Shown: one piece after another, positions 1-64,000 of the stretch | Layout: every line of letters begins with the position of its first letter | Position numbering within the stretch: the first letter of the stretch is position 1 | Assembly (NCBI RefSeq): GCF_020382885.2 | Contig: NC_058497.1 | Span: 20,018,330 to 20,082,329, forward strand | DNA from: Scatophagus argus | Taxonomy: Eukaryota; Chordata; Actinopteri; Scatophagidae | Length of the DNA: 64,000 nt | Reading direction: 5' to 3' | The notes under the pieces: model-generated | Told to the model about the DNA's origin: nothing | Databases searched by the model: none | What the model saw: only the letters and a program-made list of their open reading frames with translations | Position numbers and translations under genes: made by a program

Positions 1-59
1 AGCAACCAGTAGACTCCAGAGCCAACATTTTAGATAATGTTAAGCCTGAAGTCACTTAC

Positions 60-3000
60 TTTCTTTTGGTCACTTGTTCGTGAGTAAATCTTGAAATTCA
101 GATCAGTTTCCCACCATTGTTTAACCGCTGCTGTACTGAGGTGGACAGGAAACACAGAACACTGGTGGAACTTCACCACTAAAAAAAACACACAAAAGTG
201 TTAAGTCAGATACAGTCACAAACCAAAGGTAGGAAGTTTTATCAAAGCAGAAATTTTAATAATTATGTACCTCCTCTTGTGACTTTACTAGCAACAGCTC
301 TGGTCACCTCCCCATCTCCACCCTTAGTATGATCACGTCGACTGGAAGCAGAAGCCACTGGGAACATGTACTCGACAAAATACGTGCTAACGAAAAAGAA
401 AGAAGATATTCCAGCCTTTTGTGACTCATAATTACAATGTTTTACTAAAATGAAAAGAAAATAATGTCAAATGTTTTGCCTACCGCTTCTTGTTGGTTAA
501 TAGTCGAGGAGGTTTCCCTTTACTTGAGGTCTTTCTTGGTGTGGTGGTTGTACTGACTGTAGGTACGGTCAGGGACTCGACACTCACTCTCGCCAGTCGG
601 ATCAAACTCAGTAAAGTCAGCTGCTCTGCACTCAGGCCAGGAGGAATACCAACAGCATCTGCAGATCGCTGAAGCTCTGAATTCGGACTGGACACGGTCA
701 AAATACAATGAATGAATTTCTAAAACGTACAAAGACATATCACAAGTGTAATCGGTCTATTAACCTTGTCAGTTTCCTTTTGCATTCTTTGCAGTTGGCT
801 TACTCATGGATTTAGATCAATCAATAGATACATACTTTTTTAAATGGCTACGGCTAAATGGAATAATCTTTTTTGTCCTTTAACAACTGAGCAGCACGGG
901 TTATGTAGCATATAAAGGCCCTTACCCTCCACTAATCTTGGGTTCAGACTGTGTCAGCTGTTTTTCACTTGAGGATGATAATCCTTGAACCTTCCCATCA
1001 GTGTCATTGGGTCTGACATCTGACATCTGAAACACAATAAAAAATAAGTTCAAATACCACTGTGTGGGAAAATCAACTAAACTGACACTGAAACTACATA
1101 TAAAGCAAATTTTCCCTTGATAATGAGCAGAAAACAGGCTACTTACAGGAGTTTTGTAGAACAAGTTTTCCAGTAAGCTCTGATCATACTGTGGATCATT
1201 AAGTTCACTATCCCCACAAACACTGCTATGGCCAGACAAAGAATCAGGGAAAGAGTCCTCTCCATCCAGGAGAGGCAGAGGGGATGTGTCTAAACTAAAA
1301 AACAAACAAAAAAAAATAAATTAATTAAAAAAAAATAATAACATTTTATGGGGAAGAATTGCTTATATTTTCTGTCAACCTTTGAAGTAAATGTGTAGAG
1401 AGGTACCTGCCCAGGAGCAGGTCCACAGCTCTGTTATCCATGTCAACAGGACAGTCTAAGTCACGCTCTGATTTCACAGCAACACCATCAGAGTGCTCAA
1501 GAGCTGAATCAGCATGAAGAATATTTTGAAGAAACATCCCAGAGGGAGAAGTGGAGGGCCTGAGACACAATAATAAAGTATTTCAGGGTGAAGATTATAA
1601 GGTGATAGAAAAATGTTTACTTTTTGAGATACTAACTTGGTGGGTGGGAGGATGTTATCCTTTGAGAGAGGCAGAGGGCTGTCTTTCAGTGCTGGGGCAG
1701 AATCCATGTCACATTTCAAAGCTGACACCACCATAGCATTTCTCAGCTTGTTTCCACGCTCTAGAATAACTAAGATAAGAGAAGATGTTGGACATTTGGA
1801 AAGAAAACAGTCACATATATGTGTTTGTGATTATGTAGAACCAAAGTGTTGTCATTCCGCAAACCAACCTGAGAGGATATCATTGGTGGTTTGGCCACAA
1901 GAATCCTGGCTTGAAGGATTTTGAGCTGTTTGACTGTTATGAGAATTTGTTCTTGGCATCTGATTCTCCAGTGACTCATCTTTGCCATTCTGGACATTTT
2001 GGAAATACAAATGGTCTTTCCCTCTGAAAATATAACAGCAATTTTTCATTAAGATTATTATCCTCTGACTTGCACTTACAAATGATGAGCTCTTACTGCA
2101 AGAAACCAACATTATGAACAATAACAACTCCAAACCTTGGAGTGTTTCCACTGCTGCCCCCAGTTGATTCCTTCCCACTGCCAACTGAAAGCGATCTGGG
2201 CTGTGAGGGGACAGTCAGTGTCCCCCTCAGTGGTCCCTTAATGATAATATCTGTGGTAGGACCTGAGCTGCTGCTGTCATAGGCTTCTGTCAGAGCCTCC
2301 AAGTAAAGGGAAACCTGAGAGGGTAAAAGGAAAAACTAAAATGTAGACTTAAGAATTAATGAAACACAACTGGTGAAGGCATTAACTTCCTGTAGGTGTT
2401 TATGGCACTTACTAATGCATTTTAAAGGGTGTTGGCTGAAATTTCACTATTCATCTAAGTCAGTGGTTCATTTCCACTCACCTGTAACTCTCCCAGCTTC
2501 TCAGATGTTGGAGATACAAGGGTGTAAAATCCACTAATGGGATTTGACATAGAGACGCGAGAGATGCCCACAACCTCAGCCCGTGCAATCGGCAAATGAT
2601 CAGGTTTTGTCAGAACTTCCAGCACCAGAGAGCCCATATCTGTTCATCACTGACGGGTTAGTGGTTGATATTAAACATATATATGAAGCATGGCAAACGC
2701 AAAGCATATCGAAGCCTTCTAAAGTACCTGTAAGATATGAGGTGAACTGTTTTGGCCCACAGCGAATGGGGAAGCGGGCTGTGGTCTTGATGGTCGTCTG
2801 GGACAGCTGTGATCCATCCCTCGGGAAGAAATGTGTCCCGTTGGATGACTCTCCCCACCAACGCAGCCTGATGAATGTTGCAGACGGAGGTTTGTGAACT
2901 GTCCATAATACACGGCTTACTGTCACCCGCAGGAAACATCTTAGCTGGCCCTCGACCAGAGGAGGAAGGCTGGTGGAGGGGGACACATCGTTGGGGGCTG

Positions 3001-4162
3001 CAAAAGGTCATTTTTGATTACAACAAAATTCAGATACAATAAGTGCGAACACTGTAAATAAATAATAACATCAAAAAACACTGTGTGATGAAACGTATGA
3101 AGAGTGGAACTTGCTGCAGATTTTAGTTCACTGGGATTGTGCAATAGGACAATAATACTGACTCAAGATATGAGCTTGACATGTTGTCAACAATTTTGAG
3201 CATGCTGATATTTAGAATTAACAAAATATATCTTGTTTAATGCATATGCTGAGTCTTATGTAACATACAACTGTGAAGATCAAACTGACTCTATTGCATG
3301 TGATTTTTAAGATATTTGCTACCCACTTATACATTTATATCTATATTAATATTATAATATATAATATAATATATATAATTAATATAATATTCACATTTTG
3401 ATAAAAACATTAGCTATTGTAACCAATTCTATTGTTCACAGCAGTACACAATAATGATATCGGTAATACAACAATAATGTATTAATACAGCAGTGTTTGT
3501 AACTCTCTGAAAGGTTGCTGACAGTTTTATTGACACATCACTTTACCTCAGTGCTGAAAAGATTTAAAACAACAAAAATCAAAACCCCTAAAACCCTAAC
3601 TATAAATACTTATAGTCAGGGCCGATAACTAAATTGAAAATAATTAAATACTTTAATAAAAATGCCTCCCAATGGCAGCTACAAGTGCAACATTAAAGTG
3701 AACACATTAATGCATCATTGCAATAACTATAATCCAATAATATTTTAAACATTATAGCGACAAGGGCCATTCTCTGTAATGAGCAGTTTTACCTTTTGAA
3801 CTTTAAGTATATTTAGTTCTTCTGTACTTTTAATTATCTTTTGCACAATTTATCTCCCTGTGATAACGTTACTGCAACTTTTACCAAAAGATACGTTACT
3901 TCTTCCGTCAATATTCAAGCTGCCCACTGAGAGACATTAACAACATCGACAACACAGGTAAAAACAACACAAACTGAGAGAAAGCGGGAATTTGTTAATT
4001 TAACATAACATTACAAGGCTAATGAGGGACTGACAGCTGACGATAACTTACCAGCTAGCGTCTTAACTTAGCTGTTTTGCTAGCAGGTAGCTAAGCTAAC
4101 AACAGTTTACCTTTACTTTTGCTGCTTCCAGCTTTGGCGGACCGCTGTTTTCTGCTCTTCAT
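60..4162 (-). CDS. c2cd3: C2 domain-containing protein 3, 5' half (12 coding exons, runs off left edge)
   Basis: C2CD3 is a centriolar protein needed for distal appendage assembly, centriole elongation and ciliogenesis. Coding exons on the minus strand, in order: 4162-4111, 2997-2728, 2639-2482, 2314-2136, 2023-1869, 1769-1637, 1559-1407, 1294-1147, 1026-926, 687-484, 386-271, 178-60. Every junction has GT-AG ends and the phases add up to 596 open codons. Recognisable blocks are the N-terminal C2 region in exon 2 ([18 protein letters not shown], then [12 protein letters not shown]), the exon 3 block LGELQ, the acidic conserved block [17 protein letters not shown] in exon 8, and the start of the next C2 region ([13 protein letters not shown] across the exon 10/11 junction, then VVKFHQ in exon 12). 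The start is the ATG at 4162, giving MKSRKQR, like the basic N terminus of vertebrate homologues. The rest of the gene lies left of position 1. The exon 4 donor at 2136 was chosen because it joins in frame to GKDH, as in mammals; the exon 6 donor (1637) is less certain. Confidence 0.95.
3690..3885. repeat. Short AT-rich interspersed element, fragment in c2cd3 intron 1
   Basis: The block resembles the 3' half of a very common teleost non-autonomous element, with phrases such as AATCCAATAATATTTTA, CCATTCTCTGTAATGAGCAG and TTTGAACTTTAAGTATATTTAG. The same phrases recur near 16530-16690. Classification is from memory of the consensus, not a search. Confidence 0.5.
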
Positions 4163-7100
4163 CCTTCAGCTCAGTAAATATTGATGGTGAATGGCGGCCT
4201 GGCCAAAGCAGGGGCTAAACCGTTAGCAGGCATGATGTTTAACACAGTCCAACTACCTATAATAATCCGTTTAACTGCACTGCTACATGTACGCCTTCAC
4301 ACACACACACTCACAGACACACAAGCGGCAGCGCGCAAAACTGTTTCCGAGCAACGACGTGCCGCCTTAGCTGCCGCTGCTTTTCACAGAGGCATTCTGG
4401 GAAAGCGAGTCAAACGTCAGTTTACGCTATTTTATTTGCCTTGTTTCAAACTTTGTGACAATTCCGTCTGATAGCAGTCTCTTTTTTTACTTAGTTTTTA
4501 CTTTATCACATTTATTTGATACATTTACTGATGATTTACATGGCAATAATAACCAAATATTATAATAAATTACGATATATTTTACCCAAAAAGATAAAGA
4601 TAAGAATTTATTGATCCCTTGGTGAAATTCACATACTGTAAATTAGCATCCAGCTGCCTGGTAGTATTACTTCTTCTTCTTCTTATTATTATTATTATTA
4701 TTATGAAATTAGAATATCTGAGTACTCCTTCCACTCCTTCCACCACTGAGTGCTATGTGGTGATAACACACAAGTCTAAATTAGAAAACTAGCTTATAAA
4801 TTGTTGCACCTAATCACTTTAATAATAATTTCTTCACTTGTATTCAATGTTATATTAAGTAGTATATTGCAACTTATGCATGTTGTTTTGTGAATTCTGA
4901 AAATATAATTTAAAGTTATAGTTGAAGGTAAGATTTTTCTGAGATACACATTTCATTAATTCTAACAGTTGTTTTTATTTAATGTATTTATATATGTATG
5001 TATATTTATACCCATGGTCTATACTCTCTTATTCTTTTAGACCATAATAAAATAGAGAAATACCAATGTGAAACTTTAATTAGTTGCTCTAAAAGCAATG
5101 TGTCCATTTTAAAAAGAGAGAGAAAAAAAACTCACAGCAGCCTTCTTTCATATCACCAGCAGAGGGAGGTATTGATCTTTCCATCACTGCTACAAAGCGA
5201 CTGACAAAGAGAGTATTTAATGATTATTTTTCTTTCTTAAATGTGGCATTAAAAGAGGCTTGCTGTATTTCTGCTGTATCCTTTTTGTTTGTATGTTTGT
5301 TTGTTTGTTTGTTAGTTTTTTGCATTTGCTGGGCAGCTTCTTGTCAGGCAACACATCATCAGTGGTGCATGCTCAAAATCTGTAAGTAAAAAAATAAATA
5401 AAATAAAACAAAACTAGATCTCCCAAAGTATTCAAAAAAATCTTATTAAAGTGCAGAACTACTGTAAGTACTTGACAACGTGTTGCAGCAGACATATGGT
5501 TTAGTCGTGTATGTTTTAGGCAGTTTGGACTATGCCCTTACATAGCAACAAGTCCCTCTTGAACCATGTTTGTTGTGGTGATCATAGTAACAGTGAGGGC
5601 CACTGAGGGTGTACAGGAAGAACACTGAACAAAGCCCTTTGAATTCTGGGAAGTTGGGCTTCAGCTTGTGAGATGGGTCTTTGAAAAATGACTTTTAAAT
5701 CATTCTGCTGTCTTCGCTTATGTTTCTGGTTTTACTGCATAAAAAACTTAACTTTAAATACATTAACCTGCTGTCTCAAGTCAAACTAAAAAACATCAGA
5801 TACCTGACCAGTAGCTACAATATCAATATGGGCCTCTATGAATATGGCCTTGCTAATTGCAAACCTTTTGTGGACAACATTGTACCTAATGTTTTAAATT
5901 TAAACAAACCTGTGGTCGCAGATACTTAATATTTGAAGTTTAGAAAGAGTTCAAGAAAAGCAGGGCCTCCTTATCTATCAACTCCGGGGGGAAAATAATC
6001 AAGTCCTGCTGTTTAGTATGCACCCAGGAATGTGCAATATGCATCCAGTACATGTCCAGTTTTTGTGTTTCCTGTGTGTCAGTGTGTGCTTGCTTGGAGA
6101 GCGTGTCTGTTTACCTACACTGTGGTGAGCTGCAACGAAAACATATATCACTGTGGGAAAGCAGAGGTATTACTCCTCTGTCACTGCCTTATTTTTTATT
6201 CCAACAGATCCCTTCACCTAATCCACAGGATCCCTCCAAAAAGCTCACATATAGAGGTTGCTTAGTGCCCACAGTGAATTTTAATAATGTTCAAGTCCCA
6301 CCTCACTCTCTCTCAAGTTGGGCTATGACCTACTTAGACACAGATATATGAGAAATGTGAGTGGTATGCAGGCAGCGATAGTTGTGTGAGTTCAGACATG
6401 AAATCTGGAACAGACGGGTTCCCAATCACTTGGCATGCAGAACGTGATTAATGACAAACCAGCCTGTGAAGCTCAGTGAGAGGCCCACAGGTCGCTTCCA
6501 TCTGTTCCATTAGACAGCCAGTTACATCAGCCCAAATTGAAAGATTCTCCCACCGGCAGTGATGACCACATTGTTCAGTCAGCTGGGAATAAACAGGCAC
6601 ACTCACAATGACTAATGTGACTCATAACACCAGTCTGAAATGGAGTCCTGGAGGTCTAAGATGACACATTACAGAAGTACTTAGACTAAAATGGATGCAT
6701 AGAGGAATCATCACTTTTTAAACTGATTTAAACATTCAAATTCAAAACCAGCATTTATTTTTTGGTTTATATTAGTCACCTTGTGAATAATTTTATGTAC
6801 TTTTCCCTGGGATTCAGCCGGGCACACTAGGTACCTCTGTAAACCTTTGTATCAGCAGATTAGAGATAAAGTTCTGAGAGTCCTGCACAAAGTTCAGCTG
6901 TGTTGATTTGCAATGAAAGACCCTAGAATGGGTCCAGTGTAGGCAAAGAGGGTGAAGATGTCAGTTTTAAAGCTGCCAGGAGGCAAACGGCCACACACAC
7001 TTAACTCAAAACAGCAGAGTGTGTGACGGCAGAGACCTCTCTCCATCTGCAGGAACTGACCAGTAGGAGCAGGAGAGCATTTGGCCTCTGGGGGCCGACT

Positions 7101-7339
7101 GCCAACTGCCCCACTCCTCTTCTACCCCGTCTCTCAGCCTTGTGCTATCCATATCCACTGCAGCAGTGTGCTGTGCGCTTAGGGCTCCCTGGGGCCCGGG
7201 GCTCCAATCACAGATGCAGGCTTTCCCCATCCGCTGCTCGTGTGCTCACTTTACTGGCCCCCTCCTTCTACTGGTGTGCCTCTCAATTGTAGAGACAGGC
7301 TATTGTACTCCAAGGGGCCCAGCTATGGCTCCACCCCTC
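4163..7339. other. Intergenic region between c2cd3 start and p4ha3 end
   Basis: The first few hundred bases (about 4163-4450) should contain the c2cd3 promoter and 5' UTR; no clear TATA box was seen. A short TTC/ATT microsatellite lies near 4671-4704. Bases 4705-4750 resemble the end of a common fish short AT-rich element (ATCTGAGTACTCCTTCCAC). A GTTT run lies near 5290-5313. I see no gene; the small open frames here lack splice context or recognisable protein. The p4ha3 3' UTR must occupy the right end of this stretch. Confidence 0.6.
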
Positions 7340-10300
7340 TCACTCTTCAGGATTCAGACTGCAGCGATGTTGGAACTCTTGGCCATACTCATGGATCCAT
7401 TTGTTTGCCACTGGAACATACAGAAAATGTATACTATGTTTTAATCTCTTCAAGATGAAAAGGATTGTGTTTAAAAAAGTCCAGCCTTAACATTAATATC
7501 TGATAATGAGTGTGGCTGCTGGAAACAACACAGCCACCAAATGCTTCTGCAGCTGCTTTGCGATGATAAATATCCTTCTGTTAGTTTAGCTGGGTCCTGA
7601 ATACAAGCTTGGGAGCCCAACGATCTGGGCCAACCGGCAGCAGATGTTTAGGCTCTAAGATGAGCGCTGAGTGTCTGCACTACACTCTGTGACATCCCTA
7701 CATATATAATGCAGCCCAGATGTGGCCTCGCTCTTGTATGCTAGCTCCTGTATAACACCAGAGCTGGATGACTGTTGTGAGAAAAAGACCATAATGACTC
7801 AAAAAAGATATTTTTTAAAAGGGTATAAGTTTGATTTAAAATTGCTGCACAATTTTCAATATTCACATCACTTTTGGCTTCTGTTGACTCTACTGTCTCT
7901 TACCCCATTTGTCCCCAACAAGCACAGGGCAGCCAGCATGCAGGGTGTCTGCATTTCCTTGACCATTTCTATGGAGATTCCACCAGAAGATGGCAGCTTT
8001 CTGAAAAATAAATCATTTATATAAATCACTCTGAATAAGTTAGAAAAGCTGTTGGTCTACGCTTCACAGTTATTTTCATTATCAATTAATCTGACAGTTA
8101 TTTTCTTGGCTGAATCTTTTGGTCTATGAAATGACAGAGTAGTGATTTAATGAAATCTCTTTGTTTAGTTTGTCCAACAGTCCCAAAGACATTCAGCTTG
8201 AAGGTGCATAAAAATTTAATAAATTATCACAATATTCAGCAAGTATTTTTCCAGTTCAGTTTTCATCTCAGACAGAGCTGAATTTCACACAGGACAGGCC
8301 TGATAAAAGTGCCTCTGGTTCAGTGATCAACAGAGGATCCACTGAGGCTCATCTGTACAATAGCAGTATTGTTGTAAAATATCTCATGACTGCTATGCGC
8401 TGACCTTATAGCATTTTTACAGCTGCTCCAGAGAATGTGAGTGAGGTGAAAGTGATCGAACTTGAGGCCAACATGACATGAAGACAAAAGAGGGCGCTTT
8501 TAGCTCCTTAAAGACACTCGCAGAGTGTTTACCTCGATGACAGGAACGCTGAAGTTGGCGTAGATGAAGGCTGTGGACCCACCTGCCTCGACAGAGCTGA
8601 GCTGTGGAAAAGGACATTCCTTCACAGATGTGTCTTGTGCTTATGTGCTCGTGTTACAAGAGACTACTTTGTCGGCTGCACAGTTTTGCAAAAAAAGTCT
8701 TGCAAAAAGCCGTTCCTTTTTAAATCATTATCCAATTTAACTGAAAAACAGATTCTTAATAATAATAATAATAATAATAATTACAATCTGTGTTTCCAGT
8801 TAAAAAAAATCACTTAACAGACAAATTAAAATGGATTACATGAACAGAATATAGAAGTAGGCCATATAATTAAGGTCAGAGACAAAAAAAGAGTTAGGTT
8901 TAACTTTGTTTCATGACAGAACAGCTATGAAAGTATAATTTAGGCGATGAGGTCATATCTAAGGCTGAGCTTCTGAGGCAGGTTGTTCCAAAGTCTTGCA
9001 GCCCTCGTGGCAAAGGCCTGACCTCTGTGTTTTTAGTTACGACTTTGGAAAAGCAAGAGCAGTAACCTGCCAAAGAACCTCTGACTGCTGTCCCGGTCAG
9101 ACCGGGTCATAAGATGTTTAGAGTGAGACTCACATATATCATGAAGGTTGCCACTCTATTCCCAGTCTTCAACTTGAACACAGGACTCGAAGGTGACTGG
9201 AAAGTTAACATCATGACTGATGACAAAACAGACAATACGCCAAGTTTGCAGCCATATAATCAACCTGTTAAACAAGTCTAACAATCAACTTACTGTAGCG
9301 TGGTCAAAGTGAGGCTCATAATGCCCACCAATCCCATAATTCACCACTTGGAGGTACTCGCCAAATGGATGCTTTACATTCAGACCTGTCAGCAAGGAGA
9401 TCTTCTGGTCCAGCTTCCCAACGGTGGACTGTGCTGAGTCACTCAGCCATGCACTAGGAAAAAGACATGATGATAAATAACAAATTATACTTGAAAATAT
9501 ATCTAACATTATTTGCATACCGTTGAGTGTTTTAAGTTTCAGATTAATTACTGTTAAAATGTGTTTCGATGACATCACAGCAAAGATGGAGCAGCCTACT
9601 CCAGGATTAGTTTGAGCTAAATTCCTGATGACAGACTGTCATAGGCAAAGTTTTAGCGGTAATTTGCACCTCTTGCTGATGCGATACTCGGCCGTTGCTT
9701 GCTTCTCTCCGGTTGCCACCACAGATCGTCTCAACTTGACAGCAAAGACAGAAAACAGCAGTTTATATTCGTGATTATTACAGCAGCCAAGCTTTGATAC
9801 CCAGCTGCAAAGCCCTGTCATAATGTGAGTAACGGCAGAACAGCACGCTCCACTCACGTGTCCAAAATAAAAACTGAGAATAGAGAAAATCAAGAATGTG
9901 GAAAGCAATGCAAGTATTTAGTTTCTCATCATTCTAACTGCAAATGAGGCCTTTACAGAGTTCTGATGCTTTTCCATACTTCTGTAACAGGTATCACCCT
10001 TAAGGTCTATCACCTCAGAGTCTGAAAGGGAGTATAAATGTTTCGGACTGAGTCTGCGCTTCTTAAAACTGAGCTGATCTGCACTGCGGAATCATCAGTC
10101 TGCATTCTGCTTATTTCATTTGCAACAGGTACATAGTAGCACATTATTTCTGATTCACTATGCAGCTCAGACTCCTAATGACTTCCTTATGGCCACAAGA
10201 GACATTACTTTTAGACTCCAAAGGGATTACTGTATACAAGTGTCAAAAGAAGGAAAACAGCAAAAGCAAGAAGCCAACATTTTATTCCACACATCAATTG

Positions 10301-13300
10301 ATCACCAAGAAACTAATATAATGACAGATCTGTTGACTCTGACAACAGGCAGTGTTATCTCTACACACTGAGTCTGTCAACTAAGGGATGAACAAAATGT
10401 GAACTGTGCTCATGGTTGACGAATACAGCTCCCCGCTCCAAACTAATACCATACTCTGGGTCTGCTTTCAATAAACCCACAAGCTGCCATAATGATGAAA
10501 TAAGTACAGGGGTTTCCATCTGAGCAAGCATGGAAAACTCACTGACCAATGCCAAAACCTCATAGAAACTATAGGGCACCAACTGAGTTAGCCCACCAAG
10601 TACTCCTCAAAGTAACCGTGAGCTACTTAACTGTGAGCAGCTCAGAGGACAATGTGCCGTAGCTTTCCATTAGATTAAATGTGCAAAAAGTTGTAAGTTG
10701 CACTGAGAGAGATACTGAGACCTGATGACAGTGCACTAAATATTTACTGGTGGAGCCCAGCAGGGTAATTTGGACAGTTTGAGACGTCCAGCCAAGTTTT
10801 CATAGTAATGTATCCCTCATTCCTTTAAGCTTTGCTAAATGTTTGGAAGCAGACCAACTCTTCCTCCATAAGGTCTTTCCACAATTTTGCAGTAGAAGAA
10901 AAACTTACTTGGCTGGCTTAGACCCCAGCAGCCAGAGAGACCCACAGCAGAGCAGAGTAATATATGAATATTTATGAAAAATGTTTTTTCAATTTACTCC
11001 TAATCCAAAAATAACTTCAATCTTGATTCAAGGTCTCGCGCAATGTTGCCCCTTGAATTCAAACTAATTTTACATGACACTTTATGAAACAGATAAAAGC
11101 TTTATCTAAACAGTTAAAGGCGCTGCACTGCTTCCCAGAATCATAAACTCTCAGTGATGGAGTTGAGACCAACATGCAGTGAAATATGCAGCTGGATGCT
11201 AAGAGTCAAAAGGTAAGAAAACATGATGACAATGATAGACATGTGGAGGAAGTCCAGTATGAAAACACACGAAGTGACACCTTGCGAGTATTGTTCTTAT
11301 CTCAGTCAGGAGAGATCAACTATATTGCCTATGCACAGCCCCAGTACTGTGTGCCATCCTGAAGAGAGTCTATAAACAATGAATTTACAAGGGAAAGCCC
11401 ACTTTAGGACAGAGGCCACTGTAAATATATCAGTTTGAGATTGCACTACAAGTACATTACAAATTACAAACATTACAAAATTTATAGTCCTGTTCAAAGG
11501 CTGCCAATTTCATTACATTTACTTTCAGTTTAATTTCAGTACTGGCAGCTAATGTCCAAATGGGGCCAGAGGAAAACTGAAAAAAGAGCTAAAAAACAGG
11601 GACATTAGCAAAACAAAGATCAACAGAAGGAAGTTTTTTAGCAGAAAGCTACAATACTACAATATATCATTCACAAACATTATGAACATGGACAAATAAA
11701 AAACAATATCCGTGTTACTGGTTAATGTTACAAGAAAAATGTTTGAAAAGACCTGATTATTCAATGCGGGACTCAGATACAAGCTGTTCACATAGTAGCT
11801 CGAAGTCTTGATGCTGCAAGAGCCTTTGCAGCTACACTTTCTGTGAGTTTCTTGTGGAACATGATCCCTTTTCTTAATTATTCTAATTTCCAAAAAGCTG
11901 ACATACTGGAGTCACATACAATATATAGACAAAAGTATTGGGACACACCTCTTTATTGTTAAATTCAGGTGTGGTATGGGGCTGTACTGGGTTGAGTTAG
12001 GCTGGGCCCCTTACTTCTAGCGTAAGGAAATCTTAATGCTTCAGCATAACAAGACATTTTGGACAATGCTATGCTTCCAAATTTGCGGTAACACTTTGGG
12101 GAAGGTCTTTTTCTATTCCAGCATGACTGTGCCCCAGTGCACAAAGCTCCATAAAGACATGGTTGGATGAGTTTGGTGGGAAAGAACTTGACTGGCCCAC
12201 ACAGAGCCCTGACCTCAACCCCATCCAACACCTTAGGGATGAACTGGAAAGAATACGGCGAGCCAGGCCCTTTCATCCAAGTCATCAGTGCCTGACCTCA
12301 CAAATGCTTTACTGCATGAATGGCCAAAAATTCCCACAGAAACACTCCAAAATCTTCTGGAAAGCCTTTCTCAAAAGAGCGGCAGCTGTTATAGCTGCAA
12401 AGAGGGGACAAATTCCATATTACTGTCTATGTATTGGGAATGAAAGTCCCCGTTGGCGCAAAGTAATGGTGTCCCAATACTTTTGTCCATATAGAGAGTC
12501 TTGTTTTTCTTTTGTTGATGAGGAAATTGCATGCTGCTGACACTTACTCCTAACTGGGCGAGGCCCTTGATTTCTTCAGCCTCTGTGTCAGTGATGAAGT
12601 TGTGGTACAGGACCACATACGGCTCCAGACTCAACACTTCACGTCTTACCGGCAGCAGCAGCAGCCCAGGATGGCCGTTGGTGAAGTAGTCGCAGAAAAG
12701 TCTGGGGTTTTCAAAATGCACCGGCTGCTAGGACAAACAGCTGCTGTCCATTAACAAGATCAAAACACACAAACAGCTACACTTCGCATTGTTCTCTTCC
12801 CGCAAACAGCAAGCTTGAAAGCAAATATGACTTCAGAATGAAAGTATTTTTTAAGGTCAAGGAAACTCTAATTACAAACTCGCCTCCTTATTTTCAAATC
12901 TGTGACACACTTATTTATTAAATAACAATGATGCGCTTCGATTCAGGCAGAAATATCTCAGCTGCTATTGGATGAATTGCTATTGAGTTTTTTCCAGGCA
13001 TTCATTGTCCCCAGAAGATGAACTCTACTTTGGTGTCCACAATCCACAATATGTGTTCAGGGTTACAAATCGTGAGGAATACCTGAGAGCCTTGGGTCTG
13101 GCAGAGTCTCTCATAAGTGTCCCTTGTCCTTAGATAACTGGACCCGGGTCTCCTCAGCCCACGGCCCCTCACTGATTTGGGTGGACTTGAAATCAGCAGC
13201 TTCTCATATTTCTCAACATTCTGCAAAACTCTTCCATTCGTTGGATCTAAGAAGAAAGGTGTAAACATAGTCATAGTCATACATTACAGAGCATATTTCC

Positions 13301-16300
13301 TAATTACAGCAGAGACTTCAGTTTAGACAAGCAGCTCATGCTGTTCACAGAAATAAAAAGGGTTTTCCAGGGACTGTTCATGCATTTCAGGCAGGATTAA
13401 GGAAAAAGAACAAGTTAAATAAAAAGAATTACCATAATGAAGTAACTCCTGAGACAGACTGAGAGCAGAAGAGATGTTTCCTGTCTGAAACAATGAGAGG
13501 AATTTAGGGCAGTGCAATCCTTCACTTATCTTAGAGATGTGTTTTCCCAAGTGTCCTTCTACCCACTTTAAAGTGAGAGAAGGCCAGGTGATCCAGTGCA
13601 TCCTCGAGAGACCCTTCATTCTCGGGGCTCCACTCGCCTCCTGTTCCCCTGAAGAGACGCACCGACTCTTCCAACCACTGCACCGAGTGGTAGTAGTCTT
13701 CCTGCTCGTAGGCCACCTGTGTAAACACATGGGTTACCTTCCATTACTGATATTTGGTCATTTTAATTGTCTCTGGTAGCCAGCAAGCCACTCCAAAGGT
13801 GGCTAACTGCCAGCATGTTCGGCTATCTTCTAACACTGGACTGGTAGACCGATTGTCAGCCAGCTCTGGCCCATACACATGCATGGCTGAAAGTTTTGGC
13901 TCTGTTTTATTTGACTGTAGTAAGAATCACATCAAGTTAGCAGCTGTCAGTCAGGCTAGCATTGGGCCGTTGGTAGCAGCCAAAATCAGACCAGCTCCTT
14001 CAGCCAATTCTATCACGTCATTCAGCAAGCATTATTTTGTCACCCTGGCATGCGGCCTTTAGACTGCCTTCGGGCCAAACTGTTTTGGCTACTTCAACTT
14101 CATTTGAATTGAATTACCAAAAAAAAATGTCATTTTCCACTGAGGGCAAGTAGGAGGACTGGAGAAATGTGATGTGAAATAAAGCAGAGACATATTAAAC
14201 TTTAACACTTGAAAATGTCCTACTTCACGAGTTTAAGCATCTAATTTTGTGTCTTTTTGACTGATAGATCAGTGATTGACTCTGATGCATTTTGCGTGTT
14301 GCTGGCTGTGTTTTGTTGTGCATCATGCGGTTTCTGCTGTACCGAGGTGAACGAGTTTACCTGGATAAATGAAGGTTAGAATGAGAGCAGCATTAAACGA
14401 CTTAACTACAGGATATGATGTAACAATCACTTGTGTAATCTTTAAGAGTGCTGCAGTTGTTGATCTTGCTGATTTCTTGATCTTACCAAGGGCTGCAACT
14501 GCTGATTATTTTTACTAACAATTCGTCAGTTATTTGATAGTCTGTCATCTTTAAATTGCATGTTTTATCTGTCAAACACTCCAAAATAAGATATAATTTA
14601 AAATCTTTATTCAGTAAAATGACTGAAATGATTAACTGAACTGTTAAACTAATGACTTATCAACATTCTTTCGATTAACTAGTTGATTAATACTATCTCA
14701 GCATAGTCTGCAGCATGTCAGCTACAGAGATTACACCTGTCTGACTTCTCAAGCAAGTGCATGGTTGATTGAGCTACACATCTGGAAATCAAAGGACACC
14801 TTGAAGATTATTTTTTACATTAAGAAAGCACTGAACACTGGCTGCAGTATCTCTCTTTACCTGCTCTCAAACCCCTTTTGTAGCTGACTTGACTTGATTA
14901 AGTAGGTGCTGACTACAAGCCTGACAGCACCCACATTGAGACAGGGTGGCATGTGGCTCCTCCCATCACAGGTCATATCCACAACCCCTCCAGACAGCAC
15001 ACTGACAGCAATTTCGGTGTAACCATTTAACCCTATAAACGCACACCCCGACCTGTCAGGTTTACACCCAGTTCACAGCATTACAGATCATAATTTGGGA
15101 GCTTTAAAGAACTAATAAAATCTTAAAAATAGTGAATACTGACACCTCTCAGTGTTGACTGAGGGGAAAACCAGCTGAGATTCCACCAAATCACACTGAC
15201 AAGCCACAAACTTCTTTTAACAAACCCTGACGTTTTTGAGGAGCAGTTTAACAGCCATATGAAAGCATGAGCAGGCAGCTCTTTCAGTGACAACGCCCTA
15301 AAACTGAGCATCTCTGTTTACAGATTGTCTCAGATAATCTCGGCCTTGGCGCGAGTGAAGGCAAGCTCTGCTCTTTTCTCCCAACACTTCTGCTGCGTGA
15401 AATAATGTCTTTTCCATCCAAGTCGACGTCTCTCCCACACAGTGCCCTTCCCTTACACATCACCACTGTACATAAACAGCGGAATTTATTGTGGGGAAAC
15501 CTTTTTTTTCCTCTCATACTTGTATAATAGTATATTTATCTCCACATGAAACAGATTCCCAGGCACGCAAAAGGAAGAATTACATTCCATTTTTTTCCAG
15601 ACTGACCGTCTGGATTCCCACCGCACAAATAAATGACAGATCTTTACAATGTGACATTAATCAGGGAGGAAAATTTTCACAGTTTTGTAAATATTTCTAT
15701 ATTTCATTGCTTTACATAAGCACTCAGCTTATTTGGCTCAGTTAACTTGAAAAATAACCATGAAGGATGACAGATTTGTTTCGTCAGGTTTCCTTGCTAT
15801 ATTTCAGGTGACAAACAAGCACTGGTGAAAAGTAACAACGTACATTTCTTTGTACACTGTACAATTTCCAGATGTATGAAATTTACTGTTTCCATTTTAT
15901 GTTACTACATGTAATATAAAATTATGTTCTTAAAAATATGTTACTACAGATAGTAGATCCCAACTTTTTCTTTTGTTTTTTGGCTTTTGAACCCCTGTGT
16001 CTAGCTGAGGCTCCTCATCATGTTTCAGATGTCTATGAGCTCTTCCACCAAAGAGTCACTTCCTCTTTAAGCTTCCCAGATGGTTTCATTTAAACAACTG
16101 TTTGAGGCCCAATGAGATAAAACCATGAAACAATCAGAGAAAAGTCTCTGCACTGAGCTGCCAAAACGTACTGAAAAGAGCTCCACCTCAGTCAGCTACA
16201 ATTTGGAGATGCTGTTTGCACACTGAAGCATCAGTAAAAATGTGAAAATGTAATACATAATGATCATCAACTGTATATATCCATCTGTAAATTTGACCAT

Positions 16301-18642
16301 ATTTACTGACCTCATAATGTAAATATAAATTGTATATATCATCTGTAAAAAAATCTCCACAACAATAAGCTTATACTGTACATGCATATAAATATAGATA
16401 TTATGTCTGCACTTGCTGTTTACTGCACTTCTGGTTAGGTGCTAACTGCATTTTGTTGCCTTGTATTCATTACATGTGTAATGACAATAAAGTTGAACCT
16501 AATCTAATCTAATCACAGGGGGCATTTTTCTGCAGAACTTTAACTTTTTGAGACTTTAAGCACATTTAGCTGATAATAAGCTAAACCTGTACTTGTAAGA
16601 TTTTGAATCTTGGAATCTTGAATTTTGGAGTATTTCTAGATTGCTGTGGCCTATTTGTAAAGAATCTGAGTACTCCTTATTCTTCTAGAAACAATTATGG
16701 GGAGCATAAAGGAAAATGATAGAATATGTACCTTGCCAACCAGAAAACAGTCATCACCAGACAGTGGAACAGACACTGTGGGCAGGTAGATGTCAATGGG
16801 CTTGCCGTTAGTGACTCTCTGGAAACGACCCTTTACGAGGCTCGCAACTTGGAGAGCATACACATCCTGCAGTCTCATCAGCCCCTTCGCAGCACCCTGG
16901 AGGTCTTCCAGTTTGGGCAGATCCGCCTCCTCCTCTTCGTAACTCGACCTGAGGGCTGGACAGCAGAGGTCCAAAGGGTGAACTGGGGGGGGGTTGGGTG
17001 GTGACAGCAGAGAAGAGGCGGGTGGTGAGTTATCACCAACAGATGTCTACATAGACTGTGAGCCAACCTTGCGTATTCTCCAGAGCTTCATTGCTGTAGA
17101 TGACATTCAGCCACTCTGAATGCAGCCGCTTGATCAGGGTGAATGCCACCAATGGGTTTGCTGTCGCACTCGTTGGGCCATTGTAGAGCTCAGTGTGCAG
17201 GTTTGACACTTTGGCATAAAAGCTGTGGGAAAGAACATATGGTATGTGGTCACGAAAAGAAAGAAGAGCTCAGTCAGGTTTGCATGCAGCGAAGAGAGTC
17301 CTGGGAAGCTTCAGGTGTTGTTGAGCAAGAGAAAAGAAAATGTTCTTCAGGCTCTCCCCAGCAGAACAGGAACTTATTTAGTCAGGTATATTGGTGTAAA
17401 AAACTGATGGATTTCAATTTTGCAGGGTCTTCAGAATGGTATAAATACCAAAACCAGACTGATTTAGCCTGTTACTTTACATAAGCAATACACTGAGAAA
17501 GAACATTACTGCATCACAGGGTGACACGACCACAGAGAGCTGTCACAGTGATAACAACAATCATAAAACTAAAAAGAAATAACGACCACACAAATCAGTA
17601 TGATGATATGATGCCGATCAATAGGTACAATTAAGACGTTTTCAGTTTTTCCCGATCACTGCATGCATGATGTCCAGCAGGATTTTTTTTAATACATAAA
17701 GGATTGAAAGCAACTGCTAGCTCTCCCACCATCATTGTCATCATCATCATATAATGTTAAAACAGATGAGTAATGTTACTCTGTCGTTACTCATTTTTCG
17801 AACTCACACCACAAAAAAGCCACAGTTAAACTAGTTTCAGTCAAAAGTGCTCCCCCATTAAATTAGAGCCAATTCCACTGTGAAGTTTTCATAAATTATT
17901 GGGAAGCAGCTTGTTAAGTTTTTCCACCATCACTCTTGTTTCCAGCATACTGAGGGATTATGACCGGAAGAAAGTGCAACTAATAAAACCTGATGATTTA
18001 TTGACTGAAGTTATAGATGTAATTTTTGTTTCTTGTAAAGAAAACACCCCATAAACTGAACCTACAGTGTGTAAAGGCCACGAGGTGGTGAAGTGAAACA
18101 TTTTGAGCCAGAAATCAGACATGAAATAAAATGATAACTTTACCCAAAATGAGGTTCATTTAATTACAGGATTGCCAGATGTGGGGCTGAAAACGTGACT
18201 ACACAGTTCAAAAGCTCCACGTATATTTTCACGAACATGTCCAAGAACGTGCTGCCACAGGAGATGTCACTGGATTTTATTGTTGCATCACTGCTATAAG
18301 GAGAGACTTTCTTTTTTTACAGCGGAGTTGTCCTTTAATGGGGGTGCGATGCCACCCGGCAGACTTTTGCACGCCCTCATAACTGTGGGAAAGTTAATCA
18401 TTTCTATGCTTTCTAACATGCACACTCCCGTCTCCAGTGTGTCAGCTCACTCACCGTTTGATGTCCTCCAGTCTCTCCAACTCGTGGTCAATGTAAGTTT
18501 TCAAGTAATCGATCAGCTTCCGCTCGACGCTGATCGCCTGCCTTACGTTTAACAGCGACGTGTACATTTCACCCACAGCCACGGGGATCACAGCTACGGT
18601 CAGGAGACTCAAACCAAAGCATATACACGTAGGGCACTTCAT
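7340..18642 (-). CDS. p4ha3: Prolyl 4-hydroxylase subunit alpha-3 (13 exons, complete)
   Basis: Catalytic alpha subunit of collagen prolyl 4-hydroxylase, which hydroxylates proline in Xaa-Pro-Gly in the ER lumen using Fe(II), 2-oxoglutarate and ascorbate, in complex with PDI. Exons: 18642-18455, 17222-17068, 16955-16732, 13716-13563, 13480-13433, 13246-13083, 12727-12548, 9734-9670, 9453-9294, 9196-9134, 8601-8533, 8000-7904, 7410-7340. Phases close to 545 codons plus TGA; human P4HA3 has 544. Residues 1 to about 24 form a signal peptide. The N-terminal dimerisation domain follows, then the peptide-binding region (DDCFLVGKVAYEQEDYYHSV, about 180-200), then the dioxygenase domain with HYEPHFDHAT. 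Iron ligands are H441, D443 and H511; K521 binds 2-oxoglutarate. The 63-base exon at 9134-9196 (PSSPVFKLKTGNRVATFMIY) and the 48-base exon at 13433-13480 are easy to miss. An in-frame ATG at 18684 would add 14 residues ahead of the signal peptide; the inner ATG is preferred. The exon 8 acceptor (9734) is the least certain junction. Confidence 0.96.
8060..8210. repeat. Degenerate MITE-like element (ATTAATCGATTA family) in p4ha3 intron 11
   Basis: The text CAATTAATCTGACAGTTATT, TTTGGTCTATGAAATGACAG and TTTGTCCAACAGTCCCAAAG matches a common fish non-autonomous DNA element whose ends are rich in ATTAATCGATTA. It is decayed. A relative lies at 14490-14700. Confidence 0.5.
11921..12494 (+). mobile_element. 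Tc1-like DNA transposon remnant in p4ha3 intron 7
   Basis: About 574 bases bounded by inverted ends: left ATATATAGACAAAAGTATTG (11921-11940) followed by GGACACA, and right 12470-12494, whose reverse complement is ATATGGACAAAAGTATTGGG followed by ACACC. On the plus strand a frame at about 12150-12420 reads KTWLDEFGGKELDWPTQSPD followed by LNPIQHL, the region around the third catalytic acid of Tc1-like transposases, then ARPFHPSHQ and AAVIAAKRG. Only the C-terminal part of a transposase is present, so the copy cannot be autonomous. Relatives of the same family lie, in reverse orientation, in most units of the receptor array. Confidence 0.85.
14490..14700. repeat. Degenerate MITE-like element in p4ha3 intron 3
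   Basis: Starts with GGGCTGCAACTGCTGATTAT and ends in GATTAACTAGTTGATTAATA; the ends are characteristic of the fish ATTAATCGATTA element also seen at 8060-8210. Internal sequence is worn. Confidence 0.5.
15815..16690. repeat. Two ends of an AT-rich non-autonomous element with a LINE tail between them
   Basis: Bases 15815-15960 (CACTGGTGAAAAGTAACAAC and on) resemble the 5' end, and 16530-16690 (ACTTTAAGCACATTTAGCTG, AATCTGAGTACTCC) the 3' end, of the common fish element also found at 21990-22345. Between them at about 16395-16515 is the 3' tail of an L2-type LINE: CTGCACTTCTGGTTAGGTGC, then AATGACAATAAAGTTGAACC and a TAATC repeat. This suggests an insertion into an older element, though the intervening 15960-16395 is not clearly assigned. 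Confidence 0.45.
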
Positions 18643-18684
18643 CTCCAGAGACAGGGCACAGCTCCTCTCCCTCTGAGGAGCCAC

Positions 18685-20352
18685 CGTCCTGAACTGCTCC
18701 GAGGAGCTTCAGGATTTGCAAACGTGCCCCTGAAGTCCGCACGGGGGATCTCTCTCATCTGCTCTGGGATCAGCTTTCGCCCTCTGCTCATGAGGCAGAC
18801 CCTGCAGTCCCAATCCAGTACAATTAGGACCCCATTAAAGATCGATCCCGACAGGTTTTATTTGCTCTGTAATATAAGGAATTCATCAAATTTTATGGAG
18901 TTTGGCTCCAGCGCCAGTGTGTGGAGGCTGTTTCTGATTAAACGAGCTGCCCCTTCAGTTTGAGCTTTCATGCATATGAATGAGTGGGTTGTATGAGATT
19001 CATTCACCACATTCCGTTAACTTTTATATCTGTCATTTTTAATGCCTTAAAGTGGAAGACTTTAAAGTGTTCAATCATTTGCAGTCTGACAAAAAAGAAA
19101 AAAAAAGTTTCACGTGTGTTGAGTTTGGGCCCACAGCGACACCTGCAGGTGAAATGTGCAATTTTAAAACTTTACACTTTGGCGTTTGATTGACTTAACT
19201 GATGCGGAGAATCTTCAAAAGATGAACAAACCGGAAATTACTGTAATATTTCAACACAAGCAGCATTGGGATATGATATGCTGTGAAGTGTATAAAAACA
19301 AAAATACAAGGAATTTAACCACTATTTTTTAATTTTTAATCATCTTATAATTAACTTAATGACATAAATACAAAAAAATGAATGAGAAACCTGTTCTGTT
19401 CACTTCCCTCTTCCTCACAGACAAACTCCCTTCTTAATTCCTTCTCAAAAAACTGAAATCACTACAAAGTGTCCTGCAGCCCGGCCAGTCCCACGGTTAA
19501 TCATAAAACTTGCATGGTGAATGCTGCATGTTTATTGAGAGGATGCCAGACGTTATGTAGGGTACCTTAAATTTACTCACTCAAGGTGAGTGACCGTTAT
19601 TGATGCTGCTGGCACAGAAACAGGGTCAGTGCCTGGTGCACCTAGAAAGCAGTGCCAATGCACTGACATAACTGTATTCATAAGGCAGCAGACGGCACCA
19701 GAGGTCGATTCATGATTAATTTGATTTCACTATTCTGTTTTAATAGACTGCAATCATCTGGACCATAAAGACAGCTGGAACATTTTTGTTTAATCCGTTC
19801 ATGTAAGAGAATGTCTGCAGGGTTCATCAAGTTAAATTTAAAACGTTTGAATATAATTTAACACCTGTTACATCTTAGTAAGTATGCCTATTTATCACAT
19901 TTTCTCAGTACCTCTCGGTAGTACATAACAAGAATTTCTACTAATATAATTAGCCTTATAGTAGCATATAATGAAAGGATCAACTAACCATTTCTAAACA
20001 ATTCATTTAATTAAGTCTGAATTTGCAAAAACTGACACTTGTTCATTCTGAGACAATGAGCATTCTATGTACAGGAGTGTCACTGATCGCTACAGGTCTG
20101 ATGGTGCTGCTTGAAACTCCATACAAAAGGACTGAACAGCCTCCTGCATGAATGATACACTTTCAAATCAGTCACACACTTATTTAAGTCTTTAACATCC
20201 TGCAGCCTGCAATTCCATACAAAAGCATTTTTAACTTTTTTAACATTACCATTGACAGTGGGGAAGAAACATTTTTTAAAATTAAATTTAAGACTTTTTA
20301 ATACTTTCTGTGGCCTTTTTTTTTAAAACTCAAACCTAAAATCAAACCTAAA
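18685..20352. other. Intergenic region between p4ha3 and the divergent odorant receptor
   Basis: Bases 18685-18800 should hold the p4ha3 5' UTR and promoter; no canonical TATA box was recognised. Beyond that I see no gene, RNA or repeat that I can name. The left flank of the receptor (about 20040-20350) is likely its 3' UTR. Confidence 0.5.
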
Positions 20353-21318
20353 TCAAGAAGTAGGTAAATTGTCCTGCAGCTTGCCTCTGATGCAGGGTTT
20401 GATTTTGTTTGAACAGGAGAGGAATGTTTTCCCAATGTAGCCCCTGAGACTCTGATCTCTAAAGCCATAGATGAGCGGGCTGAGGAAGCGGGGAATCAGG
20501 ATGAAACAGAAGTAATTAAAAAAGGAGATGTCCTCTGGAAGCCAATTGGCATGCAGCACAATGAGAGTTTCAGTGATGGGGCTGGTGAAGGCCAACACGC
20601 ACAGCAGCAGCTGAAAGCCATGCAGCAGCACGGTGTGCATGGCTTTGCTCACAGACATTCTGTCTTGTCTCAGCTTCCTGGTTTCCAGCAGGATTCTCAC
20701 ATATGTAAAAAGGATGATAACAGCCACTACTGCGAAGAAGAGAACGCTTACAGCAGCTTTAAACAATGTCTGAATTGGGGATGAGTTCACAAGGGTGGCT
20801 TTGCAAAGCACACGGGTAGAGAATACATCCACAGCAGGATCGTGTTTCCCGATTGAGTGATCAATGATGGGGAAGATACAGCTGATGAGCCACAGGGACA
20901 GAGTAATGATCCAAATGCGGTCTGAGCGCCAGGCGGCTGGGCGCTGCAGGGGATAGAAGATGGCAACGTAACGCTCCAGCGACATGGTGGCCAGGATTAA
21001 CGGTGTGTTCTGGAAAGTGGCAGTGGAAATGACCAGCAAGGGAACACAGTAGACAAGAGCAAATTTCACCTTTGCCATAACAAAGAGAAAAAGCAGTACA
21101 GAGGACAAGAGCTGAACGGTGTCATTGATTAGCATGTAGGCAAACAGGATGTAACGTGAGTTGTCCAGGAATTGCCTGTGATGTGCAAAGATGTGCAGCA
21201 TGATAACAATGCAGCAGAGGAAGACGAAGAAGAAGGGGATCACGACACACACCTTGATAATCACAGACAGATTTTTGTGGGAAGTTACATTCTCTGGAAA
21301 ATCAGTCATATTCTGCAT
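20353..21318 (-). CDS. Odorant receptor, teleost OR131-type, divergent single copy
   Basis: A 321-residue seven-helix receptor of the fish odorant receptor class (rhodopsin-like GPCR) expected in olfactory sensory neurons, coupling to an olfactory G protein. Sequons sit at N3 (NMT), N10 (NVT) and N16 (NLS) in the short N terminus. Helices run roughly 18-42, 54-80, 88-122, 134-154, 186-212, 226-252 and 264-285. The helix 3 end is MSLERYVAIFYPLQ (the receptor DRY-like motif), and helix 7 is PLIYGFRDQS. The coding region is one exon. A splice acceptor lies just upstream (TTTAGCAG, then GTTTTC, near 21345) and a good donor for an untranslated first exon lies near 21577 (CTGAG, then GTGAGA). It is clearly related to, but much diverged from, the receptors of the array at 30-64 kb. 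It lies between p4ha3 and diablo. Confidence 0.9.
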   Translation of the reverse strand: MQNMTDFPENVTSHKNLSVIIKVCVVIPFFFVFLCCIVIMLHIFAHHRQFLDNSRYILFAYMLINDTVQLLSSVLLFLFVMAKVKFALVYCVPLLVISTATFQNTPLILATMSLERYVAIFYPLQRPAAWRSDRIWIITLSLWLISCIFPIIDHSIGKHDPAVDVFSTRVLCKATLVNSSPIQTLFKAAVSVLFFAVVAVIILFTYVRILLETRKLRQDRMSVSKAMHTVLLHGFQLLLCVLAFTSPITETLIVLHANWLPEDISFFNYFCFILIPRFLSPLIYGFRDQSLRGYIGKTFLSCSNKIKPCIRGKLQDNLPTS

Positions 21319-21989
21319 TTTGAAGAATGAAGAAAACCTGCTAAAGAAGAAAAAGTTAAGAGTTCATATAAAACAACAAATACAACCTCAAAATACACAG
21401 CAACAATTTTAGACTAGAGCCTATTGAGTGCCTTTTAAGATAAAAGAACAGCATACTGTACACGAAAGGTGGAAAAAAACCCAACTTTGTAAGACAAAAT
21501 ATGCCATTTTATATTTCCTCTTTAAAACAGACTGAATACACAACCAGCAAACAGAATACAAAAGTTCTCCTCTCACCTCAGAATGTCTTCATCGGCTGGA
21601 AGAGTTGACCGAGCCTTTAACTCCTCTTCTTCTTATAATAACGTGTCCTCAGTGAACAGCATGTCTGGGGATGTTTTTCCCCTTATCAGAGTGTTTGGCC
21701 TCATTCAGACTCAATTCTCCAGTGGTACATTACTTACAGGTTATGGTCATGAAGCATTTTGTTTCTCCTTAATGAGATTTCAGTGGGGTCATTGACTAAT
21801 GGGTGGACATCTAATGAACTAAAATCATTTTTCACACTTGCACAAAATTCAAATTTCAATATTTTTTTTTTTACTTTGCTAATCCACCATACAGCGTACT
21901 CTCTGTCATTGTAGTCAAATTTAGCAGTGAATTTCTCAAACGATAGTCATAATTTCAATCAATGGCATAAAAAAATTGGCGCAAGCAAG

Positions 21990-22345
21990 TAGACTTACTC
22001 AGGTACTCTATAGTTTACATGAGGTACGTGTACCTTCTTGAGTATTTTTATTTTATGCTATTTAAAACTTTTACTCCACAACATTTATCTGACATCTTTT
22101 TGATTTGCAAATTAAGAAATTACACACAAAACATCTATTTTATAAAATACGTTTTTATTGTTTTAATAAGCCAAAAAATATATAAAAACAGTTCAATGTT
22201 CCACCTTGACCAGCTTTAAAACTCTGATAGAAACACATCAATAATAAAACAATATACTATTTAATGTACTGAAGATAATTTTTACTTCTTTACTTTTGAT
22301 GCTTATACTTTCAGTCAAGTAAAGTTTTTAGTCACTCAGTGCCAA
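21990..22345. repeat. AT-rich non-autonomous element, nearly full length
   Basis: Matches the common fish element recalled from its consensus order: CTCAGGTACTCTATAGTTTA, CTTCTTGAGTATTTTTATTT, TTACTCCACAACATTTATCT, then CCACCTTGACCAGCTTTAAA, ending TCAGTCAAGTAAAGTTTTTA. No coding capacity. Fragments of the same family lie at 3690-3885, 4705-4750 and 15815-16690. Confidence 0.55.
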
Positions 22346-22439
22346 GGCCTCATAGCTAGCCAACACTCACCTACTTACATTTCCAGCAGCCAAAGAACAA
22401 TGTAATCCACCCTGCTGAATACACGTTTCTGTCTTCCTG

Positions 22440-23110
22440 GTGAAGGTAAGCTTAGAATCAGAATCAGAATCAGAATTGCCATTTAAGTGAAAAGGTTTCA
22501 CATTACTAGGAATTTATCTTAGTGACTGGTGCATACATAAAACATAAGAACGAATAACATATAATAATAGAATAAAATAAAATAAGATAAAATAGAATAA
22601 AGTAAAAAATAAAATAAAATAAATATGGTTCTGGAGGTAGTACAATAGTGAGGTAGTACAGAGTGGAAGTAGTGCAGTAAAGAGTGGTAAACAGTGCAAA
22701 TGGTCAGCAGGTGGATCATGACATGAGCATAGATGAGTGTCTGTACTGAAGTAGCTAAAGTGTGTAATCAGCTGGTGTTCAACAGACCAACAGCAGGGGG
22801 GAAGAAGGTCGAAGGGGGGTCCAGGAGGGGGGTTGTGATGGACTTGAGGTGGGACAGAAGCAGGCGCTCAAATGACTTCACGACTACAGATGTCAGTGCC
22901 ACAGGTCTGTAACCATTAAGTCCAGTGATCCTCGGCTTCTTGGAGACTGGAACTATGTTGGAAGATTTGAAGCAGACTGGCACATGGCAGAGGTCCAGAG
23001 AGGTGCTGAAAATGTCTGTGAACACTGGAGTCAGCTTGTCCGCACAGTGTCTCAGGGTGGAGGGGGACACACTGTCTGGTCCAGGAGCCTTGTGCGAGTT
23101 CAGTTTCCTG
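22440..23110 (-). mobile_element. L2-type LINE fragment (reverse transcriptase start plus 3' tail)
   Basis: Read on the minus strand, 23070-22780 encodes an N-terminal piece of a non-LTR reverse transcriptase: SPSTLRHCADKLTPVFTDIF, then NIVPVSKKPRITGLNGYRPV and ALTSVVVKSFERLLLSHLKS. It then passes directly into a 3' untranslated tail ending in a GATTCT repeat (22450-22475). The middle and C-terminal part of the polymerase is missing, so it is an internally deleted copy. The tail includes AT-rich low-complexity sequence (22560-22625). The clade call is by remembered similarity to fish L2 elements. Confidence 0.75.
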
Positions 23111-23716
23111 AACTCACAGTTTGTGTTTGTAGCCAGCTACTGTTAGAAATGTGACATTATTCGTAAATGTACTCTATTATGTTTCTTGGCACCCTTAATA
23201 TATTTGTATGAACATCATCTAATTAGAGCCTGATTAGGCTGTTTTCCTTCCATGTTGGAGACCTTTCATGCGATACTGGTACAGCTCTGCATATGTGCAG
23301 CAGAAATTTCCACCAATGTTGCCCAGCCCTTTTCCAGCTGGGCAGGGAGTTCTCATATTGATTTTTGGCGAGGTGGAGATTCTGCTGAATGGACACTTTC
23401 AAGCGATGTGAGTCTGTTGTTCCAGCTGTGTCCTTCACCATGCATTTTGTGAAATGTTGAGCAAAGTGTTTTGGCAGAATCCTTCAACGCCTTCTAATTT
23501 AGATTTATTATGATTGTGGTTGTGTGTGAGCTGCAGCTGTCACTGTCTGTAAAGTGAAGTGCACTTCAAGTGGAGTCCATCACTGCAGGATTACCAGAAG
23601 AGGTCTTTCTGGGTCTAATTCTGTGGTGATTTCTGAATATCTTGGTAATGGGTGTCATTTAAGGTTGTCATGAATCACTTAACTTTACACTTAAACTTCG
23701 TATGTGTCACAAATGG
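23111..23716. other. Unassigned intergenic stretch
   Basis: No gene or recognisable repeat. It sits between the LINE fragment and the repeat that begins near 23717. Confidence 0.4.
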
Positions 23717-24330
23717 GGCGTCGTGGCTGACGCATAAAAAGGCTGAACCCCAATGCAGAGTAAAAAGGCAGGGATGCGAGGCAGAGGTGCACAAACTATA
23801 AGTCTTTATTTAACAAAGTAAATTCAAAAACACTAATGCTCAGACAACGGTGGCTGGGAAGACAAGGACTAAATAGACATGAAAACGAGACACAGGTGAC
23901 ACACATTAGGAGGGAGAAAGCAATCAAGAAAACTAAAAGCAAAGTTACCTGAAAACAGGACACACAGGGGAAATGATGCTTTTCAAAATAAGACAGGACA
24001 TGACAAAAACCTTGAACATAATACATGGAAACACAAGACACACATGGAACATGACACAAGGACTCAAGAACCAAAAGACAGAGAACCAAGACGAGACAGA
24101 AACCTGAGAAACAAACATGAAACATGGCACATGGACTCAAACATAAAACATGGAAACACAAGAAACATGACACATGCATTCAAAAACAAAAGGACAGAAA
24201 ACCAAGATGTGACCAAAACCTGAACATAAAACATGAAAAACACATGAGAGACAAACATGAAACATGGCACGTGGACTGCCAAATCAAAAAACAAAGCATA
24301 ACCAAAACACCAGACATGACAGTATGTATG
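23717..24330. repeat. Unclassified interspersed repeat with internal imperfect tandem copies
   Basis: Begins GCGTCGTGGCTGACGCATAA and AGGCTGAACCCCAATGCAGA. A second copy of the same sequence starts at 58197. The right half is A-rich and contains phrases that recur with a spacing of about 115-140 bases (AAACATGGCACATGGACTC near 24121 and a near copy near 24261; CCAAGACGAGACAGAAACCT near 24087 and a near copy near 24203). The open frames across it are low-complexity and not credible proteins. Class unknown. Confidence 0.55.
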
Positions 24331-27200
24331 TATTTAAAATTCAACGTTCAACGGCATGTCAAAATAAATAAATAAGACAATATTTACCAAGCAGCACACA
24401 GTGCTGGTACGAACTGCTACACCAGTTGCTTTGTCAGCTATGTTATTTAGTTTGAAAAAAGTATTCATTAATCCAGAACTAGACTGGTTTGTGCAACACC
24501 TGAATTTAGATGTCAGTCTAAAGTCTGTTTGATCTAAGTTTGATCTAAGCCATAGCCACAGTTTGTCTTTGTGAAACTGGCCTCAGCAGGTATTAAAGTG
24601 TACTCTGTGTACAATGTCAGGTCAGACACATGGGTTACTGTGGGATGCATGACAGGAACGTGTTTTGAGTCTGCGTTATAGGACAGTGGACTTGAGATGG
24701 CTGCTAAAGTCTGCTGCTTGGACGTGTTTGGGAGGGGGTTAATGTTGATTACAGTCGATACAAAGATCAGCACTGCACAGGACTGTGTCTTTATACTTGT
24801 CTACTGGTTGCTTGTTATCCATCTAACTGCATATTTTACTATTACCCATAATTTGTGCTGTTAGAGACTTCAGAAGATGTGCAAATGTGTACATTCTCAT
24901 TACTTTTAGCTGATACAAAGATCGGTAGTCATATTAGTGCATGTTTGATGCGTTTGTTTAAATCAGTAGATAACAGGCGGGATGCTGAATATTTGAACCG
25001 TTGTAATCAGAATGAGCCTGAATCTGGTTTTATTAAATATTTCATATGAATGTCTTTGTTGGTAATAATGCAGTACTGCAACCATTTATAAAATAGGTGA
25101 ACTAGTTTGTGAACTACAGTGCGAAAGGTAAACAAACACCTTGAAAAACATGGATCGGACAAAGAACATTTTGATGTTATGCACCGTGTTGGACAGTGTT
25201 CCAGTGTGTTGTGTGTATAAGCGTTCATGCTCTTGCACAACATTACTGAAGTCAGTAGCTACACTAGAGAGGTAGTTTTTAAGTTACAACATCATCATTG
25301 TTTTGAAGAAGATGATGAAACCCATGAGACGTTTCCATAGATGAGAGGACTTAACATGTGCAGCACTGGAGTGAGATATGTCTCTCTCTAGAGCACTGTT
25401 AGAGTGCAGGTCTCGAATCCCCCTGCTTAGTAATTAACAGACTGGCTGATTATTAACATAAAGCTCCTGAGTCTAATTGTGCAACCTGAAGTTTTCATTT
25501 GTTTGGCAAACAAGTTGACTCTGTTGGGAGCAGCTCACTGGGGCTCGTCAGCTCTTTACGCAGAGTTTTGCGTCAGTAATCAGGGCTGCAGGGTATTGGG
25601 CCAAAATCTGTGTCCAAAACAAACTGTGTCTCTGAGCCTCAGCGGATGCCACCTCAGCAGATAACTGCCATTACCAAGCTTATGACAACAGTTGTTTTAG
25701 TAAATGACATGAAGAAGTGAGAAACACACCTAAGTTTATGTTAGTAAAACAATAAAAAAGTAAAGGTGCAATGCAGCTTTGACAAAGGAACTGAGTTCTT
25801 TGTGTAATACAAATTTCCTGCTGTTGGCTACCGTGTAGGCCGCCTGAGAGTAAAATATTTATCATGTTTGGTTGAAAATGTCCACAAAAAATAGGACCTA
25901 GTTTATAGTGTCATGATGTTGTGCCTGTAAATTTAAAGAGCATCCTTTAGTATTGTGCAGCAGGTGTCCTCACTTCTGTGTGCATGTTTTGTTCCTTTAG
26001 AATAATGTATTACTGTGCCAGTTGCCTGTGTGACAAAAGAGCAGCATTCATAGACTTGGAAAATAAATCATGACGTGCACTTGACTTAGACATCTTCTGA
26101 AGATACTAAAAGTAGCAGCATGTGTTTTTTCCATTGTTTTCCATTGTTTCAGGTAAAACATGTTTACAGCTTATTCATCATCATGTATCATCATATCATC
26201 ATCATATGTAATCACAATGATGCTCAAAAGGATAACCGTGTTATTAGCAGACATAAGACACATCTCTAAAATGTAACTACAGAGAAATTAAATTAAGGCC
26301 ATTCTTAGTAGTGATTTTTGAAAGGCCAAAGGAGGCCTGCAGTTTGAGCTGGAGAACATTTCATCCTTGTTATGTCTGTGTGATTGTTAAATGTGTGTAT
26401 CAGTAGAAACTGAGATTCTTTACTACTTACTCTACTTATGTCACTTGTCATTAAAATAAACAACAGCTATGTGTAACCAAAATATGTAGTATTATTGGAC
26501 TCATGCAACAGATATTTAACTGTACTACACATCATCAGCCCTTTCTGATTTTCAATGGAAGGATAAGTGGAGCTTCAGTTGATTCATTTTGTGCATTTTG
26601 TGTCAGTTGCCAGTTTTCATACTACAAAATGGCTACAGCCATTGTCATTATTTGTATGTGGTTTGTAAAATATTCCAGAGCCACTTTTCACTTGTGAAAG
26701 TACAAACTTTAAAATTCCTTAATAAATAGTGCCGATTTGACCACAAACTTGCTAACTAAAACAAGTGAGTTTTCAAAAGTAGTCTCAATTTCTCTAAAAT
26801 GTTTACTTTGTCCAGAGCTCCAGATGGTCCCCTTCCACATGCACACACACGTACAAATGGAACCTGTGCGTAATTTGTGGATCTGAGGGCCTTGTCAGAT
26901 AAAACCAAATACGCACATTTGCAGGCAGAGTCAACAGATCAATGCCTTTTACGCAATGGACTGGTGCTGGGGCCTTACAAATACCCACAGGATATGGCTG
27001 TTGGTCATCGTCGAGCAGACTGAGAGGCTAAAAACAGCGAACACGATTATTTCTCTGATTTCAGAAAATCAAGGCAGCAGCGAGTGAACAGCAGATTAGT
27101 TTGAATTGCAGAAAACAGAAGATCTACAATCTCCGAGTAATTTTATACACTTCGTCTCAACTGCATTCTAATACAGTAATTGCTGCAGTTAACCTGCAAA
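24331..27200. other. Intergenic region upstream of diablo
   Basis: No gene, RNA or nameable repeat was found in about 2.9 kb, apart from short ATC-rich runs near 26170-26215. The last few hundred bases should contain the diablo promoter and 5' UTR; the true transcription start is not visible. Confidence 0.45.
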
Positions 27201-29020
27201 ATGCAAGCTGTTCGTCAGTGTTCAGTGTGTGCCAGCCGTGCTGCTGCAGGACATCTGAGGAATCAGATGGACGTTTCATTGCTGCAGACCAACAAGAATG
27301 CGCTGAGGAGAGGAGCAGCCTGTGTCCGTTTCCTGAGGTATGTTATGAATAGCAGGCAATTCCATATCATATGCACTTAAATGCAGCCTAAATCTAGAAA
27401 ATTACAGACTAAAATACTCACAGCACTATAAAGCTTTATATGTACCACTGATTGTGACTGTATTAACCTCCTCATACTCTGTCTTGATTTATCTACAGCA
27501 ATTCTGAACGTGTTGAACTCAGTAGCAGGAAGCTTGGAGTCCAGAAACTGGGAGAAAGGAAAGATGCTGCGCACACGAACATAGCATCCTTAAGTGTCGG
27601 CAGTGGGCCACATGCTTTCCCTTTCCCACAGGTAGGCCAGCCTTGCCAGAGTTAGCAAAAACAATAGAATATGCACCAACCCAATGAACTGCAGCACAAA
27701 CCCTGCATCTCTTTGAAAAAGGTTTATTCTTATTCTTTATGTTTTTTTAATGTTTAGAAATAAAGGAAGGGTTAAAATGCTAAATTTTCTGCTCTGTTTG
27801 CAGCAAGTGGAGAACTTGTCTCATGACTCCCTGATCAGAAGAGCAGCCTCAGTGCTTACAGACAGTTCAAGTACTTTTCTCTCCCAGACCACCTTGGCTC
27901 TCATAGATGCCCTTGCAGACTACTCAACGGTAGGTTTTCATCTTATTTGAAACACGTCCACATAACGTAGGTCATCCTCGGGCATAGACGTGTAATTAAG
28001 TTTATAGGTTCAAATCATGATGACAGCACATCATAATTTGAATCTCTACATTTAATTTAAGGTGAAGAGAGTATCTTTGATAACTGACTGGCTGGCTCCA
28101 GAGAGTGTGGACAAGTGATGTTCTTATGTTAAAAATTGCCCTGTATTGTCCTTGACTGTCTGTCCTTTCTCTGTTTGCGAACAGGCTGTGTATACACGCA
28201 TTGCTGTCCAAAGACGGTATTTAGCCTCACTGGGAAAACTGACCCCAGCAGAGGAAGACTCGCTCCTGGAGGTTATCAATAGCCAGCGTGCACAGGTTAG
28301 TTTTTACTGCCCTTTTGGAGAAACAAACCTATATCAGCTCTCGTTATATATGGTCCTTACATGCTTTGTGATTTAAAAAAACACTTACATTTATTGTATT
28401 GTATTGTATTGTATTTATTGTATTGTATTCTTTATACATTTATTGTATTGAGTTTCCTCGTGTCTTTGGCCTACCAGATTAGTGAGAGACTAGATGAATG
28501 CCGACGTTTTGAGACAAGCTGGATCAGTGCTGTCAACTTGAGCAAACTGGCAGCTGAGGCAGCACACGCTTCAGGTGAGTTAAATGTGAGCCGAGACTTG
28601 ATTCTGAAATAGTGTTTCATTTCTAATGAGGGAACAATGAAAGGATTAAAACCCAGTTCATCTGCTGTTTGTTTCTGGGAAGTTGTTGTTGTCAGTTGTG
28701 CTTTATCTAAAAAATGTGGCCGTCTTCTTCAGGTCGTCAGGTCATGTTTGAAGCTGGTGTCCACACTTTAACCTTCTCAGCAATTTTACAGACTGAGTCT
28801 TTGTGTGTTTCCAGGAGCTGAACAGGCATCCATCATAGTGAGGACAAACATTCAGGTGGCACAGTCGCAGGTGGAAGAGGTACGGAAACGGTCAGCGGAT
28901 GCAGATAAGAAGTTGGCTGAGACTAAAGTGGAAGAGATTCAAAGGATGGCAGAATACGCTGCATTTCGAGAAGATAGTGAGGAGCCTGAGCTGCACGAGG
29001 CTTATCTACGAGAGGATTAA
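27201..29020 (+). CDS. diablo: Diablo (Smac), IAP-binding mitochondrial protein, six exons, complete
   Basis: Diablo is imported into the mitochondrial intermembrane space, trimmed, and released in apoptosis to relieve inhibition of caspases by IAP proteins. Exons: 27201-27337, 27499-27631, 27804-27929, 28185-28295, 28478-28574, 28815-29020; all GT-AG, phases close to 269 codons plus TAA. The processed N terminus is predicted at A85: the sequence AFPFPQ (85-90) aligns with human AVPIAQ. Then come the helical-bundle segments SLIRRAASVLTDSSSTFLSQ, VYTRIAVQRRYLASLGKLTP, FETSWISAVNLSKLAAEAAH and the C terminus ending EAYLRED, identical in its last residues to human DIABLO. Exons 1-2 form a longer presequence (84 residues) than in human (55). 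The start at 27201 is the first ATG of that frame. A polyadenylation signal AATAAA lies at 29413-29418. The final exon and its flanks are repeated three times downstream. Confidence 0.94.
28385..28450. repeat. GTATT microsatellite in diablo intron 4
   Basis: Runs of ATTGT/GTATT units, just ahead of the exon 5 acceptor at 28477. Simple slippage repeat. Confidence 0.8.
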
Positions 29021-29466
29021 GACAAATTGGCACAGATATTAGAAAAATGTAAAGAAAAGAAAAAGATGTATGCTTTCACCTTAGAAAGTTTTGAGCTTAT
29101 CTAATTTCCTTTTTGAGCCTGTAAGATTTTTTCTTATTTGCAATCAGAATTTGAAAGTGGAATGAAATGAATTGTAACGATTTGCTATTCTTTACTACTG
29201 CATAAATCATTATTTAAGACTATTTATTTGATTAGCATTTGTCTGCTGCGCTTGGAGCTTCTGGAACTTGATTATTGAATCTCCAGCGTATATTGTATGG
29301 TATTTGGAATTATCTAACATCAGATCATAACGCTGTATATCGTGTGTTTTACTGTAACAAACAATTTTCTTTTATAAAACTATTGCTGTCTTGTTTTCAC
29401 TCAACAGCAAAAAATAAAATTAATTGATGCATTTGATTTTATATGTTGATGGGTCCTTGTTTTGTT

Positions 29467-29741
29467 CATTCATTTTCTATACCGCTTATCAGGGTCATCA
29501 ATTGCAGGGCTGACAAACAAAGACAGACAACCACACACCCACACACTCACACCAAGGGGCAATGTCGAGTAGCCAATTAACCTAATGTGCATGTTTTTAA
29601 GATTGTGGGAGGAAGCCGGAGGACCTGGAGAAAACTCACACAGGCACAGGGAGAACATGCAAACTCCACATAGAAGGGCCCAGACCGGGATTCGAACCTG
29701 GAACCCTCTTGCAATGAGGAGACAGGACTAACCACTGCACC
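29467..29741 (-). mobile_element. tRNA-headed SINE, reverse orientation, in diablo 3' flank
   Basis: Read on the minus strand it has the pol III head with box B GGTTCGAATCC, then the conserved SINE body (GGAGTTTGCATGTTCTCCCT on that strand) and ends in ATTCATT-type tail repeats. It is flanked by TTTTGTT at 29460-29466 and 29742-29748, a likely 7-base target duplication. The corresponding site in the duplicated units (for example near 35519-35545 and 53641-53665) has no SINE, so this insertion is confined to the original locus. The very 5' end of the head is missing. The same family is present at 63595-63959. Confidence 0.85.
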
Positions 29742-30370
29742 TTTTGTTTACAATATAGAGTAAAATTAGTCAGAACAAGACTTGGTGCTGACCACTGGTG
29801 GGTGGTAGGTGTCTACCACTTCACAACATGATGGGTTTCATGCTGAAGATTAATGACTCTTTTTAACGGTACATAAAGCATGATGACTATGCAATGTGCC
29901 ATTGTTAGTGTTAACCATACGAGTTATAACAGCATTTTGTCCTCAAGTCCTCAATTTGGAGGCCATTGAAAACAGAAAAGTTGATGTCATTCACTGTGTG
30001 TGTGTGTGTGTGTGTGTGGTGTTTCTGTATACTGTATACAAAATCTTCACGATTAACTTAAATATTAATAGCACAGATACCAACAATAAGGCATAGCAGT
30101 TGTTTATTGTTTATACACTCCTGTCATATCTGTGCTCCGTTTGGGTGCTACACAAGTCGGTAATCAGTTTTAATGTTGTCTCCCCAAATGAACAATGATG
30201 TAAGAATACAGAAATCTGCTGAGTTCAAATTGTTGCTTGAAAAGCAGTGCAGTCACAGTCAGACTTATAAATAAGCTAGTTAGAAGTCAAGTACTTTCAA
30301 AACGCTCATGTAAAATGAATTGCAGACATTAATTTGTGTACTGTTTAGTTTCTTGTTAGAAAACAATTTA

Positions 30371-31291
30371 TCAAATATCTCTTTTGGACAAGCCAAATAG
30401 GACATTGTTTTTCAGTGCATGAAAAAATGTCTCATCTCTGAGGCCATAAATGAGAGGACTTAGACATTTTGGACCAAGAGTAAACATTATGTAGTTAAAG
30501 TACCTAACATCAGAAAATAACCTAACGCTGACCTGAAGCACAGCTGCTTCTATGAATGGGCACCACAAACCGATGACACAGAGCAGTAGCTGGATAGCAT
30601 GAAGAACTACTGTTTTGAGTCCTTTACTTGAAGATTGTTTATTCTCTCCTGACGCTGCTTTGGCTACTTTCATTATTTGAACATAACAGAATATAATGAT
30701 GATGCACATGATCAAGAAGTAAAACTGTTGTAAAGCTGATCTAACGTGACTCTGCCATTCCTTCAAAACAAATATTTCCGCCGAGCATATCATGTATTGT
30801 CTGTACATGCTACGAGAAGCTGATGTAAAGAAAGTGGAGAGAATAATAATGCAGGGTACAGAGCTGATGCCGTGAATGATGTGGATGCTGTACAGAGTCC
30901 TGCGTGTGGAGCACAGCTCTGCATGTCGGAGGGGCATGCAAATGGCCACGTAGCGCTCCAGGGTCATTGCTGTCAGAGTAACTGGTGTGACTATCACATT
31001 CAGAAATGCCACAGTGCAGATAATGATACACAACCAAACTTGAACTGTAAACTGACAATAGATCATGAGAAGAAGGATATCAGATAGAAGTAAAAACGTG
31101 CTATCAGACAGTAGTGTAACAGCAAATAAGATGTAGCGTGCAGTTGTGTGGAAGCATTCCTTTTTGAAAAATGTCACAATGAGTAACAAATCAGTGCTAA
31201 GAAAAATCAATATCACAATCTGGACAATAATAATTCGGTTATTATTCTGGTTCAACACTACCTCACCACCATCCGATGAATTGTCAGCCAT
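30371..31291 (-). CDS. Odorant receptor 131-2-like, array copy 1
   Basis: A 306-residue seven-helix odorant receptor. Sequon N4-S-S; helices about 19-41, 52-78, 84-117, 132-155, 188-210, 225-250, 264-284. Conserved C88 at the top of helix 3 pairs with a cysteine in loop 2 (C169). Helix 3 ends MTLERYVAICMPLR (107-122), helix 6 begins SSKGLKTVVLHAIQLLLC and helix 7 contains PLIYGLRDETF. ATG at 31291 is chosen. The frame is open upstream for 25 more codons, but a splice acceptor (TTTCAACAG, exon from 31304) falls inside that extension and the other copies have a stop there. The untranslated first exon ends at donor 31487 (GTGAGT), giving a 182-base intron in the 5' UTR. AATAAA on the minus strand at 30108-30103 may be the polyadenylation signal. 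It lies about 1.35 kb right of diablo, in the opposite orientation. Confidence 0.93.
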   Translation of the reverse strand: MADNSSDGGEVVLNQNNNRIIIVQIVILIFLSTDLLLIVTFFKKECFHTTARYILFAVTLLSDSTFLLLSDILLLMIYCQFTVQVWLCIIICTVAFLNVIVTPVTLTAMTLERYVAICMPLRHAELCSTRRTLYSIHIIHGISSVPCIIILSTFFTSASRSMYRQYMICSAEIFVLKEWQSHVRSALQQFYFLIMCIIIIFCYVQIMKVAKAASGENKQSSSKGLKTVVLHAIQLLLCVIGLWCPFIEAAVLQVSVRLFSDVRYFNYIMFTLGPKCLSPLIYGLRDETFFHALKNNVLFGLSKRDI

Positions 31292-32274
31292 GTATTGAAT
31301 GAGTCTGTTGAAAGAAAATGAGATTCTTATCACAACAAGACCAAAGCATCCCTGATGTTCATCCACAGCATCTTAACACACATTTCCAAAGCCGTGTGTT
31401 CAAAGCCAAAGCATTCTGAGTGAAGCCTGACTTTATTGGATTGACTGGAGTACAAGCAGAGTAAGAGACAATTAAAATTAACTCACCATGTGGTCATCAT
31501 TGCTACTTTCTCCTCATCCCCCAGAGGCCATCTGGGTTGCTGTAAACAAGCCACAGTTAGCTTGGGTTAGACTGTTGTACAGTCTCTGTCCTGAAGGTCA
31601 CAAATTAACATGAACATACAGTATCCTGATGGTGATGTACTGGGTTCTTTTACAGACAACAAAGACACTTTGAGAGTATGGCTCAGAACCTTTACTGGAT
31701 CAGCACATGCAAGTAAATAGTCCATGTGTGACTCTTAAGCTATTTAGTAGAGCTTTTTACCCAGAAACAGAGCCAGACATCATCAACAGACCACATCTCA
31801 TGTGGGCAGCAATGCCTGCCCTAACAGTAGACAACATCTGGCCCACATGCACTCTCAGATAGAGAGCAGACATCCTTTAGGAGGCATGGCTGCTGACAGA
31901 TTTGTTTATCCACATATGTAGGTTTCGAGTTCAGCAAAAATATATTTTAGAGTTTTGTATGTCTTATAGTTACATAGATCTTGAAAAATTAACCCTCTCA
32001 ATCTGGAGTAGCAGACATTTTTATTTTAACCTCTGTCTGTGAGACATTCCTCAGTCTCTGAGGTGAGTGAGGCAACAGGTGTTACAGCGAGGACCAAAGC
32101 AAGGGACTGATAGTAGAATTTCAAAGACAAAGTAGACAGCCAATCAGTTGGTCAATGTCGCTCACTCCCCCAATCTCTGCAAAAGCAATTCAACACTGGC
32201 AGAATAAAACTTTTTTAGAAACTATATAACTGTTGAACTGGAACTGTAAGTCAAAGTAATAAATACCTAATACA

Positions 32275-32741
32275 CAATATAGACAAAAATAGTGGGACAG
32301 ACTTTAGAGTAGAGTCACCCCCCTCTTGCGGCTATGGCAGCTTCCACTCTTCTGGGACGGCTTTCTGGAGTGTTTGTGGCGAAATTTTATCCATTCACGG
32401 AGTAGAGCAATAGTGAGGTCAGGCACTGATGTCGGATGAAAAGGCCTGGCTCGCAATCTACTTTCTAGATCATCCCATAAATGTTCAAATGGGTTGAGGC
32501 CAGTGCTCTGTGTGGGTCTGTCAAGTTCCTCAACAGCAAACTCATCCAACCATGTCTTTATGGAGCTTTGCTTTGTGTACTGGGGCACAGTCATAACGGA
32601 ATAGAAAATGGCCTCCCTCAAAGGAACTTTGGAACCTTGGAAGCATAGCATTGTCCAGAATGTCTTGGTATCCTGAGGTATAAAGATTTCCCTTCACTGG
32701 AAGTAAGGGGCCAAGCCCAGTAATAAAGAGGTGTGTCCCAG
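32275..32741 (-). mobile_element. Tc1-like transposon remnant, unit 1
   Basis: Bounded by ACAATATAGACAAAAATAGT followed by GGGACAG on the left and, on the right, GAGGTGTGTCCCAG, whose reverse complement matches the left end of the element in p4ha3 intron 7. On the minus strand it encodes a transposase C-terminal piece (KTWLDEFAVEELDRPTQSTG, then LNPFEHLWDDLE). The catalytic aspartate of the usual SPDLNP motif is replaced (STGLNP), and the N-terminal two thirds are absent. It is dead and now copies only as part of the array unit. Confidence 0.85.
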
Positions 32742-33017
32742 TAACTGAAACTGAAGGGGCAACGCAGAGTTAATAATCAATGAGGAACATGTAATTGGTC
32801 AAACTAACCGATAATTTTCTCTCCAATTCAGTAATTCCCGTTGAGAAGTCGACGCAGCCATTGACGACTATCAGAGTCAAGTTCCACTGATATCAATACT
32901 TTGGCAAAATGGCATACTGGTTCTGATTAATTGGCCCACTGTAGAGGTCCACCTTTAGCCATATTATGGCAGAGCAGACATGATAATCTTATTGGCTATG
33001 GGATGCAATCACAGTTA

Positions 33018-33957
33018 AATTGAGGGCCTTCACAAAACAGTTCATCCTCATAAGTGTCTGGGAGTACACATCACGGACAAACTCACATTGACTCTGAACA
33101 CCACACACATCACTCAGAAAGCCCAGCAGCTTGTGTACTTTCTGCAGAAGCTGAGGAAAGCCCATTTCCCAACCCCTGCCCCAACAACACTCTATAGGGG
33201 GACTACTGAGAGCATCCTCTGCAGCGCCATCACAGCATGGTTTGGCAACTGCACTGCTGCAGACCGAAAGGCCCTGCAGCCAATTGTGAGGATGACAGAA
33301 AAAATCACTGGGGCCTCTTTTCCCTCTCTCACGGACCTTTCCAACACGTGGTGTCTGTGCAAAGCCACGAGCATTAGCAGGGATACCACGGATCCCTCCC
33401 ATGCACTCTTCTCCTTACTGCCATCAGGAAGAAGGTACCACAGCATCACTGCCCGCACATCCAGAATGTGGAAAAGCTTCTTCCCCCAGGCAATCAAACT
33501 GCTGAATAACTCCTGACTTAAGTTGTGCAATGCACCTTAAAAGCACAACTGCACTTTCTCTCTGCTGCTATTTATATATTTATATATACTTTACATATAT
33601 TGCATACACTATGCATGTAACATATTCATCTATGTTGCTATTTATTTAAACTCTCTGCTGCTAGTTATATATTTATATACACTACAACTACTCTTCACTT
33701 GTAAACTTACTATATCTACAACCCCCCCCCGCCCCAAAAAAAAACAAAACAGTTCTGTTACTAGTCTTGTCCTGTTTTCGTGTCCTAAATGTGTATATTT
33801 AGATTATAGATTGTGCATAGCTTCTGTCTTGTCCTGTCTCACTGTCTTTCTAAAGTGTTAGATGTATCAACAAATTGTTCATGGGGAAACGTTACTTCAT
33901 CACACTGTGTACTTGTATATGACTCAGATGACAATAAAACCCATTTGACTTGAAGTG
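33018..33957 (+). mobile_element. 5'-truncated L2-like LINE, unit 1
   Basis: About 33028-33516 encodes the C-terminal end of a non-LTR ORF2: CLGVHIT-type start, then QKAQQLVYFLQKLRKAHFPT, YRGTTESILCSAITAWFGNC, TAADRKALQPIV, SLLPSGRRYHSI and a stop after KLLNNS. A 3' UTR follows and ends near GACAATAAAACCCATTTGAC. No upstream polymerase domain is present. The antisense strand also has a long open frame (33402-32989), which is a shadow. Same family as the copies in later units. Confidence 0.8.
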
Positions 33958-34629
33958 CAAATCATACCAGCTGTGCAAATAGGTATTTATATTACTTAGT
34001 TTGAGGGCTAACTGGCAAAATACTCTTACCAGAGGCCCGTTTGTGGACCAACACTTAAAGAGTTGAGGTATTGTTGAGCTCGATGGTGTTTTATTGAGTT
34101 TATGGATGCTGAATCAGTCTTTGTCACATTGTGTCTGCCTTTTTTTTTTTTCGTTTTTTTTGTTGGTTTTTTTGGAAGAAATTTCAATTTAATGCAACTG
34201 CTGGAACTTTTCTCTGTGATACTGGGTGATGTGAGAGAGACAAACTATCTTACTATGAACTATTTCTCAAGCTACTGGTGTGGATCCTGGAATATCAAGT
34301 ATGAGAATGTTTACTAAACATCGCATTGTTCAGCAAGGATTTATTGCAAACCAATCTGGTAGGGTTGTCAAATCTGCAGTTCATCTAATACAATAATATC
34401 AGCCACGCAGAAATAACAATTGCAATTGTGCAAAGTGTCATGTTGCACAAGAAAAAGAAGAAAAAGAAGACATGCTTTATTAATCCCCTCAGAGAAATGA
34501 TTTTTTCCCACTCTTGTTATTGACACACAGGCACAAGCAGGACCTATACACGTGCGTTAATGCATAACACAGATTTAATGTTAAAATATTCATGCAAATT
34601 TTCTTGATTGAAAGCCATTACATATTATA

Positions 34630-34826
34630 CGTTGAAGCACATATTCATTGAAGGTAATCAATGTAACATTAACAATCAGAATAATTGGGTTAGACGTATT
34701 CAGAACAAAGTAAACATATAATAATGATCACAGTGAGCACAAAGATTTTGGTATTGGAGGCCAAGGCAAGATGGACAGAATAATAATGCAGGGTTCAGAG
34801 CTGAGGCTGAGAATGATGAGGATGCA
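34630..34826 (-). pseudogene. Decayed odorant receptor relic (helix 4 to helix 5 remnant), unit 2
   Basis: On the minus strand, 34826-34770 reads CILIILSLSSEPCIIILSIL, clearly like the helix 4 stretch IHIIHGISSVPCIIILS of the array receptors, and about 34750-34690 reads IFVLTVIIIICLL, like helix 5. The intervening loop is deleted and stops follow. It abuts, at about 34826, sequence homologous to diablo intron 5. The same relic lies beside the other diablo exon copies (about 48233-48429 and 52766-52960). It is more diverged than any intact copy, so it predates the current array. Confidence 0.65.
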
Positions 34827-34983
34827 TCTGCTGTTTGTTTCTGGGAAGATGTCTCTCAGTTGTGCATAATACGAAAAATGTGGCCGTCTTTTTCAGATCT
34901 TCAGGTCGTGTTTGAACTTAAACCGGTGTCAACACTTTAACCTTCTCAGCAATTTTACAGACTGAGTCTTTGTGTGTTTCCAG

Positions 34984-35189
34984 GAGCTGAACAGAGATCC
35001 ATCATAGTGAGGACAAACATTCAGGTGGCACAGTCGCAGGTGGAAAAGGCCCAGAAACTGTCTGCGGATGCATATAAGAAGTTGGCTGAGACTAAAGTGG
35101 AAAAGATTCAAAGGATGGCAGAATACGCTGCATTTCAAGAAGATAGCAAGGAGCCTGAGCTGCATGAGGCTTATCTACGAGAGGATTAA
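34984..35189 (+). pseudogene. Duplicated diablo last exon, copy 1 (open, acceptor intact)
   Basis: Homologous to diablo exon 6 (28815-29020): same polypyrimidine tract and TTTCCAG acceptor, same length, and the frame is open from GAEQRS to EAYLRED and TAA. About 150 bases of intron 5 precede it (from about 34827), and the diablo 3' UTR with AATAAA follows. Compared with exon 6, several residues change, including three Glu to Lys changes. No other diablo exon lies nearby, so alone it is a gene fragment; it could act as an alternative last exon of the upstream diablo gene because strand and phase are right. Its protein sequence is identical to that of the copy at 53109-53314. Confidence 0.85.
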
Positions 35190-36134
35190 GACAAATTGGC
35201 ACAGATATTAGAAAAATGTAAAAAAAAAAATCTGAATTTGAAAGTTTAATGAAATGATTTGCCAACTATTTGCTATTCTTTACTACTGCATAAATCATTA
35301 TTTAAGACTATTTATTTGATTTGATAGTATTTGTCTGCTGCGCTTGGAGCTTCAGGAACAGCATATATTGTATGATATTTGGAATTATCTAACATCAGAT
35401 CATAACGCTGTATATCATATGTTTTACTGTAACAATCAATTTTCTTTTATAAAACTATTGTTTTTTTGTTTTCACTCAATAACAAAAAATAAAATGAATC
35501 GATGCATTTGATTTTGGTGGGTCCTTGTTTTTGTTTACCATATAAAGTAAAATTAGTCAGAACAAGACTTGCTAACCACTGACACCTACCACTTCACAAC
35601 ATGATGGGTTTGATGCTGAAGATTAATGACTCTTTTCAACAGTACGTAAAGCATGATGACTATGCAATGTGCCATTGTTAGTGTCAGCCATACAAGTTAA
35701 AACAGCATTTTGTCCTCAAGTCCTCAATTTGGAGGCCATTGAAAACAGAAAAGTTGGTGTCATTCACTGTGTGTGTGTGTGTGTGTGTGTGTGTGGTGCT
35801 TTTCTATACTTTTTTTATTTTTCTATATTTTTGCAAAATCTTCATGATTAACTTAAATATTAATAGCACAGATACCAACAATAAGGCATAGCAGTTGTTT
35901 ATTGTTTATACACTCCTGTCACGTCTGTGCTCCGTTTGGGTGCTACACAAGCCGGTAATCAGTTTTAATGTTAGAATACAAAAATCTGCTGAGCTTGTAT
36001 TATTGCTTGAAAAGCAGTGCAGTCGCAGTCAGGCTTAACAATAAGCTAGTTAGAAGTCTACTATTTTGAAATGCTAAAATGAATTGCAGACATTAATTTG
36101 TGCACTGTTTAGTTTCTTGTTAGAAAACAATTTA

Positions 36135-37055
36135 TCAAATATTTCTCTTCAACAAGCCAAATAGGATATTGTTTTTCAGTGCATGAAAAAATGTCTCATC
36201 TCTGAGGCCATAAATGAGAGGACTGAGACATTTTGGACCAAGCGAAAAAATTATGTAGTTAAAGTACCTAACATCAATAAATAACCTAACACTGACCTGA
36301 GGCACAGCTGCTTCTATGAATGGGCACCACAAACGGATGACGCAGAGCAGTAGCTGGATAGCATGAAGAACTACTGTTTTGAGTCCTTTACTTGAAGATT
36401 GTTTATTCTCTCCTGACGCCGCTTTGGCTACTTTCATTATTTGAACATAACAGAATATAATGATGATGCACATGATGAAGAAGTAAAACTGTTGTAAAGC
36501 TGATCTAATGTGACTCTGCCATTCCTTCAAAACAAATATTTCCACAGTGCATATCATGTATTGTCTGTACATGCTACGAGAAGCTGATGCAAAGAAAGTG
36601 GAGAGAATAATAATGCAGGGTACAGAGCTGATGCCGTGAATGATGTGGATGCTGTACAGAGTACTGCGTGTGGAGCACAGCTCTGCATGTCGGAGGGGCA
36701 TGCAAATGGCCACGTAGCGCTCCAGGGTCATTGCTGTCAGAGTAACTGGTGTGGCTATCACATTCAGAAATGCCACAGTGCAGATAATGATACACAACCA
36801 AACTTGAATTGTAAATTCAAAATAGGTCATGAGAAGAAGGATATTAGATACAAGTAAAAACATGCTATCAGACAGTAGTGTAACAGCAAATAAGATGTAG
36901 CGTGCAGTTGTGTGGAAGCATTCCTTTTTGAAAAATGTCACAATGAGTAACAAATCAGTGCTAAGAAAAATCAATATCACAATCTGGACAATAATAATCC
37001 GGTCATTCCTCTGGTTCAACACTACCTCACCGCCATCCGATGAATTGTCAGCCAT
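36135..37055 (-). CDS. Odorant receptor 131-2-like, array copy 2
   Basis: A 306-residue intact receptor with the same helices, ERY motif and PLIYGLRDETF as copy 1. Distinguishing residues: NQRNDR in the N terminus, LLVSNILLLMTYFEF in helix 2, VIRLWCPFIEAAVPQ in helix 6 and the C terminus LKRNI. It is nearest to copy 6 (54252-55172), from which I count six amino-acid differences. The untranslated first exon donor is at about 37245, and the frame upstream of the ATG is closed. Confidence 0.93.
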   Translation of the reverse strand: MADNSSDGGEVVLNQRNDRIIIVQIVILIFLSTDLLLIVTFFKKECFHTTARYILFAVTLLSDSMFLLVSNILLLMTYFEFTIQVWLCIIICTVAFLNVIATPVTLTAMTLERYVAICMPLRHAELCSTRSTLYSIHIIHGISSVPCIIILSTFFASASRSMYRQYMICTVEIFVLKEWQSHIRSALQQFYFFIMCIIIIFCYVQIMKVAKAASGENKQSSSKGLKTVVLHAIQLLLCVIRLWCPFIEAAVPQVSVRLFIDVRYFNYIIFSLGPKCLSPLIYGLRDETFFHALKNNILFGLLKRNI

Positions 37056-38007
37056 GTATTAAATGAGTCTGTTGAAAGAAAATGAGATTCTTCTCACAAC
37101 AAGACCAAAGCATCCCTGATGTTCATCCGCAGCATCTTGACACACATTTCTAAAGCCGTGTGTTCAAAGCCAAAGCATTCTGAGTGAAGCCTGACTTTAT
37201 AGGATTGACTGGAGTACAAGCAGAGACAATTAAAATTAACTCACCATGTCGTCATCATTGCCACTTTCTTCTCATCTCCCAGTGGCTATCTGGGTTGCTG
37301 TAAACAAGCCACAGTTAGCTTGGGTTAGACTGTTGTACAGTCTCTGTCCTGAAGGTCACAAATTAACATGAACATACAGTATCCTGATGATGATGTACTG
37401 GGTTCTTTTACAGACAATAAAGACACTTTGAGAGTATGGTTCAGAACCTTTACTGGACCAACACATGCAGGTAAATAGTCCATGTATGACTCTTAAGTTA
37501 TTTAGTAGAACTTTTTTCCCAGAAGCAGAGCCAGACATCATCAACAGACCACATCTCATCTGGGCAGCAATGCCTGCCCTAACAGTAGACAACATCTGAC
37601 CCACATGCACTCTCAGATAGAAACAGAGACAGATTTGTTTATCCACATATGTAGGTTTCGAGTTCAGAAAAAATATATTTTAGAGTTTTGTATGTCTTAT
37701 AGTTACATAGATCTTGAAACATTAACCCTCTCAATCTGGAGCAGCAGAATTTTTTATTTTAACCTCTGTCTGTGAGACGTTCCTCAGTCTCTGAGGTGAG
37801 CGAGGCAACAGGTGTTACAGCGAGGACCAAAGCAAGGGACTGATAGTAGAATTTCAAAGACAAAGTAGACAGCCAATCAGTTGGTCAATGTCACTCACTC
37901 CCCCAATCTCTGCAAAAGCAATTCAACACTGGCAGAATAAAACTTTTTTAGAAACTGGATAACTGTTGAACTGGAACTGTAAGTCAAAGTAATAAATACC
38001 TAATACA

Positions 38008-38474
38008 CAATATAGACAAAAATAGTGGGACAGACTTTAGAGTAGAGTCACCCCCCTCTTGCGGCTATGGCAGCTTCCACTCTTCTGGGACGGCTTTCTG
38101 GAGTGTTTGTGGCGAATTTTTATCCATTCATGGAGTAGAGCAATAGTGAGGTCAGGCATTGATGTCGGATGAAAAGGCCTGGCTCGCAATCTACTTTCTA
38201 GTTCGTCCCAAAGTTGTTCAAATGGGTTGAGGCCAGTGCTCTGTGTGCGCCTGTCAAGTTCCTCAACAGCAAACTCATCCAACCATGTCTTTATGGAGCT
38301 TTGCTTTGTGTACTGGGGCACAGTCATAACGGAATAGAAAATGGCCTCCCTCAAAGGAACTTTGGAACCTTGGAAGCATAGCATTGTCCAGAATGTCTTG
38401 GTATCCTGAGGTATAAAGATTTCCCTTCACTGGAAGTAAGGGGCCAAGCCCAGTAATAAAGAGGTGTGTCCCAG
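38008..38474 (-). mobile_element. Tc1-like transposon remnant, unit 2
   Basis: Same remnant as in unit 1, at the same position relative to the receptor, with the same ends and the same broken SPDLNP motif. It is a passenger of the unit duplication rather than an independent insertion. Confidence 0.85.
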
Positions 38475-38759
38475 TAACTGAAACTGAAGGGGCAACGCAT
38501 AGTTAATAATCAATGAGGAACATGTAATTGGTCAAACTAACCGATAATTTTCTCTCCAATTCAGTAATTTCCGTTGAGAAGTTGACGCAGCCATTGGCGA
38601 CTATCAGAGTCAAGTTCCACTGATATCAATACTTTGGCAAAATGGCATACTGGTGCTGATTAATTGGCCCACTGTAGAGGTCTACCTTTAGCCATATTAT
38701 GGCAGAGCAGACATGATAATCTTATTGGCTATGGGATGCAATCACAGTTAAATTGAGGG

Positions 38760-39437
38760 TCTTCACAAAACAGTTCATCCTCATAAGTGTCTGGGAGTAC
38801 ACATCACAGACAAACTCACATTGACTCTGAACACCACACACATCACTCAGAAAGCCCAGCAGCATGTGTACTTTCTGCAGAAGCTGAGGAAAGCCCATTT
38901 CCCAACCCCTGCCCCAACAACACTCTATAGGGGGACTACTGAGAGCATCCTCTGCAGCGCCATCACAGCATGGTTTGGCAACTGCACTGCTGCAGACCGA
39001 AAGGCCCTGCAGCCAATTGTGAGGACGACAGAAAAAATCACTGAGGCCTCTTTTCCCTCTCTCACGGACCTTTCCAACACGTGGTGTCTGTGCAAAGCCA
39101 CGAGCATTAGCAGGGATACCACGGATCCCTCCCATGCACTCTTCTCCTTGCTGCCATCAGGAAGAAGGTACCACAGCATCACCACCCGCACATCCAGAAT
39201 GTGGAAAAGCTTCTTCCCCCAGGCAATCAAACTGCTGAATAACTCCTGACTTAAGTTGTGCAATGCACCTTAAAAGCACAACTGCACTTTCTCTCTGCTG
39301 CTATCTATATATTTACATATACTTTACATATATTGCATACACTATGCATGTAACATATTCATCTATGTTGCTATTTATATGTGCTCTCTGCTGCTGTTTA
39401 TATATTCTGCTGCTAATTATATATTTACTAAACATCA
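38760..39437 (+). mobile_element. L2-like LINE fragment, unit 2
   Basis: Coding end as in unit 1 (open at 38821-39249). The 3' part lacks about 640 bases relative to unit 1: sequence jumps from CTAATTATATATTTA to CTAAACATCACATTG near 39420-39437. The same deletion is present in units 3 and 6, so these share a common short ancestor. Confidence 0.75.
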
Positions 39438-39809
39438 CATTGTTCTGCAAGGATTTATTGCAAACACAACTGGTAGGGTTGTCAAATCTGCAGTTCATCT
39501 ACTACAATAATATCAGCCATGCAGAAATAACAATTGCAATTGTGCAAAGCATCATGTTGCACAAGAAAAAGAGGGCATGCTTTATTAATCCCCTTATTGA
39601 CACACAAGCACAAGCAGGACCTATGCATGTGCATTAATGCATAACACAGATTTAATGTTAAAGATTTAATGCTAAAGATTAACGATACATAAAGAATGAT
39701 GACTATGCAATGTGCCATTGTTAGTGTCAACCATACAAGTTATAACAGCATTTCGTCCTCAAGTCCTCAATTTGGAGGCCATTGAAAAAAAGAAAAATTG
39801 GTGTCATTC

Positions 39810-39812
<3 letters not shown>

Positions 39813-39856
<44 letters not shown>
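39813..39856. repeat. TG microsatellite in receptor 3' flank
   Basis: The longest of a set of TG runs at the same place in each unit (others near 29995, 35768, 43590, 49369, 53897 and 60135). Length varies between copies. Confidence 0.85.
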
Positions 39857-40239
39857 TGGTGTTTCTTTATACTTTTTCAGACATTGTGACAAAAATAAAA
39901 TGCTTTGCAAAATCTTCATGATTAACTTAAATATTAATGGCACAGATACCAACAACAAGGCATAGCAGTTGTTTATTGTTTATACACTCCTGTCATATCT
40001 GTGCTCCGTTTGGGTGCTACACGAGCTGGTAATCAGTTTTAATGTTGTCTCCTCAAATGAACAATGATGTAAGAATACAAAAATCTGCTGAGTTTGATTT
40101 TTTGTTTCAAAAGCAGAGCAGTCACAGTCAGGCTTAACAATAAGCTAGTTAGAAGTCAAGTACTTTTGAAATGCTCATGTAAAATGAACTGCAGACATTA
40201 ATTTGTGTACTGTTTAGTTTCTTGTTAGAAAACAATTTA

Positions 40240-41160
40240 TCAAATATTTCTCTTCAACAAACCAAATAGGACATTGTTTTTCAGTGCATGAAAAAATGTC
40301 TCATCTCTGAGGCCATAAATGAGAGGACTGAGACATTTTGGACCAAGAGTAAACATTATGTAGTTAAAGTACCTAACATCAATAAATAACCTAACACTGA
40401 CCTGAAGCACAGCTGCTTCTATGAATGGGCACCACAAACCGATGACGCAGAGCAGTAGCTGGATAGCATGAAGAACTACTGTTTTGAGTCCTTTACTTGA
40501 AGATTGTTTATTCTCTCCTGACGCTGCTTTGGCTACTTTCATTATTTGAACATAACAGAATATAATGATGACGCACATGATGAAGAAGTAAAACTGTTGT
40601 AAAGCTGATCTAATGTGACTCTGCCATTCCTTCAAAACAAATATTTCCACAGAGCATATCATGTATTGTCTGTACATGCTACGAGAGGCTGATGCAAAGA
40701 AAGTGGAGAGAACAGCAATGCAGGGTACAGAGCTGATGCCGTGAATGATGTGGATGCAGTACAGAGTACTGCGTGTGGAGCACAGCTCTGCATGTCAGAG
40801 GGGCATGCAAATGGCCACGTAGCGCTCCAGGGTCATTGCTGTCAGAGTAACTGGTGTGACTATCACATTCAGAAATGCCACAGTGCAGATAATGATACAC
40901 AACCAAACTTGAATTGTAAATTCAAAATAGGTCATGAGAAGAAGGATGTCAGATAGAAGTAAAAACGTGCTATCAGACAGTAGTGTAACAGCAAATAAGA
41001 TGTAGCGTGCAGTTGTGTGGAAGCATTCCTTTTTGAAAAATGTCACAATGAGTAACAAATCAGTGCTAAGAAAAATCAGTATCAGAATCTGGACAATAAT
41101 AATCCGGTCATTCCTCTGGTTCAACACTACCTCACCACCATCCGATGAATTGTCAGCCAT
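40240..41160 (-). pseudogene. Odorant receptor 131-2-like, array copy 3, one nonsense codon
   Basis: The 306-codon frame is intact except codon 122, which is TGA (40797-40795) where every other copy has CGA (Arg of MPLR at the inner end of helix 3). This is a single C to T change at a CpG. The upstream 121 codons and downstream 184 codons are otherwise open and match the functional copies, and the untranslated exon donor near 41356 and acceptor are kept. The N terminus (IIIVQILILIF) matches copy 7 (60529-61449). It is either a very young pseudogene or a segregating null allele; a sequencing error is also possible. Confidence 0.88.
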
Positions 41161-41804
41161 GTATTAAATGAGTCTGTTGAAAGAAAATGAGATTCTTATC
41201 ACAACAAGACCAAAGCATCCCTGATGTTCATCCACAGCATCTTGACACACATTTCCAAAGCTGTGTGTTCAAAGCCAAAGCATTCTGAGTGAAGCCTGAC
41301 TTTATTGGATTGACTGGATTACAAGCAGAGTAAGAGACAATTAAAATTAACTCACCATGTTGTCATCATTTCCACTTTCTTCTCATCTCCCAGAGGCTAT
41401 CTGGGTTGCTGTAAACAAGCCACAGTTAGCTTGGGTTAGACTGTTGTACAGTCTCTGTCCTGAAGGTCATAAATTAACATGAACATACAGTATCCTGATG
41501 GTGATGTACTGGGTTCTTTTACAGACAATAAAGACACTTTGAGAGTATGGCTCAGAACCTTTACTGGACCAACACATGCAGGGAAATAGTCCATGTGTGA
41601 CTCTTAAGTTATTTAGTAGAACTTTTTACCCAGAAGCAGAGCCAGACATCATCAACAGACCACATCTCATGTGGGCAGCAATGCCTGCCCTAACAGTAGA
41701 CAACATCTGGCAAAAGCAATTCAACACTGGCAGAATAAAACTTTTTTAGAAACTGGATAACTGTTGAACTGGAACTGTAAGTCAAAGTAATAAATACCTA
41801 ATAC

Positions 41805-42253
41805 ACAATATAGACAAAAATAGTGGGACAGACTTCAGAGTAGAGTCGCCCCCCTCTTGTGGCTATGGCAGCTTCCACTCTTCTGGGACGGCTTTCTTGA
41901 GTGTTTGTGGCGAAATTTTATCCATTCACGGAGTAGAGCAATAGTGAGGTCAGGCACTGATGTCGGATGAAAAGACCTGGCTCGCAATCTACTTTCTAGT
42001 TCGTCCCAAAGTTGTTCAAATGGGTGGACCTGTCAAGTTCCTCAACAGCAAACTCATCCAACCATGTCTTTATGGAGCTTTGCTTTGTGTACTGGGGCAC
42101 AGTCATAACGGAATAGAAAATGGCCTCCCTCAAAGGAACTTTGGAACCTTGAAAGCATAGCATTGTCCAGAATGTCTTGGTATCCTGAGGTACAAAGATT
42201 TCCCTTCACTGGAAGTAAGGGGCCAAGCCCAGTAATAAAGAGGTGTGTCCCAG
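41805..42253 (-). mobile_element. Tc1-like transposon remnant, unit 3
   Basis: Same remnant with an extra small internal deletion near 42025 (CAAATGGGTGGACCTGTCAA), shared with the copy at 62433-62881 and absent from units 1, 2 and 4. It also shares TTCTTGAGTGTTTGTGG with that copy. Confidence 0.85.
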
Positions 42254-42539
42254 TAACTGAAACTGAAGGGGCAACGCAGAGTTAATAATCAATGAGGAAC
42301 ATGTAATTGGTCAAACTAACTGATTATTTTCTCTCCAATTCAGTAATTCCCGTTGAGAATTTGACGCAGTCATTGGCGACTATCAGAGTCAAGTTCCACT
42401 GATATCAATACTTTGGCAAAATGGCATACTGGTGCTGATTAATTGGCCCACTGTAGAGGTCTACCTTTAGCCATATTATGGCAGAGCAGACATGATAACC
42501 TTACTGGCTATGGGATGCAATCACAGTTAAATTGAGGGT

Positions 42540-43213
42540 CTTCACAAAACAGTTCATCCTCATAAGTGTCTGGGAGTACACATCACAGACAAACTCACAT
42601 TGATTCTGAACACCACACACATCACTCAGAAAGCCCAGCAGCATGTGTACTTTCTGCAGAAGCTGAGGAAAGCCCATTTCCCAACCCCTGCCCCAACAAC
42701 ACTCTATAGGGGGACTACTGAGAGCATCCTCTGCAGCGCCATCACAGCATGGTTTGGCAACTGCACTGCTGCAGACCGAAAGGCCCTGCAGCCAATTGTG
42801 AGGATGACAGAAAAAATCACTGGGGCCTCTTTTCCCTCTCTCACGGACCTTTCCAACACTTGGTGTCTGTGCAAAGCCACGAGCATTAGCAGGGATACCA
42901 CGGATTCCTCCCATGCACTCTTCTCCTTACTGCCATCAGGAAGAAGGTACCACAGCATCACTGCCCGCACATCCAGAATGTGGAAAAGCTTCTTCCCCCA
43001 GGCAATCAAACTGCTGAATAACTCCTGACTTAAGTTGCACACTGCACCTTAAAAGCACAACTGCACTTTCTCTCTGCTGCTATCTATATATTTACATATA
43101 CTTTACATATATTGCATACACTATGCATGTAACATATTCATCGATGTTGCTATTTATATATACTCTCTGCTGCTGTTTATATATTCTGCTGCTAATTATA
43201 TATTTACTAAACA
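42540..43213 (+). mobile_element. L2-like LINE fragment, unit 3
   Basis: Same coding end (open at 42600-43028) and same 3' deletion as unit 2. It carries GTTGCACACTGCACC after the stop, a variant shared with the last unit (63360). Confidence 0.75.
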
Positions 43214-43976
43214 TCACATTGTTCTGCAAGGATTTATTGCAAACACAACTGGTAGGGTTGTCAAATCTGCAGTTCATCTACTACAATAATATCAGTCATG
43301 CAGAAATAACAATTGCAATTGTGCAAAGCATCATGTTGCACAAGAAAAAGAAGGCATGCTTTATTAATCCCCTTATTGACACACAAGCACAAGCAGGACC
43401 TATGCATGTGCATTAATGCATAACACAGATTTAATGTTAAAGATTTAATGCTAAAGATTAATGATACATAAAGCATGATGACTATGCAATGTGCCATTGT
43501 TAGTGTCAACCATACAAGTTATAACAGCATTTTGTCCTCAAGTCCTCAATTTGGAGGCCATTGAAAACAGAAAAGTTGGTGTCATTCACTGTGTGTGTGT
43601 GTGTGTGGTGTTTCTGTATACTTTTACATTTTTCTATATTTTTACAAAATCTTCATGAATAACTTAAATATTAATAGCACAGATACCAACAATAAGGCAT
43701 AGCAGTTGTTTATTGTTTATACACTCCTGTCATATCTGTGCTCCGTTTGGGTGCTACATGAGCCGGTAATCAGTTTTAATGTTGTCTCCCCAAATGAACA
43801 ATGATGTAAGAATACAAAAATCTGCTGAGTTTGATTTTTTGTTTCAAAAGCAGAGCAATCACAGTCAGACTTAACAATAAGCTAGTTAGAAGTCAAGTAC
43901 TTTTGAAATGCTCATGTAAAATGAATTGCAGACATTAATTTGTGCGCTGTTTAGTTTCTTGTTAGAAAACAATTTA

Positions 43977-44897
43977 TCAAATAGCTCTTTTGGACAAGCC
44001 AAATAGGACATTGTTTTTCAGTGCATGAAAAAATGTCTCATCTCTGAGGCCATAAATGAGAGGACTTAGACATTTTGGACCAAGAGTAAACATTATGTAG
44101 TTAAAGTACCTAACATCAATAAATAACCTAACACTGACCTGAAGCACAGCTGCTTCTATGAATGGGCACCACAAACCGATGACACAGAGCAGTAGCTGGA
44201 TAGCATGAAGAATTACTGTTTTGAGTCCTTTACTTGAAGATTGTTTATTCTCTCCTGACGCTGCTTTGGCTACTTTCATTATTTGAATATAACAGAATAT
44301 AATGATGATGCACATGATCAAGAAGTAAAACTGTTGTAAAGCTGATCTAATGTGACTCTGCCATTCCTTCAAAACAAATGTTTCCGCAGTGCATATCATG
44401 TATTGTTTGTACATGCTACGAGAGGCTGATGCAAAGAAAGTGGAGAGAACAGCAATGCAGGGTACAGAGCTGATGCCGTGAATGATGTGGATGCAGTACA
44501 GAGTACTGCGTGTGGAGCACAGCTCTGCATGTCGGAGGGGCATGCAAATGGCCACGTAGCGCTCCAGGGTCATTGCTGTCAGAGTAACTGGTGTGACTAT
44601 CACATTTAGAAATGCCACAGTGCAGATAATGATACACAACCAAACTTGAACTGTAAATTCTAAATAGTTCATGAGAAGGAGGATATCAGATAGAAGTAAA
44701 AACATGCTATCAGACAGTAGTGTAACAGCAAATAAGATGTAGCGTGCAGTTGTGTGGAAGCATTCCTTTTTGAAAAATGTCACAATGAGTAACAAATCAG
44801 TGCTAAGAAAAATCAGTATCAGAATCTGGACAATAACATTCCGGTCATTCCTCTGGTTCAACACTACCTCACCACCATCCGATGAATTGTCAGCCAT
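43977..44897 (-). CDS. Odorant receptor 131-2-like, array copy 4
   Basis: A 306-residue intact receptor with all family motifs. Distinguishing residues: RNVIVQILILIF in helix 1, LLMNYLEFTVQ, IAVLSTFFASAS in helix 4, MYKQYMICTAETF in loop 2 and the C terminus SKRAI. The untranslated first exon donor is at about 45093. Confidence 0.93.
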   Translation of the reverse strand: MADNSSDGGEVVLNQRNDRNVIVQILILIFLSTDLLLIVTFFKKECFHTTARYILFAVTLLSDSMFLLLSDILLLMNYLEFTVQVWLCIIICTVAFLNVIVTPVTLTAMTLERYVAICMPLRHAELCSTRSTLYCIHIIHGISSVPCIAVLSTFFASASRSMYKQYMICTAETFVLKEWQSHIRSALQQFYFLIMCIIIIFCYIQIMKVAKAASGENKQSSSKGLKTVILHAIQLLLCVIGLWCPFIEAAVLQVSVRLFIDVRYFNYIMFTLGPKCLSPLIYGLRDETFFHALKNNVLFGLSKRAI

Positions 44898-45879
44898 GTA
44901 TTAAATGAGTCTGTTGAAAGAAAATGATATTCTTATCACAACAAGACCAAAGCATCCCTGATGTTCATCCACAGCATCTTGACACACATTTCCAAAGCCG
45001 TGTGTTCAAAGCCAAAGCATTCTGAGTGAAGCCTGACTTTATAGGATTGACTGGAGTACAAGCAGAGTAAGAGACAATTAAAATTAACTCACCATGTGGT
45101 CATCATTGCCACTTTCTCCTCATCTCCCAGAGGCTATCTGGGTTGCTGTAAACAAGGCACAGTTAGCTTGGGTTAGACTGTTGTACAGTCTCTGTCCTGA
45201 AGGTCACAAATTAACATGAACATACAGTATCCTGATGGTGATGTACTGGGTTCTTTTACAGACAACAAAGACACTTTGAGAGTATGGCTCAGAACCTTTA
45301 CTGGACCAACACATGCAGGGAAATAGTCCATGTGTGACTCTTAAGTTATTTAGTAGAGCTTTTTACCCAGAAACAGAGCCAGACATCATCAACAGACCAC
45401 ATCTCATCTGGGCAGCAATGCCTGCTCTAACAGTAGACAACATCTGGCCCACATGCACTCTCAGATAGAGAGCAGACATCCTTTAGGAGGCATGGCTGCT
45501 GACAGATTTGTTTATCCACATATGTAGGTTTCGAGTTCAGAAAAAATATATTTTAGAGTTTTGTATGTCTTGTAGTTACATAGATCTTGAAAAATTAACC
45601 CTCTCAATCTGGAGTAGCAGATTTTTTTATTTTAACCTCTGTCTGTGAGACGTTCCTCAGTCTCTGAGGTGAGTGAGGCAACAGGTGTTACAGCAAGGAC
45701 CAAAGCAAGGGACTGATAGTAGAATTTCAAAGACAAAGTAGATAGCCAATCAGTTGGTCAATGTCGCTCACTCCCCCAATCTCTGCAAAAGCAATTCAAC
45801 ACTGGCAGAATAAAACTTTTTTAGAAACTGGATAACTGTTGAACTGGAACTGTAAGTCAAAGTAATAAATACCTAATAC

Positions 45880-46347
45880 ACAATATAGACAAAAATAGTG
45901 GGACAGACTTTAGAGTAGAGTCACCCCCCTCTTGCGGCTATGGCAGCTTCCACTCTTCTGGGACGGCTTTCTGGAGTGTTTGTGGCGAATTTTTATCCAT
46001 TCATGGAGTAGAGCAATAGTGAGGTCAGGCACTGATGTCGGATGAAAAGGCCTGGCTCGCAATCTACTTTCTAGTTCGTCCCAAAGTTGTTCAAATGGGT
46101 TGAGGCCAGTGCTCTGTGTGCGCCTGTCAAGTTCCTCAACAGCAAACTCATCCAACCATGTCTTTATGGAGCTTTGCTTTGTGTACTGGGGCACAGTCAT
46201 AACGGAATAGAAAATGGCCTCCCTCAAAGGAACTTTGGAACCTTGAAAGCATAGCATTGTCCAGAATGTCTTGGTATCCTGAGGTATAAAGATTTCCCTT
46301 CACTGGAAGTAAGGGGCCAAGCCCAGTAATAAAGAGGTGTGTCCCAG
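45880..46347 (-). mobile_element. Tc1-like transposon remnant, unit 4
   Basis: Same remnant as units 1 and 2, without the small deletion of unit 3. Confidence 0.85.
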
Positions 46348-46609
46348 TAACTGAAACTGAAGGGGCAACGCAGAGTTAATAATCAATGAGGAACATGTAA
46401 TTGGTCAAACTAACCGATAATTTTCTCTCCAATTCAGTAATTCCCGTTGAGAAGTTGACGCAGCCATTGGCGACTATCAGAGTCAAGTTCCACTGATATC
46501 AATACTTTGGCAAAATGGCATACTGGTTCTGATTAATTGGCCCACTGTAGAGGTCCACCTTTAGCCATATTATGGCAGAGCAGACATGATAATCTTACTG
46601 GCTATGGGA

Positions 46610-47560
46610 TGCAATCACAGTTAAATTGACACACAAAACAGTTCATCCTCATAAGTGTCTGGGAGTACACATCACGGACAAACTCACATTGATTCTGAAC
46701 ACCACACACATCACTCAGAAAGCCCAGCAGCATGTGTACTTTCTGCAGAAGCTGAGGAAAGCCCATTTCCCAACCCCTGCCCCAACAACACTCTATAGGG
46801 GGACTACTGAGAGCATCCTCTGCAGCGCCATCACAGCATGGTTTTGCAACTGCACTGCTGCAGACCGAAAGGCCCTGCAGCCAATTGTGAGGACGGCAGA
46901 AAAAATCACTGGGGCCTCTTTTCCCTCTCTCACGGACCTTTCCAACACTTGGTGTCTGTGCAAAGCCACGAGCATTAGCAGGGATACCACGGATCCCTCC
47001 CATGCACTCTTCTCCTTGCTGCCATCAGGAAGAAGGTACCACAGCATCACTGCCCGCACATCCAGAATGGGGAAAACCTTCTTCCCCCAGGCAATCAAAC
47101 TGCTGAATAACTCCTGACTTAAGTTGTGCAATGCACCTTAAAAGCACAACTGCACTTTCTCTCTGCTGCTATTTATATATTTATATATACTTTACATATA
47201 TTGTGTATACTATGCATATAACATATTCATCTATGTTGCTATTTATATATACTCTCTGCTGCTAGTTATATATTTATATACACTACAACTACTCTTCAAT
47301 TGTAAACTTACTATATCTACAACCCCCCTCCGCCCCAAAAAAAAAAAAAAACAGTTCTGTTACTAGTCTTGTCCTGTCTTCGTGTCCTAAATGTGTATAT
47401 TTAGATTATAGATTGTGCATAGCTTCTGTCTTGTCCTGTCTCGCTGTCTTTCTAAAGTGTTAGATGTATCAACAAATTGTTCATGGGGAAACGTTACTTC
47501 ATCACACTGTGTACTTGTATATGACTCAGATGACAATAAAACCCATTTGACTTGAAGTGC
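46610..47560 (+). mobile_element. L2-like LINE fragment, unit 4
   Basis: Long form with the full 3' UTR, like unit 1; coding end open to 47117. It has a short substitution at its 5' end (TTGACACACAAAACAG in place of the GAGGGCCTTCACAAAACAG text of other units). Confidence 0.75.
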
Positions 47561-48232
47561 AAATCATACCAGCTGTGCAAATAGGTATTTATATTGCTTA
47601 GTTTGAGGGCTAATTGGCAAAATACTCTTACCAGAGGCCCGTTTGTGGACCAACACTTAAAGAGTTGAGGTATTGTTGAGCTCGATGGTGTTTTATTGAG
47701 TTTATGGATGCTGAATCAGTCTTTGTCACATTGTGTCTGCCTTTTTTTTTTCGTTTTTTTTGTTGTTTTTTTTGGAAGAAATTTCAATTTAATGCAACTG
47801 CTGGAACTTTTCTCTGTGATACTGGGTGATGTGAGAGAGACAAACTATCTTACTATGAACTATTTCTCAAGCTACTGGTGTGGATCCTGGAATATCAAGT
47901 ATGAGAATGTTTACTAAACATCGCATTGTTCAGCAAGGATTTATTGCAAACCAATCTGGTAGGGTTGTCAAATCTGCAGTTCATCTAATACAATAATATC
48001 AGCCACGCAGAAATAACAATTGCAATTGTGCAAAGTGTCATGTTGCACAAGAAAAAGAAGAAAAAGAAGACATGCTTTATTAATCCCCTCAGAGAAATGA
48101 TTTTTTCCCACTCTTGTTATTGACACACAGGCACAAGCAGGACCTATACACGTGCGTTAATGCATAACACAGATTTAATGTTAAAATATTCATGCAAATT
48201 TTCTTGATTGAAAGCCATTACATATTATACGT

Positions 48233-48429
48233 TGAAGCACATATTCATTGAAGGTAATCAATATAACATTAACAATCAGAATAATTGGGTTAGACGTATT
48301 CAGAACAAAGTAAACATATAATAATGATCACAGTGAGCACAAAGATTTTGGTATTGGAGGCCAAGGCAAGATGGACAGAATAATAATGCAGGGTTCAGAG
48401 CTGAGGCTGAGAATGATGAGGATGCATCT
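48233..48429 (-). pseudogene. Decayed odorant receptor relic, unit 5
   Basis: Same relic as 34630-34826, with helix 4-like and helix 5-like stretches on the minus strand, joined at its right end to diablo intron 5 sequence. Confidence 0.6.
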
Positions 48430-48583
48430 GCTGTTTGTTTCTGGGAAGATGTCTCTCAGTTGTGCATAATACGAAAAATGTGGCCGTCTTTTTCAGGTCA
48501 TCAGGTTGTGTTTGAACTTAAACTGGTGTCAACACTTTAACCTTCTCAGCAATTTTACAGACTGAGTCTTTGTGTGTTTCCAG

Positions 48584-48789
48584 GAGCTGAACAGGCATCC
48601 ATCATAGTGAGGACAAACATTCAGGTGGCACAGTCGCAGGTGGAAAAGGCCCGGAAACGGTCAGCGGATGCATATAAGAAGTTGGCTGAGACTAAAGTGG
48701 AAGAGATCCAAAGGATGGCAGATTACGTTGCATTTCGAGAAGACAGCAAGGAGCCTGAGCTGCATGAGGCTTATCTACAAGAGGATTAA
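48584..48789 (+). pseudogene. Duplicated diablo last exon, copy 2 (open, acceptor intact)
   Basis: Same structure as the copy at 34984-35189. It keeps QASIIVRTN like the true exon 6 and differs from the other copies at MADYVAF and at the C terminus (AYLQED instead of AYLRED). The acceptor, stop and downstream AATAAA are kept. Confidence 0.85.
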
Positions 48790-49755
48790 GACAAATTGGC
48801 ACAGATATTAGAAAAATGTCAAAAATTGAATGATTGAAATGAATTGTAATTTTTTGCTATTCTTTACTACTGCATAAATCATTATTTAAGACTATTTATT
48901 TGATTAGTCTACTGCGCTTGGAGCTTCTGAAACTTGATTGTTGAATCTCCAGCGTATATTGTATGGTATTTGTAATTATCTAACATCAGATCATAACGCT
49001 GTATATCGTATGTTTTACTGTAACAATCAATTTTCTTTTATAAAACTATTGTTTTCTCGTTTTCACTCAACAGCAAAAAATAAAATGAACCTATGCATTT
49101 GGTTTTATGTGTTGGTGGGTCCTTGTTTTTGTTTGCCATGCAAAGTAAAATTAGTCAGAACAAGACTTATTGCTGACCACTGACACCTACCACTTCACAA
49201 CATGATGGGTTTGATGCTGAAGATTAATAACTCTTTTTAACGGTATGTAAAGCATGATGACTATGCAATGTGCCATTGTTAGTGTCAACCATACAAGTTA
49301 AACCAGCGTTTTCCTCAAGTCCTCAATTTGGAGGCCATTGAAAACAGAAAAGTTGGTGTCATTCACTGTGTGTGTGTGTGTGTGTGTTGTTTCTGTATAC
49401 TTTTTAATTTTTCTATATTTTTGCAAAATCTTCACGATTAACTTAAATATTAATGGCACAGATACCAACAATAAGGCATAGCAGTCGTTTATTGTTTATA
49501 CACGCCTGTCATATCTGTGCTCCGTTTGGCTGCTACACAAGTCAGTAATCAGTTTTAATGTTGTCTCCCCAAATGAACAATGATGTAAGAATATAAAAAT
49601 CTGCTGAGTTTGATTTTTTGTTTAAAAAGCAGTGCAGTCACAGTCAGGCTGAACAATAAGCTAGTTAGAAGTCAAGTACTTTTGAAATGCTCATGTAAAA
49701 TGAATTGCAGACATTAATTTGTGTACTGTTTAGTTTCTTGTTAGAAAGCAATTTA

Positions 49756-50676
49756 TCAAATATCTCTTTTGGACAAGCCAAATAGGACATTGTTTTTCAG
49801 TGCATGAAAAAATGTCTCATCTCTGAGGCCATAAATGAGAGGACTTAGACATTTTGGACCAAGAGTAAACATTATGTAGTTAAAGTACCTAACATCAGAA
49901 AATAACCTAACGCTGACCTGAAGCACAGCTGCTTCTATGAATGGGCACCACAAACCGATGACGCAGAGCAGTAGCTGGATAGCATGAAGAATTACTGTTT
50001 TGAGTCCTTTACTTGAAGATTGTTTATTCTCTCCTGACGCTGCTTTGGCTACTTTCATTATTTGAACATAACAGAATATAATGATGACGCACATGATGAA
50101 GAAGTAAAACTGTTGTAAAGCTGATCTAACGTGACTCTGCCATTCCTTCAAAACAAATGTTTCCGCAGTGCATATCATGTATTGTCTGTACATGCTACGA
50201 GAGGCTGATGCAAAGAAAGTGGAGAGAATAATAATGCAGGGTGCAGAGCTGATGCCGTGAATGATGTGGATGCAGCACAGAGTACTGCGTGTGGAGCACA
50301 GCTCTGCATGTCGGAGGGGCATGCAAATGGCCACGTAGCGCTCCAGGGTCATTGCTGTCAGAGTAACTGGTGTCACTATCACATTCAGAACTGCCACAGT
50401 GCAGATAATGATACACAACCAAACTTGAATTGTAAAGTGAAAATGGGTCATGAGAAGAAGGATATCAGATAGAAGTAAAAACATGCTATCAGACAGTAGT
50501 GTAACAGCAAATAAGATGTAGCGTGCAGTTGTGTGGAAGCATTCCTTTTTGAAAAATGTCACAATGAGTAACAAATCAGTGGTAAGAAAAATCAATATCA
50601 CAATCTGGACAATAAAAATCCGGTAACGAGTCTGGCTCCCCACTACCTGACTGCCATCCGATGAATTGTCAGCCAT
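49756..50676 (-). CDS. Odorant receptor 131-2-like, array copy 5
   Basis: A 306-residue intact receptor, with the most distinct N terminus of the array (SQVVGSQTRYRIFIVQ) and HFHFTIQVW at the start of helix 3. It shares FSDVRYFNY and C terminus SKRDI with copy 1, and CTAETFVLKE with copy 4. The untranslated first exon donor is at about 50863. Confidence 0.93.
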   Translation of the reverse strand: MADNSSDGSQVVGSQTRYRIFIVQIVILIFLTTDLLLIVTFFKKECFHTTARYILFAVTLLSDSMFLLLSDILLLMTHFHFTIQVWLCIIICTVAVLNVIVTPVTLTAMTLERYVAICMPLRHAELCSTRSTLCCIHIIHGISSAPCIIILSTFFASASRSMYRQYMICTAETFVLKEWQSHVRSALQQFYFFIMCVIIIFCYVQIMKVAKAASGENKQSSSKGLKTVILHAIQLLLCVIGLWCPFIEAAVLQVSVRLFSDVRYFNYIMFTLGPKCLSPLIYGLRDETFFHALKNNVLFGLSKRDI

Positions 50677-51177
50677 GTATTAAATGAGTCTGTTGAAAGA
50701 AAATGAGATTCTTATCACAACAAGACCAAAGCATCCCTGATGCTCATCCACAGCATCTTGACACACATTTCCAAAGCTGTGTGTTCAAAGCCAGAGTGAA
50801 GCCTGACTTTATTGGATTGACTGGAGTACAAGCAGAGTAAGAGACAATTAAAATTAACTCACCGTGTCGTCATCATTGCCACTTTCTCCTCATCTCCCAG
50901 AGGCTATCTGGGTTGCTGTAAACAAGCCACAGTTAGCTTGGGTTAAACTGTTGTACAGTCTCTGTCCTGAAGGTCACAGATTAACATGAACATACCGTAT
51001 CTTGATGGTGATGTACTGGGTTCTTTTACAGACAACAAAGACATTTTGAAAGTATGGCTCAGAACCTTTACTGGACCAACACATGCAGGTAAATAGTCCA
51101 TGTGTGACTCTTAAGTTATCTAGTAGAGCTTTTTACCCAGAAGGAGAGCCAGACATCATCAACAGACCACATTCATT

Positions 51178-51480
51178 GAAGGAGTGGGATGGTGGAAGTG
51201 TGGACCCCCCCCCGAAGCAACACTAAGGCCTACAAGTTAAGAGAGTCAAACCAAGGAGCTGAGGATTATTTGTTCCAACTCCTCCCCCTCCGTGACTGAA
51301 GGTCGTGCTGCCACCATCCTAAATCCTGCCCACCAGAAATGTATCTCTGTAAATTATGGTAAATAAATGGTGCTCGCCCTTTTTTGAACTACAACCCTGT
51401 GTTTGGTTATTTTAGCTTGATGTGGTTCCTAACCTGTCCAAATCCCAAAACCTTTAAATTTTAATTTTAAGTTCTAATCA
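51178..51480. other. Unclassified inserted sequence in unit 5
   Basis: Unit homology stops near 51175 (after AACAGACCACAT). What follows resembles no other unit: a C run, then a 3'-UTR-like stretch with AATAAATGG near 51362. Possibly the end of a mobile element; class not determined. Confidence 0.4.
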
Positions 51481-51950
51481 TGTGTGTCACACAGTCAAGT
51501 GACATCGTCTCTCTAGCGTGTCCTGAATCTTCCTTGGGACCTTCTCCCGGTAAATCAAGATCCCCGCCTTTCGGCTCAGCTCCTTCTTCACCACGATGGA
51601 CCGATGCATCAACCACATTGCTGCTGTCACTGCACTGATCCGTCTGTCAAAATCACGCTCCCATCTTCCCCCACTCATGAAAGAGACCCCAAGATACTTA
51701 AACTCCTCCACTTGAGACAGGAGCTGTCCTCTGACCTTGAGGGGGCAGACCACCTTTTTTCTTGTCAAGAACCATGACCTCAAATCTGGAGGTGTTGGTG
51801 TTGGTACCGCTCAATTTTCCACACGAGCTCAGGCTCTTTCCCTCCCGGGTAGGTGACATTCCGTGTCCCCATAACCAGAGTTTTTGTCCAGGGTTTGGGT
51901 CGCTGGGGCCCCCGCCTGCAGCTGACCACAAAATACATATCCAAGGGTGT
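51481..51950 (-). mobile_element. Non-LTR retrotransposon fragment in unit 5
   Basis: On the minus strand, 51760-51490 encodes the stretch after the polymerase core of a LINE: VEEFKYLGVSFMSGGRWERD, FDRRISAVTAAMWLMHRSIV, VKKELSRKAGILIYREKVPR. The frame upstream (about 51820-51740) reads SRFEVMVLDKKKGG in another frame, so the copy is frameshifted. Only a fragment of ORF2 is present. It is a different family from the L2-like passenger. Clade not determined. It replaces the Tc1-like and most of the L2-like parts expected in this unit. Confidence 0.7.
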
Positions 51951-52765
51951 TAGATAATATTACCATAATTTTACTCTAATACTTTTAATTGTAGAGCAGA
52001 TATGATTTTCTGTTCTGTGTCTTCAATGGCAGAACAGACATGATAATCTTACTGGCTATGGGATACAATCACTGTTAAATTGAGGGCCTTCACAAAACAA
52101 TTCATCACAACAAGTGCAAATCTGTGCAATTAGATATTTATGTTACTTAGTTTGAGGGCTAACTGGCAAAATACTCTTACCAGACGCCAGTTTATGGACG
52201 CACACTTAAAGATTTGAGGTATTGTTGAGCCAGATGGTGCTTTATGGATTTTATGGATGCTGAATCAGTCATTGTCACGTTGTGTCTGCCTTTTTTTTTT
52301 TGGAAGAAATTTCAATTTACTGCAACTGGAACTTTTCTCTGTGATACTGGGTGATGTTAGAGAGACAAACTATCTTATTATGAACTATTTTTCAAGCTAC
52401 TGGTGTGGATCCTGGAATATCAAGTATGAGAATGTTTATTAAACATCACATTGTTCTGCAAGGATTTATTGCAAACAAAACTGGTAGGGTTGTCAAATCT
52501 GCAGTTCATCTATTACAATAACATCAGCCACGCAGAAATAACAATTGCAATTGTCCAAAGTGTCATGTTGCACAAGAAAAAGAAGAAAAAGAAGGCATGC
52601 TTTATTAATCCCCTCAGAGAAATGATTTTTTCCCACTCTTGTTATTGACACACAGGCACAAGCAGGACCTATACATGTGCGTTAATGCATAACACAGATT
52701 TAATGTTAAAATATTCAAGCAAATTTTCTTGATTGAAAGCCATTACATGTTATACGTTGAAGCAC

Positions 52766-52960
52766 ATATTCATTGAAGGTAATCAATGTAACATTAACAA
52801 TCAAAATAATTGGGTTAGACGTATTCAGAACAAAGTAAACATATAATAATGATCACAGTGAGCACAAAGAGTTTGATATTGGAGGCCAAGGCAAGATGGA
52901 CAGAATAATAATGCAGGGTTCAGAGCTGAGGCTGAGAATGATGAGGATGCATCTGCTGTT
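52766..52960 (-). pseudogene. Decayed odorant receptor relic, unit 6
   Basis: Third copy of the helix 4/helix 5 relic next to diablo intron 5 sequence. Confidence 0.6.
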
Positions 52961-53108
52961 TGTTTCTGGGAAGATGTCTCTCAGTTGTGCATAATATGAA
53001 AAATGTGGCCGTCTTCTTCAGGTCATCAGGTTGTGTTTGAACTTAAACCGGTGTCAACACTTTAACCTTCTCAGCAATTTTACAGACTGAGTCTTTGTGT
53101 GTTTCCAG

Positions 53109-53314
53109 GAGCTGAACAGAGATCCATCATAGTGAGGACAAACATTCAGGTGGCACAGTCGCAGGTGGAAAAGGCCCAGAAACTGTCAGCGGATGCATAT
53201 AAGAAGTTGGCTGAGACTAAAGTGGAAAAGATTCAAAGGATGGCAGAATACGCTGCATTTCAAGAAGATAGCAAGGAGCCTGAGCTGCATGAGGCTTATC
53301 TACGAGAGGATTAA
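53109..53314 (+). pseudogene. Duplicated diablo last exon, copy 3 (open, acceptor intact)
   Basis: Encodes the same protein sequence as the copy at 34984-35189 (RSIIVRTN, AQKLSADAYKK, AFQEDSKEPE, ending AYLRED) and shares its downstream sequence almost base for base. This shows that units 2 and 6 are recent duplicates of each other. Confidence 0.85.
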
Positions 53315-54251
53315 GACAAATTGGCACAGATATTAGAAAAATGTAAAAAAAAAAATCTGAATTTGAAAGTTTAATGAAATGATTTGCCAACTATTTGCTA
53401 TTCTTTACTACTGCATAAATCATTATTTAAGACTATTTATTTGATTTGATAGTATTTGTCTGCTGCGCTTGGAGCTTCAGGAACAGCATATATTGTATGA
53501 TATTTGGAATTATCTAACATCAGATCATAACGCTGTATATCATATGTTTTACTGTAACAATCAATTTTCTTTTATAAAACTATTGTTTTTTTGTTTTCAC
53601 TCAATAGCAAAAAATAAAATGAATCGATGCATTTGATTTTGGTGGGTCCTTGTTTTTGTTTACCATATAAAGTAAAATTAGTCAGAACAAGACTTATTGC
53701 TGACCACTGACACCTACCACTTCACAACATGATGGGTTTGATGCTGAAGATTAATGACTCTTTTCAACAGTACGTAAAGCATGATGACTATGCAATGTGC
53801 CATTGTTAGTGTCAGCCATACAAGTTAAAACAGCATTTTGTCCTCAAGTCCTCAATTTGGAGGCCATTGAAAACAGAAAAGTTGGTGTCATTCACTGTGT
53901 GTGTGTGTGTGGTGCTTTTCTATACTTTTTTTATTTTTCTATATTTTTGCAAAATCTTCATGATTAACTTAAATATTAATAGCACAGATACCAACAATAA
54001 GGCATAGCAGTTGTTTATTGTTTATACACTCCTGTCACGTCTGTGCTCCGTTTGGGTGCTACACAAGCCGGTAATCAGTTTTAATGTTAGAATGCAAAAA
54101 TCTGCTGAGCTTGTATTATTGCTTGAAAAGCAGTGCAGTCGCAGTCAGGCTTAACAATAAGCCAGATAGAAGTCTACTATTTTTGAAATGCTAAAATGAA
54201 TTGCAGACATTAATTTGCGCACTGTTTAGTTTCTTGTTAGAAAACAATTTA

Positions 54252-55172
54252 TCAAATATTTCTCTTCAACAAGCCAAATAGGATATTGTTTTTCAGTGCA
54301 TGAAAAAATGTCTCATCTCTGAGGCCATAAATGAGAGGACTTAGGCATTTTGGACCAAGCGAAAACATTATGTAGTTAAAGTACCTAACATCAATAAATA
54401 ACCTAACACTGACCTGAGGCACAGCTGCTTCTATGAATGGGCACCACAAACGGATGACACAGAGCAGTAGCTGGATAGCATGAAGAACTACTGTTTTGAG
54501 TCCTTTACTTGAAGATTGTTTATTCTCTCCTGACGCTGCTTTGGCTACTTTCATTATTTGAACATAACAGAATATAATGATGATGCACATGATGAAGAAG
54601 TAAAACTGTTGTAAAGCTGATCTAACGTGACTCTGCCATTCCTTCAAAACAAATATTTCCACAGTGCATATCATGTATTGTCTGTACATGCTACGAGAAG
54701 CTGATGCAAAGAAAGTGGAGAGAATAATAATGCAGGGTACAGAGCTGATGCCGTGAATGATGTGGATGCAGTACAGAGTACTGCGTGTGGAGCACAGCTC
54801 TGCATGTCGGAGGGGCATGCAAATGGCCACGTAGCGCTCCAGGGTCATTGCTGTCAGAGTAACTGGTGTGGCTATCACATTCAGAAATGCCACAGTGCAG
54901 ATAATGATACACAACCAGACTTGAATTGTAAATTCAAAATAGGTCATGAGAAGAAGGATATTAGATACAAGTAAAAACATGCTATCAGACAGTAGTGTAA
55001 CAGCAAATAAGATGTAGCGTGCAGTTGTGTGGAAGCATTCCTTTTTGAAAAATGTCACAATGAGTAACAAATCAGTGCTAAGAAAAATCAATATCACAAT
55101 CTGGACAATAATAATCCGGTTATTATTCTGGTTCAACACTACCTGACCACCATCCGATGAATTGTCAGCCAT
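54252..55172 (-). CDS. Odorant receptor 131-2-like, array copy 6
   Basis: A 306-residue intact receptor. From helix 2 onwards it matches copy 2 (LLVSNILLLMTYFEF, VIRLWCPFIEAAVPQ, FSLGPK, LKRNI), but its N terminus (NQNNNRIIIVQ) matches copy 1, which suggests a conversion tract. The untranslated first exon donor is at about 55362. The upstream flank has a deletion near 55457 (TGTACATCATCAACAGACC). Confidence 0.93.
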   Translation of the reverse strand: MADNSSDGGQVVLNQNNNRIIIVQIVILIFLSTDLLLIVTFFKKECFHTTARYILFAVTLLSDSMFLLVSNILLLMTYFEFTIQVWLCIIICTVAFLNVIATPVTLTAMTLERYVAICMPLRHAELCSTRSTLYCIHIIHGISSVPCIIILSTFFASASRSMYRQYMICTVEIFVLKEWQSHVRSALQQFYFFIMCIIIIFCYVQIMKVAKAASGENKQSSSKGLKTVVLHAIQLLLCVIRLWCPFIEAAVPQVSVRLFIDVRYFNYIMFSLGPKCLSPLIYGLRDETFFHALKNNILFGLLKRNI

Positions 55173-56003
55173 GTATTAAATGAGTTTGTTGAAAGAAAAT
55201 GAGATTCTTATCACAACAAGACCAAAGCATCCCTGATGTTCATCCACAGAATCTTGACACACATTTCTAAAGCCGTGTGTTCAAAGCCAAAGCATTCTGA
55301 GTGAAGCCTGACTTTATAGGATTGACTGGAGTACAAGCAGAGACAATTAAAATTAACTCACCGTGTCGTCATCATTGCCACTTTCTTCTCATCTCCCAGT
55401 GGCTATCTGGGTTGCTGTAAACAAGCCACAGTTAACTTGGGTTAAACTGCTGTACATCATCAACAGACCACATCTCATGTGGGCAGCAATGCCTGCTCTA
55501 ACAGTAGACAACATCTGACCCACATGCACTCTCAGATAGAGAGCAGACATCCTTTAGGAGGCATGGCTGCTGACAGATTTGTTTATCCACATATGTAGGT
55601 TTCGAGTTCAGAAAAAATATATTTTAGAGTTTTGTATGTCTTGTAGTTACATAGATCTGGAAAGATTAACCCTCTCAATCTGGAGTAGCAGACATTTATA
55701 TTTTAACCTCTGTCTGTGAGACGTTCCTCAGTCTCTGAGGTGAGCGAGGCAACAGGTGTTACAGCGAGGACCAAAGCAATGGACTGATAGTAGAATTTCA
55801 AAGACAAAGTAGATAGTCAGTCAGTTGGTCAATGTCGCTCACTCCCCCAATCTCTGCAAAAACAATTCAACACTGGCAGAATAAAACTTTTTTAGAAACT
55901 AGAGACTACAAGAGTTGTGGTTACTTAAAGCTCTGCTCATTGTATTTGTTGTTTTTGGACATACATGTTTTGTTTTCTATTTTTTGTACTTTGTAGCCCA
56001 GAG

Positions 56004-57007
56004 ATGTACAAATGCAAACAGTGTGGCCATGAGAGTGAAACTATAATAGGATTTACTCGTCATATGAAACTTCACAGTAATGCTCCAAACTGCCCTTTTA
56101 CCTATGGTGTCCCTGAATGTTCTCGTTCATTCAGAAAATTTGCAGTCTTCAAGTCTCATCTATACAGAGATCATAAAGGACATAAGTCTCACAGGAGTGA
56201 AGAAATTGACACAACACTGATTTGTCAGTTTGAGTTTTGTCAGGCTACATTTATAAATCTGAAGGATTTCCTTATTATTGCAAAGCTAGAGACTATATGA
56301 ATGACTAAAATGAATTAATTCAATCTATGGATATTTTCATGTGGAAGGGCAACAGAAAGAACATGCATCTAAAAATCCCAGAAGAACAATAATAAAGCAT
56401 ATGTTTATTTATGTTTAGGTGATGTTCTCACTCCAACGAGCTGGATGCTTAGCATTGAGGGACAAGTGGTTGTGGGTCCACAGCAGAACATTGTGGCTGG
56501 CATGGCAGTGTTTTTCTCGTGCTATTACATCTTCAATCTGGTGTACCAAGAGGATGCCTCGAGCACACTGGAATTCATTCAAGGGTAAGCGCTTCAAAGG
56601 GGATGCTAGTGGATTATTATTTAGTTACATTTTCCATTATGAATAACACATGGTGTAATTTTTCTTCAACTCCATGCATTGCAAAGCCTCTTTCTGCTTT
56701 AGCTTGCATGGACGGAATGTCTGCAATTAAAGCAAATTTTTGTTTTGAAGTTTTGCATATTTGGAAAAATGATAAGCTAGTCTCCACAACTTGATGGGTT
56801 TTGCTGTCTCTTCAAACAATGTATTTCATTAAGTGTCTTTTTCTCTGATTTTGTGACTTCAGATGCTTCATCGGGATCAACCCAACCTCTGGCACAAAGA
56901 TGACAAAGTGGATCAGTCCAAGAAGTGGGAAGGTGCACGAAAAGAGTAACAACAGTGTCAGCCCTCATATCTATGCACTTCTCAAAAGATTAATGGACTA
57001 TGAATGA
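56004..57007 (+). pseudogene. Fragment of a teleost multi-copy C2H2 zinc-finger gene (first and last exons only)
   Basis: An exon after acceptor TTTGTAG (about 55996) encodes MYKCKQCGHESETIIGFTRH and a second finger-like segment CSRSFRKFAVFKSHLYRDH. A third, CQFEFCQATFINLKDF, is cut short by a stop near 56298. Two further exons fit the C terminus of the same fish family: 56419-56584 (SWMLSIEGQVVVGPQQNIVA, then FNLVYQEDASSTLEFIQ) and 56863-57007 (CFIGINPTSGTKMTKWISPR, ending LLKRLMDYE), with GT-AG junctions. The large middle part of such genes is missing between 56300 and 56418. I know this family only as uncharacterised fish proteins and assign no function. The piece sits inside array unit 6, between 55895 and 57995, where unit homology is interrupted. 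Confidence 0.6.
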
Positions 57008-57358
57008 CTTTGAGCCTGTCGCAAAAGTAAGGACAATGACACACAGTATTTCTTTAACAAAAGTGGTTTCAAAATAAGTTTAGTTTTTACATGTTACACG
57101 TTTGACATTGTTGCTACAAATTTGAGTTGAATATGAGTGACTATGCTGCAATAGTCTTGTGCAGTCTGTCCAATGTTTATGCTTTCCATGCATATACCTA
57201 TTGGCTCATAAAAAGGAAAGTCACTTTAAGTTTCATACATTTCATACACATCTTTTATGCAATCTGGTACACTGTATTGAATATAATTGTATGATATAAT
57301 ACACACTGTATTAAGTCCAAATAAATGTGTTTTTGAAAGATGAAAGTGACATATTTTG

Positions 57359-57595
57359 TCATTGGAGGGAACTCACTCCAACGAAATTCGTGCTCTGCAT
57401 TTAACCCACCCAAGTGACGTGCACGCACACACAGCAAACCCGGGGCAGTGGGCGACCGCGTGCAGCGCCCGGGGAGCAGTGGGGGTTAGGTACCTTGCTC
57501 AAGGGTACCTCAGCCATGGACACCGGGACGGGGAATCAAACCAGCGATCCACCGGTTACGGGTCCGACACCCTAACCGCTGATCCACGACTGTAC
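57359..57595 (-). mobile_element. tRNA-derived SINE, second family, reverse orientation
   Basis: On the minus strand the head reads GTGGATCAGCGGTTAGGGTG with a box A-like TGGATCAGCGG, and box B GGTTTGATTCC (57542-57532), followed by the body seen on the plus strand as GGGGAGCAGTGGGGGTTAGG and TTGCTCAAGGGTACCTCAG. This is a widespread fish repeat by memory. It differs from the SINE at 63595. Confidence 0.65.
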
Positions 57596-57994
57596 TTTAT
57601 TTAACAGCTCAAGATAATCTAACGTAGTGTTGATATATTTTGGAGTATCAGCAGCCACAGCACGCCCAATTTCCTAAAGGTGACAAACAAAAATTAACTG
57701 TAAACCCATTCTACAGTAAGATACTGAATTATGAATAAGTAACAGCTATTTATTAGTAACATTAGTTGCCAAGTAACTCATGTAATTTGAATGGAATACA
57801 AGTTAAATATTGTAAACTAAAATACAATTAATGATTGTTTCTAATATAAAACAACAATACATTGCTGTAATTTATACACAGCAAAAAACTGCAAAACCTA
57901 TCCAGTAATTTAATATAATTATTTTTACAGTAATTAAAAACACTTTTACAGCACTTGGTATTTACTGTAAATTCTACAGGTAATTTGTTACAGT
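57596..57994. repeat. AT-rich stretch with repeated TACAGTAA-type motif
   Basis: Contains several ACAGTAA/TTACTGTA motifs in both orientations (for example near 57712, 57931, 57964 and 57987), as in a fish palindromic non-autonomous element. No gene. Confidence 0.35.
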
Positions 57995-58159
57995 ATGCAA
58001 TAATCTGTTGAGTTCGAATTGTTGCTTGAAAAGCAGTGCTGTCACAGCCAGGCTTAACAATAAGCTAGTTATAAGACAAGTACTTTTGAAATGCTCGTGT
58101 AAAATGAATTGCAGACATTAATTTGTGCACTGTTTAGTTTCTTGTTAGAAAACAATTTA

Positions 58160-58196
58160 TCAAATAGCTCTTTTGGACAAGCCAAATAGGATATTG
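58160..58196 (-). pseudogene. Odorant receptor terminal fragment (last dozen codons)
   Basis: Bases 57995-58159 match the receptor 3' flank of the array and 58160-58196 match the last 12 codons with the stop (SKRAI-type end, as in copy 4). Homology stops abruptly at 58196, where the unclassified repeat begins. The rest of the receptor is gone. Confidence 0.85.
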
Positions 58197-58718
58197 AGCG
58201 TCGTGGCTGACACTAAAAAGGCTGAACCCCGATGCACAGACAAAAGGCAGGGATGCGAGGCTGAGGTCTAAAAGCAAAAAATCTTTATTTAACAAAAATC
58301 ATAAACTAAACAAAAACAAAACCGGCTCACACTTACTGTGACTAGGATCAACTAAAGACTGTAGCAAAATGCATGGCATGGCAAGACGTTCATTCATTCA
58401 CAACACACATCACAACATTCCCGGCATGAAACAAAACACATTCAAACGCAACGCTCTGACACAGGTGACTGGGAACACGAGGACTAAATAGACAAGACAA
58501 TGAGACACAGGTGACACACATTAGGAGGGAGAAAGCAATCAGGAAAACCAAAAAGCAAAGCTACATGAAAACAGAACACACAGGGGAAGAGACGTTTTCA
58601 AAATAAAACAGGACATGACAAAAACCTTGAACCTAATACATGGAAACACAAGACACACATGGAACATGACACATGGACTCAAAACCAAAAGACAAAGCAT
58701 AAAAAACGCCAAGCATGA
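58197..58718. repeat. Unclassified interspersed repeat, second copy
   Basis: Begins AGCGTCGTGGCTGACACTAA like the copy at 23717 and shares blocks such as GACACAGGTGACACACATTA and GGAGGGAGAAAGCAATCA. It ends near 58718, where array-unit sequence resumes inside the Tc1-like remnant. Confidence 0.55.
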
Positions 58719-58799
58719 ATCTTGGTATCCTGAGGTATAAAGATTTCCCTTCACTGGAAGTAAGGGGCCAAGCCCAGTAATATAGAGGTGTGTCCCAGT
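58719..58799 (-). mobile_element. Tc1-like remnant, end piece only
   Basis: Only the right end of the unit's Tc1-like remnant is left (CTTGGTATCCTGAGGTATAA to GTGTGTCCCAG). The remainder was lost together with the receptor body. Confidence 0.75.
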
Positions 58800-59079
58800 A
58801 ACTGAAACTGAAGGGGCAACGCAGAGTCAATAATCAATGAGGAACATGTAATTGGTTAAACTAACCGATAATTTTCTCTCCAATTCAGTAATTCCCGTTG
58901 AGAAGTTGACGCAGCCATTGGCGACTATCAGAGTCAAGTTCCACTGATATCAATACTTTGGCAAAATGGCATACTGGTTCTGATTAATTGGCCCACTGTA
59001 GAGCTCCACCTTTAGCCATATTATGGCAGAGCGGACATGATAACCTTACTGGCTATGGGATGCAATCACAGTTTAATTG

Positions 59080-59760
59080 AGGGCCTTCACAAAACAGTTC
59101 ATCCTCATAAGTGTCTGGGAGTACACATCACGGACGAACTCACATTGACTCTGAACACCACACACATCACTCAGAAAGCCCAGCAGCATGTGTACTTTCT
59201 GCAGAAGCTGAGGAAAGCCCATTTCCCAACCCCTGCCCCAACAACATTCTATAGGGGGACTACTGAGAGCATCCTCTGCAGCGCCATCACAGCATGGTTT
59301 GGCAACTGCACTGCTGCAGACCGAAAGGCCCTGCAGCCAATTGTGAGGACGACAGAAAAAATCACTGGGGGCTCTTTTCCCTCTCTCACGGACCTTTCCA
59401 ACACTTGGTGTCTGTGCAAAGCCACAAGCATTAGCAGGGATACCACGGATCCCTCCCATGCACTCTTCTCCTTACTGCCATCAGGAAGAAGGTACCACAG
59501 CATCACTGCCCGCACATCCAGAATGTGGAAAAGCTTCTTCCCCCAGGCAATCAAACTGCTGAATAACTCCTGACTTAAGTTGTGCAATGCACCTTAAAAG
59601 CACAACTGCACTTTCTCTCTGCTGCTATCTATATATTTACATATACTTTACATATATTGCATACACTATGCATGTAACATATTCATCTATGTTGCTATTT
59701 ATATATGCTCTCTGCTGCTGTTTATATATTCTGCTGCTAATTATATATTTACTAAACATC
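59080..59760 (+). mobile_element. L2-like LINE fragment, unit 6/7
   Basis: Coding end open to 59573, with the same short 3' form as unit 2; the following 370 bases match unit 2 (39263-39637) closely. Confidence 0.75.
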
Positions 59761-60528
59761 ACATTGTTCTGCAAGGATTTATTGCAAACACAACTGGTAG
59801 GGTTGTCAAATCTGCAGTTCATCTACTACAATAATATCAGCCATGCAGAAATAACAATTGCAATTGTGCAAAGCATCATGTTGCACAAGAAAAAGAAGGC
59901 ATGCTTTATTAATCCCCTTATTGACACACAAGCACAAGCAGGACCTATGCATGTGCATTAATGCATAACACAGATTTAATGTTAAAGATTTAATGCTAAA
60001 GATTAACGATACATAAAGCATGATGACTATGCAATGTGCCATTGTTAGTGTCAACCATACAAGTTATAACAGCATTTTGTCCTCAAGTCCTCAATTTGGA
60101 GGCCACTGAAAACAGAAAAGTTGGTGTCATTCACTGTGTGTGTGTGTGTGGTGGTGTATACTTTTTCAGACATTTTGACAAAAATAAAATGCTTTGCAAA
60201 ATCTTCATGATTAACTTAAATATTAATGGCACAGATACCAACAACAAGGCATAGCAGTTGTTTATTGTTTATACACTCCTGTCATATCTGTGCTCCGTTT
60301 GGGTGCTACACGAGCTGGTAATCAGTTTTAATGTTGTCTCCTCAAATGAACAATGATGTAAGAATACAATAATCTGCTGAGTTCGACTTGTTGCTTGAAA
60401 AGCAGTGCAGTCACAGTCAGACTTAACAATTAGCTAGTTAGAAGTCAAGTACTTTTGAAACGCTCATGTAAAATGAATTGCAGACATTAATTTGCGCACT
60501 GGTTAGTTTCTTGTTAGAAAACAATTTA

Positions 60529-61449
60529 TCAAATATTTCTCTTCAACAAACCAAATAGGATATTGTTTTTCAGTGCATGAAAAAATGTCTCATCTCTGAG
60601 GCCATAAATGAGAGGACTTAGACATTTTGGACCAAGAGTAAACATTATGTAGTTAAAGTACCTAACATCAATAAATAACCTAACACTGACCTGAAGCACA
60701 GCTGCTTCTATGAATGGGCACCACAAACCGATGACGCAGAGCAGTAGCTGGATAGCATGAAGAACTACTGTTTTGAGTCCTTTACTTGAAGATTGTTTAT
60801 TCTCTCCTGACGCTGCTTTGGCTACTTTCATTATTTGAACATAACAGAATATAATGATGACGCACATGATGAAGAAGTAAAACTGTTGTAAAGCTGATCT
60901 AATGTGACTCTGCCATTCCTTCAAAACAAATATTTCCACAGTGCATATCATGTATTGTCTGTACATGCTACGAGAGGCTGATGCAAAGAAAGTGGAGAGA
61001 ACAGCAATGCAGGGTACAGAGCTGATGCCGTGAATGATGTGGATGCAGTGCAGAGTCCTGCGTGTGGAGCACAGCTCTGCATGTCGGAGGGGCATGCAAA
61101 TGGCCACGTAGCGCTCCAGGGTCATTGCTGTCAGAGTAACTGGTGTGACTATCACATTCAGAAATGCCACAGTGCAGATAATGATACACAACCAAACTTG
61201 AATTGTAAATTCAAAATAGGTCATGAGAAGAAGGATGTCAGATAGAAGTAAAAACGTGCTATCAGACAGTAGTGTAACAGCAAATAAGATGTAGCGTGCA
61301 GTTGTGTGGAAGCATTCCTTTTTGAAAAATGTCACAATGAGTAACAAATCAGTGCTAAGAAAAATCAGTATCAGAATCTGGACAATAATAATCCGGTCAT
61401 TCCTCTGGTTCAACACTACCTCACCACCATCCGATGAATTGTCAGCCAT
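60529..61449 (-). CDS. Odorant receptor 131-2-like, array copy 7 (last intact)
   Basis: A 306-residue intact receptor. It matches copy 3 closely, with Arg at codon 122 (CGA) where copy 3 has a stop. It has IAVLSTFFASAS in helix 4 like copies 3 and 4, RRTLHCIH at the start of helix 4, and C terminus LKRNI. The untranslated first exon donor is at about 61645. The unit to its right has the small Tc1-like deletion shared with unit 3, supporting a block duplication. Confidence 0.93.
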   Translation of the reverse strand: MADNSSDGGEVVLNQRNDRIIIVQILILIFLSTDLLLIVTFFKKECFHTTARYILFAVTLLSDSTFLLLSDILLLMTYFEFTIQVWLCIIICTVAFLNVIVTPVTLTAMTLERYVAICMPLRHAELCSTRRTLHCIHIIHGISSVPCIAVLSTFFASASRSMYRQYMICTVEIFVLKEWQSHIRSALQQFYFFIMCVIIIFCYVQIMKVAKAASGENKQSSSKGLKTVVLHAIQLLLCVIGLWCPFIEAAVLQVSVRLFIDVRYFNYIMFTLGPKCLSPLIYGLRDETFFHALKNNILFGLLKRNI

Positions 61450-62432
61450 GTATTAAATGAGTCTGTTGAAAGAAAATGAGATTCTTATCACAACAAGACC
61501 AAAGCATCCCTGATGTTCATCCACAGCATCTTGACACACATTTCCAAAGCTGTGTGTTCAAAGCCAAAGCATTCTGAGTGAAGCCTGACTTTATTGGATT
61601 GACTGGATTACAAGCAGAGTAAGAGACAATTAAAATTAACTCACCGTGTCGTCATCATTTCCACTTTCTTCTCATCTCCCAGAGGCTATCTGGGTTGCTG
61701 TAAACAAGCCACAGTTAGCTTGGGTTAGACTGTTGTACAGTCTCTGTCCTGAAGGTCATAAATTAACATGAACATACAGTATCCTGATGGTGATGTACTG
61801 GGTTCTTTTACAGACAATAAAGACACTTTGAGAGTATGGCTCAGAACCTTTACTGGACCAACACATGCAGGGAAATAGTCCATGTGTGACTCTTAAGTTA
61901 TTTAGTAGAACTTTTTACCCAGAAGCAGAGCCAGACATCATCAACAGACCACATCTCATGTGGGCAGCAATGCCTGCTCTAACAGTAGACAACATCTGGC
62001 CCACATGCACTCTCAGATAGAGAGCAGACATCCTTTAGGAGGCATGGCTGCTGACAGATTTGTTTATCCACATATGTAGGTTTCGAGTTCAGAAAAAATA
62101 TATTTTAGAGTTTTGTATGTCTTATAGTTAAATAGGCCCTGAAACATTAACCCTCTCAATCTGGAGTAGCAGAATTTTTTATTTTAACCTCTGACTGTGA
62201 GACGTTCCTCAGTCTCTGAGGTGAGTGAGGCAACAGGTGTTACAGCAAGGACCAAAGCAAGGGACTCACACTGGATTTTCAAAGACAAAGTAAATCGTCA
62301 GTCAGTTTGGTCAATGTCGCTCACTCCCCCAATCTCGGCAAAAGCAATTCAACACTGGCAGAATAAAACTTTTTTAGAAACTGGATAACTGTTGAACTGG
62401 AACTGTAAGTCAAAGTAATAAATACCTAATAC

Positions 62433-62881
62433 ACAATATAGACAAAAATAGTGGGACAGACTTCAGAGTAGAGTCGCCCCCCTCTTGTGGCTATGGCAGC
62501 TTCCACTCTTCTGGGACGGCTTTCTTGAGTGTTTGTGGCGAAATTTTATCCATTCACGGAGTAGAGCAATAGTGAGGTCAGGCACTGATGTCGGATGAAA
62601 AGACCTGGCTCGCAATCTACTTTCTAGTTCGTCCCAAAGTTGTTCAAATGGGTGGGTCTGTCAAGTTCCTCAACAGCAAACTCATCCAACCATGTCTTTA
62701 TGGAGCTTTGCTTTGTGTACTGGGGCACAGTCATAACGGAATAGAAAATGGCCTCCCTCAAAGGAACTTTGGAACCTTGAAAGCATAGCATTGTCCAGAA
62801 TGTCTTGGTATGCTGAAGTACAAAGATTTCCCTTCACTGGAAGTAAGGGGCCAAGCCCAGTAATAAAGAGGTGTGTCCCAG
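62433..62881 (-). mobile_element. Tc1-like transposon remnant, last unit
   Basis: Same remnant with the small internal deletion also found at 41805-42253 (CAAATGGGTGGGTCTGTCAA near 62645). Confidence 0.85.
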
Positions 62882-63114
62882 TAACTGAAACTGAAGGGGC
62901 AACGCAGAGTTAATAATCAATGAGGAACATGTAATTGGTCAAACTAACTGATTATTTTCTCTCCAATTCAGTAATTGCCGTTGAGAAGTTGACGCAGCCA
63001 TTGGCGACTATCAGAGTCAAGTTCCACTGATATCAATACTTTGGCAAAATGGCATACTGGTGCTGATTAATTGGCCCACTGTAGAGGTCCACCTTTAGCC
63101 ATATTATGCCAATA

Positions 63115-64000
63115 TGCCAATTGTGAGGACAACAGAAAAAATCACTAGCGCCTCTTTTGCCTCTCTCACGGACCTTTCCAACACTTGGTGTCTGCACAAA
63201 GCCACGAGCATTAGCAGGGATACCACAGATCCCTCCCATGCACTCTTCTCCTTACTGCCATCAGGAAGAAGGTACCACAGCATCACCGCCCGCACATCCA
63301 GAATGTGGAAAAGCTTCTTCCCCCAGGCAATCAGACTGCTGAATAACTCCTGACTTAAGTTGCACACTGCACCTTAAAAGCACAACTGCACTTTCTCTCT
63401 GCTGCTATCTATATATTTATACTATATATTTATTTATACTCTGCATACACTGCATATATTTCTCAACTGTTATTTATATATCTATATATTTATATGTACT
63501 CTGCATATATTTCTCCCTGATGTTATTTATATATTTATATATACTTTACATATATTGCGTATACTATGCATATAACATATTCATCTATGTTGCTGGGCGG
63601 CACGGTGGTGCAGTGGTTAGCACTGTCGCCTCATAGCAAGAGGGTTCCAGGTTCGAATCCCGGTCTGGGCCCTTCTATGTGGAGTTTGCATGTTCTCCCT
63701 GTGCCTGCGTGGGTTTTCTCCGGGTACTCCGGCTTCCTCCCACAATACCAAAAACATGCACATTAGGTTAATTGGCTACTCTAAATTGCCCCTAGGTGTG
63801 AGTGTGAGAGTGTGTGGTTGTTTGTCTTTGTGTGTTGGCCCTGCGATTGGCTGGCGACCAGTCCAGGGTGAACCCCGCCTCTCGCCCGTAGTCAGCTGGG
63901 ATAGGCTCCAGCCCCCCCGCGACCCTGACGGATAAGCGGTATAGAAAATGGATGGATGGATCTATGTTGCTATTTATATATACTCTCTGCGGCTGTTTAT
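63115..64000 (+). mobile_element. L2-like LINE fragment, last unit, interrupted by a SINE
   Basis: Only the last 79 codons of the coding end remain (to 63353); sequence upstream of 63115 is deleted relative to other units. The 3' UTR has expanded TATATTTA-type repeats at 63410-63560. It is split at 63594 by a SINE and resumes at 63960, running off the window. Confidence 0.75.
63595..63959 (+). mobile_element. tRNA-headed SINE with clean target-site duplication
   Basis: Head GGGCGGCACGGTGGTGCAGT with box A-like TGGTGCAGTGG and box B GGTTCGAATCC (63650-63660). The conserved body includes GGAGTTTGCATGTTCTCCCT and TCCGGCTTCCTCCCACA, and the 3' end is GGATAAGCGGTATAGAAAAT with GGAT repeats. It is flanked by ATCTATGTTGCT at 63583-63594 and 63960-63971, a 12-base target duplication inside the L2-like 3' UTR. 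It looks full length and recent. Confidence 0.92.

Follow-up and report, generated by a model that had tools for sequence, protein, structure and literature searches.

The receptor cluster in this stretch of Scatophagus argus DNA is the product of ordinary tandem duplication, and its two founding breakpoints are still legible in the sequence. In our opinion, which we would hold at a probability of about 0.92, a founding tandem segmental duplication followed by exchange and deletion built the array between two diablo paralogues, as a birth-and-death cluster. The window (the whole stretch analysed, 64,000 nucleotides) carries seven near-identical receptors on the minus strand, and we number the units of the array after them, U1 to U7. 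The host contig beyond the window carries 4 further receptors, which makes a total of 11 units, to about 82 kb in window numbering.

A preliminary description of this DNA had proposed a tandem array, and self-BLAST of the window agrees with it. The comparison returns long repeats in direct orientation, such as 29863-37559 with 43458-51176 (94.7% over 7.8 kb), and a shuffled window gave the trivial self match alone. A second copy of at least 150 bp within the window was found for 90% of the DNA from 28,659 to the window end, versus 2.4% upstream. The array had been said to begin at about 29.4 kb; in fact the copied block opens at 28659, in intron 5 of diablo. The copies lie head to tail in a single orientation, and the receptor spacing given earlier (5.8, 4.1, 3.7, 5.8, 4.5 and 6.3 kb) matches starts at 30371, 36135, 40240, 43977, 49756, 54252 and 60529. 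The same ordered set of parts was said to recur, with the diablo exon in some units. The order is indeed preserved across the array, but not every unit is complete: parts are missing from U3, U4, U5, U6 and U7, with the diablo tail absent from U3, U4 and U7, and the Tc1 piece together with almost the whole L2 piece lost from U5. The assembly comprises 571 Mb in 48 contigs, the one concerned being 27.5 Mb long. There are at least 14 Smac_DIABLO matches in this genome, and all those listed fall within about 104 kb at this locus, where the receptor cluster is flanked by the two diablo paralogues.

The gene at the near end, diablo-1 (27201..29020, plus strand), has six coding exons (27201-27337, 27499-27631, 27804-27929, 28185-28295, 28478-28574 and 28815-29020) with GT/AG borders and an open spliced frame of 269 aa. 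Three of its exon frames are matched by Pfam PF09057, and the full frame includes a putative IAP-binding N-terminus, AFPF, ahead of QQVENLSHDSL; we take AFPF to be the IAP-binding motif, with presumed cleavage after the leader. The copied exon had been identified as diablo by reading, and this identity stands (Pfam Smac_DIABLO, E 4.6e-19; solved DIABLO chains, E about 4e-8). The source of the copied tail is 28659..29463 (plus strand), which takes in the end of intron 5, the last exon and the 3' UTR with AATAAA at 29413. It was also correct that only some units carry this exon: it recurs in three of the six downstream units of the window, namely U2 (34825..35531, exon 34984-35189), U5 (48425..49129, exon 48584-48789) and U6 (52950..53656, exon 53109-53314), all on the plus strand. 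On the host contig there are six copies (U2, U5, U6, U8, U10 and U11).

It is the joints that show the founding duplication. At the long junction between U1 and U2, a segment that we call D (34307..34598, in its long form, identical to 47907-48198) is followed by a piece of an older-type receptor on the minus strand (34762..34826), which meets diablo intron 5 at about 34825. The same joint stands at U4/U5 (48362..48426, minus strand) and U5/U6 (52887..52951, minus strand), and in all, five of the six tail copies carry it (U2, U5, U6, U8 and U11); over the 56 bases compared, four of these are identical and U8 is off by one base. The joint of U10 differs, having been rearranged later. The two partners share about 2 nt (CA) of microhomology. 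The receptor fragment reads GATGAGGATGCA, as does an older receptor, U12; U1 and U2 read GATGTGGATGCT. Twelve sites of the older cluster match the fragment at 88-95% over 59 bp, versus 82-89% for the receptors of the window. Each outer edge holds an intact gene, diablo-1 at the near end and U12 at the far end. Whole outer genes together with a chimeric inner joint are explained by a tandem duplication whose two breaks each fell within a gene, because such a duplication leaves exactly this pattern. In the first step, the DNA reaching from diablo intron 5 into the middle of the neighbouring older receptor's coding sequence was duplicated head to tail; each broken gene remains complete in an outer copy, and at the inner joint a receptor fragment is fused to the diablo tail.

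We choose U12 (84095-85027, with an open frame of 310 aa) as the broken gene because it comes right after D at the far end of the array; several other older receptors match the joint fragment as well or better, and the sequence alone does not single U12 out. Beyond unit 11, the single D in the fetched region is the one beside U12. The end of the D match lies about 220 bp from the fragment at the joint versus about 510 at U12; hence a further deletion must be assumed at the joint. We also considered 34599-34780 as receptor DNA of the U1 type, and rejected this, the match being no better than shuffles.

The remaining junctions of the window are short. At U2/U3 (39421..39690) a variant of the segment, D', abuts the 3' flank of the receptor and the diablo tail is absent; the others lie at U3/U4 (43200..43469) and U6/U7 (59745..60014). 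As a second step, for which the case is well supported, one unit would have lost the diablo tail and the joint by deletions, and the resulting short form would then have multiplied. The four D' copies form one branch (support 92/98). It is also conceivable, though in our opinion unlikely, that the short units never carried the tail and come from a separate, earlier duplication with its break at the 3' flank of the receptor. Indeed, the two classes D and D' differ by about 8%, which is comparable to the distance of the tail copies from their parent. However, the short joints lack both the L2 tail piece with the start of D and the stretch from the end of D to the receptor flank, and two deletions in one long unit account for them. 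Nor is a split between long and short units supported in the receptor trees (45/7 in the window tree; no clade in the tree of eleven receptors).

For the third step, we infer from trees, spacing and steps in identity that unequal exchange between units, perhaps including the copying of a four-unit block, and sequence exchange would have led to the 11 receptors. The receptor tree has the cherries U1-U5 (92/96), U2-U6 (97/99), U3-U7 (56/40) and U4-U8 (99/99), all of them four units apart. Random labels give cherries four apart with a probability of 0.0005, and any single shared offset with 0.005, for a pattern that was seen before testing. The period of four is kept by the joint types in two of four cases: U1/U2 and U5/U6 are both long and U2/U3 and U6/U7 both short, but U3/U4 is short against a long U7/U8, and U4/U5 long against a short U8/U9. 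In the flank trees U2-U6 is supported on both sides, U4-U8 in the 3' flank only and U3-U7 in the 5' flank only; the 3' flank tree pairs U7 with U9 (98/99). When AU tests were applied to the receptor block of the seven units in the window, none of three other groupings was rejected (p 0.12, 0.34 and 0.47), so any order of the later steps is tentative. For the same reason we do not derive gene conversion from tree discordance alone. Better evidence for conversion is the near-identical tract after U1 and after U4: over 33874-34875 only 4 of 1000 sites differ, whereas the left side has 57 differences in 2500 sites and the right side 145 in 2637 (P 2e-6 if the rate on the left is applied).

Duplication of the units carried the transposon pieces along. 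They lie at 32179..33970 in U1 (Tc1-like remnant about 32320-32717, L2-like 3' end 33019-33970), 37912..39406 in U2, 41710..43185 in U3, 45785..47572 in U4 (with L2 tail), 58695..59730 in U6 and 62332..63594 in U7, which has an internal deletion and beyond which the array continues past the window. The alignments run through the edges of these pieces, in keeping with the earlier view that whole units were duplicated, rather than transposons inserting repeatedly. The remnants had been described as fixed in position, and this is true of the Tc1 and L2 pieces; it is not true of a SINE-like repeat at 29464..29741, which occurs in U1 only. The repeat is flanked by TTTTGTT, has empty sites in U2, U5 and U6, and entered U1 after the duplication. 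The L2-like end is recognised from its 3' sequence and ORF, where Pfam PF09004 matches, and we take its family to be L2. The Tc1-like label is weakly supported, the DDE_3 match (E 0.011) being below the curated cut-off. In U6 a 2.8-kb insert between receptor and L2 (55904..58694) replaces part of the Tc1 piece; it holds an old receptor 3' fragment (57992-58366, 72-77% alike), and a search for its terminal inverted repeats gave none that was convincing.

Tandem arrays of units that are 94-99% identical are a known trouble spot of assembly, and the units here are of this kind, which could mean that misassembly or unmerged haplotypes have multiplied one or two units. To judge from the divergence of the copies and the continuity of the contig, we find this very unlikely. 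The receptor copies are 0.7-5.6% apart and their flanks up to 9.4%, with indels that are not shared; the SINE-like insertion is confined to the unit of U1 and the 2.8-kb insert to U6. Furthermore, the array runs at its near end into an intact diablo gene and at its far end into older receptors, and the fetched stretches contain no N.

The preliminary description spoke of recruitment of the diablo 3' end, which the data do not support. The tail is in the units because the left breakpoint fell in the last intron of diablo. Functional recruitment by the receptors was rejected: the exon copies are on the opposite strand, no fused frame exists, and in the seven window units a poly(A) signal of the receptor precedes any diablo tail, with signals on both strands separating the two. 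Selection on the exon copies is not detectable by substitution counts in the parent and five copies of equal length (U11, which has an in-frame insert of 2 codons, being excluded): there are 16 nonsynonymous and 7 synonymous changes (p 0.64 if a nonsynonymous share of 0.74 is assumed under neutrality). The diablo exon is a hitchhiker in the array. The least probable reading, in which diablo-1 transcripts read through and exon 5 is spliced to downstream copies as alternative terminal exons with altered DIABLO C-termini, can point to an acceptor AG and a frame open to a stop in all six exon copies, to in-frame splicing with native exon 5 in the three window copies checked, to AATAAA in five of the six tail copies (not in U10) and to exons without gap columns against the parent in the three window copies (3' UTR 103-111, intron piece 7), but it requires read-through of at least 6 kb beyond the native poly(A) signal, the substitutions argue against it as above, the exons of these three copies (5.9-6.9%) are hardly below the UTR (6.5-7.6%; intron 8.4-9.7%), and after 8-15 random changes a single copy stays open with a probability of 0.50-0.70, indels excluded, which is not unlikely by chance. 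Were this far-fetched reading true, growth of a chemoreceptor cluster would also diversify the C-terminus of an apoptosis protein, as a six-exon cassette.

The window receptors are U1 (30371..31291), U2 (36135..37055), U3 (40240..41160), U4 (43977..44897), U5 (49756..50676), U6 (54252..55172) and U7 (60529..61449). Six of the seven are open for 306 aa; U3 is a pseudogene with a stop at codon 122, and is the only one with an in-frame stop among the eleven receptors (base-by-base counting of the eleven gives a stop count of 2). The receptors mostly stay open; the diablo exon and the transposon pieces ride along as passengers. The probability of at most one stop under neutrality is 0.27 for seven copies and 0.17 for eleven, so the low number of stops is not rare in itself. 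Substitutions over the whole receptor show no selection in seven copies (N:S 59:19, ratio to neutral about 1.18, p 0.61) or in eleven (72:31, about 0.92, p 0.74). In favour of constraint, the 921 coding columns of the seven copies are free of indels, versus 16 events in the 3' flank (561 columns), many of them at a single GT repeat; the 5' flank has 2 events in 509 columns (six units). Variable columns number 74 of 921 in coding sequence, 86 of 561 in the 3' flank and 44 of 509 in the 5' flank. Amino-acid changes are clustered at codons 9-21 and 76-83 (N:S 24:3 versus 48:28 elsewhere, p 0.014), with bounds picked after viewing the seven window copies; wider bounds in these copies give 28:5 (p 0.12). 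No random placement out of 10,000 crowded as many N changes into one 15-codon stretch as observed, and elsewhere in the receptor than at codons 9-21 and 76-83 the ratio is about 0.68 (p 0.13). The clustering is a small, testable hint of diversification.

Human 7E receptors, in work by Newman and Trask of 2003, reportedly move within larger duplicated blocks with other sequence, and these duplicons are said to be scattered over chromosomes and mostly pseudogenes. The array described here also consists of blocks with other sequence, but it is local and mostly open. By motifs, frame and Pfam its members appear to be type-2-like (eta or family H-like) chemoreceptors. U2 matches 7tm_1 (E 1e-16) with no 7tm_4 at E 0.05, and U1 matches 7tm_1 with no 7tm_4 at E 0.01; the nematode Srv model is just above its cut-off in both. 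Percomorph ORs are described as split between 7tm1 and 7tm4 (PMC6988351), and the array receptors have 7tm_1 rather than 7tm_4, as in type 2 OR of group eta or family H. As in that group (PMC1325023, PMC3324471 and PMC8661438), the frame is uninterrupted, RYVAIC is kept and the KAFSTCXSH motif, described in PMC1325023, is absent from the translations as read by eye. Unlike that group, MAYD is not kept: the receptors read MTLERYVAIC where the published motif is MAYDRYVAIC.

For zebrafish, PMC1325023 describes OR subfamilies as mostly contiguous and usually in the same orientation, and ascribes this to tandem duplication; here, in comparison, the two founding breakpoints and a passenger tail of a non-receptor gene are readable as well. 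A receptor unit multiplied in tandem is also known from pig OR5AN1, for which PMC8831618 proposes a 'high-speed rail' model of unequal sister-chromatid exchange. The pig units are flanked by the short repeat CCTT, whereas here the founding joint shares about two nucleotides and fuses pieces of two genes. A thin search of the open-access literature did not turn up any account of diablo fragments within an array of receptors, and the word diablo is absent from PMC1325023 and PMC6988351.

Automatic annotation may list false diablo copies at this array. In our opinion the locus is a clean case of a young receptor expansion with readable breaks, one in the last intron of a neighbour and one in an older receptor, and it illustrates how receptor arrays become strewn with pieces of unrelated genes that have no evident role.

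The stretch 28659–64000 is filled by direct repeats: 89.8% of it recurs elsewhere in the window in copies of 150 bp or more (the window being bases 20018330–20082329 of the 27.5-Mb contig C5, in an assembly of 571 Mb and 48 contigs) versus 2.4% of 1–28658, and a shuffled window returned its self match alone. Each of the seven units in the window (U1–U7) carries a minus-strand receptor of 306 codons followed by two stop codons, with a DNA likeness of 95–99% among them; six of these frames are open, and that of U3 is stopped at codon 122. Past the window the host contig adds four more minus-strand receptors, all open, which start (in window numbering) at 67523 (U8), 71334 (U9), 75990 (U10) and 81788 (U11). 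The receptor spacings given in the preliminary description agree with the receptor starts. They fall at about 5.8 kb or at 3.7–4.1 kb because the joint between units is either long, with a piece of an older-type receptor and a diablo tail, or short, without that tail. The U5–U6 distance is reduced because U5 has lost Tc1 and almost the whole of L2, and the U6–U7 distance is increased by a 2.8-kb insert. The locus holds C2CD3- and P4HA-type domains along with diablo, type-2-like receptors, and L2 and Tc1 pieces, a combination that would suit a teleost.

In U2, U5, U6, U8 and U11 the diablo sequence begins at the identical base, after 65 bp of receptor coding sequence; the diablo start in U10 differs and was altered later. 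The 65-bp stretch reads GATGAGGATGCA, as in U12, the older receptor that follows the array, whereas U1 and U2 read GATGTGGATGCT, and this rules out a U1-type receptor as its source. Over 59 bp the stretch matches 12 places in the older cluster at 88–95%, with a further match to U12 of 80 bp at 87.5%, while window receptors reach 82–89%; sequence alone singled out no one older receptor. U12 (84095–85027) is open, has 62% protein identity to U2 and, where the array ends on the far side, comes directly after segment D, which elsewhere lies between the L2-like end of one unit and the long joint to the next. Given this adjacency, the founding duplication most likely spanned diablo intron 5 into the U12 coding sequence. 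The bases CA at the seam are common to the joint, U12 and diablo, a microhomology of about 2 nt. The joint has about 220 bp between the end of the D match and the receptor fragment, versus about 510 in U12, a shortening put down to later deletion or decay.

The parent gene, diablo-1, is whole (six exons, GT/AG borders, 269 residues), with AFPF as its likely mature N-terminus. The copied stretch starts within intron 5, at 28659, and stops at 29463, beyond the poly(A) signal. Tail copies are present in six of the ten downstream units (U3, U4, U7 and U9 are without); those in the window begin at 34825, 48425 and 52950, those outside it at 65143, 73450 and 79474, the 73450 copy at the equivalent of 28733. 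The three window copies are 92.5–93.1% identical to the parent. All copied exons are open, those in the window are also free of indels, and their substitutions look neutral. Each window tail retains a plus-strand AATAAA (3/3), and every window receptor (7/7) has its own minus-strand AATAAA about 240–320 bp beyond the stop, ahead of any diablo tail. In the window, receptor and diablo therefore end tail to tail, and fusion is unexpected.

After U2, U3, U6 and, outside the window, U8, a short-form segment, D', replaces D. It is fused directly to the receptor 3' flank with near-identical sequence in all three window cases, and the four copies form one branch (support 92/98). The short joints are explained by two deletions in one long unit, which then multiplied.

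With regard to later growth, the receptor coding tree has four cherries, U1–U5, U2–U6, U3–U7 and U4–U8, a pattern which suggests that a four-unit block was copied. Its chance probability is 0.0005 under random labels and 0.005 for any one shared offset, in a test made only after the pattern had been seen. Against a simple block copy, joint types hold the four-unit period in only two of four cases, and flank trees back some pairs only, the 3' flank pairing U7 with U9. Three alternative groupings of the receptor block were put to AU tests, and none was rejected. The stretches following U1 and U4 are nearly identical in the 1 kb around the long joint, with 4 differences of 1000; to either side they diverge more, by 57 of 2500 (left) and 145 of 2637 (right). 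The near-identical tract is best read as sequence exchange.

The Tc1- and L2-like pieces were duplicated in register with the units, and their short open frames (e.g. 33019–33516) probably reflect youth and not function. Pfam ALKBH8_N (PF09004) scores above cut-off on an L2-like 3' end (33019–33513); this model looks to be catching retrotransposon sequence. A SINE-like insertion at 29464–29741, flanked by TTTTGTT, is missing at the matching sites in U2, U5 and U6, hence it postdates the duplication. The U6 insert contains an open frame (55929–56297) with a C2H2 zinc-finger-like match below cut-off (Pfam E 0.0008), and also an old receptor 3' fragment (57992–58366, 72–77% alike), which points either to a receptor that was lost earlier or to sequence transferred out of a different unit.

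U1 and U2 match Pfam 7tm_1 and not 7tm_4. The array receptors are close to family H, as described in PMC1325023, in the absence of KAFSTCXSH and presence of RYVAIC, but differ in that MAYD is not kept. According to PMC8661438, theta, kappa and lambda genes mostly occur as single copies, so the many copies here would favour the eta group. Substitutions among the copies gave no sign of purifying selection (72:31, p 0.74), while the absence of coding indels hints at it. Amino-acid changes (30371–31291 and its copies) cluster at codons 9–21 and 76–83, the former at the N-terminus and the latter close to where the second hydrophobic stretch ends. A further minus-strand receptor upstream of diablo (20353–21363) is 32% identical to U2.

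Past U12 lie eleven open older receptors, twelve with U12 (84095–127268), counted as frames of at least 280 aa containing ERYVAI; four of the twelve are on the plus strand. Their full-length matches to U2 have 59–66% protein identity. Several broken pieces also occur past U12. Eleven fall into three groups with internal protein identities of 93–98%, 90–95% and 97–99%, which shows that recent duplication has affected this part too. Exon matches at 129956–131817 (C5:20148285–20150146) indicate a putative second, diverged diablo gene, two of them at 72.5% and 65.2% and two further ones at 40.5% and 39.3%, the last crossing an intron; AIPF follows its leader. At least 14 Smac_DIABLO matches are listed for the genome, all at this locus. 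About 100 kb of receptors are thus bracketed by two diablo paralogues, which suggests that this neighbourhood had already been duplicated in an older round.

The array is real, has a good explanation and belongs to a known kind. Its unusual feature is that the founding breakpoints are legible.
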